DNA of 64,000 nt from Echinarachnius parma (taxonomy: Eukaryota > Echinodermata > Echinoidea > Clypeasteroida > Echinarachniidae), in contig JBAMJV010007476.1 in assembly GCA_037951105.1 (NCBI GenBank), positions 62,001-126,000 on the forward strand. Direction: 5' to 3'. Shown here piece by piece: positions 1 through 64,000 of this stretch; the stretch's first letter is position 1; every line of letters starts with the position of its first letter. The notes under the pieces were generated by a model. The model had not been told where the DNA came from, searched no databases, and was given only the letters and a program-made list of their open reading frames with translations. A program made the position numbers and the translations under genes.

Positions 1-10
1 CTGCCCATGA

Positions 11-236
11 CGCGCTCGTGAAGAGTACCATACGAAACAAATTAATGTAACGTACCCAAAAACAACTAAATCTTCGACCATTGCTCAAATAATGGTCATG
101 ATTTCAAAGTAGTTACACAAAACAGGTAAAAAAGATAACTACTTTGAAATCATGACCATTATTAGAGCAATTTTTGAAGATTTAGTTGGTTTTGGGTACG
201 TTACATGTTTCGTAGGGTACACTTCACGAGCGCGGC
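11..236. repeat. Foldback element
   Basis: The arms at about 11-122 and 134-236 are reverse complements with few mismatches. Both ends carry GCGCTCGTGAAG, and the inner arms carry TAATGGTCATGATTTCAAAG. The loop is about 10 bp. No coding capacity is visible. It is a MITE-like inverted repeat whose full extent could reach past the window edge. Confidence 0.8.
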
Positions 237-1304
237 ACGGCCAGCTATAGCGGGGTAGCGTGCCGACACCGGAGTGCAGGTTTCAATTTGCGCCCCTTCC
301 CCCAGCATTTTTCCCGGCAAACTAGTGCATGGACATGGTGCAATTCGCTATACAATTGCCGCAGCCATACGCCAGATCAACAAATCTATCACTTTCATGG
401 CCTCTTCGACATTATTATTGTTATTTTCCACTGTCGACTTAGAATGCCGACATAGAAAAATACAATATAATGTCAAAGTCAAAGAGGCCATGAAAGTGAT
501 AGTTGTGTCGATCTACCATACGCCATGCACCTTTTCCCGACTTTGCGACTCGAATTCAACTTTGTCGATACTGGCGAACTCGCGATTTCCACCTCAAAAC
601 CATGCCTGAAATCTTCATTTCCTTCAGACATTTCCACCATTCTCCGATTTTGCAGATATCAGGTCGAATCTAACAAGAAAAATGACATTGACAAGGACGG
701 CGTTCTATCGATTGAGCAGGGCAGCATAACTCGCGCGAGCTGGACTGGGGGATCGTTGGGGGAGGCAAAGGGTACTATGGTACTACCGCTCTACCGTCCA
801 CGGCCGCCGTACGCGGGGTGGTTTGGGCCTAGTCAACCTGTGACGTCATCAAATTTCTCTGCACCAAATCGCCGTCAAACGGCGAAAATCGGGGTTCAGA
901 ATAAGAGTTTAAATTTGCTTTTGTTTTCTGGGCGGTGTTAGGGCTTCAAAATTAACCTTTTCATGCTCAGTATGTTCTCAGCTTTCAGAAGAGGTACAAT
1001 ATGCATATTATAGGATTTTCATTGAGTTTTCGGTTTAAGATATTGGTTTAGGGTTAGAAATCTTTGTTGGTTTTTATGAAAAATTAAATGAAATGAGGAG
1101 AATTTGTCATTGGAAAGACACGATTTATTTCTTTTTCTTCTTCTTTGGCTTCAATATTTCACATTAATTATTTCATAAATCACTTTTATCTTTGATCATA
1201 TCATTTTTTGTTGTATACCAGCGAGTTATTCATTTATTTATTCATTCATTCTTTTCAATCGACTATGCAATTCCCAGGAGAGCAAATAATGTATACAGCC
1301 AATA

Positions 1305-1305
<1 letters not shown>

Positions 1306-1365
<60 letters not shown>

Positions 1366-1366
1366 T
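1306..1366. repeat. (CA)n microsatellite
   Basis: About 60 bp of CA dinucleotides, with one CCCA interruption. The two short open frames across it are artefacts. Confidence 0.97.
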
Positions 1367-1570
1367 CTCACTTCAGTACAGAAAACAGGCCACAATATAG
1401 CAGACACACTAACACAAAATGAAACAAACACCACAGCGTATCAAATAGGATATCATGTTTAACTGAAACTGAAAGTTTGAACAAATGGGAATATCAAATA
1501 AAACCGAGTAGATCAGACAATCATGAAATCAAGAAAGCATGAATCTGTTATAAAGAACCTGGACTCAAAA

Positions 1571-1866
1571 TTAAAGGGATCTAGTAACTTTGCTGGCTTG
1601 TGAAGAAAGGGATGAATGGTTGGTATGTGTAGTTGTGTGTGGTGTGGTTGGTATAATGCACTGACTTTGTATACAGTTACGACTATCCAGTGGATAATTT
1701 ATTATCTGAACACTTCAATCGTAAATATCTTTTTAACGAAAGGGAAATTTGAAAAACCGAAACCTGTCCCATGCTTTTATTGTTAATACGAATACAACAA
1801 GGTATGAGGGAACCGCTAGAATTCCAATTGGATTTTGAGGATTTGGACAATACATTACTATTAAAG
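1571..1866. mobile_element. Family A MITE, degraded copy
   Basis: It starts with TTAAAGGGATCTAGTAAC and shares the interior words GGTATGAGGGAACCGCTAGA and GAGGATTTGGACAAT with copies at 11829, 17162, 27383, 29302 and 47719. An internal part is replaced by a TGTGTGGT-like stretch. Confidence 0.8.
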
Positions 1867-3164
1867 TGTTTATTCAAAGAAAAAGCAACATAAGCCAAGT
1901 TTCATCTTTCCAAAAAGTTCAAATCATACAGAAAATGAAAATATCACTTTCCAAGTACTCGCACATCCGAAAATTAAAACAAAAATTAAAATACTAAACG
2001 CTGCTTCAAAACCACAATCCAGTTACGAGCGGGGTCCGATAGCTGGGTGTGTTGTACTGACGTAGAGCGAGGGGTTATCCAATCAGAAGCCTCGGTTTCT
2101 ACCACATTATATACCGGATTTATACCCCTTTATACAGGGGATTCCGTGGTTGTTTAAACTATTTTCTATACAATTATGGTGGTTTAAACTGTTTGAACTA
2201 ATAAAACAACAGTTTATATTCGTTGTAAAGTTATTCTTTTATTCATTAATGTGTCTGATAAAGTAAAAATAGGTAAATAAATCACCTAGTCTGCGAGTTG
2301 AATCATACTCGCCGGCAGCATGCATGATAAGTGGAGAGCCTCGACCGTGCGCGTATGCGGTGCATTGCAGTGGACAATGCATGCAATATAATAGCGGCTA
2401 GTGCAGTGTATGTAGCTCGCTTCAATTCAGCTCGCGTAAAGTGCACTATTATCAGCTGTTTTTGCAGGTAATTGTTCTCGTATTTTGTTTTAAAAGCCCT
2501 ACAAACATGTAAGTAAAATAAGAGATAGTCTAGAATAGGTGTGATCGTAATAATCTTGCATTTTCGTTCCTTTTCGGAGCATTTTAAAAGTGCAATTACT
2601 TACAAGGCAGTCATGGCAGTTGGCGTGCAGCTAGCTAGGTAGCTAGAGCACAGCCTGTCTCGCGGGGCGGTGCCGCTGAAACTCTAGTGCGTGTTCGTAT
2701 CATTCAACTGACGGGCATTTCTTTTTTCGAGGCACGTTCAATTTGCGTCTCTCAATTTGTCAAACAAATCTCTAATTTTGGGAAAATAACCACTCATACG
2801 GTAAAATATCTACTTTTACACTAACATTGGGCAATTCTAGATTTTTGTTTCTTCATTTCCGATGTTGCAAAACGAGCGAGCGATGGACGTTGTAAACAAA
2901 ATAATGCACGCAAACTGATGTATACCGCGATATAGCAGAGAATTCACCCCCTCGTCACACGTCATCGACGTAAGCGGCGAGATCGGAGTGAATTTGGGCC
3001 TGGTTTGGAGGGTGAATTTTTCTCATTTTCAATTTCGATTTAAAAATATTTTTAAAAATTCAAAAAATCTGAATTTCTCGAGGCTTGTTAAGTACAAGAT
3101 TACCTTCACAATCATACCAAATTCGACTCAATTTATAATCAATGAGAAACCGTTTAAAGTCCCT

Positions 3165-3245
3165 TTAACCCGTTCCCTTCGAGATTCTGAAATCTCCATA
3201 GACTTTGTATGCAACCCATCCGGTTCCCGTAGTCAAGGGGTTAAA
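3165..3245. mobile_element. TTAACC micro-MITE, type copy
   Basis: This 80-bp repeat has imperfect inverted ends TTTAACCCGTTCCC and GTCAAGGGGTTAA. Its core reads GAGATTCTGAAATCTCCATA, then GACTTTGT, then CCGGTTCCCGTAG. Related copies lie at 10978-11064, 26980-27056, 31400-31473, 33401-33473, 34168-34250, 38302-38381, 38382-38459, 38682-38757, 42549-42615, 55744-55821, 56263-56341, 56733-56813 and 56961-57043, in both orientations. Confidence 0.75.
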
Positions 3246-3559
3246 AAAGTTAGTTTTTATCAGTGCTGTGACAGTAAATTTGTAGGGTGACCAACATTTT
3301 TCACTTTCCTACACTAATGATTATCCAACCTGTGTGTAGACTATACAAACAGGAAAGCGGTACAGCGTGGTTACATGATGATTACCTAACGCAGTTCCTT
3401 ATTTCCTCCTGTATTCCGCTACCACATTGTTTTACTGTCATTGTTCTTTTTTACCAGGGCCTAGTATTTGGTGTAAAGCCAAAAGACTGACAGGAAGACT
3501 GGAAGGCATGGAATGCCATTGTGAAAGAAGCTATTACACATTCCAGCAAAGGTGTGGAG

Positions 3560-3796
3560 TATGGTGGCCCTGAAGGTACATCGCGAATCGCAAACTTTGT
3601 TGCGAAATTCACGACGAAATATGCAACGTCAAATATTTCATTGCGAACTTTGTTGCGAACGTTGTTGCGAACGTTGTTGCGAACGTTGTTGCGAACGTTG
3701 TTGCGAAACTCACAATGAAATATGCGACGTTGCATATTTCGTCGTGAATTTCGCATCAAAGTTCGCGATTCGCGATGTCCCTTCAGGGCCACCATA
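3560..3796. mobile_element. 237-bp foldback element with 6-bp target duplication
   Basis: Inverted arms of roughly 95 bp start TATGGTGGCCCTGAAGG. The loop is a tandem run of the 12-mer GTTGCGAACGTT. GTGGAG occurs directly on both sides (3554-3559 and 3797-3802), which fits a 6-bp target-site duplication. The open frames inside it (CCERCCER-type) are products of the 12-mer. Confidence 0.82.
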
Positions 3797-4775
3797 GTGG
3801 AGGGCTTAAAGCGATCCATTAACTTCATTCAGTTTTTTCTAAAGTGACATTTGAGACTTAAATCATACAAATATCACTGAAAGATATGAATTTTGAGTGG
3901 AAGTTTCATAGAAAAAGAATGAGCTGTTTACCGAGTGAAAAATTAGAAATTGATGTCAGATTTTATCCTCAATCTTTCGTGCGGAGATTCTGAATTTGGA
4001 TACTGTAGCGGAACAAAGTATCGGAATTTGGATACTTTTTACTACAATCGGAAATCGTTCCAGAACGCTCTTCAAATCAATCTTAAATATCCCTATAATT
4101 AGGGCGACATTTGAGAAATCAAGACTCTTTTCATTCTTACTGTTACCATTTTAAGCCAAACAATAAGGTATACAAGAGAAGTCTGAAAGTTCCAAGTGAT
4201 TTTTGTTGTATTTGACAAAGTTAATGGATCACTTTAAGTAAGAAAGAAAAAAATATTCGGTAACAAAAGGTATCATGTATCATCCTGTCCCGCATGTCAA
4301 TGGATTGTCCTAGATAAATACAGAATAAACACACAAACACACAGAGACACGAACCAAAGAACTTATAAAATACAAACACACACAAAGACAAGCACAATTG
4401 ACACAACACAAACAGACAAATACTGATGGTAGATGTCATGTATGATGTTACTTTTATGCAAAACGATCTTACAAACATACAAACACGATCATAGAAAAAC
4501 GGCACTGACAAACCCATACACTCACACAGTACACACACATATACAATGTATGCACACAAACACACACGCACGCCCGCATACAAACATGAAAAAGCTGCAC
4601 CAACAAAAAATCTCCATTTATATGACGATCGATACCATATTGTATTTGCATGAAACACACAACCATATTAAACACACAAAAATGCAAAGACAGACAAACA
4701 AAAACAGAGACATGTACACGAACCTGCAACACACACATACTAGAGATACACACAAACAACCAGTACTGTACCTAC

Positions 4776-4902
4776 CTGACAAATGCGGGTAAGTATGAAT
4801 AACTGATAGAGGAGGTCATATTGTATACGAAGGGCAAATGCTTGGCGATGTCTGCTGTCGCCCAGTCGCTGAAATATGTGTTTAGTAGACCTTGGTCGCC
4901 AC
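4776..4902 (-). CDS. GYG1: Glycogenin exon: GGDQG loop and acceptor tyrosine
   Basis: This 127-bp exon completes G161 and encodes residues 162-202 plus two bases. It includes [10 protein letters not shown] (D163 and Q164 belong to the active site) and [10 protein letters not shown], in which Y195 aligns with the autoglucosylation tyrosine of mammalian glycogenin. The acceptor is AATCACAG and the donor CAG|GTAGGT. It is the last glycogenin exon I can recognise in the window. Confidence 0.94.
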
Positions 4903-6825
4903 CTGTGATTGAAAATAATTGAAAAAAATAATAATCACTGTTAGTTTTTATATAGTGAATTTCATTTACCACAAAGAGAACAAAAAAGAGAACAAACTTT
5001 TCACGGCTAATAGCAATAATCAATTCGTAGTTATTACATGTACATGTACTCAAATTAAAACACACAAACAAAATATCATTTCATTTCTAGAGACACACTC
5101 ATTGATCTAGAATTGAATCGTCATATTCGATGTAACAAATGAATGTCTTTGTACTATAAACTCTTGGATTATTCAGCATTTTCCTTGTGGTATTCCAGGA
5201 TGTATGTATTAGAAGATACATCAAAGGATTCATGAAGTCAAAGCTAAAATGTACAGATTACAGAATGTAAGTGGAATCCCACCCTGGAATGATGTTGCTT
5301 TCAATAGAAGCGCATGATACAAAAAAAAAACATCACTGAAAATGTGGGCAATATCAATCAAAAAGTTTGTAAAAAAAGATGTGACTGTTTAAACTTGATG
5401 ACTGGTCAGGAATTGTTTTCATAATTCCTGCTTTGTGACCTCCCTTGCAAGTTGCTGCCATATGTTTTGTAAGAATGTTGTTGCATTAGAAAGTGAATTA
5501 ATAATTGTGTGTAAGAGTATCGTCACTGTCTTCTAATCCTATCATATCATATCATTAAATTGAGTGAAAATGTGTAGTTTTTCAATTTTTGTGGAGACAA
5601 ATTGGGAAAAAAGTACAATTCTATAGATGTACAAAACATAGCGATGAGAGGCTGCTCGTAACACCCTGCAGCAATTTAGGAACCATTTAAAAAATATTAT
5701 TTTACTGTTTCACTTAAATTGTCCCTCAACGTGAATCTAATTTATCTATCAAACTAAATTGCAACCAACTTTTTTTTTTTCCAGGACCCTGTTACAGAAA
5801 GAGTTGCATGTCAGAGCCATGTGACTAAATGCCCAAATCTGATTAGCTCAGTGCATATTTTCGGACTTAACAATCGACTGCAACTCTTTCTGCAACGGGT
5901 CCCGGGGAAGATTCCCCTTTAAAACATACAGTACACTACTCATTATAGCATGTTTAACGATCCTCAATGAACGACTAGTCATCTAAAGATGCTGTCTGGT
6001 AGCCAACAGGGTAATGATCATTTAATGACATCATTGGACAAACATCTCGAAACATCTTGAAACCCATTTAGACGGAACATGCGACTCCAAACACGAGTAT
6101 CATGTCGCACACGACTTGCACGTTCGTTCATTTTGCAGTGCAGTGACTGAACATTCATGTACAGTATGTTTACGTGTAGATTGACATTATCCATCCCTGG
6201 GGATTAGCGGTTCGGGATACCTTTTAACCAGCCATCTACAACCTTTTAAACCCTCTAACCCTTTTAAATGGATAGTACAATTCTGAGCTTGCACACAGCA
6301 AGTACTGATTTTGATCTACATAAACATGTAGGCAGTTAAAGCATCTGGTGGGAGAAAGATTGTAAAAGTCTACATATTTGGTTGCCCAATTTGGGGGCAA
6401 GTAACAATGAGCATTAATGAAATTTGGTAGCCCAAAGCTATGTTTTGGTGGCCTTACACCAGCAGGCCAATTCTAATTTCGAGCCCTGTCTTTTTCCAAA
6501 TTAGGACTGTGCAACAAATTTGGAATCGTAATGTAGATTTACACTGTGCATCCCATGAAAATAGTTCAAGCTACCTTTGAATGAGTAAACTCTGACCTTT
6601 TCAACCCACCATTAAAAAGATGATTAATTCTGAGTTTGTAGCAAATACCAATTTGGAGAGGCAATTTATAGATGACTCTAAACGATTTTGCAACCAATTT
6701 GGAATCACTTCACAATCAAACATTGGGAGGCCATTTATAAGATCTGCAAATTATGAAAAACTTATTATAAATATGTAGCAACAGGTATCAAATTTACATT
6801 AAATTGTCATTGTTGTCACTATTAC

Positions 6826-6908
<83 letters not shown>

Positions 6909-9900
6909 CCATCACCCTCCTCATCAATGTCATCACTATCATTGTCAGCATCATCATCATCCTCATCATCATCAATATCATCACTATTACCATCATTTTC
7001 TTTTCATCATCATCATCATCATAACTATCCCCATCACCATCACCACAACCACCACCGACCGCGACCACTACCATCACCATCATTATAATCATCTCTACCA
7101 TCGTCACCATCATCGTCACCATCATCCTTACCATCAAAGCTGCCTTGTGTGACTGCACACTGTAGCAGTCCCCTGTATGTTTCCATTGAAGGTCTGTAGA
7201 CGAATACACCAGAGTTAAAACAGTCCGGCCATCCGACGTCGGGTGCAGCTGATAATTCTTCCCTGTCGAAAAGGTCATCTACGTTTTTTAGCACCTGTAA
7301 ACAAAATAATAAATAGAGATAAAAGAGCAATACTTAATTTTAATTATATAGAATTCATTATTGTATCAAGTTAATAGCTACAATCAAAATCGATTCACTC
7401 ATCCTACTACTCCCATGTCAAAAAGGTCATCTTACATTTTTTTCCCCTCCTTCATTATCAATACTTCATATGATTCATATTGAAAGTATGTTCAGGATAC
7501 TTTCAACTGTGTAGAAACCTATAGCCAGGGCTCCACACTCAACTTTTTTCTCAGTGGCCTGATCAGTCCAGTAAAATAACTTATTCCCCTATTCTGGTGG
7601 CCTGAAAGAAAAATTACTGGCCCCAACAATGTTATTTAATGAGTAAACATTTTACTATTCAATATATCACTCTTTGTTATTCCCTTTGATTATAGATGAA
7701 GCATGACATTGAAGAAAACAAGATTGTTCTTATTTTGTCAATGTCAGGTTGAAAATCTGCTTGCCCGATCGGGCCACCAAAATATTACTTTTATACATTT
7801 TTGCTGGCCCAAAGTGCAATTTCACTGGCCCCGGGCCAGCGGGCCAGTGTGAGTGTCGAGCCCTGCTATAGCAATGAGTCGCCTAATGACAGTTTAACCC
7901 AAGTACAGGACTGATCTTGGAAATACTTGTGCTGGGTCCACAGTGAATAATAATAATATTCTTAATTCATATAGCGCCTAATAATATGATTGATAATCAT
8001 CTCTTATGCATGTTATACTAAAAGCAAAGCGTATAAATTGGGTTAAATGACTATGTATGTATGTTATTCACTCATTTAAATATTTTGCTAGATAAAAATC
8101 GACACTTGCACTTGCCCTATTGCCCAGGGCAAGTAAAAATTGATGTTGGGCAAGTACAATTTCATAAATAGCCTAGTTTGGTTGCCTTATTGGGCAACTA
8201 AATTACTGGTCAAGTATGAGAGAACAATTCATAAATCTCATCTGGAACTCACCGGAAAGTAAGCAAAAAAAGCTTTGGACAAAGCGTTCTTTTTGGGCAA
8301 GTAAAATATGAACATTTATGATTTTACTTGCCCGAATGGGCCAATAAGGAAAAAGGTTTGTGAGGAGGCTTGTGTATTATTAACTTACCAGAACGTCTGC
8401 ATCTAAGAACACACACTTTGAGTACTGCGTTAGCCTCCAGACTGCCATCTTTGTGAACGTGATTCCTAGCTCGGGCCTCGTCAGCAGCGCTAGATGACCC
8501 TCATCGTTGCTATCCATAGGATCCACCTCCTGGATAAAGTCGTAGATCGTCGAAAGTTGTCTCCTGTAAGAATAATAGTATGAATTTACAAATTAGCAAA
8601 AGTTAACAAAATGCTTAATTACAAACAAACCATGTGCTTTTTTTAAAATCAGGGACTTGATTCATGGCCACTATGTTTTCAAGGACAATTATTGTCTAAA
8701 GAAAAATATACATTCATAAACTAAACTGAATGTTGTATTCTGCCATATTTGGGCCTGTGACCTTTGACCTCATGGATGCCAAAAATATGGTATCAGGTTA
8801 CTATGTGACAAAGGGTAGGAACAAATTTGGCCCCTAATTTTCAAAATAGCCCCCTGAAATTAGTAGGTAGCCCCTAAAATTACCACAGGGTATTTACAAA
8901 TGTGAAATATGTTGTGATATCCATCAGATTGAAAAAGTAGCCCCTCTAAAATTTCAATCTAATTCCAGCATTGGTGTGACTTAGACCCCGTTTACAGTGA
9001 GAAAAAGGCAGGGCCGGGCCAGGCCGCGGCCGAGTTGGCCCCGCAATTTTGTGCGTTTACAGTGCGAGGCCAGGCCGCGGCCTACATTGTAACCTTCCAA
9101 TATTTTGTCGTAGTGGCGCTCTGCATGTAAACAAACGATTATTTTGGGGGCGCGCCGGGGGTCACAGTGTAGATCCGGTCGCGCGCGCGCGGGATATTTC
9201 CAATGAATCTTTTCCCCAATTCCCTATGTTTATGCATGTTAAATGCACGGCGAACTTTCGAATATCACAGCTGCCCGTACCTAATATAATAATTGATTAA
9301 TCTTTGTTCTACCCTACAACACGAGAATATGGACGAGGAAGATCGACCGAAGAAAATACCATGAAAGCGTGGGTTCGATTGTTATGGTACGGCATCATTA
9401 TCCTATGACGTAATGATCCTTTCACTTCCGGGGTAACAGTTGGCCCCGCAATTGGCCGCGCAATTGGCCCCGGTGCGTTTACAGTGAGAAAAGGCCGGGC
9501 CAGGCCGAGGCCGAGACTACCTCCAGAGCTGGTCCAAATGCGCGGCCAGTTTGGCCTCGCAATTGGCCGCGCAATTGGCCCCGGTGCGTTTACAGTGCGG
9601 GGCCAGGCCGCGGCCTGGCCGCGGCCTGGCCTGGCCTGGCCTTTTGCTCACTGTAAACGGGGTCATAGTGAGTTACATGTTGGGTGTCAAATCTACTTCC
9701 AGTTGGTTTACTGGCTTACTGGCCTGTAGCCAAGGAAAATGTAGGTTTGGGCCACCAACATTTCGTTAAAACCTTGTGAGTGCCAAATTAAATTTCAAGA
9801 ACCCACTTGACCGAATTCTTCAGACATCCCGCAATTCCAAGGGGGGGGGGGGGATTTTTTACATTTATTTTTAGGGGGCTACTGTTCAAGCTTGCCTGCA

Positions 9901-11781
9901 TGAAAATAGCACTCATTGCTTTTAACTTTAGATGCAAATTTACAGCCTGGGCTCTTTTAATAATTTTCGGGGCTGATCTTGGCATTTCAGGGCTGATCTT
10001 GGCATTTCAGGGCTGATCTTGGCATTCCAGGGCTGATCTTGGCATTCCAGGGCTGATCTTGGCATTCCAGGGCTGATCTTGGCATTTCAGGGCTGATCTT
10101 GGCATTCCAGGGCTGATCTTGGCATTCCAGGGCTGATCTTGGCATTCCAGGGCTGATCTTGGCATTCCAGGGCTGATCTTGGCATTTCAGGGGGGAATTT
10201 GCCCCTAGTCCCTATATATTTTTTTTCACTGCCCCATTCAGCTACAAATCAATGAGTGGCATTGTAAGTTCAGCTTGATAAGAAGTTTGAGTGTCTGTCT
10301 TATCTACTGTGTGCATTTAGGGGAAACATATATCATTTAGATCTTATTTTATCAGTACTGTGACACGATTGTGGCACTTAGTGATAATGATTGCCCAAGA
10401 GGGCAACCAAATACATGTACCGTATTTGCCGGTGTATAAACCGCACCTGTGTATTAACCACACCCCCCCTTTTTTTTGCAAGTTTTTTTGAAAAAAGTGC
10501 GGTTAATACACCAGCAAATATGGTATGACTGAATTGAATATTATTCTGTTAGTTTGATGCCACCAGATTCAAGTTTCAGGGCACTAAAGTTTTACAGGCT
10601 TTGATTTGTACGTACAGTACATTTACTAAAGGAACTAACCAAATTACTGCAGTAAAAAGATGTTCTTGGAATCGATCTACAGAACATTATCAAAACTTTT
10701 TTGATGATAGTCGCCGACTACGACAGAACGAAAAAAAGTAAATTTCTAGCATTAATTTTGCTGAGTGTACTGTATTAAAATAACTTAAGAAATACCACTT
10801 AGGGTGATACAAATCAATCAAGTTTATGGTTCATATGATATTGCAGCCATTTCATAATTTTGTTAATGTCACATTTGACCTTACGACTGTACTCCTAATC
10901 AAATCATCTACACTTCCAATCGCACGTAACACACAACTGCACAAGTTCCAAGCTTGGTGCACTTCTGTCAAGTGGTTTTTAACCTGTTCCCTACGAGATT
11001 TCGCTATCCCCATCTAGAGTTAATACAGGCAGGGCCCACCAGGTTACCGTAGGCAATCGGTTAACCGATTCCCTACCGGAACCTAGAATACCACGTATCG
11101 AGTCTACGGAGATTGCAAACTCTTGTAGTCAATGGGTAAATTTAGATTATCAAAATAACAAGATGGAAAGACGAGCATCTCAAAAAAACATGCCTCCAGT
11201 TTCTTCGTGAGATGGGGCATAAGAGGGTTTGTCAATTTACATGCATTTATGTTAGCATTGGTTTAGCGTGGTACCTCATTTCAATTCTAGTCAGACATCA
11301 TCACCAGTGTATTTGAAGCTTCAAGGCACACTTACTAGACATTTTTTTCATATATCAGTAGAAATGGCAAACGGCAAGCATGTGAAGTGCCCAACTCTGT
11401 CTGCGGGTTTTCATAATGTATTGTATGAGAGCATGCACATCACAAACAATACTGAGAATCAAGATACAAGCTGATTAAATATTAACCCAAGAATTGTGCT
11501 ACATTTGACATTTATCATACTAATATAATTTCAGTAATGTATAAATCATCTGAATTGTATGTCAATTTTCAATTTATTTATTTTCCACATTTGATTTATA
11601 AATAACACATAAACACATGCTGGACCTTCAAGAACATACCTCATGGGTTGTGTGACCCCTGGTGTGACAATAATGGCAAGTTGTCTCGTGGTTCCGACAT
11701 CTCGGAGTGAACGTCCCACGACGAGCGCACCGTACGCGTACCGGTCATTCGTGACAAGGGTAACAAACGCTTGGTCTTCCA
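4776..11781 (-). CDS. GYG1: Glycogenin, partial gene (four exons, residues 1-202)
   Basis: Glycogenin is the cytosolic GT8 glucosyltransferase that transfers glucose from UDP-glucose to its own tyrosine and so primes glycogen synthesis. Exons 11640-11781, 8389-8563, 7132-7294 and 4776-4902 have GT/AG borders and phases that fit exactly (1, 2, 0, 1, 2). The first exon here starts with TG, so the start codon would be split A|TG by an intron. Numbering from that methionine puts the DxD motif at D102 and D104, the GGDQG loop at 161-165 and the acceptor tyrosine at Y195, the same numbers as mammalian glycogenin-1. That strongly supports the assumed start. The 5' exon carrying the A was not located. 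The C-terminal exons, including the glycogen-synthase-binding tail, were not found below 4776 and probably lie past position 1. The symbol is by family; which vertebrate paralogue is closest cannot be told. Confidence 0.93.
5783..5905. mobile_element. Short MITE with GGACCCTGTTACAG ends
   Basis: About 120 bp with inverted ends GGACCCTGTTACAGAAAGAG and CTCTTTCTGCAACGGGTCC. A related, more degraded sequence is seen at about 53395-53550. It lies in a glycogenin intron. Confidence 0.7.
6826..7131. repeat. (ATC)n microsatellite abutting a glycogenin splice donor
   Basis: A pure ATC run at about 6829-6890 passes into an imperfect ATC and ACC tract. The tract ends exactly at the donor of the 7132-7294 exon. 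In the sense direction the intron reads GTAAGGATGATGGTGACGAT. Confidence 0.93.
7132..7294 (-). CDS. GYG1: Glycogenin exon: central catalytic segment
   Basis: This 163-bp exon encodes residues 107-160 plus one base. It contains [19 protein letters not shown] and CFNSGVFVY, near-identical to the known family. The donor is GATG|GTAAGG. The intron continues directly into a (GAT)n tract in the sense direction, so an apparent long reading frame that reads through the donor into a methionine- or aspartate-rich tail is not real protein. Confidence 0.95.
7540..7870. repeat. GCCCGATCGGGCC-type interspersed repeat
   Basis: This stretch repeats words such as TGCCCGATCGGGCCACCAAA and CACTGGCCCCGGGCCAGCGG. 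Related stretches occur at 8100-8360, 15870-16010, 45990-46230 and 47115-47230, always with a 'ggcc...cgggcc...' dyad and AT-rich surroundings. No coding capacity is seen. The element boundaries could not be fixed. Confidence 0.6.
8389..8563 (-). CDS. GYG1: Glycogenin exon: RPELG region and DxD motif
   Basis: This 175-bp exon completes R48 and encodes residues 49-106. It carries the family signatures [13 protein letters not shown] and [13 protein letters not shown]102 and D104 are the manganese and UDP-binding DxD pair. The acceptor is CTTACAG and the donor GTAAGT, and both phases match the neighbouring exons. Confidence 0.95.
8984..9664. mobile_element. 681-bp TIR element, GC-rich ends
   Basis: The ends are GACCCCGTTTACAGTGAG and its inverse CTCACTGTAAACGGGGTC. 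Inside the ends are GGCCAGGCCGCGGCC tracts. A second, internal copy of the end motif lies near 9470-9500, so this may be one element inside another. Target duplications could not be resolved. The short open frames inside reflect its GC content. Confidence 0.8.
9971..10190. repeat. 20-bp tandem array, 11 copies
   Basis: Eleven uninterrupted copies of GGCTGATCTTGGCATTCCAG differ only by C or T at one position. The order along the array is T, T, C, C, C, T, C, C, C, C, T. It sits inside an AGGGGGCTA / GCCCCTA-type repeat in a glycogenin intron. Confidence 0.97.
10978..11064. mobile_element. TTAACC micro-MITE copy
   Basis: It reads TTTTTAACCTGTTCCCTACG, then GAGTTAATACAG, then CCCACCAGGTTACCGTAGG and ends CGGTTAA. 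It is followed directly by a second, diverged unit that ends near 11140. Confidence 0.65.
11640..11781 (-). CDS. GYG1: Glycogenin exon: start and first Rossmann strand
   Basis: This 142-bp exon gives residues 1-47 plus two bases of codon 48. It contains the glycogenin N-terminal pattern [19 protein letters not shown], the UDP-glucose-binding first strand and helix of the GT8 fold. The acceptor reads TTTGTGCAG|TG and the donor ATGAG|GTATGT. The exon begins two bases into the presumed ATG. Two degraded copies of its 5' part lie just upstream at 12259-12358 and 12472-12561. Confidence 0.93.
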
Positions 11782-11828
11782 CTGCACAAATGAAACGAGA
11801 GAAAAGGAGAAAGAGTGAATATAGATTG

Positions 11829-12213
11829 TTAAAGGGACTTAGTAACATTGTCCAAATCCTCAAAATAAAATTTTAATTCTAGCGGTTCCCTTATACCTTG
11901 TTGTATTTGTATTAACAATAAAATCATGGGACAGGTTTCGGTTTTTCAAATTCCCTTTCGTTACAAAGATATGTATGATTGAAGTATTCAGATAAGAAAA
12001 ACTCCGGTCGAGTTTTTCTTCCGTGTACAAAGTGAGTGCAGTGAGTTACTGAATATCACTTTGCATTTTCGCTCATTTCTTGGCCATACAATGTCCATTT
12101 GACTTGAAATTTTCACACAATACCCTGTGGATATATGAGATAACAACAATATACATTGCATCAACCATTCATCACTTTTTGCACATGTCAACAAAGTTAC
12201 TAGATCCCTTTTT
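11829..12213. mobile_element. Family A MITE
   Basis: About 385 bp with ends TTAAAGGGACTTAGTAACAT and GTTACTAGATCCCTTTTTAA. It lies in intron 1 of glycogenin, between the real exon and its two degraded copies. An internal hairpin AGAAAAACTCCG...GAGTTTTTCT is shared with the copy at 17162. Confidence 0.9.
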
Positions 12214-12258
12214 AAAAGAGCATAAGTTTGGAGTTAAGACACTTTTGAATGTTTCATA

Positions 12259-12358
12259 ATTCCGCCATCTTGGAGTGAGTGTCCCACGCACCCAAGAGGA
12301 GTGTACGGTTACGCGTAACTGTAATTTGTGACACGGGTAACAAATGCTTGGATTTCCA
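12259..12358 (-). pseudogene. Degraded copy of glycogenin exon 2 (copy B)
   Basis: In sense it matches the first two thirds of the 11640-11781 exon (AAGCATTTGTTACCCGTGTC). The frame meets a TAA after about 17 codons and later carries small indels. Homology stops at the point equivalent to codon SLRDVG, the same breakpoint as the copy at 12472. Confidence 0.85.
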
Positions 12359-12471
12359 CTTGTATAAAATACACACAACAAACAAGGGCAAAGACGAAAC
12401 ATGTATTGGGAAATGGGAACGTTAAAAGCAAAGGATTGTAGTTTTAATAGAAATGTTTGTTTGTTTCAAAA

Positions 12472-12561
12472 TTCTGACATCTTGGAGTGACTGTCCCACG
12501 ACGAGTGCACCATTAGTGTAACGGTCATTTGTGACACGAGTAACAAACATTTGGTCTTCCA
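12472..12561 (-). pseudogene. Copy of glycogenin exon 2 with open frame (copy A)
   Basis: In sense, an intact acceptor ATTAG|TG leads into EDQMFVTRVTNDRYTNGALV and GQSLQDV, about 75% identical to the real exon. The frame stays open into unrelated sequence. No good donor follows and the second half of the exon is missing. It is best read as a partial exon duplication. If it were spliced, it would give a truncated product. Confidence 0.82.
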
Positions 12562-12738
12562 CTAATACACTAAGTTAAAAAGGGTGATTACGAATGATAA
12601 TGAACTTTAGAAACAAAATATGGTGAATTTTATTTGGTGCCACTGTTAGCAAGCATCAACGGTTGAATCATTAGAAATTAGCAAAAATTGTATGTGATTT
12701 ACACTTTTTATTCATGTCTACAAGTGGCACTTCATAAA

Positions 12739-13042
12739 TAGTGCCGAGTCCAAACGGATAGCCGTTCGGTATCCGACCGTGAAGGTCGGATACTGAATTC
12801 AAATTCTCGGATACGGATATCGAAAAAAAAAAAAATCAAAACAAAATTTTAAAAAGAAGAACAAATTTGGATTTATCCGAAATAAAAAAAAATATATAAA
12901 AAATGGTTCAACCATTTTTCAAATTTTGTTTTCAATTTTTTTTGTTATTGTTTTATTTTTACATTTCGGATAAATCCGATATCCGTCCGTTTTTACCCGG
13001 CTCATATCCAGATATCAATATATCCGGTTTGACTCAGCACTA
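12739..13042. mobile_element. 304-bp hAT-like MITE with 8-bp target duplication
   Basis: The terminal inverted repeats are TAGTGCCGAGTCCAAACGGA and the inverse of CCGGTTTGACTCAGCACTA. The perfect direct repeat TTCATAAA flanks it at 12731-12738 and 13043-13050. An 8-bp duplication and a TAG-type end fit the hAT superfamily. The interior is A/T-rich and also palindromic around TTATCCGAAAT. Confidence 0.85.
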
Positions 13043-13126
13043 TTCATAAATGTAGACCACGTTTTTCATAACATGGTTTACATAACTCTCCTTTGTGATA
13101 TCCAGGCAAATTGGTGTATAACTGTA

Positions 13127-13564
13127 TTAAAGGGTACCACCACCCAAAAATAATATTCTTATTATAGAAAGGTACCATATTTAATATTCCATTCCTTCAA
13201 CAAGTTCACAAAAATATGTTTTCAGAAAAAAATATATAATTGGAAAACGCATCACCATTCTCAACCATGCGTTCATGCGGTCTGAATTGCGTAGACTATA
13301 TGCGTGCAGAGCCAGAGCGCACTGTGCAGAGCGAATGAATCATCCGGGAATCTATTGACGTACGCGTGAAAGCATTGGCGCACTCGCAAATGCTTGGCCC
13401 GTATGGAACCAGGAAATAGCAGTGGTTCCGTAAGTGGTGGAAATTAATTGCTTTGTTTATGAATTACACAACCTTTTGCAAAATGTTGGGTATCTATTTG
13501 ATATCACAAAACGGTACCAAAACATATAATAATGTGTTGTCCTTTGCCTGGTGGTCCCCTTTAA
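13127..13564. mobile_element. Family C MITE (TTAAAGGGTACCACC ends)
   Basis: About 438 bp, TTAAAGGGTACCACCACCC at one end and GCCTGGTGGTCCCCTTTAA at the other. A second full copy lies in inverted orientation at 27910-28324 and a fragment at 30111-30210. No open frame is conserved between copies. Confidence 0.88.
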
Positions 13565-13924
13565 CTATTTTGGTTGGACAAATAGTTGAATAGCCTTCTC
13601 AATCTCAGTACTAAAACTAGTGCAATAAACCCTCTATGTGTAGACCTGTATAAAGCAATCATAAGGTCATCTTGGGGCAAAAGGGAGGGCTAAAGAATGC
13701 ATGCATATCATAGTATTGTTGACTTGTGGAGTTTGAGGTCATGGGCAAATTTGGCCTCATATGTCTGAATACATAATGTATGTACATGTACATACTGTAG
13801 ATAGACCAGACAGGTTTGACTGTAGTCCTCTATAAACAAGAATCCAATATAAAATTGTAAATAAATATATATATATTTTTTAATTAACACGCAATATGCA
13901 ACATGGCCAATTTACAATGCAACA

Positions 13925-14075
13925 GGGATGGAAATATACAGGGGCTGAGGGCGATTTTGCCCCCTAATTTTCAAATTAGCCCCCTGAAATCAGTAGGTAG
14001 CCCCTATATTATGTGAAACATTTCTGGATATCCATCAGATTGGAAAAGTAGCCCCCTAAAATAAAATATTATTTC
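13925..14075. repeat. AGCCCCCT-type interspersed repeat
   Basis: It reads ATTTTGCCCCCTAATTTTCA, then ATCAGTAGGTAGCCCCTA. Similar stretches lie at 8815-8960 and 15355-15440. Its nature is unknown. Confidence 0.6.
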
Positions 14076-14559
14076 CTGCATTGCAATGCAATAGGAGACC
14101 TGTATCAAGAATGTCAACACAAAATAACATAGTCAAATCAAATTCATGAAAACAAATATATTCGGTCCACCACATAATTACATTCATTGTTCAGACCTGG
14201 CCACTTGCCAATTGCCATTCATAACATTAGTGTGGAGCCCTAGTTCATGACGTTACGCATCCATGTTTGGAACAGCCTAGAATATAAGGTGTGACAGATG
14301 GAAACAGGGTTCATTCTTTCAAGAAACGTGTGCATCAGCACCTTTTACAAAAGTCATCAAGTATCTCTGCCTCAGGGCTTCTCTGAAATTACAGGTGCAA
14401 TAAGAACCATTGATTGGCCTAGTTGAGGATGTCTTTAGTAGCTTCTTTTTTTTTTTCTTTTTTTTTTTTTTGGGGGGGGGGGGGGCACCTATATTTCAGT
14501 TTGATACATCTCGCCTTATATATGGACTATTGTTTACTTTGTATAGCATGTCATATCAT

Positions 14560-15095
14560 ATTTCTGAACAAAACCTATAAAGTCTAATAATCTGCTTTAT
14601 AAACACAAAGCCTAGGATACATTGTACAGCATAAATGTACATCAAATGTACACCATGGTGTTATATCATTGTTATGACTACAGACTACAGTACATGTAGC
14701 TCTTGTGATCATAATTTTAAACAAATAAAAAAACCTAAAGGCTACTACTCTGCTTTATATTACGCAAGGACTTACAGTATACATAAAATGTACAACTTGG
14801 TGTTTAATATATATATTTAATATATATATTGTTATGTCTAGCTCTTGTGATCATATTTTCAAACAAAACCTTTAAAGTCTACTTATCTGCTTCATATTAC
14901 ACAAGGCCTATACATTGTAGTATGTATAAAATGTACGACATGAACATTATATCATTGTTATGACTAGCTCTTGTGATCATATTTTAAAACATAACTGACT
15001 ACTAATCTGCTTTATTACACAATGCCTATAATTATACAGTATACATAAAATGTACAACATGGTGTGTAATATCACCGTTATCACTAGCTCTTGCG
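14560..15095. repeat. Tandem array, about 4-5 units of 120-150 bp
   Basis: Diverged units share ATCTGCTTTATATTAC, ATACATAAAATGTACAAC and TAGCTCTTGTGATCATATTT. An (AT)n patch at 14805-14830 interrupts one unit. No coding function is seen. Confidence 0.85.
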
Positions 15096-15555
15096 ACATG
15101 CATGCAAGCTATGCCTGCCCAGATAGTCGGAGCATGGACCCACCATGGTCGGAGGTGCATGCAAGGTGTACATGTTTGGTTGTACAAAGACCGCCAGTGC
15201 ATAGATCTACATTTTATACGTGTACCATCTACCCATCTCCAATTCTGTGTATCCATTCAATATGTCTGGAATTCCTGAATGATAACATCAGTGGTTCAGC
15301 TTCTGGAGCATGCATCACCCTTGCTGTGCAGTGCAATTTGCATCAGTGAAAAAAATACACGGGGGCTCTGGGCGAATTCGCCCCCTGAAATTCCAAAAAG
15401 AGCCCCTGAAAATCATAAAAGAGCCCCCGTAAAAATGCATACTGTAACATATTTTAGAGTGCTGCATTTTTTTATGAACAGAGTTTATAGTATAGAATGG
15501 AAAAATGTGATTTATGAAAGTTGAATACAAATACCAGCTCATTGAATTCAGAAGA

Positions 15556-15787
15556 AGATTTTTATTTTTAAATGTTTACAATTTTTCAACAAATTTCCAA
15601 AGAGGTTTAAAAATAGTTATTGATGATCTCTCTATTTTATCATTATTTCAACAAAACATCACAAAGTATGCATTTGAAACCAATGCTTTTTTAGATGGCT
15701 CTTTTTTAATGATAACAGGCTTTTTACTTAGTCGTTTGTAATTTTGGTTACTAAAGCTCAGCCTTACCAAAACTGTACTACCCTTTA
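15556..15787. mobile_element. Family B MITE, truncated
   Basis: It matches the second half of the family B element (GATGATCTCTCTATTTTATC, ending ACCAAAACTGTACTACCC). The first half is missing. Confidence 0.82.
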
Positions 15788-15841
15788 ATACACAAATTCA
15801 TTTAAATTGTAGTTATTAAATATAAACATTAAAAAGACAAT

Positions 15842-15860
15842 TAACCCTAACCCTAACCCT
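15842..15860. repeat. Interstitial telomere-like (CCCTAA)3
   Basis: Three tandem CCCTAA units, the telomere repeat of deuterostomes. It is too short to be more than a curiosity. Confidence 0.8.
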
Positions 15861-16071
15861 ATAGTAGTCAAGGTAGGCAAGTATAATCAATCATTCAAAA
15901 CTTTTTCAATTTTGCTTGCCTGAAACAAATTGTTGCTGGACCAAAGCAAAATCTTTGTAAGTCTGATTATATTTGGTTGCCAGGTCGGGCAAGTACAAAT
16001 TTTGCTTAAAATAATGAAATGTCTGTGGCTCATTTTTTGGTTGCCTTTTTTAATGCTTGTTTCTGGAAAGT

Positions 16072-16231
16072 GCTTATTTCGGTCAAGCACTTATTTCGGG
16101 CAAGCGCTTATTTTGGGTATGCGCTTATTTTGGGCATGCGCTTATTTTGGGCAAGTGCTCATTTCGGGCAAGCGCTTTTTTCGGGCAAGCGCTTGTTTTG
16201 GGTAAGTGCTTATCACGGACAAGTGCTCATC
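16072..16231. repeat. 17-bp tandem array, nine copies
   Basis: Units of GCTTATTTTGGGCAAGC with scattered C/T and A/T changes. Because 17 is not a multiple of three, all frames carry similar pseudo-peptides. It seems to have grown from the edge of a GGGCAAG-type repeat copy at 15870-16010. Confidence 0.93.
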
Positions 16232-16781
16232 TAGAGTCCTGCCCTAGTGCATTCAATAAATATCCAATTGGAATTCCTGAACTACTGTACATGTATGTAG
16301 AGGCGTGACTTGACTTTCTGGGGCACCCACCACCCTTGCTGCATACATGTATGTAGCAGTCTTACACTAAGTGTATGGTGAATGAGTGCTACATGCAAAT
16401 ACAGACTGTATGTAACTTGGGTGTACTGCTGTTTATCAAAAGGTTAGATAAATTGTACAAGTAATCCACTATACTCTCAAAAGGGTAGACCTATATAAAG
16501 GGCATATATTGCATACAGCATGCCATATGTATGTTTATAAACACTTCATGAAAATATGTCTCATCTGTATCATCAGAACTTACATCATTCCGTCTAGTCC
16601 TTATTTCTGTACAGTATGAGTGCTAACAAATAAATTTCATTTCAGGGCCATAGAATTTTGTTATGTTTTTCTTTGATTGGGTCCACCAGATTTACAACAT
16701 TGCTGTAAGGTTAGTCTTGACTCTTACATCCCATTCATACTTGCGACTGGCTCAGCACTGGCTGAAGTATGAAACAGTGGC

Positions 16782-17677
16782 TTAAAGGGGTAGTTCAGTT
16801 TTGGTAGAGAGGGCGCTGCACAACACAATTTTTTTGTGAGGTAATGAAAAACTGAGTGTTGAATTTGAAAGAACATGCAATTTTAATGGCAGAATAAACT
16901 TTATTTGGTCAAAATCGGTTCAGAAATGGCTGAAATATCAATAAATACGATGATTTTTTGATTTTTTTTTTTTAAAGGCTTACACTTTATCAAACATTTT
17001 CAAAAGCGGTTTTTAAATAGTTGTTGATGATCTCTCTATTTAATCATTATTTCAACAAAACATCACATGCATAATTTTGTATGAAAAATGGTTGAAACCA
17101 ATGCCTTATTAGAGAACGCCCTCTTGTGTTTTAATGGCGCTTTTTGAAACAGGCTTTTTACTTAAAGGGATCTAGTAACTTTGTTGACATGTGCACAAAT
17201 TGATGAAGGGTTGATGCAATGTATATTGTTGTTATCTCATATGTCCACAGGGTATTGTGTGAAAATTTCAAGTCAAATGGACATTGCATGGCCAAGTAAT
17301 GAGCGAAAATGCAAAGTGATATTCACTGACTCACTGCACTCACTTTGTACACGGTAAGAAAAACTCCGGGGGAGTTTTTCTTATCTGAATACTTCAATCG
17401 TACATATCTTTGTAACGAAAGTGAAATTTGAAAAACCGAAACCGGTCCCATGATTGTATTGTTAATACGAATACAACAAGGTATGATGGAACCGCTAGAA
17501 TTACAATTTTATTTTGAGGATTTGGACAATGTTACTACCTGTAAGTCCCTTTAATAGTCGTTTGTATTTTTGTATACCTTTCGAGCATGGTGGGGTTATA
17601 AATATTAGTTTATAATGTTACTGTGCAGGTTTTGGTTACTAAAGTTCAGCCTTACCAAAACTGTACTACCCCTTTAA
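16782..17677. mobile_element. Family B MITE with 7-bp target duplication
   Basis: Its ends are TTAAAGGGGTAGTTCAGTTT and ACTGTACTACCCCTTTAA. CAGTGGC occurs directly on both sides (16775-16781 and 17678-17684). Without the nested family A element it is about 500 bp, like the uninterrupted copy at 30291-30836. Confidence 0.88.
17162..17554. mobile_element. Family A MITE inserted in family B
   Basis: Its ends are TTAAAGGGATCTAGTAACTT and the inverse of CCTGTAAGTCCCTTTAA. It splits the family B word CTTTTTACTTAGTCGTTTG. This is the best copy for judging the insertion site. Both a TA and a TTAA target remain possible because the termini are themselves TTAA. Confidence 0.88.
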
Positions 17678-17898
17678 CAGTGGCCTGGATTGCGCATGCG
17701 CATTACGATCTTGTTAGATCAACACGCGCGCTCTGTGCACAGGTTTTGACGTCACAATACAATAGGGTTCACTGTACTACTTGTCCATTGTTGATGCCTA
17801 GTATGAATGGGTAGACATCTTATCCCAGGCCAGGGCCAGGCCAGTGCCTAGCCAGTGCCTAGCCAGTGCTAGACGCAAGTATGAATGGGGTGTTAGAA

Positions 17899-19247
17899 GA
17901 GTGTATTCTCAAAATGTGACACACGATATAGGCACATGCACAACAGTTAGAATGAACATGGATGGGCCTGGATCAAAGCACCAATACAGACATACATTGT
18001 ACATATGTACATGTAATGTTGGGTGGAGCAGGCTGTGCATAGACAATGCATATGTGGCAAAGTTCAGAGCCTTGCCATCCATGCGTTGTCAATGTACTCT
18101 GTTGCTCCAAGGAAACGGGCATGTATGGTGTGTAAATCTAGCAAACATATTCATGAACATTTCCAGGCCCTAGAAATACATTGTATCTACAGGTCCAACT
18201 AGGTTAGAAGCACTTGGTATAAACTATGAAGTATTACAATGTAGGTTAGGCACACAATCCTACGTGCTCTTGTAGCGAGTCAAAAATATTCCACTTGATA
18301 AACAAGTTCCCTAGATCTTGACCCTGACTAAAAATGGATTCACACTTTGACCATTCTTACTAATTTATTGACTCAAGTACAGTATGTACAAGAAAAGTAC
18401 GATCTTTACATCCGCCCTTGCTTGACTATTTACTCTCCACGCTCCCCAAGGTCTTCAATGTACCGACTGTGTTTTTATCTTATACGTTGCATTTTGGCTT
18501 TCATCAATCAATTATAGTTATTCAAGTCTGGGTCTCTGCCTCTTTGACTTTCCAAGGAATATTAGATTTTTTTCTATAATTTAATAATTCCATTTCTTAT
18601 CCTTATAAATCCAAATGGAAGAAATTCTGTTTTTTGCCTTGTGGCCAAGGGACTTAAAAATTCAGCTCGTGGCCACCATTTTCTCATTTGTTCTAAATTG
18701 TACTGACCCAACTTGGCAATCAAGTAAAACAGCATTCGTCATGTTGTACAGTTTACTATTAGGCAATATCAAATTTCCATTCAACAGTTGAAAAAAAGCA
18801 CTGCGTTCAACTTGAACGCAGTGCTTTTTTGGAAGCCTCGCTATGGAGTCAGAAAACATCTGGACTGGAAATAATCTTTCTTTTTTTCTACATTTTGAGT
18901 TGGTAATTATTATAAAATTATATAAATTGTGGATCACATTAAGTTTTTTTTTCATTTGCTGGTAAATGGAAGGAGGAATCACTAAGCTTAGGAATCAGCC
19001 AGCAAAAATATTTTTGTGCTGGATAGTGCAACAAGCAGTCCGTAGGTTTTGCTCCGACAACACAATATGCACCTATTTGGCAGAGGCCAACGTCACGTCA
19101 CTAAACGTACGTATACGGTATACTATACCGTATACGGCAACCGCGCGCGCGCGGATTAAGTTTGTATCATTTATCTAACCTTTTGATAAACAGCAGTATA
19201 CCCAAGTTACATACGGTCTGTTTTTGCAAGTACCAAACTAAAATTTG
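17899..19247. other. Non-coding; one perfect 39-bp palindrome
   Basis: No gene or known repeat was seen apart from the dyad at 18792-18830, where AAAAAAGCACTGCGTTCAA is followed by one base and its exact inverse. An open frame on the minus strand at 18662-18982 crosses it and has no supporting features. Confidence 0.55.
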
Positions 19248-19580
19248 TTTTGATTAAAAGAAGGCATTCGATCATTCGAACCCGAGACCTCCAGATTGCT
19301 AGACTGGTGCTCTTCCGACTGAGCTATAGAAAACCCTAGATGGTGCTTGTCCTTGAAACCACTTAATTCTCATATATCCCCAAGTTGATTTGTATCCCTC
19401 GGGTTTATGTCAGGTTCATAATAGCTTCTGACCATTCAGGCAATGAGAATTAAGGGGTTTCAGGGACGAGCACCGTCTAGGGTTTTCTATAGCTCAGTCG
19501 GAAGAGCACCAGTCTAGCAATCTGGAGGTCTTGGGTTCGAATCCCGTTGGAATCCCATTTTCTTTGCCTTCTTTTATTCA
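19248..19580. mobile_element. Inverted-repeat element with tRNA-like arms
   Basis: The arms at about 19248-19380 and 19445-19580 are inverse copies. Each contains a tRNA-like block: box A TAGCTCAGTCGGAAGAGC, anticodon loop CTAGCAA (would be AGC, alanine), box B GGGTTCGAATCCC. The 7-base acceptor ends do not pair properly, so these are tRNA-derived and not functional tRNA genes. The outer ends share AATAAAAGAAGGCA. Confidence 0.75.
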
Positions 19581-20400
19581 ATCACAATATATTTCTGGTC
19601 AGTTTCTCTATAGTTTGAATTAAAATATTTTTTGCATAATTACTGGGGCACTTTTACGATTTTAGGGAGCTAAATCGCCTTGAGCCACCTTGTATTTTTT
19701 CACTAAAGGTTGTTTACTGATTAGTGTGTGTTTGCGTAGATTTTGTGAATAAAATATAAAGAAAGTGAACATGTTTTTTACACCTTCGTTTTTCTAAAAA
19801 ATAGTGGTAATCCGCCAGTTTGCATCCGCATTGTGCAATGTATCCAGTCAGCATATTCAGCGCATCTGATGTTCAAAGGGGCAGACAGCGTATAACAGAT
19901 AAGTTAACACTCAAGTCAAGTGGCTCCGGGAAACATCATATCTAATTATTTATTGGACTAGCTGCATTAGCCCCATTCTTTTTTTTCTTTAAATGCGTGT
20001 ATAATTTTAGAATTTGGATTAAATGACAAGATGGGATGCAAAATATGATTGTATATATTTTTCTTATGAAGATGACATCATTCATTGACCTGTCTGTACA
20101 TCATTATTTTATTGTCTGAATTTGTCTGCCAGTTACGGCTAAATTTATATCTTCTTTTGAAATGTGGACAATAAAATGCATCTTATTCTTTATCTTTACA
20201 TGCCAGACATGCTGAACTCTTGTCACCGAGCCTGAGCTTCAGGCTTCGCCTTCGGCTTCGCAGAATTTCACAAATAATAAACAGAAATCAGAATGTGGGT
20301 CACATTTTATTGCAATTTTTAATTAGACACGTTGGCCCTAATACGCTAATGTATGCCTACTTACACTTACTTTTACAACGTACTATCTAACTAAGCGAAC
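19581..20400. other. Non-coding, nothing recognised
   Basis: AT-rich sequence without a supported gene. A small GC-rich run AGGCTTCGCCTTCGGCTTCGC at 20240-20262 is the only local oddity. Confidence 0.5.
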
Positions 20401-20409
20401 TATACTCAT

Positions 20410-21155
20410 TTATAACACGGCTCTGGTAAATTCAGTAACGTGATTGGTTAAATCCTGTCACGTGACTATTCATTAAATTTCAACAAACATGCACGACCGT
20501 GCAAAACAGGGTGCAACCCCATGCATTACTCGTTTTCGTTGCGCAACTTTTTGCACGGCTATGACGTCACAATGCTTGTTTACATAGTTCTATCGGAGAC
20601 AAGCTTGCGAAAGTGATTTTAAAAAAGATGGAAAAAGCTTCGTTTTGTAAATTATCGGTATTGTAGTAAATCAATCTTAGCAGTTTCGTAAATTATATGG
20701 TATGTGGTTTGATATTGGTAAGTTTTGGAATGGAAATGCATAAAATGCTTTGATAATTCTCATTTTACGGGACATTTTTTTCGGCAATTTCTGGTGGACT
20801 GCGTTTGATCTGCTGAGCTTCACATTCAGTGAAGCGAGTGCAGGTATATAGTCGGATGGTGAATTTTGTAAATTCATATTCACACTCTAGAGGGTAGATA
20901 GACTGGGTTTGTGGCATGGCAAGTCTGTTTTTAAAAATCCAGCAAAATAAACGATTCCGTGGTTGAGCTCGTGTTATAAAACAAATAATACACGGTCTCA
21001 ATTATCGTGCATCATGTAAATGCATCGCGCTCTCGGCTCTGTTAGCTGTGCGTTGCGCACTCGGCTACGCCTCGTGCGCAACGCACAGCTAACAGAGCCT
21101 CGCGTGCGATGCATTTACACAATGCACTCTAGACAGTGTATTATTTGTATAATAT
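20410..21155. mobile_element. Long MITE with terminal hairpin, copy 1
   Basis: It starts ACGGCTCTGGTAAATTCAGT and ends in a large hairpin (about 20975-21155) whose arms carry ATGTAAATGCATCG and TCTGTTAGCTGTGCGTTGCG. A second copy lies at 43020-43762. The pair share most of about 740 bp with some internal change. The short minus-strand open frames here are not conserved in the second copy. Confidence 0.8.
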
Positions 21156-21161
21156 GGAGTA

Positions 21162-21180
21162 CGACACACACACACACACA

Positions 21181-21220
<40 letters not shown>

Positions 21221-21233
21221 TACACACACAAAT

Positions 21234-21308
<75 letters not shown>
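21162..21308. repeat. (CA)n / (CACG)n microsatellite
   Basis: A CA run, then an ACGC-type run at 21181-21220, then a pure CA run of about 65 bp. All frames across it are artefacts. Confidence 0.97.
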
Positions 21309-21309
<1 letters not shown>

Positions 21310-23340
21310 TTTGCATCTTACGCTGTAGCTGTAGGCATGATTTTTTTTATTGAGACGCCTATATTTCATAGGGCAACATTGCATGATAAATGGTGATATA
21401 AATTGTAGTTTCCGATAGGAATCGAAAGTAGAGTTTTGCCTGCTAATTCCTAAGGAGGTTACATATATCATATAAATAGTCCTATTCATATTCCAAGTGG
21501 TTGGACAGTACTATCATTTAAGCATATTATAAGTACACAAGCGAATCAATCACACAGCATTACATGGCGTATTTGTCTTGGAGCATACGCATGTCATATA
21601 GGTATGTTGCTTTTTAATTTGTATCTGATTATTGGATAACCTTCTTTTTTGTTATTAGTATTGCTGATATCAAAATAATGAGGAAAATGTAGCGATAATA
21701 CTGTTCGTTAAATTACGTAGTAGTGTTAGATTTTCAAACCTGTTTAACATTGTTTTTATGCGGGAAAATATTGTTGAATAATGTATCAGACTATATCATT
21801 GTTATGATGACATATGTATATAATATTATTGTCAGTTTGTACTTTTGCAGTACGTGTAACATAACTATTTATTGTGTAACGTTAGTTTGGAAAATGAATT
21901 AACTTGAGTTTTAATACAACATCGCACTTACAGTTGGGCTTTTGTTCATGAAAACATTTAATTAGAATAATTGGAATAATTAACTTCGATTATAGACTAC
22001 TAATAATTGCCAAAAATGTTATTTCTTGATCAAGCAATTTGGAACAGTTGCGTGAACGTTCTATGAATTTCAGCACGATATCAATGCATAAAGGGAATGG
22101 TCTTTGCCAAAGGCGTCGATTTCTTCTCGCCATTGCGGGGATGATACGTCACTTCGACCATCTTCGGCAGGGGAGCGAAGCGACTAACCTAGCAGCACGC
22201 CTGGGATTTTATGACCGGGGGGGGGGGGGGCAGGGGGTTAAAAAATATTTTTTAACCGAATGACATCTGAAGTCAAAGGACATTGATTGAGTTCACGTTG
22301 CACACTTGGCTAGCACTTTGGTAAGAATCATTTATAAGAGTGTGGAGTAGGGACCTATTTAGCCCCATGACAGGGCAATTATGTGCACACAATTGCAGGC
22401 CACTCTGGTGGAACCCTGAATGGAATCAGTCAAGGGACACCCACATTGGGAATCTCATTTGGGGTCCAGGAAGCTTTTGGATTGTAAATATCCAGAACTA
22501 AAGATATTGTCTATTTATAATGTAAATAGGCAAAATAGTTGCTCAATTTAGTGGGCATTGCGAGAAGTCCTGAATAAAATGGTAACTAGGGGACCAGGTC
22601 AAATAACCTTAATGGGAGTCCAGGGGGCGCAGCCGCCGGAAGATCTTAGATGTGGGCCGTTTAGTACTCTCAAGATGCGGTTTAATTAAAGAAGACTACT
22701 GTATCAACTTTTCACATAATGAATGAGAGGAGGTAATTTCCCTTCATTTTAATGTTTTTTTTTTTTTTAACCCCAATTATTGGGTCGGGGGGGGGGGGGG
22801 GGTGGAATAATAATACAGGCCATCCCCACCTCAAATATTGTGGGATATATCCCATCCCCCCCCCCCCCCCTTCCCTCGTTATTGACGCCCATGGTCTTTG
22901 TATAGGCTAACTGACAAAAGGTGGATATCTTAACAATATCATGAAATAAACCCTTTGATTTATTTTTCATTCATTGCCTTTCTAGACCAAACAAGTTGGG
23001 AGCAGTCGGGTATATGACAACGCTGAACATCGCATGGATGTCCCAACAAGATATCATTGACTCGACTTGTTCGTTATGACTGAGACCAATCAGATAGGCC
23101 AGTCCCATCAGATAGACAACCTTTCTGGAACGCATGACCAACGGCAACCTCGTGGATTGTGTAGAGTGAAACTATCGGGAAATTATACATAGGAAGGAAA
23201 CTGATTAAAGATAATCGGCTGGCAACCATGGCAACGGACCTTTGGAACTGAGACATGTAATTATGTGACACATAATATTCTACGTTCTCACATATTATCA
23301 AGCCTATACCGACCTTCCATGTCACATTCGGTAGATAAAA
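21309..23340. other. Non-coding upstream flank of the orphan gene
   Basis: No gene was recognised. It contains G and C homopolymer runs at 22218-22230, 22788-22802 and 22856-22870. GGGGGCGCAGCCGCCGGAAG at 22623-22642 suggests old transposon debris. Confidence 0.5.
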
Positions 23341-23362
23341 GGAAACATACAGAAGCGTCTGA

Positions 23363-23370
23363 TATATATA
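23363..23370 (+). promoter_or_regulatory. TATA-like box
   Basis: TATATATA lies about 95 bp upstream of the ATG at 23466. Transcription would start near 23393-23400, giving a short unspliced leader of roughly 70 bases. Inference from position only. Confidence 0.4.
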
Positions 23371-23465
23371 CATAAAAAGTCAAACTCTTCTTGTATCGTC
23401 CGCTAGTTTATCTCTGACAATCAAATCAAATCTGACTTAACCAACTTAAATCGAATAATTAGCAA

Positions 23466-24278
23466 ATGGCGGCCGCGTCTGATACTGATAATGGGCGGAG
23501 ATTGGACCTAAATGATGGGTACGAGCTGGTGAGTGGCCTCGGGTCCGTGGTCAAGATCAATGCGTACGAAGTCGTTGACGTGACATCCCCAGGGCATCTC
23601 GCAGAGGGTGAAGACACATCCTCAATCGGGGCAACCGGAGAGGAACATTTAAAACGCACAAGTAGTGTCTCTATGTCAGATATCCGCAATAAATGCGACG
23701 GTGCTTTCTTGGCAAATGTGGATGGTAATTCTTACAATGATGAGGGAGCTACGAAGTCCGTCTCGACCACGCTCAGATCTCCTCAGATTAAACTTACGTT
23801 AAAAGGGTTTAGGAAGAAAATGGTGCGCTGGAGTCGGCATTTTAATCTAAATAAATTCAACCTTGACAACTTTCCCACTCGCTCGCCATTTCTACCACGA
23901 AAAGCGTTTGCGGGCGGGAACGCACTCGGCAACGATCCGTGTCCGGATGTCGTATCTGGGTCTCGGGAATTCGAAGTACGAGCGTCGTGTTCTTCCGACC
24001 AGGGGTACGACTTACTGGAATCGCAATTTAAAGTCTTGAATTCGCAACTGCACGGTTCAGACAACTTGACGTCAACGGCTCGCTGTAAAGGGGCAAAGGA
24101 ACGATGTTCCGACGATGGTTATGACTTGTTGGGTGAAGTGGTGAAGGATGACCCAGGACAAGCAAGTAATGCAGCGGACACTACTCAAAGAAGCAAGTCC
24201 TCCAGTATCAGAGCCACGCTGGTAAACGTCGGGCAAAAGATTGCGGAATGGAATTCGCTTACGAATCATTCGGAATAA
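23466..24278 (+). CDS. Unrecognised 270-residue protein, intronless
   Basis: I do not recognise this protein. The frame is much longer and more GC-rich than others in the non-coding background, starts at AGCAAATGG (good context) and shows ordinary amino-acid variety. It has no signal peptide or membrane span, so it is probably cytosolic or nuclear. Two kinds of short motif recur. The first is a tyrosine motif: DGYELV at 17-22, AYEVV at 33-37, QGYDLL at 179-184 and DGYDLL at 217-222. The second has the form I-K/R-x-T-L-x5-K-M/I-x2-W, at 108-122 and 248-262. The tyrosine motifs fit both YxxPhi sorting and SH2-type signals, but neither role is shown. A basic stretch at 116-125 (RKKMVRWSRH) could bind membrane or nucleic acid. 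AATAAA overlaps the stop codon at 24274. Another AATAAA at 24358 lies inside the adjacent mobile element. Confidence 0.7.
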   Translation: MAAASDTDNGRRLDLNDGYELVSGLGSVVKINAYEVVDVTSPGHLAEGEDTSSIGATGEEHLKRTSSVSMSDIRNKCDGAFLANVDGNSYNDEGATKSVSTTLRSPQIKLTLKGFRKKMVRWSRHFNLNKFNLDNFPTRSPFLPRKAFAGGNALGNDPCPDVVSGSREFEVRASCSSDQGYDLLESQFKVLNSQLHGSDNLTSTARCKGAKERCSDDGYDLLGEVVKDDPGQASNAADTTQRSKSSSIRATLVNVGQKIAEWNSLTNHSE

Positions 24279-24300
24279 ACATAATACATCTGTTCCAAAT

Positions 24301-25043
24301 GGCTTGCAACGAACAGTCACGTATCACGTATCACGTTCACGTTTTGCGCTATTTCGTAATAAAAGGTGACTCTAATTTGCGAAGAGTAGGGCCTACCATT
24401 CGTTGTTTTCCACGCCGGTAAAACACGAATTGTCGCGTTTACCAAAACGTGACGTGAGTGTTTAAAAGGGTGTGTTGAAATTGTTTGAAGCCGAGACCGA
24501 GAATTTTCAACATTTTCGTGGCCGAGACCAGGGTTCTTCTCAATTTTCGAGGCCGAGACCATCGGTAATGATGGTCGAGACTCCTTAAATGTGGTCTTGA
24601 GACCAGCTACAAGTCTACAAGTTGTAAAGGGCGTGGGGGTTCAACCCTCCTCCCCCCCCCCCCCCCAAAAAAAAACAGTCATTTTTTGTCAAAGGGGTGG
24701 GGGGGGGGGGGGTTGAACCCCCCATACCCACCCATATCCCCCGCCCCCCTGGGTACGCCTATGCTTGTTGGTAATTGGTATATATAACAGTAGGTAGGAC
24801 TGGTTCGTTATCGGTTGAATTTAAACCGAGAATTAGTCTCTTCTCAATGACAATTTACCTTCTTCTTTTTTTTTTTACTCAAGCGCCAATTTACGTGAGC
24901 TTTCGTGGTTTGCATATAGTATATCAACAAACTGTTGGGTCACGTAACCCAACACTTCGTAGACTTGGGTGACCTTTTTCACGAAAAGGCGCAAAACGTG
25001 AACGTGAACGTGATACGTGATACGTGACTGTTCGTTGCAAGCC
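24301..25043. mobile_element. 743-bp Mutator-like MITE with 9-bp target duplication
   Basis: Terminal inverted repeats of roughly 90 bp begin GGCTTGCAACGAACAGTCAC and contain the tandem word CACGTATCACGTAT. The perfect 9-bp direct repeat GTTCCAAAT flanks it at 24292-24300 and 25044-25052. Long inverted repeats with 9-bp duplications fit MULE-type elements. Inside are three GGCCGAGACC-like repeats and a G/C homopolymer hairpin at 24640-24722. No transposase is present. It begins 22 bp after the last sense codon of the orphan gene and may supply that gene's poly(A) signal at 24358. Confidence 0.88.
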
Positions 25044-25052
25044 GTTCCAAAT

Positions 25053-26980
25053 TTACCAGTCATGCAACCAAATAACGCTGGGACTCCTAAAGCACTTTAT
25101 CAAGCATCATCGGCGGCATTAAATGGTTATTATGGAAGTGGCTTGTCGTTTTTCTAGACCACGGGCCAAAATGTAAAATGTGCAATCGACACAACAGGCT
25201 ACAACACGTTAACAATCTACTTAAGATACTAGAGAGAATCATGAATAGTTGGAGATTATGAGGACATAAGGACATCGAGATTTGAGACACCTACAGAAAT
25301 GCAGGGACACAAGAAGAACGCTCACTATTCTATGGTTGACAGGTACAGTGACAGTTACAGTGGCCTAGCCTGGTCGGACTGATTGGGGGCACACATAATG
25401 TATTACCATATTTTTTTCATAAATGTCCCTCTTTTGTTTCTATTGCGTGTTTTTTAAAAATCAAGTTAGGGAAGAGCCCCCCTGTGCCTCATGTAGCTAT
25501 GTCACTGCTATAGAAGTAAAATCATACTGACTATGATCAGTTTACAGATCCTTACAGATACTGCATTATTAGGCCTATTAATCGAAGGACTAGTGCAGTA
25601 AACCATGCATGGTTGACGGATAATAATAAAAACCTAATTTTAATAAAGCTGTTTACAAAATTGATACAAATGAAGTAATTTCTTGAAATCAGGAGAATGT
25701 AGACCGTATAGGATATCACTCTGAACAAAATAATTTCTTCATTATAGGTGTGGTAGAGCGCATGCTTTCCGATCGTGAGATTCCGAGTTTGAACCCAGCC
25801 CACTTCGTTTTGTCCTTCAGCAAGGCATTTAATCCACATTGCTGCTCTCTACTCAGGTGTATAAATTAGCTTGGTGCACCTATTTTTATTATCATTATCA
25901 ATTGGAAACACAGTAGAAAAGTATGAAACACTCTTATACATGTATGTAACCATTGAGCATTATATTATATATATCATATAAGTCTGAAATATGTAAATTT
26001 AATATTGATATACTGTATGTTACATCAACTATAATTAGCCTTAGAATGTTTTCTTTCTCATTGTTATTGGAGAGCACATTGATATGCAGTAATGGTAATG
26101 AAATGTGCTACAACTATAAGAATCCGTGATTATTTATTTTATTACTATAAAATATTATGTAAGTTATATAATCCTCCTTTCACACAAATAATTGTTTGCT
26201 AAGGCCCAAGGGCACTGAAGCATATATGGATGGAAGCAATGTTTGCCCTTATTTATTGTATATATATAAATATAACACTTACAGTATGTGTATATTGTAT
26301 GTATTCCCTATAAAACGATAATCAAGCATTTTGAATTAGTTTCTGATTGTATATCTGAGTAATGATGAGTATTGGAATAGGAAGGAAAAGTTAATACATC
26401 TTTTAGTAAAAATAGAACTTCCAAACACAAAATACAGACACGGTTATTTATATTTATGTAGCACATAAACAACACACACACATGCACACACATGCATGCA
26501 TGCACACACACAGACAGACAATGACATACATACACAAACAAACACACACGCACGCACATACATACACTTTTGTTTACATATGAATAAATAGGGGAAACAA
26601 TCACACCTAGAAAATAAAATATTGTACAACTAAAAATCACAAATGAAACAGATTTGAAATGTATTTTCATCACAAACATAATGTGATTTATTATTTACAT
26701 ATCTACTGGAAAACAATTACAATTTAGAAATTCTACTCATACAAATTGACAGTATTTCTGTATGTTATTAAGTAACATTCATGAAAAATAATATGAAATT
26801 AATCTACTCTATATGTATCACAAATAAGATTTCCCAGAGGCTATAATTCTAGAGAAATAAATGTTTCTAAAAATTAACCTACAGTTTTCTAAACTTTTCT
26901 GTCTATAACAAAACAGGATTGCACAATAGTTCATAACAAGACATTTTTTCATCATATTGACATTTTCATTTTAATTCTTA
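25053..26980. other. Non-coding; SINE at 25747-25900
   Basis: No gene was seen. A tRNA-headed SINE copy lies at 25747-25900 (TGGTAGAGCGCATGCTTTCC, CCTTCAGCAAGGCATTTAAT, then ACTCAGGTGTATAAATTAGC). CA-rich DNA at 26470-26570 produces spurious minus-strand frames. Confidence 0.6.
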
Positions 26981-27056
26981 ACCCGTTCCCTATGAGTTTC
27001 TGAAATCCCAATAGACTTTGTGCTCAACCCATTCGGTTCCCATAGCCAAGGGGTTA
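26980..27056. mobile_element. TTAACC micro-MITE copy
   Basis: It starts TTAACCCGTTCCCTATGAG and ends CCATAGCCAAGGGGTTAA, with the shared core TGAAATCCCAATAGACTTTG. Confidence 0.8.
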
Positions 27057-27382
27057 ATACAGCCAAGGGCAAAGAAACTTAACAAATAAATGATGTTGTA
27101 ATTATTCTCTTTTAAATAACTGTACACATTATCTCTTTCAAGGTAAAAAGTATAAATATGAAATAAGAGGTATAAAAGTGGATAATATTGTTTGGAATAT
27201 AAAACTTGCAATACACATTTATAACAAAGAGGCCTTCACTAGTGTTGAGGAAAATTTCTTCTGTGAAAGAGATGGACTAAATAATCATGTTTAGGGTTGA
27301 GCTATATTTCCTTTGTAAAGACATAATTATCACTTGAAAATTTAGCGCCATATATAGAGAGAAGACAAGACAATATGCAGAA

Positions 27383-27768
27383 CTTAAATCTAGTAACATT
27401 GTCCAAATCCTCAAAATCCAATTGGAACTCTAGTGGTTCCCTCATACCTTGTTGTATTCGTTTTAATAAATAAAGCATGGGACAGGTTTTATTTATTTTT
27501 CTTCCCTTTGGTTAAAAAGATATTTACGATTTAAATGTTTAGATGTTAAACTATCTACTGGATAGTCATTACCATGTACAAAGTCAGTGCAATAAGTTAG
27601 TGAATATCACTTTGCAATGATTTTTGCTCATTACTCGACCATATAACATCCATTTAACTTGAAATTGTCACACAATACCCAGTGGACATATCAGATAACA
27701 ACAATACACATTGTATCAACAATTCATCACTTTTCGCACATGTCAACAAAGGTACTAGGTCCCTTTAA
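27383..27768. mobile_element. Family A MITE
   Basis: Same interior as the other copies (TCCAAATCCTCAAAATCCAA, GGTTCCCTCATACCTTGTTG, GGTACTAGGTCCCTTTAA). Its left end has lost the GGGA. Confidence 0.88.
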
Positions 27769-27909
27769 ATCATCAACTTGACCTCCTCACTCCCACCCGT
27801 TGATAACAAGGCCATTATAGTTCATACCTTGTGCAGTGTTACGGCAACTGGAGTGGCACATTCTTGAGTGGAGTTATATTGAGTAACTTGAAAGTAAAGT
27901 AAAGTGGAG

Positions 27910-28324
27910 TTAAAGGGGACCACCAGGCAAAGAACAACACATTATTATATGTTTTGGTACCGTTTTGTGATATCAAATAGATACCCAACACTTTGCAAAG
28001 GGTTGTGTAATTCATAAACAAAGCAATTCATTTCTACCACTTACGGAACCACTACTATTTCCTGGTTCGTACGGGCCAAACATTTGCGAGTACGTCAATG
28101 CGATTCACGCGTACGTTTGTAGACAATAGAATCCCGGGCGATTCGTTCGCTCTGCACACATTAGCCTTCGCAATTCAGACCGCATACTTTAGAATGGTGA
28201 GGCGTTTTCCAATTATATATTTTTTCTGGAAACATATTTTTGTGATTTTGTCGATGGAATGGAATACTGAAGATGTTACCTTTCTTTTATAAGAATGTTA
28301 TTTTTGGGTGGTGGTACCCTTTAA
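27910..28324. mobile_element. Family C MITE, inverted copy
   Basis: It starts TTAAAGGGGACCACCAGGCA and ends GGGTGGTGGTACCCTTTAA. It is the reverse complement of the element at 13127-13564, including the word GTTTTGTGATATCAAATAGA. Confidence 0.9.
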
Positions 28325-28426
28325 TATGTTGTGGTTGAAATAAATAACTTGAAGAGTAACTTGAAAGTAAAGGAGAGACTGAGCTTTCGATCCTAGCAGA
28401 ATCATTGTCAGTTGTTAGGGGCAACC

Positions 28427-28625
28427 AGTGGCGTAGCAACCAGGGGGGGGGGGGCATGGGGGGCACGTGCCCCCCCCCCCCCCCCCAATAATTTGAAGAG
28501 AAAAAACAATAGGAAACATAAGGGAACATTTTTGTTTGTAAAAAAACAAAGAAATACATAAGGTGTGCCCCCCCCCCCAATAATTGTACGTGCCCCCCAA
28601 TCAGTCCGAGCACGCTACGCCAATG
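28427..28625. mobile_element. GGCGTAGC-ended element
   Basis: It starts AGTGGCGTAGCAACC and ends CACGCTACGCCAATGG. Poly-G and poly-C runs lie inside both ends, with the core AAACATAAGGGAACATTTTT. A relative lies at 51994-52246, and weaker relatives near 25375-25505, 31090-31262 and 47505-47610. Confidence 0.75.
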
Positions 28626-28634
28626 GGGGCATCA

Positions 28635-28865
28635 ATAACAAACATGTCACCATCTTATTGTATGTCATATCATATCTTTCATTTGTGTGTATAACACAGT
28701 TATTTGTAGAGAGAATAAACATTCAGAATAGCAACAATAACAAGCATACATTATCAGGATATCACCATCCTATTGTAGCTTATGTACAATATCTTTCATA
28801 TTTTTAAATCAATGACACAATTACATGTAGAGAGAATAAGCGGCATTTAGCATTCAGAAATTAAA
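28635..28865. repeat. Local tandem duplication, two units of about 125 bp
   Basis: Both units contain CACCATC(T/C)TATTGTA, CAATATCTTTCAT and GTAGAGAGAATAA. They are diverged from each other. Confidence 0.75.
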
Positions 28866-29084
28866 ATGTGGATGAAATATTTGGCAAACAAGCATGTAAT
28901 ATCAAGAATCATTTTGAAATACTTGCATTTTACTTGGAATTTAAACTTAAAGAAGGAAATATAACGTTGGAAATAGCACACATTTATCTATCATGGGTTA
29001 CATATTTTATTGTATACACTCAATGGGATTGTGTTCCTGGTGATTGGCTATTGTACAAAATGGCAATACATAACAAAAATAATA

Positions 29085-29170
29085 ATAATAATGTTTGCGA
29101 TTTATATAGCGCCTAATACATGTATGATTGATAATCATCTCTAAGCACTTTACACTATTATTACATTAGT
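29085..29170. repeat. LINE-type 3' tail family
   Basis: (AAT)n is followed by GCGATTTATATAGCGCCTAA and ATCTCTAAGCACTTTACACT. Short relatives occur at 7950-8010, 36060-36150, 36665-36740, 50685-50735, 53775-53850, 56510-56585 and 62375-62420. The form resembles the short 3' ends left by L2/CR1-like retrotransposons and SINEs that use them. This assignment is from memory of the pattern only. Confidence 0.55.
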
Positions 29171-29301
29171 ATTAAAAGAGGAAGAGTCAATATCTTGTCC
29201 ATCATATTAAAAAGTCAAATACTAAAATGGTCTGAAACTGAATTCACTAACATAATCTCATTTTAATTGCTATGACTAGGAAATAATATGAAACTTCTGA
29301 T

Positions 29302-29936
29302 TTAAAGGGATCTAGTAACTTTGCTGACATTTGCAAACACTAACAAAGGGTTGATAAAGTGTGTATTTCTGTGATCAAATATGTCCACTGAGTAATGTGT
29401 GAAATATGGTTGACAAATGAGCAAAAATGCAAAGTGATATTTGCTAAGCCATTGCCCAACCTCTGTACACAGCTGTAAGGATCCAAGGGAGACTTTCAAA
29501 TTCGAACATTTCAATTATAAAAATGTTTACAGCGAAAGATATTTGGAAAAGAGCGCGTGCTTTCTGATCGTGAGACCCCGAGTTCGAACCCTGCCCACTG
29601 CCTTTGTCCTTCAGCAAGGCATTTAATCCACATTGCTGCTCTCTACCCAGGTGTATAATGGGTACCTGGTCTGGTGAAAATTAGCTTGGTGCACCCATAT
29701 AGGGTTGCCCGCTAGTATGCTCCCCGGGGAGTTGAGAATGTGTACAATATCATTGTGCGGGTCTGAACTGTACCAAATGACCAGGGATAATAATAAGCGC
29801 TTTGAGCACCTTATATTAGGTGGATATTGCGCAATATAAATATCCTATATTATTATTATTATTAAAACCAAAACTTGGTCCATGCTTCTATTGGTAATAC
29901 AAATACATTTTGACAACGTTACAGGATCCCTTTAAG
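29302..29936. mobile_element. Family A MITE split by a SINE
   Basis: It starts TTTAAAGGGATCTAGTAACT and ends TTACAGGATCCCTTTAAG. It is interrupted at about 29551-29869 by a SINE. Confidence 0.88.
29551..29869 (+). mobile_element. tRNA-headed SINE, near full length
   Basis: The head contains GAGCGCGTGCTTTCTGATCG and the box-B-like GAGTTCGAACCC. The body contains CTTCAGCAAGGCATTTAATC and AGCTTGGTGCACCC. The tail reads AATAATAAGCGCTTTGAGCA, then GCGCAATATAAAT, and ends in (ATT)n. A shorter copy lies at 25747-25900. Confidence 0.82.
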
Positions 29937-30110
29937 CACACAAGGAAATGGCTACATCTAGAGCAGTTTGCATTGTTGTTTGACAGATGTAAATGATGTT
30001 ATGAATATGCTTCCTATTGTCTTGAAGTTTTGAATCCACAATTTCAGTTTCACATGTACATGTATCATGCTCATTTCCTCATAATTGACTTGGGTTTCAA
30101 GGAATACACT

Positions 30111-30210
30111 TAAAGGGTACCACCCGGCAAAGAACACATAATTATATCTTTTTATACAGTTTTGTGATATCAAATAGATACCCAATATTTTGCAAAGCTG
30201 ACACCCCATA
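30111..30210. mobile_element. Family C MITE fragment
   Basis: It matches the CCACCAGGCAAAGAA end and TTTGTGATATCAAATAGATA of family C, then breaks off. Confidence 0.75.
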
Positions 30211-30290
30211 ATTATCATTTCTACATCTATTATCTCACTTAACCAGATACCAGTGTAAAAATAAGGACCTTGTAATATACATATTCATGA

Positions 30291-30836
30291 TTAAAGGGGT
30301 AGTTCAGTTTTGGTATAGAGGGTGCTGCCAACAAATTTTTTTGTGAGATAATGAAAAACTGAGTGTACAAATTGAAAGACTTTAGAGCATACAATTTTAA
30401 TGGCAGAATAAACTTTATTTGATCAAAATCGGTTCAGAAACGGCTGAAATATCAATAAATATATCCGATCATAATATATCTGGGCCCAGATTTATTCAAT
30501 GATTTTTTTTTTTAATTGTTTAAATGCTTACACTTTTTCAAAAATTTTCAAAAGGGGTTTTTAAATAGTTGTTGATGATCTCTCTATTTAATCATTATTT
30601 CAACAAAACATCACATGCATAATTTTGTATGAAAATGATTGAAACCAATGCTTTTTTAGAGAGCGCTCTTTTGTGTTTGAATGGCTCTTTTTTAATAATA
30701 ACAGGCTTTTAATTTAGTCGTTTGTTAATTTCTATACATTTCGAGCATGGTGGAGTTATAACTATTAGTTTGTAATGTTATTGTGCAGGTTTGGTTTCTA
30801 AAGCTCAGCCTTACCAAAACTGTACTACCCCTTTAA
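30291..30836. mobile_element. Family B MITE, uninterrupted copy
   Basis: About 546 bp. The ends are TTAAAGGGGTAGTTCAGTTT and ACTGTACTACCCCTTTAA. It is useful as the reference for the nested copy at 16782-17677. No clear target duplication is seen here. Confidence 0.9.
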
Positions 30837-31484
30837 TTGTACAATCAACCAATTGATCAATATATTGATTAATTAATTGCGAGTACAATTGATTGATTAA
30901 TTGTACAATCAATCATGGCTCTTTATGTTATGGGACCCTGATATGAAAGCAGATTTATAGATAAAAATGTCTTGTTGAAGGACATAAAAACCAGGGCAGT
31001 GATTGGTTTAGAACTTGGACATCAAGACCTGAAGACACATGCCGTGCATTACTAGACAGAAAATAGAAATTGTTGATGGTATAGGCAGAGGCGAAAGGGA
31101 GTCGAACTGATTGGGGAGGCTTGCAAACTATTGGTGGGACACACTATGTTTGTCTTTATTTTGTAAATAATTTCCCCCTTATATTTTGTATTGCTTTGTT
31201 GAGGGAGGGCACATGCCCCTTCCCCCCCCCCCCCCCCCCCCTCCTCCCCGCCCTGTAGCTACACCAAGGAGTATTAGACTACTTATCATTCTAGTACACT
31301 TGTTGGGGTGCCAATCTTAGCTTTCCTCATTTATTGCAGGATGATGTTTGCTTTGAACAGGCAATATAAAGTAGGTTTGGGGCTTCAACTTATTAGCCTG
31401 TTCCTTTACTAGATTATGAAACCCTCTGGAGTTAATACAAGACCCACCAGGTTCCCATAGGCACTGGGTTAATAACTCACTTTA
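30837..31484. other. Non-coding: palindromes, C-run, micro-MITE
   Basis: It holds nested TTGATTAATTGTACAATCAA dyads at 30837-30915, a C homopolymer at about 31220-31242 and a micro-MITE at about 31400-31473. TTTATT at 31330-31335 gives AATAAA on the VPS8 sense strand and is a candidate poly(A) signal about 900 bases after the VPS8 stop. Confidence 0.5.
31330..31335 (-). terminator. Candidate VPS8 poly(A) signal
   Basis: The first AATAAA found by eye in the sense direction downstream of the VPS8 stop. Variant signals closer to the stop cannot be excluded. Confidence 0.3.
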
Positions 31485-32234
31485 TCCAATAAAGACGAAC
31501 CTCAGCATAAAATCATGCTGAAGATAGAGAATGAAGCTTGGTTGAATTGAGAGTCAGTTTACAAGTTAGTTGTCATCTTCACTCCATGGTGGTGCTTTTC
31601 TTGGTTGAATTGAGAGTCAGTTTACAAGTTAGTTGTCATCTTCACTCCATGGTGTTGCTTTTCGTAGCTTGAAGCTCTGTTGATGTTGAATGCTCTTTGC
31701 TTTGATCCGGCCAAACATGGATGGGTTGATGAATTCTATCAACTCCTTAATCTATCCAATAAACATACATTTAGGGATAGCGTCATAAAGCTAAAGAATG
31801 TACCTTGGTTGAGTTTAAAGAGTCAATTTACTCATTAAATCTTCATCTTTACTTGACACAGAAGCTGATCTTAGTTTGAAGCTTTCTTGATGTGAGATGC
31901 TGATCGGGTTTCACCAGGCCAGAAGAAGTAGTGTTGGTGCTTCGACCTTTTCATAACTCACTCTATCCAATAAAGTCACTCCTTGGCAGGAGAGCTTCCC
32001 AAAGTGATAGATTGTAGCTCGGTTAAGTTTTAAGAGTCAGTTTACTAGTTAGTCTTCATCTTCACTTGACATGGTGTTACTCTTAGCTTGAAGCTCTCTT
32101 AATGAAGGATGCTGTTTCCTTTGACAAGGCCAGGTGTGAATAGTTTGATGCATTGTACCAACACAGCCTCAATCTATCCAATAAACATACTCTTAGGGAT
32201 AGTGTTGTAGCTCGATTAATAGTAGATTTACAAG
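31485..32234 (-). repeat. Four degraded copies of the last VPS8 exon
   Basis: Units of about 60-215 bp lie directly after the stop codon. Each carries the end of the coding exon (sense words CATCCTTCAT and GTGAAGATGAAGACTAAC) and a shared CTATCCAATAAA-type spacer. The clearest copy (about 32048-32165) has a TAA in place of the glutamine codon after ILH. They would form part of the 3' UTR and are not coding. Confidence 0.85.
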
Positions 32235-34424
32235 TTAGTCTTCATCTTCACTCGGTGGTGGTGCTAATCTAAGTTTGAAGCGCTCTTGATGAAGGATGCT
32301 GTTCGGTTTGACCAGGCCTGATGATGTAGGGTTGGCGCGTTGTGTCATCAATACCTCACTGAGTATTGCAAGCTGGAATAGAAGAAAGTAGAATATACAA
32401 TTATTGGAATGATTTTTTGCTTGAATTTATAATCAGTAATACAAAGGGAACAAACAAACAAATACAAAATACAAAATGTGGTCTATTATGCAGAGGGTCT
32501 TTATAGATTAAAATAGATAGGAATTAAGATGAAGGTCAGTGGTTTATAATATACAAATGGACGCTACAACACATTTGACCGTACTTGTATTAGTGTGACC
32601 TATGGGTAGTTGTAATACATGTACAAATAATGTTTAGTTTACACCCGTTTGTTTAATTTAGCTTTTTTTTTATTGAATGTATGCATATTTCATACTTACA
32701 TTGTACTTCAAATATCTAAACATTGGTATAAAACAATTCCAGAAAAAATTAACCCTAGCAAATTATGAATTCCTTGACATTGAAAGACTTTTGGAAGGTT
32801 TGAACTATTCAGAAAATTGTTTGTCACCTGTTGCAATCCATCCAAAAGATTCCCATGGGCACAATGTTAGCAAAGGCAGTTGTAGAAAGTCAAAGGAACA
32901 TCCCTTAGAACTTACCCTTGAAGGTCCCTCCGTCCATTTCTTCAGGTTATCCAGTGATTCTTCCTGCTCTGGTGTCAGATCCACCTGAGAATAATTATAA
33001 TGGGAAATTACAAAATGCAAATTGCAAAAAGGATCTCTCTAAGGGCTAGTACAAAATGAGTATAAAAGTAACTTTCAAATGATAGCGGATTAAATTCTTT
33101 GTTTATTATTTATTATTTATTTATTTATTAATGGTATTTATTTTGAACACGTATGGCAGCAAACAAGCTGAATTGCACGTGCTAAACATTCAATTAAAAC
33201 AAACAATGTAATTCATATAAACGCGAACAAACAATGTAATTTATATAAACGCGAACTTATTCAAATTGTTTTTCATATTCAACCATAAGATGCATCTGGC
33301 AATAGGGGTTGAGAACCAAGGAATGTGTAATCAAATCGATGGGCACTTTTAGGATTTAAATTTGCCCCATTCACTAAAAGATAGAAAATATGAAACAACC
33401 TGTTCCCTTTGATATTCTGAAATCTCCATAGACTTTGTACACAGCCCACCCGGTTCCCGTAGTCTAAGAGGTTAAGAAAGAAGTCCAGTGTACAAAAAAC
33501 TTTTACTGCAAAGATCTTACCTCATCATCCTTTGGCTTTCCAGAGGCTCCGCCTCCAGATGCAGAAGCCCCGCCCACTCCTTTCCTTATATGGTCGTCAC
33601 CAGAGCTGAAGAGGCGTGGCCTCCTGTTTGGAGTGAGTGCAGCGCCTCGGCGGGCGGAGTAGCACTGCAGACACGTCCAGTGTTTCTGACCATCAATAGT
33701 GGCTGAACAACCGGCAGTTTGGAGACAGGTGGTGTGGTACGTGTGGCCGCAGCTGGACAGATTATGAACAAATACAATAATGAAAATGTTATCAAAATCC
33801 TGTTTAAAGTATTTTGATCATATAATGTAATTTGTATAACACTCAATGAAGAACAGTCCTTTAAAGCCCAAATGTCCATCAGATGGTCAAATCTATCCTA
33901 GGTTATTATAGTGTAAGGATAAGATTTTAACATACATTAGAAATTGTGAATTTAGTTCATGATGGTTTAATTTAGTTCATGGCTTGAGGCAATAATGTCA
34001 AATTATGTGTTTTAATCATGAATGTATTTATGTACATGGTCTCGTAATGGAACAGTTCTCAAGCAAATTATGAAGCTATGAACAATTGGACTGATATAAC
34101 TCACCCATCCAATCCAACAACTGTCTTTGCACATAATAACAATACAATGTTCACAAGTACCTTTGAATTAACCACTTGGCTATTGGAACATAATGGGTCC
34201 TGCATTAACTTTATGGGGATTGTAAAATCTAGTATGGGACAGGTCAAGTTGAATTACCTGAAGATAAGAATGCTGTCTGACTCTGTCGAGTATGCATAGT
34301 TCTTGTAACATATCATGCAGGATTCCTGGCGTGGGATGAGCCCTCTGTTGGCAGCAATGGTCAGATTCTTGACTGACCAGTACAGATCTCGGTCCAGCAG
34401 GCGATTGGCCGTCTTTAGTAACGT
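32235..34424 (-). CDS. VPS8: VPS8 exons 32-35: RING-H2 finger and C-terminus
   Basis: Exons: 34258-34424, 33521-33752, 32916-32984, 32235-32372 (stop TAA at 32235-32237). The zinc ligands are C1054 and C1057 (CMIC), C1075 and H1077 (CGH), H1080 and C1083 (HTTC), C1101 and C1104 (CLQC), a complete RING-H2 set split by one intron. The 33521 exon then adds a low-complexity arginine- and glycine-rich linker (ALTPNRRPRLF, GGASASGGGASG) that is weakly conserved in the family. The final exon encodes LAILSEVLMTQR and the acidic end APPPSEDED, which parallels the human tail. Confidence 0.96.
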
Positions 34425-37400
34425 CTGAATTGATAGAGAGGAGAGGGGGGAAAAGGATTCAACAAATCACTAGCCCTAAACAAGTTTGGGGACTCAAGAT
34501 TTAGAGATCTTGGTCCAGCTGGCGATTGACCGTCTTAAGTAACATCAGAGTTGATAAATTGATCAAGAAGAGAGGGGGTAAAGGATTTAATAATAAAATC
34601 TTAAGACAGTTAGTGATGGATTTTAGCCTGTGGCATATTGTAATCAACCCATGGATAAGCGTATAATATGTGTCCGATTTTCCATTAGAAAGGCCTCATC
34701 ACAAGCTTTCATTTGATGATTTGTTCTAGCAAAATGGTCAATAATTGGCGAAGATATGATTGTTTCAATTTTACAATCATAAGTCTTATACACACAGTAT
34801 GTGAACTTAAAATGCCCATTTCTTCAAAACATGAATTACCGACAAGTGCAGGGTTTTGCTATAGCCGGTCACATAATGTGATGATGACCATTTGCTAGCC
34901 CACTTTTTTTCTCTTTACAAAGAAGTCTATCTGTAATGATATAAAGAATAATAGATTTGTGCAGTGCGGCAATTGATTTTTTGCCATTTGGAGAAAGCAC
35001 ATATTCATCAAGATGTTATGTGTATTGTTACCTCAGCCAAAGAAGTTGGAGGAGGTTATGTTTTTGGTCCCGTTTGTTTGTTTGTTTGTTTGTTTGTTCG
35101 TCACCTGTCTCCTGCACATAATTTCACAGATATCTCAACCAATTTTTCATAGAAGCTTTGTGTTCATCTAGAATAGAACCCATTGAATTTTCAAGGTCAA
35201 AAGTCAAAGGGCAAGGTCAAGGTCACGCAAACATCAAAATTTGAGTGTTGGCGGAGGTATGCACTCCCTGAGTGCACTACGTCTAGTTTTTTATCTAGAA
35301 TTATATCCATTCACTAAATTATCATCATAAATTGAACAGATTACAGCACAAAATATCCTGAAGCACTCAAGCAAGTAAAGGACAAAAGAATATGTCTTAC
35401 CGATTCATATGTGTATGTATCCAACATGCCCACAATGAGCTCTCTGATCTCACCAAACCTTCCTGTGCTGTAGGTGGGATCCTGTCATATGAAAAGTAAA
35501 TACAAACACATAATATGAAGGAAAATGGCCAGAAATGAATTGAATAAATGAAAATGCAAGGGACATTTATTGAGAAGTAGGGGACTTGCAAACATTAAAT
35601 CAAGATTTACTACAATGTGTCTGGTGAGAAGTAGTAGTAGTCGTAAATAAAAATTGAGCAAAGAAAATTGTGCTGTAGGTGGGATCCTGTCATATGAAAA
35701 GAAAGTACAAACATAGAGGAAACTGACCCAAAACAAATACAAAAATTAAAATGAGCAAAGATAATTGGGCTTGGCCGGGAATCAAACCCGAGACCTCTGG
35801 AATGCTAGACCAGTGTTTTAATCATTGAGATACAAGGCCCTTCTGATGGCTGCACTTCCCATAAACCCTTTTCTACAATGTATATTAACCAGATACAAAC
35901 CCAAACAACAAGATCTTTTTTAAAGGGATGAGAGAAAATTATTGAGATTTCATAATAGCACCCAGATGGAAATTTCAAGCAAGGCATCGTGGTCAAGGCA
36001 TAACATTCCTATTTGCCCTTTAATTTAACTGCCTACTTATACTTGTAGCTATAAACATAATATTAAAATCAACAATAATAATACATTCAATTCATATAGC
36101 ACCTAATATGAAACAGCGTCATCTCCAAGCACTGTACACTATTATTACATCTTGTTTTTACCTGCATGATCTTCTGAAGGATTCTGGGTAATGAGAGATG
36201 TCCCATCATGCTGTTCAACACGTGCCTCGTCTGCTCCTTGAAACCTGTGAGCAGGACATCAACAAATTATCCCATGATCAATCATATCTATTTGTCTTTC
36301 CCACTTCTTCCCATTCTTCTTCTTCTTCTTTCTTCTAAGGGGGAGCCAAACACTGGCATTTCATTATTTGTATTATGCACTTATCAGCAACAGTAGGCAA
36401 AAAGTCCAGTGTTTTTTTTGTTTTTTTAAGTCTGCCTCCTTCATTTTTGAAGATCCTAGCAAACTATAGTCATGTACAATGTATCATTCATACAATGAAT
36501 CATTTCAAAATTTGGATCACAATACAAATGTTTACCACTAAATTTCCTGACCATTAACCATCAGGTTTGATAGGAGACACAAACTGCCAAATGACATATT
36601 TAAATTGCATGCATTCTATTATCCAACTAAGGCGACTGTGGTCTCTTTAAGCAGGTTCATTCACATAATGATAATAATATAATAATAATGGTTATTTGAT
36701 TATAGTGCTATTCATGTGAGAATCATAGCGCTTTACACTATGCCTCCTAAACTGCCTCCTATGGAATACGACAAATTGGTCTTTAGGTCTTTGCCAGAGC
36801 AAGTGTAACAGAAGATTGAAAATTAATGTTTGAATTCAGAAGTATTCATTCTTGCATTAATGATTGTTTTCCTTGCTTACTTTCTGTGCATCAGTGGAGG
36901 AGTAAGTTATAGTACATGTAGGTTAACTGCAGTATAAATATCTGCAATAATGTTTGTTTTCCTTTCTTACTTTCAAACTGTGATATGGTATTAGTAAGTT
37001 ATAGCAGATTTCACAGTAGTAATATATAGCGTTATTTATCCTTTCTTACTTTCAAACCGTGCTTTGGTGGAGGAGTAAGTTATAGCAGGTTTAAACTGTA
37101 GTATTAATTCTTGCAATAATGTTAGTTTTACTTGCTTACATTCAAACTGTGATTTCACAAAAAATAATATATAAAGTTGGTTTTGCCTTGCTTACTTTCA
37201 AACTGTGCTTCGGTGAAGGTGGGTTTGAGTCGACGTTGCGTTGTCATCATCAGGTCCAGAAGTGGAAACCATAAAGCCTTCAAATGAAAAGGGTTGGGAC
37301 AAAATGTATTGATAAAAATTGAAACAAAACTAATATACACATACATGTACAATATAACCACAAATACAAAGCACAGAGACATACACTATGTTTCACAAAG

Positions 37401-40400
37401 ATCCTCAGTTGTACTTAAAAATTATTGTAAGCCATTTGTAGCCTCGGAATAAGACATATTCAAAGGCAAAAATGCAAGTATGTTAGACTTTCATAAATTT
37501 TACATCAAGGACATGAACTCTCCTTGATGATAGAAAATGTTAATGATTTGAATCAACATTTTATGCCTTTTAAAAGGACTTTACAAACAAAATTAAAAGA
37601 AACTAATTCCTTTCCATAATTTCTTAAACCAACTTAAAGTAAAGTTCAACTTAGGATCTTTGTTGAACACCCCCTGATGTACAAATAACACTGTATAACA
37701 TCCACAGAGATATACACAAGCATCCCAAATTATGTTCATTGTAACCTTTACTTTTAAATTAATTTGAATAAGCTCAACAGTTAATCATTATACAGAAATT
37801 CATGAAACTTATTTCCTTAAAAAAATGTTTGTTCTAATTTTTGTTTTCAAATGTACATAATTTGTGCCAATAAGTCTTACCTCCCTTCCCTCCTCATCAA
37901 GCTTGGTAGAGTTTCTCTGACATAGCTGCACCAACACCATCAACACAGCTTGCACACTGGACAGCGCTAGGCTCACATCTGTACCTACAATAATAATAAT
38001 GATAATTACAATAAATAGTTTTGTTTAAATAGAGTTGCCTCTCTTCTGCACCAAAACCATCAACCATACCTGACATCAAAGACATAACTCATAAAACTGT
38101 TCAAATTTATTGTAAATGTTAAATTATTATAACTGCTATGTAACCAACCAATCTGCATTGAGCATTATAGCTGTTGCCGTGGTGGTTACAATACATGGAC
38201 ATTGGAAAAGTTTCATGAAACAAGACCACGTACCTGTAATCAATCCTCTAAAACCATTCAAAAAGCTTGGTAATAGAAAGCAAAAGACTCACACGTGAAC
38301 TTTATTCACCCATTGTCTACGGAAACATGGTGGGCCCTGCAATAACTTCATGGGGATTGCCAAATCTAGCAGGGAACAGGTTAACACATTGCCTATGAGA
38401 ACCTGGTGAACCCTGTATTAACTCTATGGGGATTACAAGATCTAGTAGGGAACAGGTTAAGAGTAATCATTAATCAACTAGGACCATCCAAGAAGCACTG
38501 ACCTTCATTCTCTTCTTGACCCTTTGAGACCTCAAGGAGACCTTTGACCTTTGCCTGGAGATTCTCCATCAGGATCCCGAAGGCTCCCTGGATGTCTCCA
38601 GACTTCTCCAGGAGGAAGGCAATGGCTTCAGACATCTTGTGCTTCCTCACAATCTGGACAAAAGAGAACATGAATAAAATTAACCCATTTCACAAGGGAA
38701 CCTAGTGGGCCCTGTATTAACTCTAGATGTATTGGCAATGTAGTGTGGAACAGTTTAAAACTTGTAAAAGAGAGGCAACACCACAAAATATTTGTTTGAT
38801 TAGTTATAGAAAGACCAACTTTCCACAGTGACACAACATATCGTTGGTTGAGAAACGGGATAACCTTTTTCTATGCGTACATTGTACATGAACAATGACA
38901 CAATACACGTATGCTGCACTGCTTTTCGTGTAAAGCACGCAATGTATACATCCACGCTGTAAATAGAAAAATATATCTACATGTACATGGTTAAATGAGA
39001 AACAGTCAGAAGTTCATTACCAAGGTCAAACAATTGTACACAAACCATGAAGTTGGAGTACAAACGTAATCTCTCATCTGCCACGGAGTGGCTATATATG
39101 AAGAGCTTAATTCCCAAAGGCACTAAATCCACTTTTCAACTTTGGAGAAAAACAGGTTTCTTTGTCCAACTTTGTACAGATGTCTATGGGAATATGAAAA
39201 TGGAACATTCCATATTTTCATTTTGATCGTGTAATTTGTCCTAAAATGTGGATTTCTAGATGGCCACGTAGCTTATAGCACTGGTACCATTATGGCTCAG
39301 TTTTGATGGAAAGTGGATTTAGCCCTTTTTGGAACTTAGCTCTTCATATGGGCATCTCATGTACTTACATGCAGTGCCTCTTCAAGCCGATAGTTCTCCG
39401 ACAGCATGACAAAGTTGAGCACCTTCCTCGGAGCAAACTGACACATGAGGTCAAGGAACTTCTCTGTGACGTGGCAGTCTGGTTGTGCCTCTTCACGCCC
39501 ATAGAGGGCGCTACCAGTGTCTCGGCCGTCAAACACCCCCTGTAGGAACTCGTACTGCAACTGGGGCTGGGTCTAGGTTGGGGGGACATAATAATAATAG
39601 TAGCAAGCATTTATAAATGCTACTATACAGCTTGTCCCAGAAAAAATTACAACAGCACTTTCCGCAACGATAACTTTAAAGATATTAAATCAATCAGAAT
39701 GATATTTCAGGATATGAAACTATAACTTATTACCTACATCTTGCAGAAAACCCTATTCGATTTGCTTCAGTGGTCATGGAGAATGAGGATCTTTTGTCAA
39801 TCATGTCATGTGTCCATTTTCCTTCATAACGCGTGAACAAGTCCATTTTCGTTCATAACGCGTGAACATAACGAAAATGGACACATGACATGATTGACAA
39901 AAGATCCTCATTCTCCATGACCACTGAAGCAAATCGAATAGGATTTTCTGCAAGATGTAGGTAATAAGTTATAGTTTCATACCCTGAAATATCATTCTGA
40001 TTGATCCACTATCTTTAAAGTTATCGTTGCAGAAAGTCCTGTTGTCAATGGACAACACGTCTCCTTACAAAATCTGGAGGGAAGGGACATCTGACGTGAT
40101 TGACAAAAGATCCTAATTCTCCATGACCACTGAAGCAAATCGAATAGGGTTTTCTGCAAGACGTAGGTAATAAGGTATAGTTTCATACCCTGAAATATCA
40201 TTCTGATTTATCTACTATCTTTAAAGTTATCGTTGCGGAAAGTGCCATTGTAATTTTTTCTGGGACAAGCTGTATACAAACTAATATGAGGCGCAAAACA
40301 ACAAAAAGAAAATTAAAGAGACAGAAAAGAGACACAAGTTTACATTTATCATTTAAGACAGGGAAGAACTGAAAAACAACTGGATTTACTTGTTATGATG

Positions 40401-43400
40401 ACAAAATACTCAAAAGAGTACAGAAGCAGTAATGTCATATTATTTTTGTCTAACATACATGTACATGTACATGTGGTAATGGTTCTTACCAACGTTTCAA
40501 CTCTCTGTTGTAAATTGTTATCATAATTGATTAACTGTTGATCTCTACTTGCACAGGCAGAATTATTAAAAAGGCATGAACTGCACAAAAAGCTAAAGAT
40601 AGGATTTACAGAAATCTCTCTAACACAACAAGGTGTTTTGGTTTGTAATTCTATTCAATTCAGGTAAACTCAATTCAATTCAATTCAATTCAATTCAATT
40701 CAATTCAATTCAGTTTATTCAATTAAATTTATTGCACATCTCTTTAATCAAAGTATCAATGACAAAAGCATTATGCATGTACTACAAGACAATGATAATT
40801 ATAACAAATAAATATAAATTGTGTTCTACCTGTAACTGCATGACAACATCACTCAAAGAATGAGCAAACACTCTGAGAACTAGCTGGGCTGTCTCCTTGC
40901 TGTCTATTGAAACCAGCTCCTAAGGGAAACAAGTCAACGACATGAATTAATGCTAAAATGTAGTAATGGAAATATAACTTTTTCATGACAACAAAAGAGC
41001 ATCAAAATCACTTTTTACACTGAACATTGGTCGTGATGTACGACAATTTTTTGGCGAATTACATCACATTCATGTGGTATAAATGTACAAATATTTCTTT
41101 GTGAATCCATAGATCTGTATTTTACGCACACATACATGTACTTCAATACTTAAAACTATATTATTCTGTCTAATAGTGATTACATGTAGTTGATGTACAC
41201 AGGCTTTAAAACAAACTGTTTGGTATTCTGTCTACCTGTACACATTTGATGCAATCATACTTTAAAACAGACTGTTTTTATTTTGTCTAAATATAAGTTT
41301 GTGTTTATTTTGTCTACCTTTAAGTGTTAGATGCAATCATACTTTGAACAGACTGTATGTTATTCTACAATGTATATCCTGTACACATTTCATACACTTT
41401 AAAACAGAGTGTTTGTTATTGTGTGTACCTGTAAGTGTTTGATAGCCTGTCTCTGCACAGCGTCTTTCTCTCCCTCTGTATAGTAACTCTCCATCATTAC
41501 CTGGTGGATGTATGCAAACACTGACGCCTGGAGAGAATAAAACAAAACAAAATGGAAGTATTTGAAAAGTCACCTGCTTATAAAGACTGATATTGTTGTA
41601 TTAGATTGTGAAACCTGCGCTAATGACCACCTGTCTATAAACACAACTTCTTTCTACCCCTCAGTGTAGTAACCTTCCATCATTACCTGGTGGATATATG
41701 CAAACACTGATGCCTGGAGAGAATAAAAGATGATGACTTTGTGTTGGATTTTGTCTTGCAAAGATAAATGCAACATCTTTCTCTCCATAAATTATGATGA
41801 GCATTATTGATCTCACCTGTCTGGATGAATCTCTGAGGTAGCAGAGCAGGATCTTGTCAAACTCTCTCTGTCTCTCGTACAGCACCTCACAAACACGGTA
41901 ACTGCAAAACAAAATATCAACAAGAAAATAATCAGCATAATAATGAGTTAATAAATTAAAAGTGGCACTATCATAGCAGTCCAAAAAGAAAATAATGTAT
42001 GAAGTGCCTACAATGTCTACTCTCGCCTCTCATACAGTACCTCCCATACACAGTAATGAAAGAGTAAAAGGATAGATACAAAGTGAGTAATTCAAAGAAA
42101 GGAGAGATAGATGTACAACAACTCACAATTTGGCTCCCTCTGCAAGCTGGAGTAGCCTTTGATAGTCGACTTGCAACAGATCCCCTGCTTGAAGTAATTC
42201 CAGTAAGGCCTGCTCTCTCTCTTCATGTCGTGCTTCTCCAGTCGGATTGGCTAGGAACTCCAACACCTTAGGAAAAGATAAATGATAAATAATAAATAAA
42301 TAAAGCAAACCCATATTTCAAATAAACAATTGAATAGAAAGGGATAACCACATTTCAATCATAAAATAGAGCAACTCTAAAACAGCCTGTGCTCCTCCTT
42401 CTCATATGATTAAATAAGAAGGATATGAGAGTATGCGCAGAAAAGTGGAAGGGAAACTTGTTTTTGTTTAATTAGAAATATTCTCAGATTAAATATTTTT
42501 AAATTAAAAAAAGATAAATATTCCTTGTAGATTAATGTTTCTGAGGTACCATCTAAACCAGTTCCCTACTAGATTTTCCAATCCCAATAGAGGTAATACA
42601 GTAATACCATATGAAATATGGTATATTGAAGAATACTTACTTGTTCAAACAGCATGCGGTTGACAAAGATGGTGTTCTCATGTTTTGCCATCTGCCTTGC
42701 TAGGAATGTAAACAGGCAACCAACCTGGGCAGGCTGCAGTAAGAAACGCAGAAGGATAAAAATAAATAAATGTCACTTGCTATATAACTATAAACAAAAA
42801 GAAAGCAAAATGTGGCATCATCATCATTATTTTCATCAGTAGCAGCTGCATCATCATCATCATCATCATTGCTATAATTATCTTCTTTTCCTTCCTTTAT
42901 GCAATATTTTCAACCACAAACACTATCTTCCATATTTATTGAGTATGTTTGTGAAACCTGTGCAGGCTTCAGTAAGAAATGTACAAAGGGAAAGTATAAA
43001 ATGACACTTGTTAGGTACTATTATAAAACGGCTCTGGTAAATTCAGTAATGTGATTGGTTAAATCCAGTCACGTGACTATTCATTAAATTTCAACAAACA
43101 AACAAGAAAAAGCGTAACACACATGTGTTGTCACTTTTTGTTGCGCGATATTTGCACGGCTGTGACGTCACAATGCTTGTTGACATAGTTCTACGAAGTC
43201 AAACTTGCGAAAGTGATACAAAAAAAAGATGGAAAATGCTTCGTTCTGTAAATAATGTGTTCTGTAGTAAATACATCTTAGCAGATTCGTAAATGATATG
43301 GTATGTGGTTTGATATTGGGAAGTTTTGGAATGGAAATGCATACAATTCTTTGATAATTCTCACTTTTAACGGGAACATTTTCGAATTTTCGGCGACTGC

Positions 43401-46400
43401 ATTTGATCTGCTGAGCTGCAGCTAGTCAAATTCAGTGAAGCGAGTGCACTCTGATCTAGTGATGATTAATTTGGTAAATTCCTAATAAATTTACACTCTA
43501 GAGAGTAGATAGACTTGGTTACTAATTGTGGAGAGCCTGTTTTCAATAATCTAGCAAAATAAAACAATCCGTGGTTGAGCCTGTTTTATAAAACAAATAA
43601 TACTACTTGTTATCGTGCCGTCATGTAAATGCATCGACTCTCGGCTATGTTAGCTGTGCGCATGCGCACTCGGCTTCGCCTCGTGCACAACGTACAGCTA
43701 ACATAGCCTCGAGTGCAATGCATTTACACAACACACTCAAGACCGTGTATTATTTGTATATCAACAAATAGAAAGATAAAGACATTACTGTGATAGGATA
43801 TGAAGCAGCAACCTAAGGACTATTCCCTTTATTGTTTACATTATGGTCAGTCACCATTAATCACTTGTAATTATCATCACAATCAACATTACCACAACCA
43901 TCATCATCACCATCAACATCCATTACACTTATAATTGTTATCACCATCAACATCATCATGATCACCATGATCATCACCATCAACATTATGACTATGATGA
44001 TCATCATCACCATCACCATCACCATAACCATCACCATCATCATCATTAACATCATCATCATCATCATCATCATCATCACCAATAACACTATCATCATCAC
44101 CATCAACAATAATATGACTATGATTCTCATCATCACCATTAGCATTCTCATCATAATTACTACTGTCATCATCACCATTATCTTCATAATTCTCTCCATC
44201 ATAATTAAATGAGGCGTATATTTCAGTACAGATATACAAACTTACCGTGAATCCGACACTCTCGACCATGACCTGAAGTAAGATGTCTACTATCCTTTGT
44301 CTGGACTGCAGGGAACTGGGTAAGGGAGGAGGAAACAGGAGGGAGAAATTAGAATCTTTTCATTTTAATTCAAATCTTTTAAATTACATTAATATTGACT
44401 TCATATATTAATCCATTCAGGACTGTCACTACTATGTCAACAGCTATCATTTTCCATGCTGATTGGCTGTTGACACACTAAACAATAATTAGACATTTAC
44501 AGCAATCGGAGAAGTTAGATAAAACGGGGTCTTGGTGGGCTATGTACAAACTCTATAGGAATTTCAAAAATCTCAAAGTGAATAGATTAATATTCACTTT
44601 GGAATATTATCCCTGTGTCATTATGAACCTGGTGGGCTAGTGAAGAGAGCCGTTTACAGGAACTTTTGGTAATCCACGGGCACTGGTCGATAGGATTTCT
44701 TCTTTTGTCATCCTACTTTTATGTCATTGTTATTCTTTTCCTGGAAATAAAATAAATAAATTTTAAAAGAATATGGGGATTTCATTATCTTTAAAGGGAA
44801 CGGATTAACCCTAACCAGGCCGGGTTATTTTGGCTATGCTATAGCCGGGGGGGGGGTGGATTCCACCCCCCCCCTGAGATCTCGGCCGCCGAACGCGCGG
44901 ACGCCGCAAAATTTGGCACACAGATAGTTTGCAACATAATCTACAAGATTGCATTGTTATTTTTTTGAAAACAATTAATTTCTACTTAATTATGCAAATT
45001 TATGCAAAAATCCTCTTTTTGTCTATAAATCACTAAATATGGCTCAGAATATGCTAATTTTGTGCATGAATATTCTTTATGACCTAATTAAAAGTTTTTC
45101 AAAATTAAAAATTGCGACAGCCAAAAAATTCCTTATGTATTTCTTTGTTTTTGGAATTTCTTATGTATTTCTTTGTTTTTTTACTTTTGTTTTTTATTGT
45201 TTTTTTCGATGGAATAAATTATTAACCATTATTTAACAATTTTTAGCCCCAAATTAAATGATTGCAGTGATTAGAATGAAAAATAATGAAGGTTTTGTCT
45301 ATTCTAGGAAAAACTCAATTTCCATAGGATTTGTACACAAATCACAAAATTTAGCGATTTTCGGGCCGACGCTCACTTACAAAAGGTCACGTGACTTTAG
45401 AACGGTATACCCGGTCGTCGCAAATTTGGTCTCAAAAGTTGCGCAAGACTTCAACGAAAAAACTCATGAAGTTGCGCGGCAAAAACTCCGCGCGTTGCGG
45501 AATTATCGCGCGAAAAGTCGAGGGGGGGGTGGATTCCACCCCCCCCCGGCCTGGTTAGGGTTAATACTCACTTTGATTCATGTCGTGCATCAAAGTCTGC
45601 TTCCTCAAAGGCCAAGGATATGACATTGAGGAATTCTCTGGTGTCGAAGGCTAGAAGTGTTCTGAGGTTGGGGTAGGGTTGTTCATCTGCTGGGGGGTCC
45701 TTTGTGTGAAGGGCTGTAATGCAGTGCCATACCTGTATGTAGTGAGCAATAAATGGAGGACATAAAAGATCCATTAACTTTGTCAAATTCATCTAAACTC
45801 ACTTGGAGCTTTCATGCGTCTCTTGTACCTTGCTGTTTGGCATACATGTATATAGGCATAACAAGTAAGGCATACATACTAACATTATACAGAGAACTTA
45901 AGGGAACTTTGTAACATTGCCGGAGAAAGATATGCAAAACTGTTCATTCCTAAGGTGAAATATCAAAAGTCATATGTCAATGCTCGAAATTAACTTTTTT
46001 TGCTGGTGGCCCGGTCGGGCCAGTAAAATTTGTATTTTTCCAATTTTGGTGGCCCGAAACCAAAATCTACTGGCCCGAAAAAAAATAAGGAAAAACAAAA
46101 GTAAAATTAATACAATAACCATATTCATAGTATCAGGGTACTGGGCAATGTTTAGCCTTCATTTGTTATTCCAATGCTCTAAATTATCTTTTTTTTCCTG
46201 TTGGCCCGAACAAAATTTTTACAAACAAAGAAAAAAGAAAAACATCATGAGTCATGACTACTCGGTCATTAATTGTGAAATTATGGAAGTTATGTGTTAA
46301 AATTATCACCATCATTAAAGAAATCCATCAGTGAATAAACAAAACCTAACCTAGAATCGAGCAGTTTCATCTAAGAGTCATCAACTGATGAAACTAAGCC

Positions 46401-49400
46401 CTTTTCCATGTACGATTTTGTTATTTTATAGTCCATAAAATCACCAACACAAAAAAGCACACATGGGACTGAGCAGAGCTAAGATAAACTGGCAAATCGA
46501 GAAATGAAATCACTTAAATCTTTGTTATTTTAAAACCTTAAATAGTTCGAAGTAGCCACAAGTCTCTACCTTGTAACCATGATTCCTTCTAATACCTTCA
46601 AAAAAATGAATAATGATCCGAAAGATGAAATTATTCCCCTTTATTGATGGTATCGCGGACGATATCGCAGCACACTGCACTTTGCAATATGAATGAATGT
46701 GAAAAGCTAGACATGTGTTTTGATAGGTCTTAGCATGCATGTGCACACTCCCTCTGTGGATTGGTTGATCTATGTTTATATTCTACATGTTGCAAAGGTT
46801 TCCAGGGGGTGTGTGTGAAATTAAGAAAACAGCATAAGCATGCTTTTGCTTTTAGTGATTACACACCTCTGGAAGTTGTTTAAGTTTACCATGATTTATC
46901 ATGCAAGAAGTAGATAATTCAAGGGAGAGTGTTCATATGAGGAAATAGCACATATTTGTAGGCATAAATAAGGATTCATTCAACTAGCGCAAGTGCGCTT
47001 GCGACTTTTTATGTCCCTCCTTTTCATTTCTTGCAAATATTTCAATCACAATTAAAGTGTTTTTAAGAGGTGTCAAACGATTTATATTCCTTGATGTTGT
47101 CTTCTTATGGTTTAAACATTTGGTGTCCCGATCGGGCCACCAAACTTTGGCATTTTCATGTTTTTACTGGCCCGACCGCAACTTTTACTGGCCCCGGGCC
47201 ATCGGGCCTACGCCAATTTCGAGCGTTGCATATGTGTATGTATTTGTTTTGGGTGAAATTATCAAAATGTACAATATTTCTAATCTTGAGTGAGAGCATT
47301 ACATGTAATGCTTCTCAGAAATCTGTTTTAAATGTATTTCTTTTCTTCTCCATCACAATAATGTCTTAGCCCAAACTTATTGCTTTGCCATGAAAGTATC
47401 ACAATCTATTTTGGAAACTGTATAGAAAAGGAAACTGATTTATGTCACATCTAAAAAGATTCTTGATGAGCTCAATTGGTGTATCAATCATATAACGTGT
47501 CAGTGACGTAAAACGGGTGGGCACGTTCCCCCTTCCCATCCAATGAAAAACATAAGGACCCAATTCTGAACAAATAAAGAAATACCAGGTCGACCAGGCT
47601 ATGCCACTGTTAGGAGGTCATGGTGCTATACAATTAAAAACACTATTATTACTATGATTCGCCCATCTAGCTACTGTTTTTGCATATATATAAAGTACAA
47701 CAAAGTTACCAAGTATCTTTAAAGGGACTTAGTAACATTGTCCAAATCCTCAAAATAAAATTGTAATTCTAGCGGTTCCTTTATACCTTGTTGTATTCGT
47801 ATTAACAATAAAATCATGGGACAGCTTTCGGTTTTTCAAATTTCCCTTTCATTACAAAGATATGTATGATTGAAGTATTTAGATAAGAAAATCTCCGGGC
47901 GAGATTTTCATCCCTGTACAAAGTGAATGCAGTGAGTTGGTGAATATCACCCAATATCACTTTGCATTTTCGCTCATTACTTGGCCATACATTGTCCATT
48001 TGACCTGAAATTTTCACACAATACCCTGAGGACATATGAGATAACAACAGTATACATTGCATCAACCATTCATCAGTTTTTGCACATCTCAACTAAGTTA
48101 CTAGATCCCTTTAATATTCTTTGATAATTTTCTTACCCTTTCCTTGACCTGGTCCACTAGATGAGGTGGGATGTCACCGATGGGGTACGCCCTGCCAGCA
48201 AGGCAACAACTAGAAGGAAGATGAAAGGGTACAAGAGTCAAACCTATCTATACCGACTACCTAAGGTCGCTATGACCCCTTTCCTTGACCTGGCCCACTA
48301 GATGAGGTGGGATGTCACCGATGGGGTATGCCCTGCCAGCAAGGCAACAACTGCAACAAAGATGAAAGGATAGAGGAGTAAAAACTGTATATAATGGCTA
48401 AAGGTCTCTATGACCCATTCCCTGACCTAACAGCAAGGTAACAACTGTAAGGTAGATCAAAGGGTACAAGAGTAAAACCTATCTATAACGACTACGTAAG
48501 GTCTCTATGACCCCTTCCTTGACCTGGTCCACTAGATGAGGTGGGATGTCACCGATGGGGTATGCCCTGCCAGCAAGGTAACAACTGTAAGGTAGATCAA
48601 AGGGTACAAGAGTAAAACCTATCTATAACGACTACATAAGGTCTCTATGACCCCTTCCTTGACCTGGTCCACTAGATGAGGTGGGATGTCACCGATGGGG
48701 TATGCCCTGCCAGCAAGGCAACAACTAGAAGGAAGATGAAAGGGTACAAGAGTAAAACCTATCTACAACGACTACGTAAGGTCTCTATGACCCCTTCTTT
48801 GACCTGGTCCACTAGATGAGGTGGGATGTCACCAATGGGGTACGCCCTGCCAGCAAGGCAACAACTAGAAGGAAGATGAAAGGATAGAAGAGTAAAAACT
48901 GTATATAATGGCTAAAGGTCTCTATGACCCATTCCTGACCTGCCCGACAAGATAACAACTGCAAGAAAATTAAAAGGATAAAAGAGTCAAATCTGCCTAT
49001 AATGACTACCTTAGGGATACACACACAAAAAGTCTCCATGTGCAGGTGGTCTTTATAGACAGATTCATTTACATATTATAAACTACTTTCAAGGGGAACA
49101 TTATTTACCTTCATTGCAACTTGTCCATATTAGTTGACAAAAACTGCTTTATTTTGTTCAATGTTTATGTGTTCAGGGTTAAGGACTGGTTCTCAGACCA
49201 ACAAACAGAATTAAAATAAAAGACAATATTTCATGACAGAAAATATTTTGATGCATTTCACAAAAGAAAACATTTCCAAGCAATAATTTAAAGCATACCT
49301 GATATACACGAGGAGTTTATTCCCAAGTCTGATCTGGTTATCTGCAGAAGAAATTTAAAAAGGGGTAATTGTTTTAAAGATTGTCATGACTGGGGATGAA

Positions 49401-52012
49401 GAGGATAGTCAAAGCATTCAGAACTTGGCCAGTATCTGCGCACTACATAACACTAAGCCTTTGTTTATTTTGCATCGTATGCAAGGCACAAAATGGCATT
49501 GTGATGTCAGTCAATCAGTCAGTCAGCCAGTCGGTCAGTCAGTCAATTGAAGCAGTTCTTCAAGTGAAATCACAAAAACACTCACCCTCTTGTTAATAGT
49601 TAGTTAGTTACTTACTTACGTGTACTTACATGTACTTGCATGTACTTGTTAACTTAGTTGTTCTTAGTTAGTCATTTAGTTAGATAGCTAGTCAGTTAAT
49701 GAGTTTGATGTACCTGATAGTTGACTGCTTGCATTAACAGCAGCTCTCAACTGAAGCAGTTCTTCATGTGAAGTCACAAATTCACTCACCCCCTTGTTAT
49801 TAGTTAGTTAGTGACGTACTAACATATGCTTACTTACTAACTTGTTAATCTAGTTATGTGGTTAGTTGGTTAGTTACTTACTTACTTAATTACATTTACT
49901 TACTTACCTGTTAACTTAGTGAGTTAGTCAGTTAATGAGTTAGATTTACCTGATAGTTGACTGCTTGCATTGACAGCAGCCCTCATCAGCTGAAGCAGTT
50001 CTTCAAGTGGAGACACAAAGTCACTCATGCCTTTATTGTAGACGTAGATTATTGCATCATAAAGACCATAGGCCCAGCACAGAGAAACAACCTACAAATA
50101 AACAATGAAATATACATAATCTTAGTTATTTTGGTAAAAACCACATCAGCAATTAACATTCTTTAAATATTTGTTTGGCTACTAACAAGAAGTGTCAAGT
50201 ACAATGTTTGTGCATTTTTCATCAGCTGAAGCAGTTCTTGCAAATAATGTATTCGCTCATGCCTTTATTGTAGACGTAGATTATTGCATCATAAAGACCA
50301 TAGGCCCAGCACAGAGAAACAACCTACAAATAAACAATGAAATATACATAATCTTAGTTATTTTGGTAAAAACCACATCAGCAATTAACATTCTTTAAAT
50401 ATTTGTTTGGCTACTAACAAGAAGTGTCAAGTACAATGTTTGTGCATTTTTCATCAGCTGAAGCAGTTCTTGCAAATAATGTAGTCGCTCATGCCTTTAT
50501 TGTAGACATAGATTATTGCATCCTACAAACCATAGGCCCAGCACAGAGACACAACATACAAATAAACAGTGAAATATACATAATCTTGATTATTTGGGTA
50601 CAAAAACAGAAATCGTTTGGCTACAAACAAGAAGTGTAATGTACAATGTTTGTTCATCTTTCATCAGCTGAAGCAGTTCTTGCAATAATAATAATATATA
50701 GCATTTATAGAGCGCCATGTATCTAGGTGCCCTATTGTAGACATATATTATTGCATCCTACAAACCATAGGCCCAGCACAGAGAAATACTTACAAATAAA
50801 CAACAAAATATACACAATCTTTGATATCTTTCACCACAGCCACAGTTAGATTTTTTTCTTAAATATTATTTTGACTACTAAGAGGAGTGTAAAGTATGTC
50901 GTAGTTATCATAAAAAGATGATATAAATATTTTTAAAAGATGATATCGTTGTTAAAGAAGCCAAATCTGGATCCTGAAACGTTACAAAACTACAGGCCGA
51001 TATCAAATCTCCGGTTCGTTTCTAAGCTGATTGAAAGATCTGTCTCCACACAACTCCAAGACTACCTCAGCGAGAACAACCTTCATTCAAAATCACAATC
51101 TGTTTACCGCCCATTCCACAGTACTAAAACCGTTCTTCTTCGTGTACCAACATCAAGTAGTCTTAAATGTATCAACCTTTAATATAGACTGAGACTATTG
51201 AGATGGGTTAAAGGGATAGTACAATTCAGGTCAAACAAAATGTTATTAACTAAACCTTGTCAGTTATCATTATAAACTAACTGGTATAATTCAATGATGC
51301 TTCTTGAATGGTAGAAAAGGATATTCTGCATAATATTTTCTAGTTACACTGTGTGTTCATTGATTACTGTACCAACCTGATGTATATCTAGGCTGGCTAT
51401 GTCCATATGCACTATACACGCTTCCACGCTAGAAATGAGCTCCTTCTGTTGATAGTGCTCGATGAAATCTTTCATAACCTCGGGCGTCACCGAGGTCAGA
51501 CGGTCGTTGAGGATGTATGGCTCTAGGCACTCTAGGTACACGCCCTTCGCTACGATGTCATGACGGAACCGCTCGTAGATTTCCCCAAATAAGACGTCTC
51601 TGTGGAGACAGGGTAGAGTATGAAATTTTAGGATAAATTTTTGCGATGAAGGATTAACAAAGAAAATTGTAATTAGTTCAAACATATGGAAACTGACCAA
51701 AAATGTATAATATAAATGAAACTGAGCAAAGAAAATATGGCTTCTCAGGGATTTGAAGCCGAGACCTGCAGATTGCTAAACCAGTGCTCTACCAACTGAG
51801 CTACAAAGCTCTTGTGATGTAATGAGAAGACTGACCAAAGACAAATGATGTCCGGTATCACAATGAGTAAAACACATTCGTTTAACTGGTATAGTGGTAA
51901 CAATTTCAAAAAGGATTCCACATATAACATGTATGCATCAGAGATTGGACCAAAGGAATAACATATGGTGCATGTTGATGTACATATCACAAAAGTGCCA
52001 CAGCTACGGGGT

Positions 52013-52068
<56 letters not shown>

Positions 52069-55000
52069 GGGGGGGGCATGCCCCCCCCCCCCACCACTTA
52101 TTTGACAAAAAACAATAGAAAACATAAGGGGACATTTTTTGAAAAATAAAGAAATACATAAGGCATGCCCCGCCACCCCCCCCCCCCCTCCACCCCCCAA
52201 TAATCGGTGCGCCCCTCCAATCAGTCCGACCATGCTACGCCACTGTATCACAATACTGTATGTGTAATGTCAATTGGATTGGATCAATAAAAATAGCATC
52301 TGGTACAAGTCTAATTCATTGTCTCGTCAAGGTTGTGTACATTTTCCACACAATGCACCACACCATGCAGTTAGCATGCATGGAAATACAATATGAATGT
52401 TCATAGTGAAAGTTGTCCTGTATAACACCACTGAAGGGATACAAACAAGGAGGGGGACCTTCTAAGCAGGTGGTCTTTCCAGACAGGTTAAAGCTGCGTT
52501 TCCATTAGAGCGAATTTCCGTGGCAAATTTCCGCCGCAAACATTCGCACGGACCAAATCAGTGTTATTCATTATTATTCATGTATATTATTCATATTACA
52601 TGCCGAATATTCGCAAGCGAATTTTTTAAATCGCTCCTGAGAGCGATTTTTTCAATAATTCGCTGCGAACAAAAATTTTACTGTGGGAGCCAAGTTTTAC
52701 CAAGTGGTCTCTGTGTACAGGGAGCTGCTAGAACAAATCTGATGTATTACATTGACAGAAACGTAATTGACAGAAAACGTAATCACAATTTGTTTGTAAG
52801 GTAATGAAAAACTGAGTGTCGAATTTGAGAGAACATGCAATTTTAATGGAAGAATAAACTTTATTTGGTCAAAATCGACCCAGAAACGGCTGAAATATCA
52901 ATAAATATATCCGATCTTATAATTATTTGGGGCCCAAATAATTAGATGATTTTTTCAAAAAATAAAAAAAATGCTTGCACTTTTTCAAAAATGTTCAAAA
53001 GCGTTTTTTAAATAGTTGTTGATGATCTCTCTATTTAATTATTATTTCAATAAAACATCACATGCATAAATTTGTATGAAAATGGTTGAAACAATGCCTT
53101 TTTAGAAAGCGCCCTTTGTTTTTTAATGGCTCTTTTTGAATGATAACGGGCTTTTTACTTAGTCGTTTGTATTTTTGTATACATTTTGAGCATGGTGGAG
53201 TTATAACTATTAGTTTATAATGTTACTGTCCAGGTTTGGTTACTAAAGTTCAGCCTTACCAAAACTGAACTACCCCTTAAGCAGGGAAGCCATGAGCTCC
53301 AAGTGGAGAGCCTGAAATTGATTCATGATACCTGATTTGTGGTAAAATTACTAGAAAGAGTTTCTGAGTTTCTAGGTGACCCGAGGGGGTTTTGCATAAA
53401 GAGTTGCAATCATCTTGAAGTTGTGATTGAACATGATTAAATGCAATTTATATAATACAGGCATTTGAACCAGTCAGATTTGTGCATTTAGGTACATTTT
53501 CTGACTTACATTGAATTGCAACTTTGCTATGATCGCAGCTCTTTATGATGAAGATTGGCTACTTACTTTCGGCCGAGCATGAGACAATTCTCCACGCAAA
53601 CTGGAACAACCCTCTGCAGAAATGAATAAATAGATGGTAAAAGATAATGTCATGAAGCTAATACAATCAAACCATTCTATCTTAGTGTGATTTGCCCTAT
53701 ACAAGAACCATTTATTATTATCATCATTATCATGGGAGACATCAAAGATGGTCTTCATGAGGACGTCTTTGATTATAATAATTTCAATTTACATAACGCC
53801 TAATATGATTGATCATCATCTCTATGCGCTATACAAGGTTATTATAATCTCAGTCATCAGTTCATATACATGCAACATTTTTTCAAGGCATTCAAGAGTT
53901 TTTATGGGCTGGTTGTCTTTATACACAGCAGGTTTGAATTGTCATATAAAATGTTTAGAACCATAACAATGCCAAAGAAGAGCTGTGATGCCACACCTCA
54001 AGCAAACTCTATTTATAGTAACTTATTCACTACAGGAAACTGGTGTAGTATGTATTAACTTCATAGGAAATACAATGTACAGTAGGCAAGGGTTTAAAAA
54101 TGTAAGGAAAGTGATTCTCCATGCATACCTGGAAATGTTCCTCTAGTAGGTGCACACCCCCTCTCACAGGGCCCTGCTTCATGGAGACCTCCACATACTC
54201 ATACAAGATCTCCAAAATCTGGTAGAGAAGTTGACATAATGATTGATTTATTCATCAAATCACTGATTATTTGATTGGTCAATCAAATTTGATTTGATTT
54301 ATTTTATTTCTACAGTTCATGTAAACAACAGTATCATAAACAATGCAAAACATAAAAAGATACGTAGGGATATACACCCACTCAAAAATATAAACTATAA
54401 ATGTCTCTATTCTTATCCCTGAGTTAGTATTTCATGACAATGTCCAAAAACATATTTAAGACCCCCCAAAATCGGCAGGAAGAGATAGTGTCATATTTTG
54501 TATATTTATTTATTAAATCACTGATCATTCGGTTGGTCATTCAAATGGCCACACTCTCATCCATAAGTTAGTATTTCATGAAATATCTTCAAATGCAGTC
54601 ATGTTATCCAAGATGGAGCAACAAATGATATATTTATGAATTAAATCACTGCTCATTTTATTAGTCAATTAATGGATTAAAAAGGAGTATAAAGGCTGTT
54701 TTTCTGTTTCACTTGAAAGTTCACTATACACTGGTTTTTACTGTAGTTCCAAATAACAGCTAAGCTTACCTAGTCTGTAACTGTTACAGGTTTGATGGTA
54801 GTTCTAAATAACAGCTAAGCTTACCTAGTCTGCAACTGTTACAGGTTTGATGGTAGTTCCAAATATCAGCTAAGCTTACCTAGTCTGTAACTGTTACAGG
54901 TTTGATGGTAGTTCCAAATAATAAGCCAAGCTTACCTTGTCTGTAACTGCTACAGGTTTGATTGTAGTTCTAAATAATAAGCCAAGCTTACCTTGTCTGT

Positions 55001-58000
55001 AACTGTTACAGGTTTGATGGTAGTTCTAAATAATAAGCCAAGCTTACCTAGTCTGTAACTGTTACAGGTTTGATGGTAGTTCCAAATAATAAGCCAAGCT
55101 TACCTTGTCTGTAACTGCTACAGGTTTGATTGTAGTTCTAAATAATAAGCCAAGCTTACCTTGTCTGTAACTGTTACAGGTTTGATGGTAGTTCTAAATA
55201 ATAAGCCAAGCTTACCTTGTCTGTAACTGTTACAGGTTCAATGGTAGTTCTAAATAATAAGCCAAGCTTACCTTGTCTGCAACTGTTACAGGTTTGATGG
55301 CAGTTCTAAATAATAAGCCAAGCTTACCTTGTCTGCAACTGTTACAGGTTTAATGGTAGTTCTAAATAATAAGCCAAGCTTACCTTGTCTGCAACTGTTA
55401 CAGGTTTGATGGCAGTTCTAAATAATAAGCCAAGCTTACCTTGTCTGCAACTGTTACAGGTTTGACTGTAGTTCCAAATAACAGCTAAGCTTACCTAGTC
55501 TGTAACTGTTACAGGTTTGATGGTAGTTCTAAATAATAAGCCAAGCTTACCTAGTCTGTAACTGCTACAGGTTTGATTGTAGTTCTAAATAATAAGCCAA
55601 GCTTACCTTGTCTGTAACTGTTACAGGTTTGATGGTAGTTCTAAATAATAAGCCAAGCTTACCTTGTCTGCAACCGTTGCTTGTCTCTGTGCCTTATTTG
55701 TGACCAGTCCTGAAATAAGATATAGACAGATATTGCATACAATTAACCTGTTCCCTTTGAGATTCTGAAATCCCCATAGACTTTGTACATAGCCTCCTCG
55801 GTTCCAGTAGGCAAGGGGTTAATAACTACATTTGTAATCCTTGACCTATTCCCTGCTAGATGTCACAGCCCCCATAGAATTAACACAGTGTCCACCAGTC
55901 AGCTGTAGGCAATGGGTTACACAGCCCCCATAGAATTAACACAGGGTCCACCAGTCTGCTGTATGCAATGGGTTACAAATTTGAACATGCATACTGAAGC
56001 AATTGCTACATTCTTCTAATAATTATAATTAAAGTGAACAATATTGTATTTTGTAGCCAGGATAAACCTAGATATTACCTTTAGCCACTGGATACAACTC
56101 TTGTCATTCTTGATTGTGCATAACTAAAAAAGTATTGCATGAAATCTATACACATTGAAACCTTGCAACATGCCCTATAACTGTAGCATGACTGCCTTGG
56201 CTTTGCCTTGGCTTTGCCTTGGCTTGGCTTTGCCTTGGCTTTGTAGTATGTGCTGGTGGGGGTTAACCCATTCCCTTAGAGATTCTGAAATCCCCATGTA
56301 CTCTGTACATAGCCTACCCGGTTCACGCAGGCAAGAGGTTAAGTACATACATTTATGTTTCTGGCTATAGAGCAGCAATGCAGATTCAATGTCTTGCTGA
56401 AGAACATATATGCAGGGGCATCAATTAATTTTGAACTCAACCCCACAACATCAAACGTACCTATGACTGCTTTGGCTTTGAAATCCCCATATAATGTACT
56501 TTGTACATAGCCTAATAATAATTAATAATAATTTACACTTATATAGCGCATTTCCAGTTTATAACTGTTCAATGCACTGTACAACTCCAATCTACAACAA
56601 AAATAAATATGTTTTAAAATTTCTCTTAAATATATCTACTGTGGGGGACTACCCGGTTCATGCAGGCAAGATGTTTATACACATACCTATGACTGCTTTG
56701 GCTTTGCCATTGTAGTATGTGATGGCAAGGTGTTAACCGATTCTCTTAGAGATTCTGAAATCCCCATATACTTTGTACATAGCCTACCAGGTTCATGCAG
56801 GCAAGAAGTTTATACACATACCTAGGACTGCCTTGGCTTTGCTATTGTAGTACGTGCTGGCAAGTTTAAGGCAGTCCTTGAATTTCCCTTCCTTTAACAG
56901 AACCTCAAGTCTCTGCAAAACAAAATAGAAAATGTTAATTAGTTTAAATAAGCCAAATGGTTAACCTGTTCACTTCGAGATTCTAAAATGCCCATAGACT
57001 TTGTACATAGCCGGCCAACCGGTTCCTGTAAACAAGAGGTTAAAGGGATCTAGTAACTTTGTTAACATGTGCAAAAAGTGATGAATCGTTGATGGTTGGT
57101 CGTCTGCAACCATTCATTTTATCAATGATTTGTAATATCCCATTAATTACATGTATTTAAATTGCTCTACATGTATATTGTTATTTTTGCAACTTGAAAA
57201 TATTCTTAATCTGAAGTTTATTCATATTCTCAGTTTCTTGTAATATTTGTAACTTTCACAATGTTCTATTTTAAAGTTATACTTATTCTAAGATTATTGC
57301 AATAAACACAGTTCTAAATCTGCTTTAAAATGTGAATTGGATACCATACCTGTTCCCATGTCCTTATGGTCATCACATGGATTGACTGGAGAGAGAAAAG
57401 AGAAACAGGAAATAAAGTCAAGTTTACCAAAAAACAAGAATCAGTTAATCTGTTCTTGAGAAAACACGATCATGAGATGGGATGTACGTATACAACCGTC
57501 CAGATGTAACGTACGCACGGACGTACTACCCCAAAACATAATGCATCCAGCCACTTCGTTGCAGAGGCATACAAACAGTTTACAAATATTTGATGTGTAC
57601 ACAATACAGACACAAAGAAATCAACATGCATTTGCATGTCATAGAACCTCAGGTCATTTATTTTCCATAACAAGTGTTAATCTATCTATTTATTTATGTC
57701 AAAATCTTTATACAAATTAGCCTCTTCAGTAAAACTGACTTTAGAGTTAGACCGGTTGACTTTTTAAAGCAAAAAAAACTGCTGTTTGTGGGAGTGTTGT
57801 ATACCAGATTCCCTTTTGTGAAGAGACCCTACCAGGTTCCAACAGATAATGGGGTAACGATCCAAAATATGAATTCAATATAATCACCTTATTATAGACT
57901 TTCTCTAGCAAAAATATGGATGCTTAAATTTAAGTTTTGAGGGACATTAACAATAGCACTATGAGAAAAAATACATTGATTATTTCTAGAGTAAGAATTT

Positions 58001-61000
58001 ATATTTATTTCTTATGTACAATTTCATGATGGCATGTACATGTACATGCACAATTACACACAATAAATGAATGTTATGTTTTGGATGATGCACTTTAAGT
58101 ACACAGTTTAAAAATGCACACAAAACAGATTCTAAATTTTTAAAAAGCAATGTTTGAAATGAGTCAAAGTCATAAAAGTGAAAATCTCACTACCTTGGTC
58201 CCCAGTATGATGAGTTGTCCTTTGTTAGTGGCAATAGACTGGTAGCATGCCCTCTCTCCGGCCAGTGCCTGTTGGCATAACAATAAACAAACAAACTTAC
58301 ATACTAAGAATCAACATCAAAGTAAAAGTCTTTCCTTTACCTAAAGAAAATAAATTGGACAGATGATAGGGACTTTATGATTTGCACCATCACTATTGGA
58401 CTAGTATGTGCATGGTATCACGATTAGGCTCTGTTTCCATGTTCGACCACTGTTTTGGATTGTGTCCTAAGACTCGTTGTAGTCAAAGGGCAGATAAGCA
58501 TATGATATTGCGATGATGTACCTTTTTAACCCAAACAAAATCCAGCGAAAGAAACAATAAATACATGTATACACTCTGATTTACACAAACAAACAAAGAA
58601 ACATGCTATCGGCTCACCAGTGCTTTACTGACATTCCCTCCAGTGGCCAGACTCTTGAAGTGACTGCTGCCGTACACGAGCTCCACATCACCAAGGTCGA
58701 TGACCTCCAACTCCTCCTCCGACTTGACGTCGATGAGGTGGAGCTTCTCGCTGGTATCCACGGCAACCAGTGTCTTGGCATTCATCCACTGAAATTGGAA
58801 ATACAATAGAAAATTGGCTAAGTTACCAAAGCTTATCCCTAACGCCAAACTCCCCAGAGAGTAGAGATGGTGCTCACAATGTGTGTGGGCTGATATTTTA
58901 TCCCATGACAGGGTAATAATAGTGTAAAGCATTTAGAGATGATATTGTATCATATTAAGTGCTTTATTAATTCAATAATGTCTATTATAATTATTATTAA
59001 CATTAACACATAATTCAGTCCCTAATTTAAATCCAGAGCCTATTAATTTGATTTGTAAGACCAAATGGGTGTAGATCAAGGGGCAAGTTACAGTCAAAAC
59101 ATACAACAAATAGTCAACCTGTTTGAAATGTTGAGCCCCTCTACTTCCTTACAAAAAGTAGGTTCAGTAGGTTTTTTTAGAACGTCAAGCTCAAGAAAGA
59201 ATACCAGCAGTCCTTTCCACGACTACCCAGAAAGTTTATCAACAGCTCTTCTCAGGACTAACATGGCACAACCGCAAGCCTTCCAAGAATGTATATTTTG
59301 AGATCCAGAAAAGGAGACTTAACCCATTCAGGATTGAATGATTTTGGTATAACATGTACATGTATTCTCCATAGAATTTAGCCCAAGTATTTTCGAGACC
59401 AGTCCTGAACGGGTTAAAAAAGAAATATTCCTACCTGTACACTGAGTAAACCGTAGGATAACCTGATGCTCTGGAGAGGGGCAAACTTGACCTTGTTCCC
59501 GTCCTCTTGGTACAGAACCTGAAACAAACAAATTGAGAAATCAACTTTTCATTCAATACATGATATGTTTCATAGTGAAATGTGGGTGAAGTTTTGGGGC
59601 ACGTCAAAAAGTATTTAACACTCTAGTGCCAGGAATTGCCAAGCTCTATGGCATTTGTGTGCATTGTGCTGTGCATTTAAGGAGATATGACTCAACATGT
59701 TGGGATCCCTAGTCAAAAAATTGTTGCCCCAGCATTCATTTCCTTCAGCAAGACATGGCAACACTTAATATTACTAGTACTACACTAGCAGATCTGACTA
59801 ATGCAAGCTATCTTTTGATTAACACATGCTCAGAGGTTTCCATTAAGCATTAAGCAACAAAGATACTGTGAAATTTTACTTATAAATCATACATTCACTG
59901 CATTTATTTATTACATTTATTGTTAACTATTTGAGCGCTTCGTTCGACTTTAGTCACAAACAGCGGCCCGCTTTGTTCAACTTTAGTCACAGACAATGAT
60001 GTGTGCGGCGCGCGTGCATGGCTAAAGTAATCTGGTGACGGGGGGATCTACTGCACAGCGCACAAAGTGTTAATAACAAATGATTTCCAAAGTATAAAAC
60101 CTAAATTGTCAAATATTAATTATTCTAATATCTTATATAAACATGCAGCTAGGCCATATTCAGAAGCGCATTATCATTCATAGTCATCAGGTACAGCTCA
60201 AAGCAACACAATTATCTTGTGCACTCTCTCAACTACCTGGGGAGCAAACTAGCCCAAGCTGCTCAGATTTCAAGGAGGAATCAGACAGAAATATTGATCT
60301 TCAATCCAGAACAGGAGTGAATACCTGGTAGAAGTAGACTGTGTTGGTTCTTGCACAGGCAAGTACAGGGTCGACGACCTTTGCCCTATCTGTGACCTGA
60401 ATGATGACAAACTGCCAAGCCAACAGGGGTAATGTAGCTGGGTCACCCTGAAATAATATAAACACAAATTTTAAAATTAACTAGAATTAATTGTGAATAT
60501 TTAAGCAGACTAGATGATGCACAAAATGATATGGGGGACAAACAAGACAGATCTTCAATAATAACTAGAATTAGTCACAAATATTTGAGTAGACGTAGGA
60601 GATATCACATTCAATATCTCTTTATCTACAAATGTATACCGTAGAACACCATCGTCAAGCACCCCCAAGCACCTATATGCATCTTGCTTTTAAAGAGCGC
60701 CCGCTCTCTGTCCAAACGGGAAACTTTAATCAAGAATGCAAATAATGGTGAGGAATATTCATGAGGATAATAATGGAGGTGAATCTCATGGAAACGTCTT
60801 TAAAAGCAAGATGCGTATAAGTGCTTGGGGGGTGCTTGACGATGGTGTTCTACGGTATTCCCCTCTATCTGTGACCTGAATAATGATGAACAGCCAAGCC
60901 AAGAGGGGTAAAGTAGCTGGATCACCCTGAAAAAAATGTCAATAAATACAAAATAACATCTCACATTACAAGAGTACTGTGTCATAAGTGTTTAAATAAT

Positions 61001-61520
61001 TAGTTACTGTGGCAGTGTTGACTATCTTTGCTCTAAATGTAGCCGGAATTATGACAAACTGTCAAGCCTGTAAGGGTTATGTGGCTGAAATAAAATGGGG
61101 AACAAAAAAATAAAAGATGCATTTTCTCACATAGCTAATATTGATAGCAGATATTTCATTCTATATTTATATATCAATACATGTATATCTGTGACCTGAA
61201 TTACATAAATCAAGGATATTATTATTATCATTATACACCAAGATCAAATTGACTTTGAAGGATTCGAGAAGAAATTTATTATATAGGCATAAGGAAAGGA
61301 AACTCACCCTGAGCTGTTTGGTGAACATGACCGTCAGTCTTGGCCGCAGACCTACAATGAATACCTGAGAACAAAACAATAATCAGGGCTGATTTAACAC
61401 TGCAGTTAGGGATATCTCTATATACATGATGACAAGTTTCAAGTTGTCAAAACTAAGCACAGACAAATTATTTAGCAAACTTCATCATTATACATCATAC
61501 ACCAGTATACACTGTCATCG

Positions 61521-61560
<40 letters not shown>

Positions 61561-63936
61561 CCATCAACATCATCATCATCATCATCATCATCACCATCAA
61601 CATCATCATCATCATCATCACCATCATCATCACCATCGTCATCATCATCACTTACCTTTGAGAGCGTTGCCATGGCAAGTAGTGAGAAGTCTTTGAGTGG
61701 GTGGCTGGTGATGGTGGTATCCATACGGAGTGGAGCAAGGGTGCAAACCTCTCCACGACTGATAAAAAACAGCAATAAGAATTTTAAAAATTAAATATTC
61801 TAAACATTGATATTCTGAATTTACAAACAAATATTTTAGACTTTTAACTGGTTTTCCGTGTTTGTACATTGTATTTGAAAGACTTGGAATTATTGCCTGA
61901 CTGGGGTTCAGCTATTCCAATAATTATCAGAAATAGTTGAAGTTACTAGTGCAACCAGACCAACACGAGAAGTGACTAACATGTTTCTTCCAAAATATTA
62001 TAATTTTTAGAGAATATATACATCATTTATGCAAAAGGATTATAAAAGGAGACTTGCAAACATCATACACACCTTCCTGAGAATAAGCATCTTGATTCGC
62101 ACGTCCGCATTCCCATCACTCTCCTACAACAGAATGACAAAGAAACATTGGTGAAAAGCAATTTCATCTGTCATTAAACTCTCTGAATAAAGAATGACAA
62201 ATAAACATGAATTGTTGAAAAGGGATTTCATCTTTCATTAATACATGACTTTCATGACTCTGCTACAACAGAACGACAAAGAAACACTGGTGAAAAAGGA
62301 TTCCATCTTTTAAATTTTGGATCACATTAACCTGTTTGAGACTATTTGCTTTGAGCATAACCTGGGGGTGTTTCACTTTATTTCAATTTGTAGAGCTCCT
62401 AATATAATTGATGATTATTACGTAATTTAAAATGGCATTATTACCAAAGTCTACCTTATCCTGGCCAAATTTGCACACAAAGTGCATTTTCTACTCCCTT
62501 AGGAGGAATGAGCTCTGGTCACGCAAAACCATCTCAATTATTTCCAGCTGGATGTCCTGACATCATTAAAACTTAGAATGGAATAGTATCAGAAAGATCC
62601 AGCACATGATGTGCAATTTCTACTATGTTGGGAACAATGCAACTATTGGAGCTATTTGAGATAGTTTTCCTGAAGTCTTTTCATGTGTAAATGCTAGCGA
62701 GACATAAAGATCTGGCCCCATACAAATAGTTCCATGCTAAGTCTATTTCAAATGATATGGTTTTGCGAGCAACAAACATTGTTCCTAGTCCCAAACTAGG
62801 ATAAGCTGTTTTAGCCTCAGGTACTCAATAAGTTAACCCTAGTTGGCAACTAAAATATCATGTGTCTAAAACCTAGCCACATCATCCAATATAGACTTAG
62901 CATCAAACTAAGCTAGCAAGGCCCATATTCATGAAAGCCTGCTAGCTTAGTTCCTTGCAAAGTCTATTTTGGATGGCATGGCTATGAATTAAACACAATA
63001 TATTTTAGTTGCTAACTAGGGTTAACCTAGTGGGTACCTAAAGCTCACCCAGCTGACCCTAGTTGGGGACTAGGAAAACTGTTTGCTGCTCAATAAACTG
63101 CACATTTAAAATACATTTAGCGATGAACTAAGCTAGCGGGGTTTCATGAATATGGGGCCAGACTTTTATGAATATGGGCCCTGGCAGACTTACTTCATGC
63201 TAAGCTCAAAGACAGAGCCCCCAGAGTCACTGCAGATAGCAAGGGTGGGATCATCTGTGAACTAGATAGGGAAATTAAAGACAATGAAATAATAAGGGTT
63301 TTAGGTTAGTGATACACAAAGAATTGATCATCTAATTAATGTTAACGATGTTTATTCAAGATTGGTAGGGTGTGGTCGTTTGTGAACTAGATAGTTTAAT
63401 CAAAGACAATGAAATAATAAGAGTTTTATGTTAGCAATATAATGAAAATATTGTTGGTCTTATTCAATGTCCAAGACTTTATAATGAATAATTATAATAT
63501 TATGAACTTTTCTATATACTCTTCTGTGCTTACAAAGAGTTCCTTTTGAATGAACGAAAAACAGAAGCTAAAACAAACAAAAACAAAGGCCTTTTAACAC
63601 ACAAAATTATGAAAAGGCCTGTATAAACAAATATATTTGTAACATAGCTAAGATAGCTAAGATACAATAACCAATTCAAATTTCCTCAAATACAATGGTA
63701 GGCTGTTTCACACAATTTGACTAGAGTGGACCATGGCACTCAAAGGATAAAAGGTGAGAGCAGATTTGAGTATGAGTGCACCTAACCGGTTGGAATACTC
63801 TCCTGGGAGGGGAGAATGTGCATATATAAAGTGTGGGTAACCATCTTACCTGAATGTGAAGCACAGCTGAACCTGGTGGGTGTGCATCGGTAATGGTTCT
63901 AAGCAGTTTGCCTGATGTTAGGTCCCACATTGTCAT
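32235..63936 (-). CDS. VPS8: VPS8, CORVET subunit (35 exons, 5' end outside window)
   Basis: VPS8 is the Rab5-binding subunit of CORVET, which tethers early endosomes before fusion. The 35 exons identified here all have GT/AG borders and compatible phases. They sum to 3660 nt, one open frame of 1219 residues plus stop. The protein aligns by memory with human VPS8 (about 1430 residues) from late in the beta-propeller to the C-terminus, so roughly the first 250 residues lie beyond 64000. In the window's numbering the propeller end and linker fill 1-273, the alpha-solenoid with its clathrin-type repeat 274-1018, and the RING-H2 finger 1054-1104, followed by an acidic tail ending PPPSEDED. At least ten exons have partial duplicates in their introns. 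One intron has a MITE that starts at donor position +8. Confidence 0.95.
33401..33473. mobile_element. TTAACC micro-MITE copy
   Basis: It starts ACCTGTTCCCTTTGATATTC and ends CCCGTAGTCTAAGAGGTTAA. It lies about 48 bp outside the donor of the RING exon. Confidence 0.72.
34168..34250. mobile_element. TTAACC micro-MITE beside a donor
   Basis: It reads AACCACTTGGCTATTGGAAC, then GCATTAACTTTATGGGGATT, and ends ATGGGACAGGTCAAG. Its right end is about 6-14 bp from the donor of the 34258-34424 exon. Confidence 0.6.
34497..34580 (-). pseudogene. Partial copy of VPS8 exon 32, acceptor side
   Basis: It matches 34385-34460 (GATCTTGGTCCAGCTGGCGATTG against GATCTCGGTCCAGCAGGCGATTG) together with the intron words GAGAGGGGG(T)AAAGGATTTAA. 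The zinc-ligand half of the exon is absent. Confidence 0.8.
35401..42733 (-). CDS. VPS8: VPS8 exons 21-31: clathrin-repeat region
   Basis: Exons: 42641-42733, 42127-42266, 41817-41901, 41429-41527, 40830-40919, 39369-39572, 38503-38653, 37881-37984, 37196-37277, 36162-36244, 35401-35481. Diagnostic pieces are QVGCLFTFLARQMAKHENTI, ALLELLQAGDLLQVDYQRLL, EVLYERQREFDKILLCYLRD, FLDLMCQFAPRKVLNFV, AIAFLLEKSGDIQGAFGILM and ALWFPLLDLMM. The YERQREFDKI and LEKSGDIQGAF segments are the helical hairpins typical of a clathrin heavy-chain repeat. Exon 26 (204 bp, 68 residues) is the largest of this block. Confidence 0.95.
35655..35715 (-). pseudogene. Partial copy of VPS8 exon 31, acceptor side
   Basis: TGTGCTGTAGGTGGGATCCT and GTCATATGAAAAG repeat the exon start at 35463-35500 with its acceptor. 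Only about 20 exonic bases are included. Confidence 0.78.
35755..35860 (-). mobile_element. tRNA-derived SINE head
   Basis: On the minus strand, GGGCCTTGTATCTCAATGAT, then CTGGTCTAGCATTCCAGAGG, then GGGTTTGATTCCCGGCCAAG form a tRNA-like head with poor acceptor pairing. It is followed by a body containing TTTGCTCATTTT. A relative with an AGC-type loop is at 51738-51815. Confidence 0.65.
36870..37190 (-). repeat. Four decoy copies of the VPS8 exon 29 donor region
   Basis: The real donor GAAA|GTAAGCAAGG at 37195 is followed in sense by four diverged repeats of about 80 bp. Each contains an ACTTTGAA-like exon end plus GTAAG(A/C)AAGG, and shared words TAACTTACTCC and CTATAACTTACT. They lie at about 36873, 36960, 37044 and 37131. 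Confidence 0.8.
38302..38460. mobile_element. Two TTAACC micro-MITEs in tandem
   Basis: Units 38302-38381 and 38382-38459 both read ..CATTG(C/T)CTA.G..AAC then TGGGGATT then TAG(C/T)AGGGAACAGGTTAA. A third copy lies at 38682-38757. Confidence 0.78.
39626..40274. mobile_element. 649-bp TA-flanked foldback element
   Basis: The ends are TACAGCTTGTCCCAGAAAAA and its inverse, with TA on both sides (39624-39625 and 40275-40276), which suggests a Tc1/mariner-type MITE. Inside, 39660-39830 is repeated inverted at about 39870-40035 and again at about 40090-40260, with CATAACGCGTGAACA at the axis. It lies in the intron upstream of the 39369-39572 exon. Confidence 0.85.
40670..40712. repeat. (CAATT)n microsatellite
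   Basis: Eight to nine uninterrupted CAATT units, partly continued as CAGTTTATTCAATT. Confidence 0.95.
41205..41428 (-). repeat. Copies of the VPS8 exon 24 donor region
   Basis: Units of about 60-80 bp downstream in sense repeat CTTTAAAACAGACTGTTT, ATTTTGTCTACCTGTA and GATGCAATCATA. They match the real exon end and intron start at 41400-41445. At least three diverged copies are visible. Confidence 0.75.
41642..41722 (-). pseudogene. Partial copy of VPS8 exon 24, acceptor side
   Basis: CCATCATTACCTGGTGGATA and GCAAACACTGATGCCTGGAG repeat the acceptor and first 60-70 bases of the 41429-41527 exon with a few changes. The frame is still readable (ASVFAYIHQVMMEGYYTEG), but no donor follows. Confidence 0.83.
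43020..43762. mobile_element. Long MITE with terminal hairpin, copy 2
   Basis: It parallels 20410-21155: AACGGCTCTGGTAAATTCAG at the start, GTTTGATATTGGGAAGTTTT inside, and a hairpin with arms TATGTTAGCTGTGCGCATGC and the inverse. TTATAAAACGGCTC at the left end pairs with GAGCCTGTTTTATAA at about 43575-43590, which suggests that the terminal hairpin is an addition to a smaller TIR element. Confidence 0.8.
43863..44205. repeat. (ATC)n-rich microsatellite near a VPS8 donor
   Basis: Imperfect ATC and ACC triplets; the frames across it are artefacts. It starts about 40 bp downstream in sense of the donor of the 44246-44315 exon. Confidence 0.93.
44246..50091 (-). CDS. VPS8: VPS8 exons 16-20: alpha-solenoid
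   Basis: Exons: 49950-50091, 49299-49341, 48137-48209, 45572-45732, 44246-44315. Diagnostic pieces are CWAYGLYDAIIYVYNKGMSD, LGNKLLVYI, CCLAGRAYPIGDIPPHLVDQ, LLAFDTREFLNVISLAFEE and RQRIVDILLQVMVES. Exon 18 was chosen among five near-copies because 48137-48209 is the only one with a good donor (AAGG|GTAAGA) in phase. Exon 16 was chosen as the only complete copy with donor TCAG|GTAAAT. Confidence 0.92.
44805..45564. mobile_element. 760-bp MITE ending at a VPS8 splice donor
   Basis: The terminal inverted repeats TTAACCCTAACCAGGCCGGG lead into G-run and C-run blocks around GTGGATTCCACC on both sides. The last TTAA (45561-45564) begins at intron position +8 of the donor of the 45572-45732 exon. 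The interior is AT-rich and then CG-rich (CGCGCGTTGCGG) and has no transposase. The two frames inside (45039-45236, 45258-45623) look random. Confidence 0.87.
45733..47718. other. VPS8 intron, repeats only
   Basis: It holds GCCCGATCGGGCC-type repeat pieces (45990-46230 and 47115-47230) and a GGCGTAGC-related stretch (47505-47610). No coding sequence is recognised. Confidence 0.6.
47719..48114. mobile_element. Family A MITE ending close to a VPS8 donor
   Basis: The ends are TTAAAGGGACTTAGTAACAT and AGTTACTAGATCCCTTTAA. The element ends 22 bp short of the donor of the 48137-48209 exon. Confidence 0.9.
48280..48970 (-). repeat. Tandem copies of VPS8 exon 18
   Basis: Near-complete copies lie at about 48285-48352, 48522-48592, 48657-48726 and 48799-48868, with partial ones near 48415-48455 and 48925-48962. 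All keep the acceptor AG|TTGTTGCC and the coding words GGTATGCCCTGCCAGCAAGG and GATGAGGTGGGATGTCACC. All but the real exon have GGGGTCATAG where the donor should be. Units are about 135-150 bp. Confidence 0.9.
49500..49930 (-). repeat. Downstream partial copies of VPS8 exon 16 with TTAG/CAGT repeats
   Basis: TTGAAGCAGTTCTTCAAGTG recurs at 49548 and, changed, at 49751, with GATAGTTGACTGCTTGCATT at 49716. These are the 3' part and donor of the 49950-50091 exon. Tetranucleotide runs (CAGT at 49507-49546, GTTA/CTTA at 49600-49690 and 49800-49930) separate them. Confidence 0.82.
50200..50800 (-). repeat. Upstream tandem copies of VPS8 exon 16
   Basis: Three copies, at about 50215-50323, 50447-50555 and 50660-50790. 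They carry the acceptor and CWAYGLYDAIIYVYNKGMS-coding half, then a deletion that shifts the frame. The first and second repeat units are 232 bp and almost identical, including 160 bp of intron. The third is more diverged and carries a LINE-tail insertion. Confidence 0.9.
50935..51145 (+). pseudogene. Fragment of a non-LTR reverse transcriptase
   Basis: Plus-strand frame with KPNLDPETLQNYRPISNLRF, SKLIERSVSTQLQDYL and YRPFHSTKTVLLRV. This is the N-terminal part of the reverse-transcriptase domain in CR1/Jockey/L2-type retrotransposons. It is truncated at both ends, before the catalytic YADD region, so it is inactive. It lies in a VPS8 intron, opposite to the gene. Confidence 0.88.
51377..57385 (-). 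CDS. VPS8: VPS8 exons 10-15: start of alpha-solenoid
   Basis: Exons: 57350-57385 (only 36 bp), 56822-56912, 55663-55709, 54129-54218, 53567-53613, 51377-51599. Diagnostic pieces are IHVMTIRTWEQ, VLLKEGKFKDCLKLA, QATVADK, ILEILYEYVEVSMKQGP, VVPVCVENCLMLGRK, and AKGVYLECLEPYILNDRL with VHMDIASLDIHQ. This is the helical region that contacts the other CORVET subunits. Exons 11 and 12 have tandem donor-side copies downstream of them. Confidence 0.94.
51738..51815 (-). mobile_element. tRNA-derived SINE head (AGC loop)
   Basis: On the minus strand, GAGCTTTGTAGCTCAGTTGG, then TAGAGCACTGGTTTAGCAAT, then GGTCTCGGCTTCAAATCCCT. Box A and the loop are good and box B is altered. Its downstream body resembles that of the 35755 copy. 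Confidence 0.7.
51994..52246. mobile_element. GGCGTAGC-ended element with a 55-base G run
   Basis: Same core as 28427-28625 (AAACATAAGGGGACATTTTT and ATCAGTCCGACCATGCTACG). The homopolymer at 52013-52067 is 55 uninterrupted G and is probably length-variable or an assembly approximation. Confidence 0.78.
52797..53279. mobile_element. Family B MITE, left end missing
   Basis: It starts inside the family at AAGGTAATGAAAAACTGAGT and ends CCAAAACTGAACTACCCCTTAA. An unrelated GCTGCGTTTCCATTAGAGCG-type half-element directly precedes it (52491-52690). Confidence 0.82.
54762..55662 (-). repeat. Array of 16 extra copies of the VPS8 exon 12 donor
   Basis: The 55-56 bp unit contains, in sense, GACAAG|GTAAGCTTGGCTTA, then AACTACCATCAAACC, then TGTAACAG. 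AAGCTTACC starts at 54762, 54817, 54872, 54928 and then every 55-56 bp up to 55655, which is the functional donor. Every unit keeps GTAAGC. Variation is limited to CAAG or CTAG before the donor, AACAGCT or AATAAGCC spacers, and single C/T changes. The array lies wholly downstream of exon 12. Confidence 0.95.
56155..56817 (-). repeat. Copies of the VPS8 exon 11 donor region plus micro-MITE
   Basis: GACTGCTTTGGCTTTG-type exon ends with ATACCTA or GTACCTA donors recur near 56695 and 56462, and as a slipped array of TTGGCTTTGCC near 56200-56245. Each copy is followed by a TTAACC micro-MITE, so the duplicated unit included that element. Confidence 0.8.
58194..63936 (-). CDS. VPS8: VPS8 exons 1-9 (of those seen): end of beta-propeller
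   Basis: Exons: 63850-63936, 63194-63261, 62073-62123, 61656-61758, 61308-61364, 60325-60447, 59435-59518, 58618-58788, 58194-58268 (273 residues). Diagnostic pieces are MTMWDLTSGKLLRTITDAHP, TDDPTLAICSDSGGSVFEL, RVMGMRTCESRCLFSG, FSLLAMATLSK, LPLLAWQFV, VDTSEKLHLID and SSHFKSLATGGNVSKAL. WD-type strands end here. The exon at 61656 is followed directly by a (GAT)n tract. Confidence 0.95.
60850..61205 (-). pseudogene. Three partial copies of VPS8 exon 6
   Basis: The copy at about 60870-60929 keeps the acceptor and reads GDPATLPLLAWLFIIIQVTD before diverging into a palindromic CGTAGAACACCATCGTCAAG stretch. A more decayed copy lies at 61030-61092, and a 14-base trace (ATCTGTGACCTGAATT) at 61187-61202. 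All are upstream of the real exon 60325-60447. Confidence 0.85.
61517..61650. repeat. (ATC)n microsatellite abutting a VPS8 donor
   Basis: About 130 bp of ATC with CACC interruptions. It starts 6 bp inside the intron after the 61656-61758 exon (sense GTAAGTGATGATGATGACGA). Confidence 0.95.
62833..63145. repeat. Foldback element with AACTAAGCTAGC arms
   Basis: Arms at about 62833-62925 and 62938-63025 are inverse (TTAACCCTAGTTGGCAACTA outside, AACTAAGCTAGCAAGGC inside) around CCATATTCATGAAA. Related half-sites CCCATATTCATGAAA / TTTCATGAATATGGGGCCAG recur to 63180, so the whole element may span 62705-63183. Confidence 0.75.
63350..63445. repeat. Duplicate of VPS8 exon 2 acceptor region
   Basis: TTTGTGAACTAGATAG, CAAAGACAATGAAATAATAA and GAGTTTTATGTTAG repeat 63240-63310. 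The copy covers the acceptor and a few exon bases. Confidence 0.78.
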
Positions 63937-64000
63937 CTGATCATAAAAGAGAGATAGAAACAAATACCAGAAGTAAGACATATTTAACTCTTAATTTGTC

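Follow-up and report, generated by a model that had tools for sequence, protein, structure and literature searches.

Why do partial copies of exons, splice sites included, lie beside so many exons of one gene, and does the process that makes them single out exons or act on the surrounding sequence as well? We examined this question in the window, the whole stretch of 64,000 nucleotides analyzed here (C7465:62001-126000 of a 1.20 Gb assembly). It contains a VPS8 gene on the minus strand (Pfam matches to the Vps8 beta-propeller, TPR and RING), whose 5' end runs past the window, and beside it a glycogenin gene.

We modeled 34 VPS8 exons in the window (e1 to e34) using a splice-site dynamic program, with missing exons completed by hand. 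The exons form a single open frame of 1202 amino acids with a terminal stop only, on contig C7465 (haplotype A) and on contig C8399 (haplotype B), and AG and GT flank every internal exon. In the final model e25 starts at 39572; the copy counts come from an earlier model in which e25 was 3 bases shorter. A TCA/GAT repeat (61515-61650) begins a few bases past the end of e3 and is open in the e3 frame, and in B the gene finder took it as exon sequence.

Judged by their similarity, C7465 and C8399 are probably the two haplotypes of one diverged pair. We compared them using a gap-friendly pairwise alignment, which replaced a mafft alignment. The aligned stretch covers approximately window positions 21151-69068, with 93.9% overall identity over 25,232 columns and ~96-97% identity in cleanly aligned introns (e.g., e12-e13, e20-e21 and e29-e30). 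Outside it, the contig parts compared share just scattered short matches. The two VPS8 proteins differ at 11 amino acids and both haplotypes keep the full frame. Intron lengths differ much between A and B. There were 147 indels of at least 20 bp, of which 28 were copies of their own flank and 119 had no recognizable likeness to it. Intron growth from local copies had been suggested in a first-pass annotation of this DNA, and these differences bear it out.

Several smaller observations concern the two contigs and their relatives. Haplotype similarity ends at window position ~21151, and in a comparison of window 1-21150 with C8399:62868-100000 no glycogenin match appeared in that part of C8399. 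Frames there resemble, by eye, a gag-pol retroelement and WD40/NTPase exons. A search of the assembly with e32 and its flanks found C7465 (100%) and C8399 (97%); C2625 and C6633 gave a partial match of 88%. The latter contigs carry a decayed second VPS8 3' end (L003, C2625:23093-26487; L004, C6633:54517-57825; 97% identical to each other), with pieces of e32 and e33, an e34-like reading frame and the repeat adjoining e34. The presence of this repeat suggests that part of it predates the VPS8 gene copy. Finally, a dispersed element of ~80 bp occurs in several introns and flanks (A sequence 3165-3249, 10979-11064 and 83275-83355; B sequence positions 42930, 50499, 71173, 72702 and 73323).

We confirmed that the partial exon copies with splice sites beside VPS8 exons are real. 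Each exon alone was searched by blastn against every intron and both flanks of the gene. For 10 of the 34 exons in A and 14 of the 34 in B, the exon's own flanks contained a direct copy at a threshold of 30 bits or more. Pairs of an exon and a non-adjacent intron gave no match at this threshold (0/1122 in A and 0/1122 in B) and one match in each haplotype (1/1122) at 28 bits or more. Inverted copies were absent from the introns and flanks adjacent to VPS8 exons in both A and B. The number of exons overlapped by local direct-repeat families is 12 in A and 17 in B, or 18 different exons of the 34; the weakest overlaps are those of e20 (12 exon bases) and e12 (7 exon bases). The first-pass annotation had named eleven VPS8 exons with adjoining copies (2, 6, 11, 12, 16, 18, 24, 29, 31, 32 and 35, given without coordinates). 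Matched by order, these are e2, e5, e10, e11, e15, e17, e23, e28, e30, e31 and e34, and 11/11 overlap a local direct-repeat family in A, e20 being additional. In A, the copies of e2, e11, e20 and e28 were identified from repeat families and are not among the rows listed at 32 bits or more. The features, including three intron-only examples, are as follows (window coordinates):

63194..63434, minus strand: VPS8 e2 (63261-63194) and an upstream partial copy, 63359-63434 matching 63234-63309 (repeat family, 83%, 28 bp of exon).
60325..61087, minus strand: VPS8 e5 (60447-60325) and upstream partial copies at 60865-60935 and 61013-61087 (89% and 76%).
56649..56912, minus strand: VPS8 e10 (56912-56822) and a downstream donor-side copy at 56649-56729 (blastn copy and family).
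54736..55709, minus strand: VPS8 e11 (55709-55663), followed by a 56-bp minisatellite whose unit includes the donor and the final 16 bases of the exon.
49543..50896, minus strand: VPS8 e15 (50091-49950) and an upstream acceptor-side array at 50219-50896 (blastn copy and family).
Within 49543..50896, minus strand: downstream donor-side copies of e15 at 49714-49788 and 49548-49584 (blastn copy and family).
48135..49015, minus strand: VPS8 e17 (48209-48137) and four upstream whole-exon copies at 48278-48350, 48512-48584, 48652-48724 and 48792-48864.
42641..43013, minus strand: VPS8 e20 (42733-42641) and a weak upstream copy at 42955-43013 (family, 77%, 12 exon bases).
41204..41724, minus strand: VPS8 e23 (41527-41429) and an upstream copy at 41630-41724 (blastn copy and family).
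Within 41204..41724, minus strand: downstream donor-side repeats of e23 at 41204-41436 (the family includes 8 exon bases).
36841..37277, minus strand: VPS8 e28 (37277-37196) and downstream repeats of its 3' end at 36841-37155 (family, 24 exon bases).
35401..35713, minus strand: VPS8 e30 (35481-35401) and an upstream copy at 35669-35713 (96%, 18 exon bases).
34258..34593, minus strand: VPS8 e31 (34424-34258) and an upstream copy at 34502-34593 (three copies in B).
31469..32372, minus strand: VPS8 terminal exon e34 (32372-32235) and a downstream array of degenerate copies (blastn copy and family).
31537-31663, minus strand: a 63-bp doublet, 98% identical, in the array downstream of e34 (repeat comparison).
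11640..12563, minus strand: glycogenin exon 2 (11781-11640) and upstream partial copies at 12563-12472 (84%) and 12360-12260 (75%) (sequence comparison).
38304..38761, no strand assigned: intron-only local repeats, an exon-free example (repeat family).
39876..40251, no strand assigned: intron-only local duplication of 206 bp with 92% identity (repeat family).
62114..62310, no strand assigned: intron-only 60-bp local repeats (repeat family).

We found that the copies have a strict direction. Haplotype A has 20 copy rows scoring 32 bits or more, and B has 27. Among them, all copies of a 3' end only lie downstream of their exon (5/5 in A and 10/10 in B, or 15/15, of which three in A and two in B contain the stop-codon end of the last exon). 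All copies of a 5' end only lie upstream (6/6 in A and 8/8 in B, or 14/14). Both exon ends were reached in 4/20 rows in A and 3/27 in B, all upstream, and were not in the other 40 of the 47. Internal pieces account for five rows in A and six in B. The arrangement described in the first-pass annotation, with donor-side copies downstream and acceptor-side copies upstream, thus holds for every one-ended copy. Its report that glycogenin exon 2 is affected was also correct, and the two upstream partial copies of that exon lie outside the interval (31485 to 63445) for which the pattern had been described.

Our preferred reading, to which we give a probability of roughly 0.78, is that the genome undergoes frequent short local direct duplication with breakpoints that mostly ignore exons. 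Where one edge of an exon falls within a duplicated unit, just the arrangement that leaves one uninterrupted exon would survive selection. Survival of the uninterrupted exon would place copies of 3' edges downstream and copies of 5' edges upstream, and the copy would turn into intron. Such units may later grow into arrays, degenerate, or be lost through exon-copy recombination. The median duplication period in VPS8 is ~125-205 bp, often with unlike sequence between copies. Candidate molecular causes are replication slippage, unequal exchange, template switching or staggered-break repair; unrelated sequence between the copies at e14 and e21 in B argues against plain head-to-tail duplication.

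If units are removed by recombination, the exon would be joined to the splice site of another member of the array, and the two haplotypes would then splice the same exon at non-orthologous sites. We compared the flanks of 66 VPS8 exon boundaries between A and B. Flanks matched both ways at 44 boundaries, 8 matched better elsewhere in the intron of the other haplotype, and 14 were unclear. At the e14 donor, the A flank matched the flank of the B copy with 82 bits vs 10 bits for B's own flank. The corresponding scores were 85 vs 17 bits at the e21 donor and 74 vs 18 bits at the e31 acceptor. The e10 donor showed a weaker shift in the reverse sense (B flank vs the flank of the A copy, 105 bits; vs A's own flank, 61 bits), and e8 showed a weak shift (36 vs 19 bits). 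At e6 and e18 the flanks had moved and no adjoining exon copy was found, and the e11 boundary falls inside the array. These comparisons suggest that the haplotypes splice the same exon at non-orthologous predicted sites, clearly at e14, e21 and e31 and less clearly at e10 and e8.

The B copies diverge from their exons by 9% (e14), 15-16% (e21) and 9-20% (e31), vs 3-4% between haplotypes in clean introns. Since the copies at these three exons are more diverged than the haplotypes, they would be older than the haplotype split. A probably lost units through exon-copy recombination, leaving the exon attached to a splice site that came from a different copy; for e14 and e21 the alternative is a duplication with captured filler in B. 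One might extend this to the lineage as a whole: exon edges would be re-copied and re-chosen continually, exon-copy recombination would swap the functional splice site, homologous chromosomes would splice at paralogous predicted sites, and intron ends would turn over by relay rather than by point mutation. To this extension we give somewhat less than even odds.

The filler at e14 and e21 could instead point to repair of staggered breaks, in which fill-in of the overhang and capture of unrelated sequence would produce the order copy, filler, copy. Such repair has been proposed for new introns in Daphnia, where, in the part of PMC4202315 on which we draw, direct repeats of 4-12 bp common to intron and exon are attributed to staggered double-strand-break repair. 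The resemblance is that, near exon ends, direct repeats lie on either side of unrelated sequence: in B, e14 is followed by 78 bp of unrelated sequence, a partial copy and the original intron start, and e21 shows this type of order twice. Spaced pairs also predominate, among exon pairs (9/11 in A and 11/16 in B) and intron pairs (11/16 in A and 12/18 in B), or 43/61 over both haplotypes. However, the other 18/61 pairs are contiguous. The exon parts repeated in VPS8, at 16-130 bp, are far longer than the Daphnia repeats and lie inside existing introns, and no case of intron presence versus absence was seen. The divergence of the e14, e21 and e31 copies, greater than that between haplotypes, fits equally well with old arrays partly deleted in A. 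On balance we regard staggered-break repair as a rather unlikely general explanation.

We found similar copies in other genes. The genome sample beyond the locus consisted of two families, loci with a myosin head and loci with Adaptin_N, and was not random. In the myosin loci, a partial direct copy lay within 1.5 kb of 15 of the 24 family-matched segments, and inverted copies in that range were absent (0/24). With allelic and redundant loci merged, 11/18 distinct exon segments had a copy. Using the exon ends of the gene finder, which called an exon in 21 of the 24 loci, 12/21 had a copy (L028 and L030 drop out). Six of these were 5'-end copies upstream, including one allelic pair (L033 and L034), one was a 3'-end copy downstream, and five were internal; the one-ended copies thus keep to the direction seen in VPS8. 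In three Adaptin_N loci, 8 of 26 predicted exons had a direct copy and none of the 26 had an inverted copy; these exons are predictions of the splice-site program, only the L044 translation was checked against Pfam, and one match (L046) falls in an acidic low-complexity exon. An allele (L045) has six predicted exons, two with copies. The first-pass annotation had seen a property of the locus or of the genome, and the myosin and Adaptin_N loci favor the genome-wide reading. In one contig, two identical 162-bp myosin exon segments (L040 and L041; C2768:33946-34107 and 123119-123280) lie 89 kb apart. Further myosin matches recur there at similar spacing, as in a tandem gene copy or an assembly duplication.

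The duplications have only a weak special link to exons. We compared exons with length-matched intron segments in which exons and dispersed repeats were masked; the draws overlap, so the control counts given here are not independent trials. In VPS8 the rates were similar: 11/34 exons vs 182/600 intron segments in A and 14/34 vs 206/600 in B. Myosin exons exceeded their controls (11/18 vs 128/540), and Adaptin_N exons showed no excess (8/26 vs 102/300). Pooled over VPS8 A, myosin and Adaptin_N, copies were found for 30/78 exons vs 412/1440 intron segments; the 78 exons do not include L045 or the six myosin loci that were allelic or redundant, and VPS8 B is reported apart. Before dispersed repeats were masked, local copies were found for 172/600 (A) and 242/600 (B) VPS8 intron segments, 203/720 in the myosin loci (192/720 with exons masked) and 83/200 in the Adaptin_N loci. 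Rotating whole repeat families gave p values of 0.11 (A) and 0.064 (B) for the exon link, under a null that also rotates long arrays. Placing single units gave a modest excess: 11/27 pairs overlapped exons in A vs 6.2 expected (p 0.02) and 16/34 in B vs 9.4 expected (p 0.004), the two haplotypes not being independent.

The single-unit and myosin excesses indicate that some exon bias is possible. They would be expected if duplications tended to start at exon edges or splice sites, for instance as a result of breaks linked to transcription, and in B the similarity at e14, e21 and e25 stops 2-8 bases beyond the exon. Against such targeting stand the similar exon and intron rates in VPS8 and the Adaptin_N loci. 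In addition, pairs that contain exon sequence would be expected to decay more slowly, given that one of the two copies is conserved, and slower decay could itself yield a modest exon excess. We consider exon targeting improbable. The exon link of the first-pass annotation is weakly supported, by the single-unit and myosin excesses and not by the VPS8 and Adaptin_N rates.

Many copies retain splice-site dinucleotides. Among a selection of the copy rows, AG was kept in 13/16 acceptor-side copies and GT in 10/10 donor-side copies outside e17, one of them scoring near zero. The e11 minisatellite has ~17 units in A, and donors scoring above 5 number 17 in A and 29 in B, counts that include the first, the predicted working donor. 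Whole-exon copies upstream of the predicted working e17 number four in A and two in B. The e17 acceptor lies 18 bases upstream of the first call of the gene finder, which adds 18 coding bases, and this longer form of the exon is also the one found in the copies. In B, e8 has a nearly whole-exon copy.

Tandemly duplicated exons that serve as mutually exclusive exons are a known class. The kept splice sites, the e17 copies in both haplotypes and the e8 copy in B resemble it. However, a complete copy with both splice sites and a compatible frame, as that class calls for, is not among the VPS8 copies whose splice sites were scored, those of e17 included. The e17 copies keep their acceptors, but all six copy donors are broken or weak, and e17 is 73 bp, not divisible by 3, so that adding one copy shifts the frame. 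The other copies are partial, few rows reach both exon ends, and copy number is not equal between haplotypes. It is therefore very improbable that the copies serve as alternative or mutually exclusive exons. Assembly error, from noisy reads or collapsed haplotypes, is scarcely credible: tandem arrays are hard to assemble and array lengths are unequal between the contigs, but both contigs contain copies of e5, e10, e15, e17, e23, e30, e31 and e34, with 0-25% divergence from the exon, all exons are in frame, and e32 with its flanks is nearly whole on C7465 and C8399 only.

The exon-edge duplications resemble a pattern described in lancelets. Lancelet "mirages" are tandem repeats across exon-intron boundaries that differ in length between haplotypes and have been proposed as a source of new introns; we draw on part of PMC3087553 and on part of a further description in PMC3902484. 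As in those accounts, either boundary can be spanned in VPS8, units measure from tens of bp to ~160 bp, the haplotypes have unequal copy numbers, and AG and GT are kept in many copies. Tandem units cross the boundary at e11, e15, e17, e31 and others. Both boundary types are affected in both haplotypes (14 copies of a 5' end only and 15 of a 3' end only, five of the 15 being the stop-codon end). The haplotypes differ in length at e11 and e17, and the copies at e14, e21 and e25 occur in B only. Mirages leave regular mRNA splicing undisturbed; for VPS8, the corresponding observation is the intact open frame of both haplotypes. In contrast, mirages were described in cephalochordates and the VPS8 repeats appear to belong to an echinoderm. 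Many VPS8 copies are also spaced or single rather than in arrays, intron-only duplications are about as common, and repeat families in one haplotype or both reach 18 of the 34 exons of this single gene, some by 7-12 bases.

In the Rogers model, as cited in the part of PMC3087553 considered here, introns are gained by tandem duplication of segments containing AG/GT. The VPS8 duplications are likewise local, carry splice sites and make introns grow, but they sit in existing introns, and our comparison showed no new intron position. No echinoderm case of exon-boundary repeats was found among the matches listed in a search of titles and the starts of abstracts in the open-access literature, outside which many journals lie.

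By analogy, the VPS8 repeats appear to work like mirages in another phylum, within a wider habit of local duplication, and the exchange of splice sites between haplotypes would be the newest element. This suggests that exon-edge duplication reaches beyond lancelets. If it is general, the introns of the animal studied would grow partly out of the adjoining exons. The series of decoy splice sites, with up to 28 extra donors in a row, offers natural material on how the spliceosome chooses a site. The two haplotypes suggest that the surroundings of a working splice site can be swapped for those of a copy with the protein almost unchanged, a testable route for the turnover of intron ends.

We also noted mitochondrial sequence in the same assembly. 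COX1 on contig C14600 has an open frame only when TGA encodes Trp, and its single in-gene AAA falls opposite an Asn of the best-scoring solved chain. The gene is preceded by LSU rRNA and followed by tRNA-Arg and then by two frames, which we take to be NAD4L and COX2. A lancelet origin, initially considered because of the mirages, was set aside on these mitochondrial features; the GFP family PF01353 had 0 matches, a result that says little either way. The mitochondrial code and gene order are presumably of the echinoderm, echinoid or holothuroid kind.
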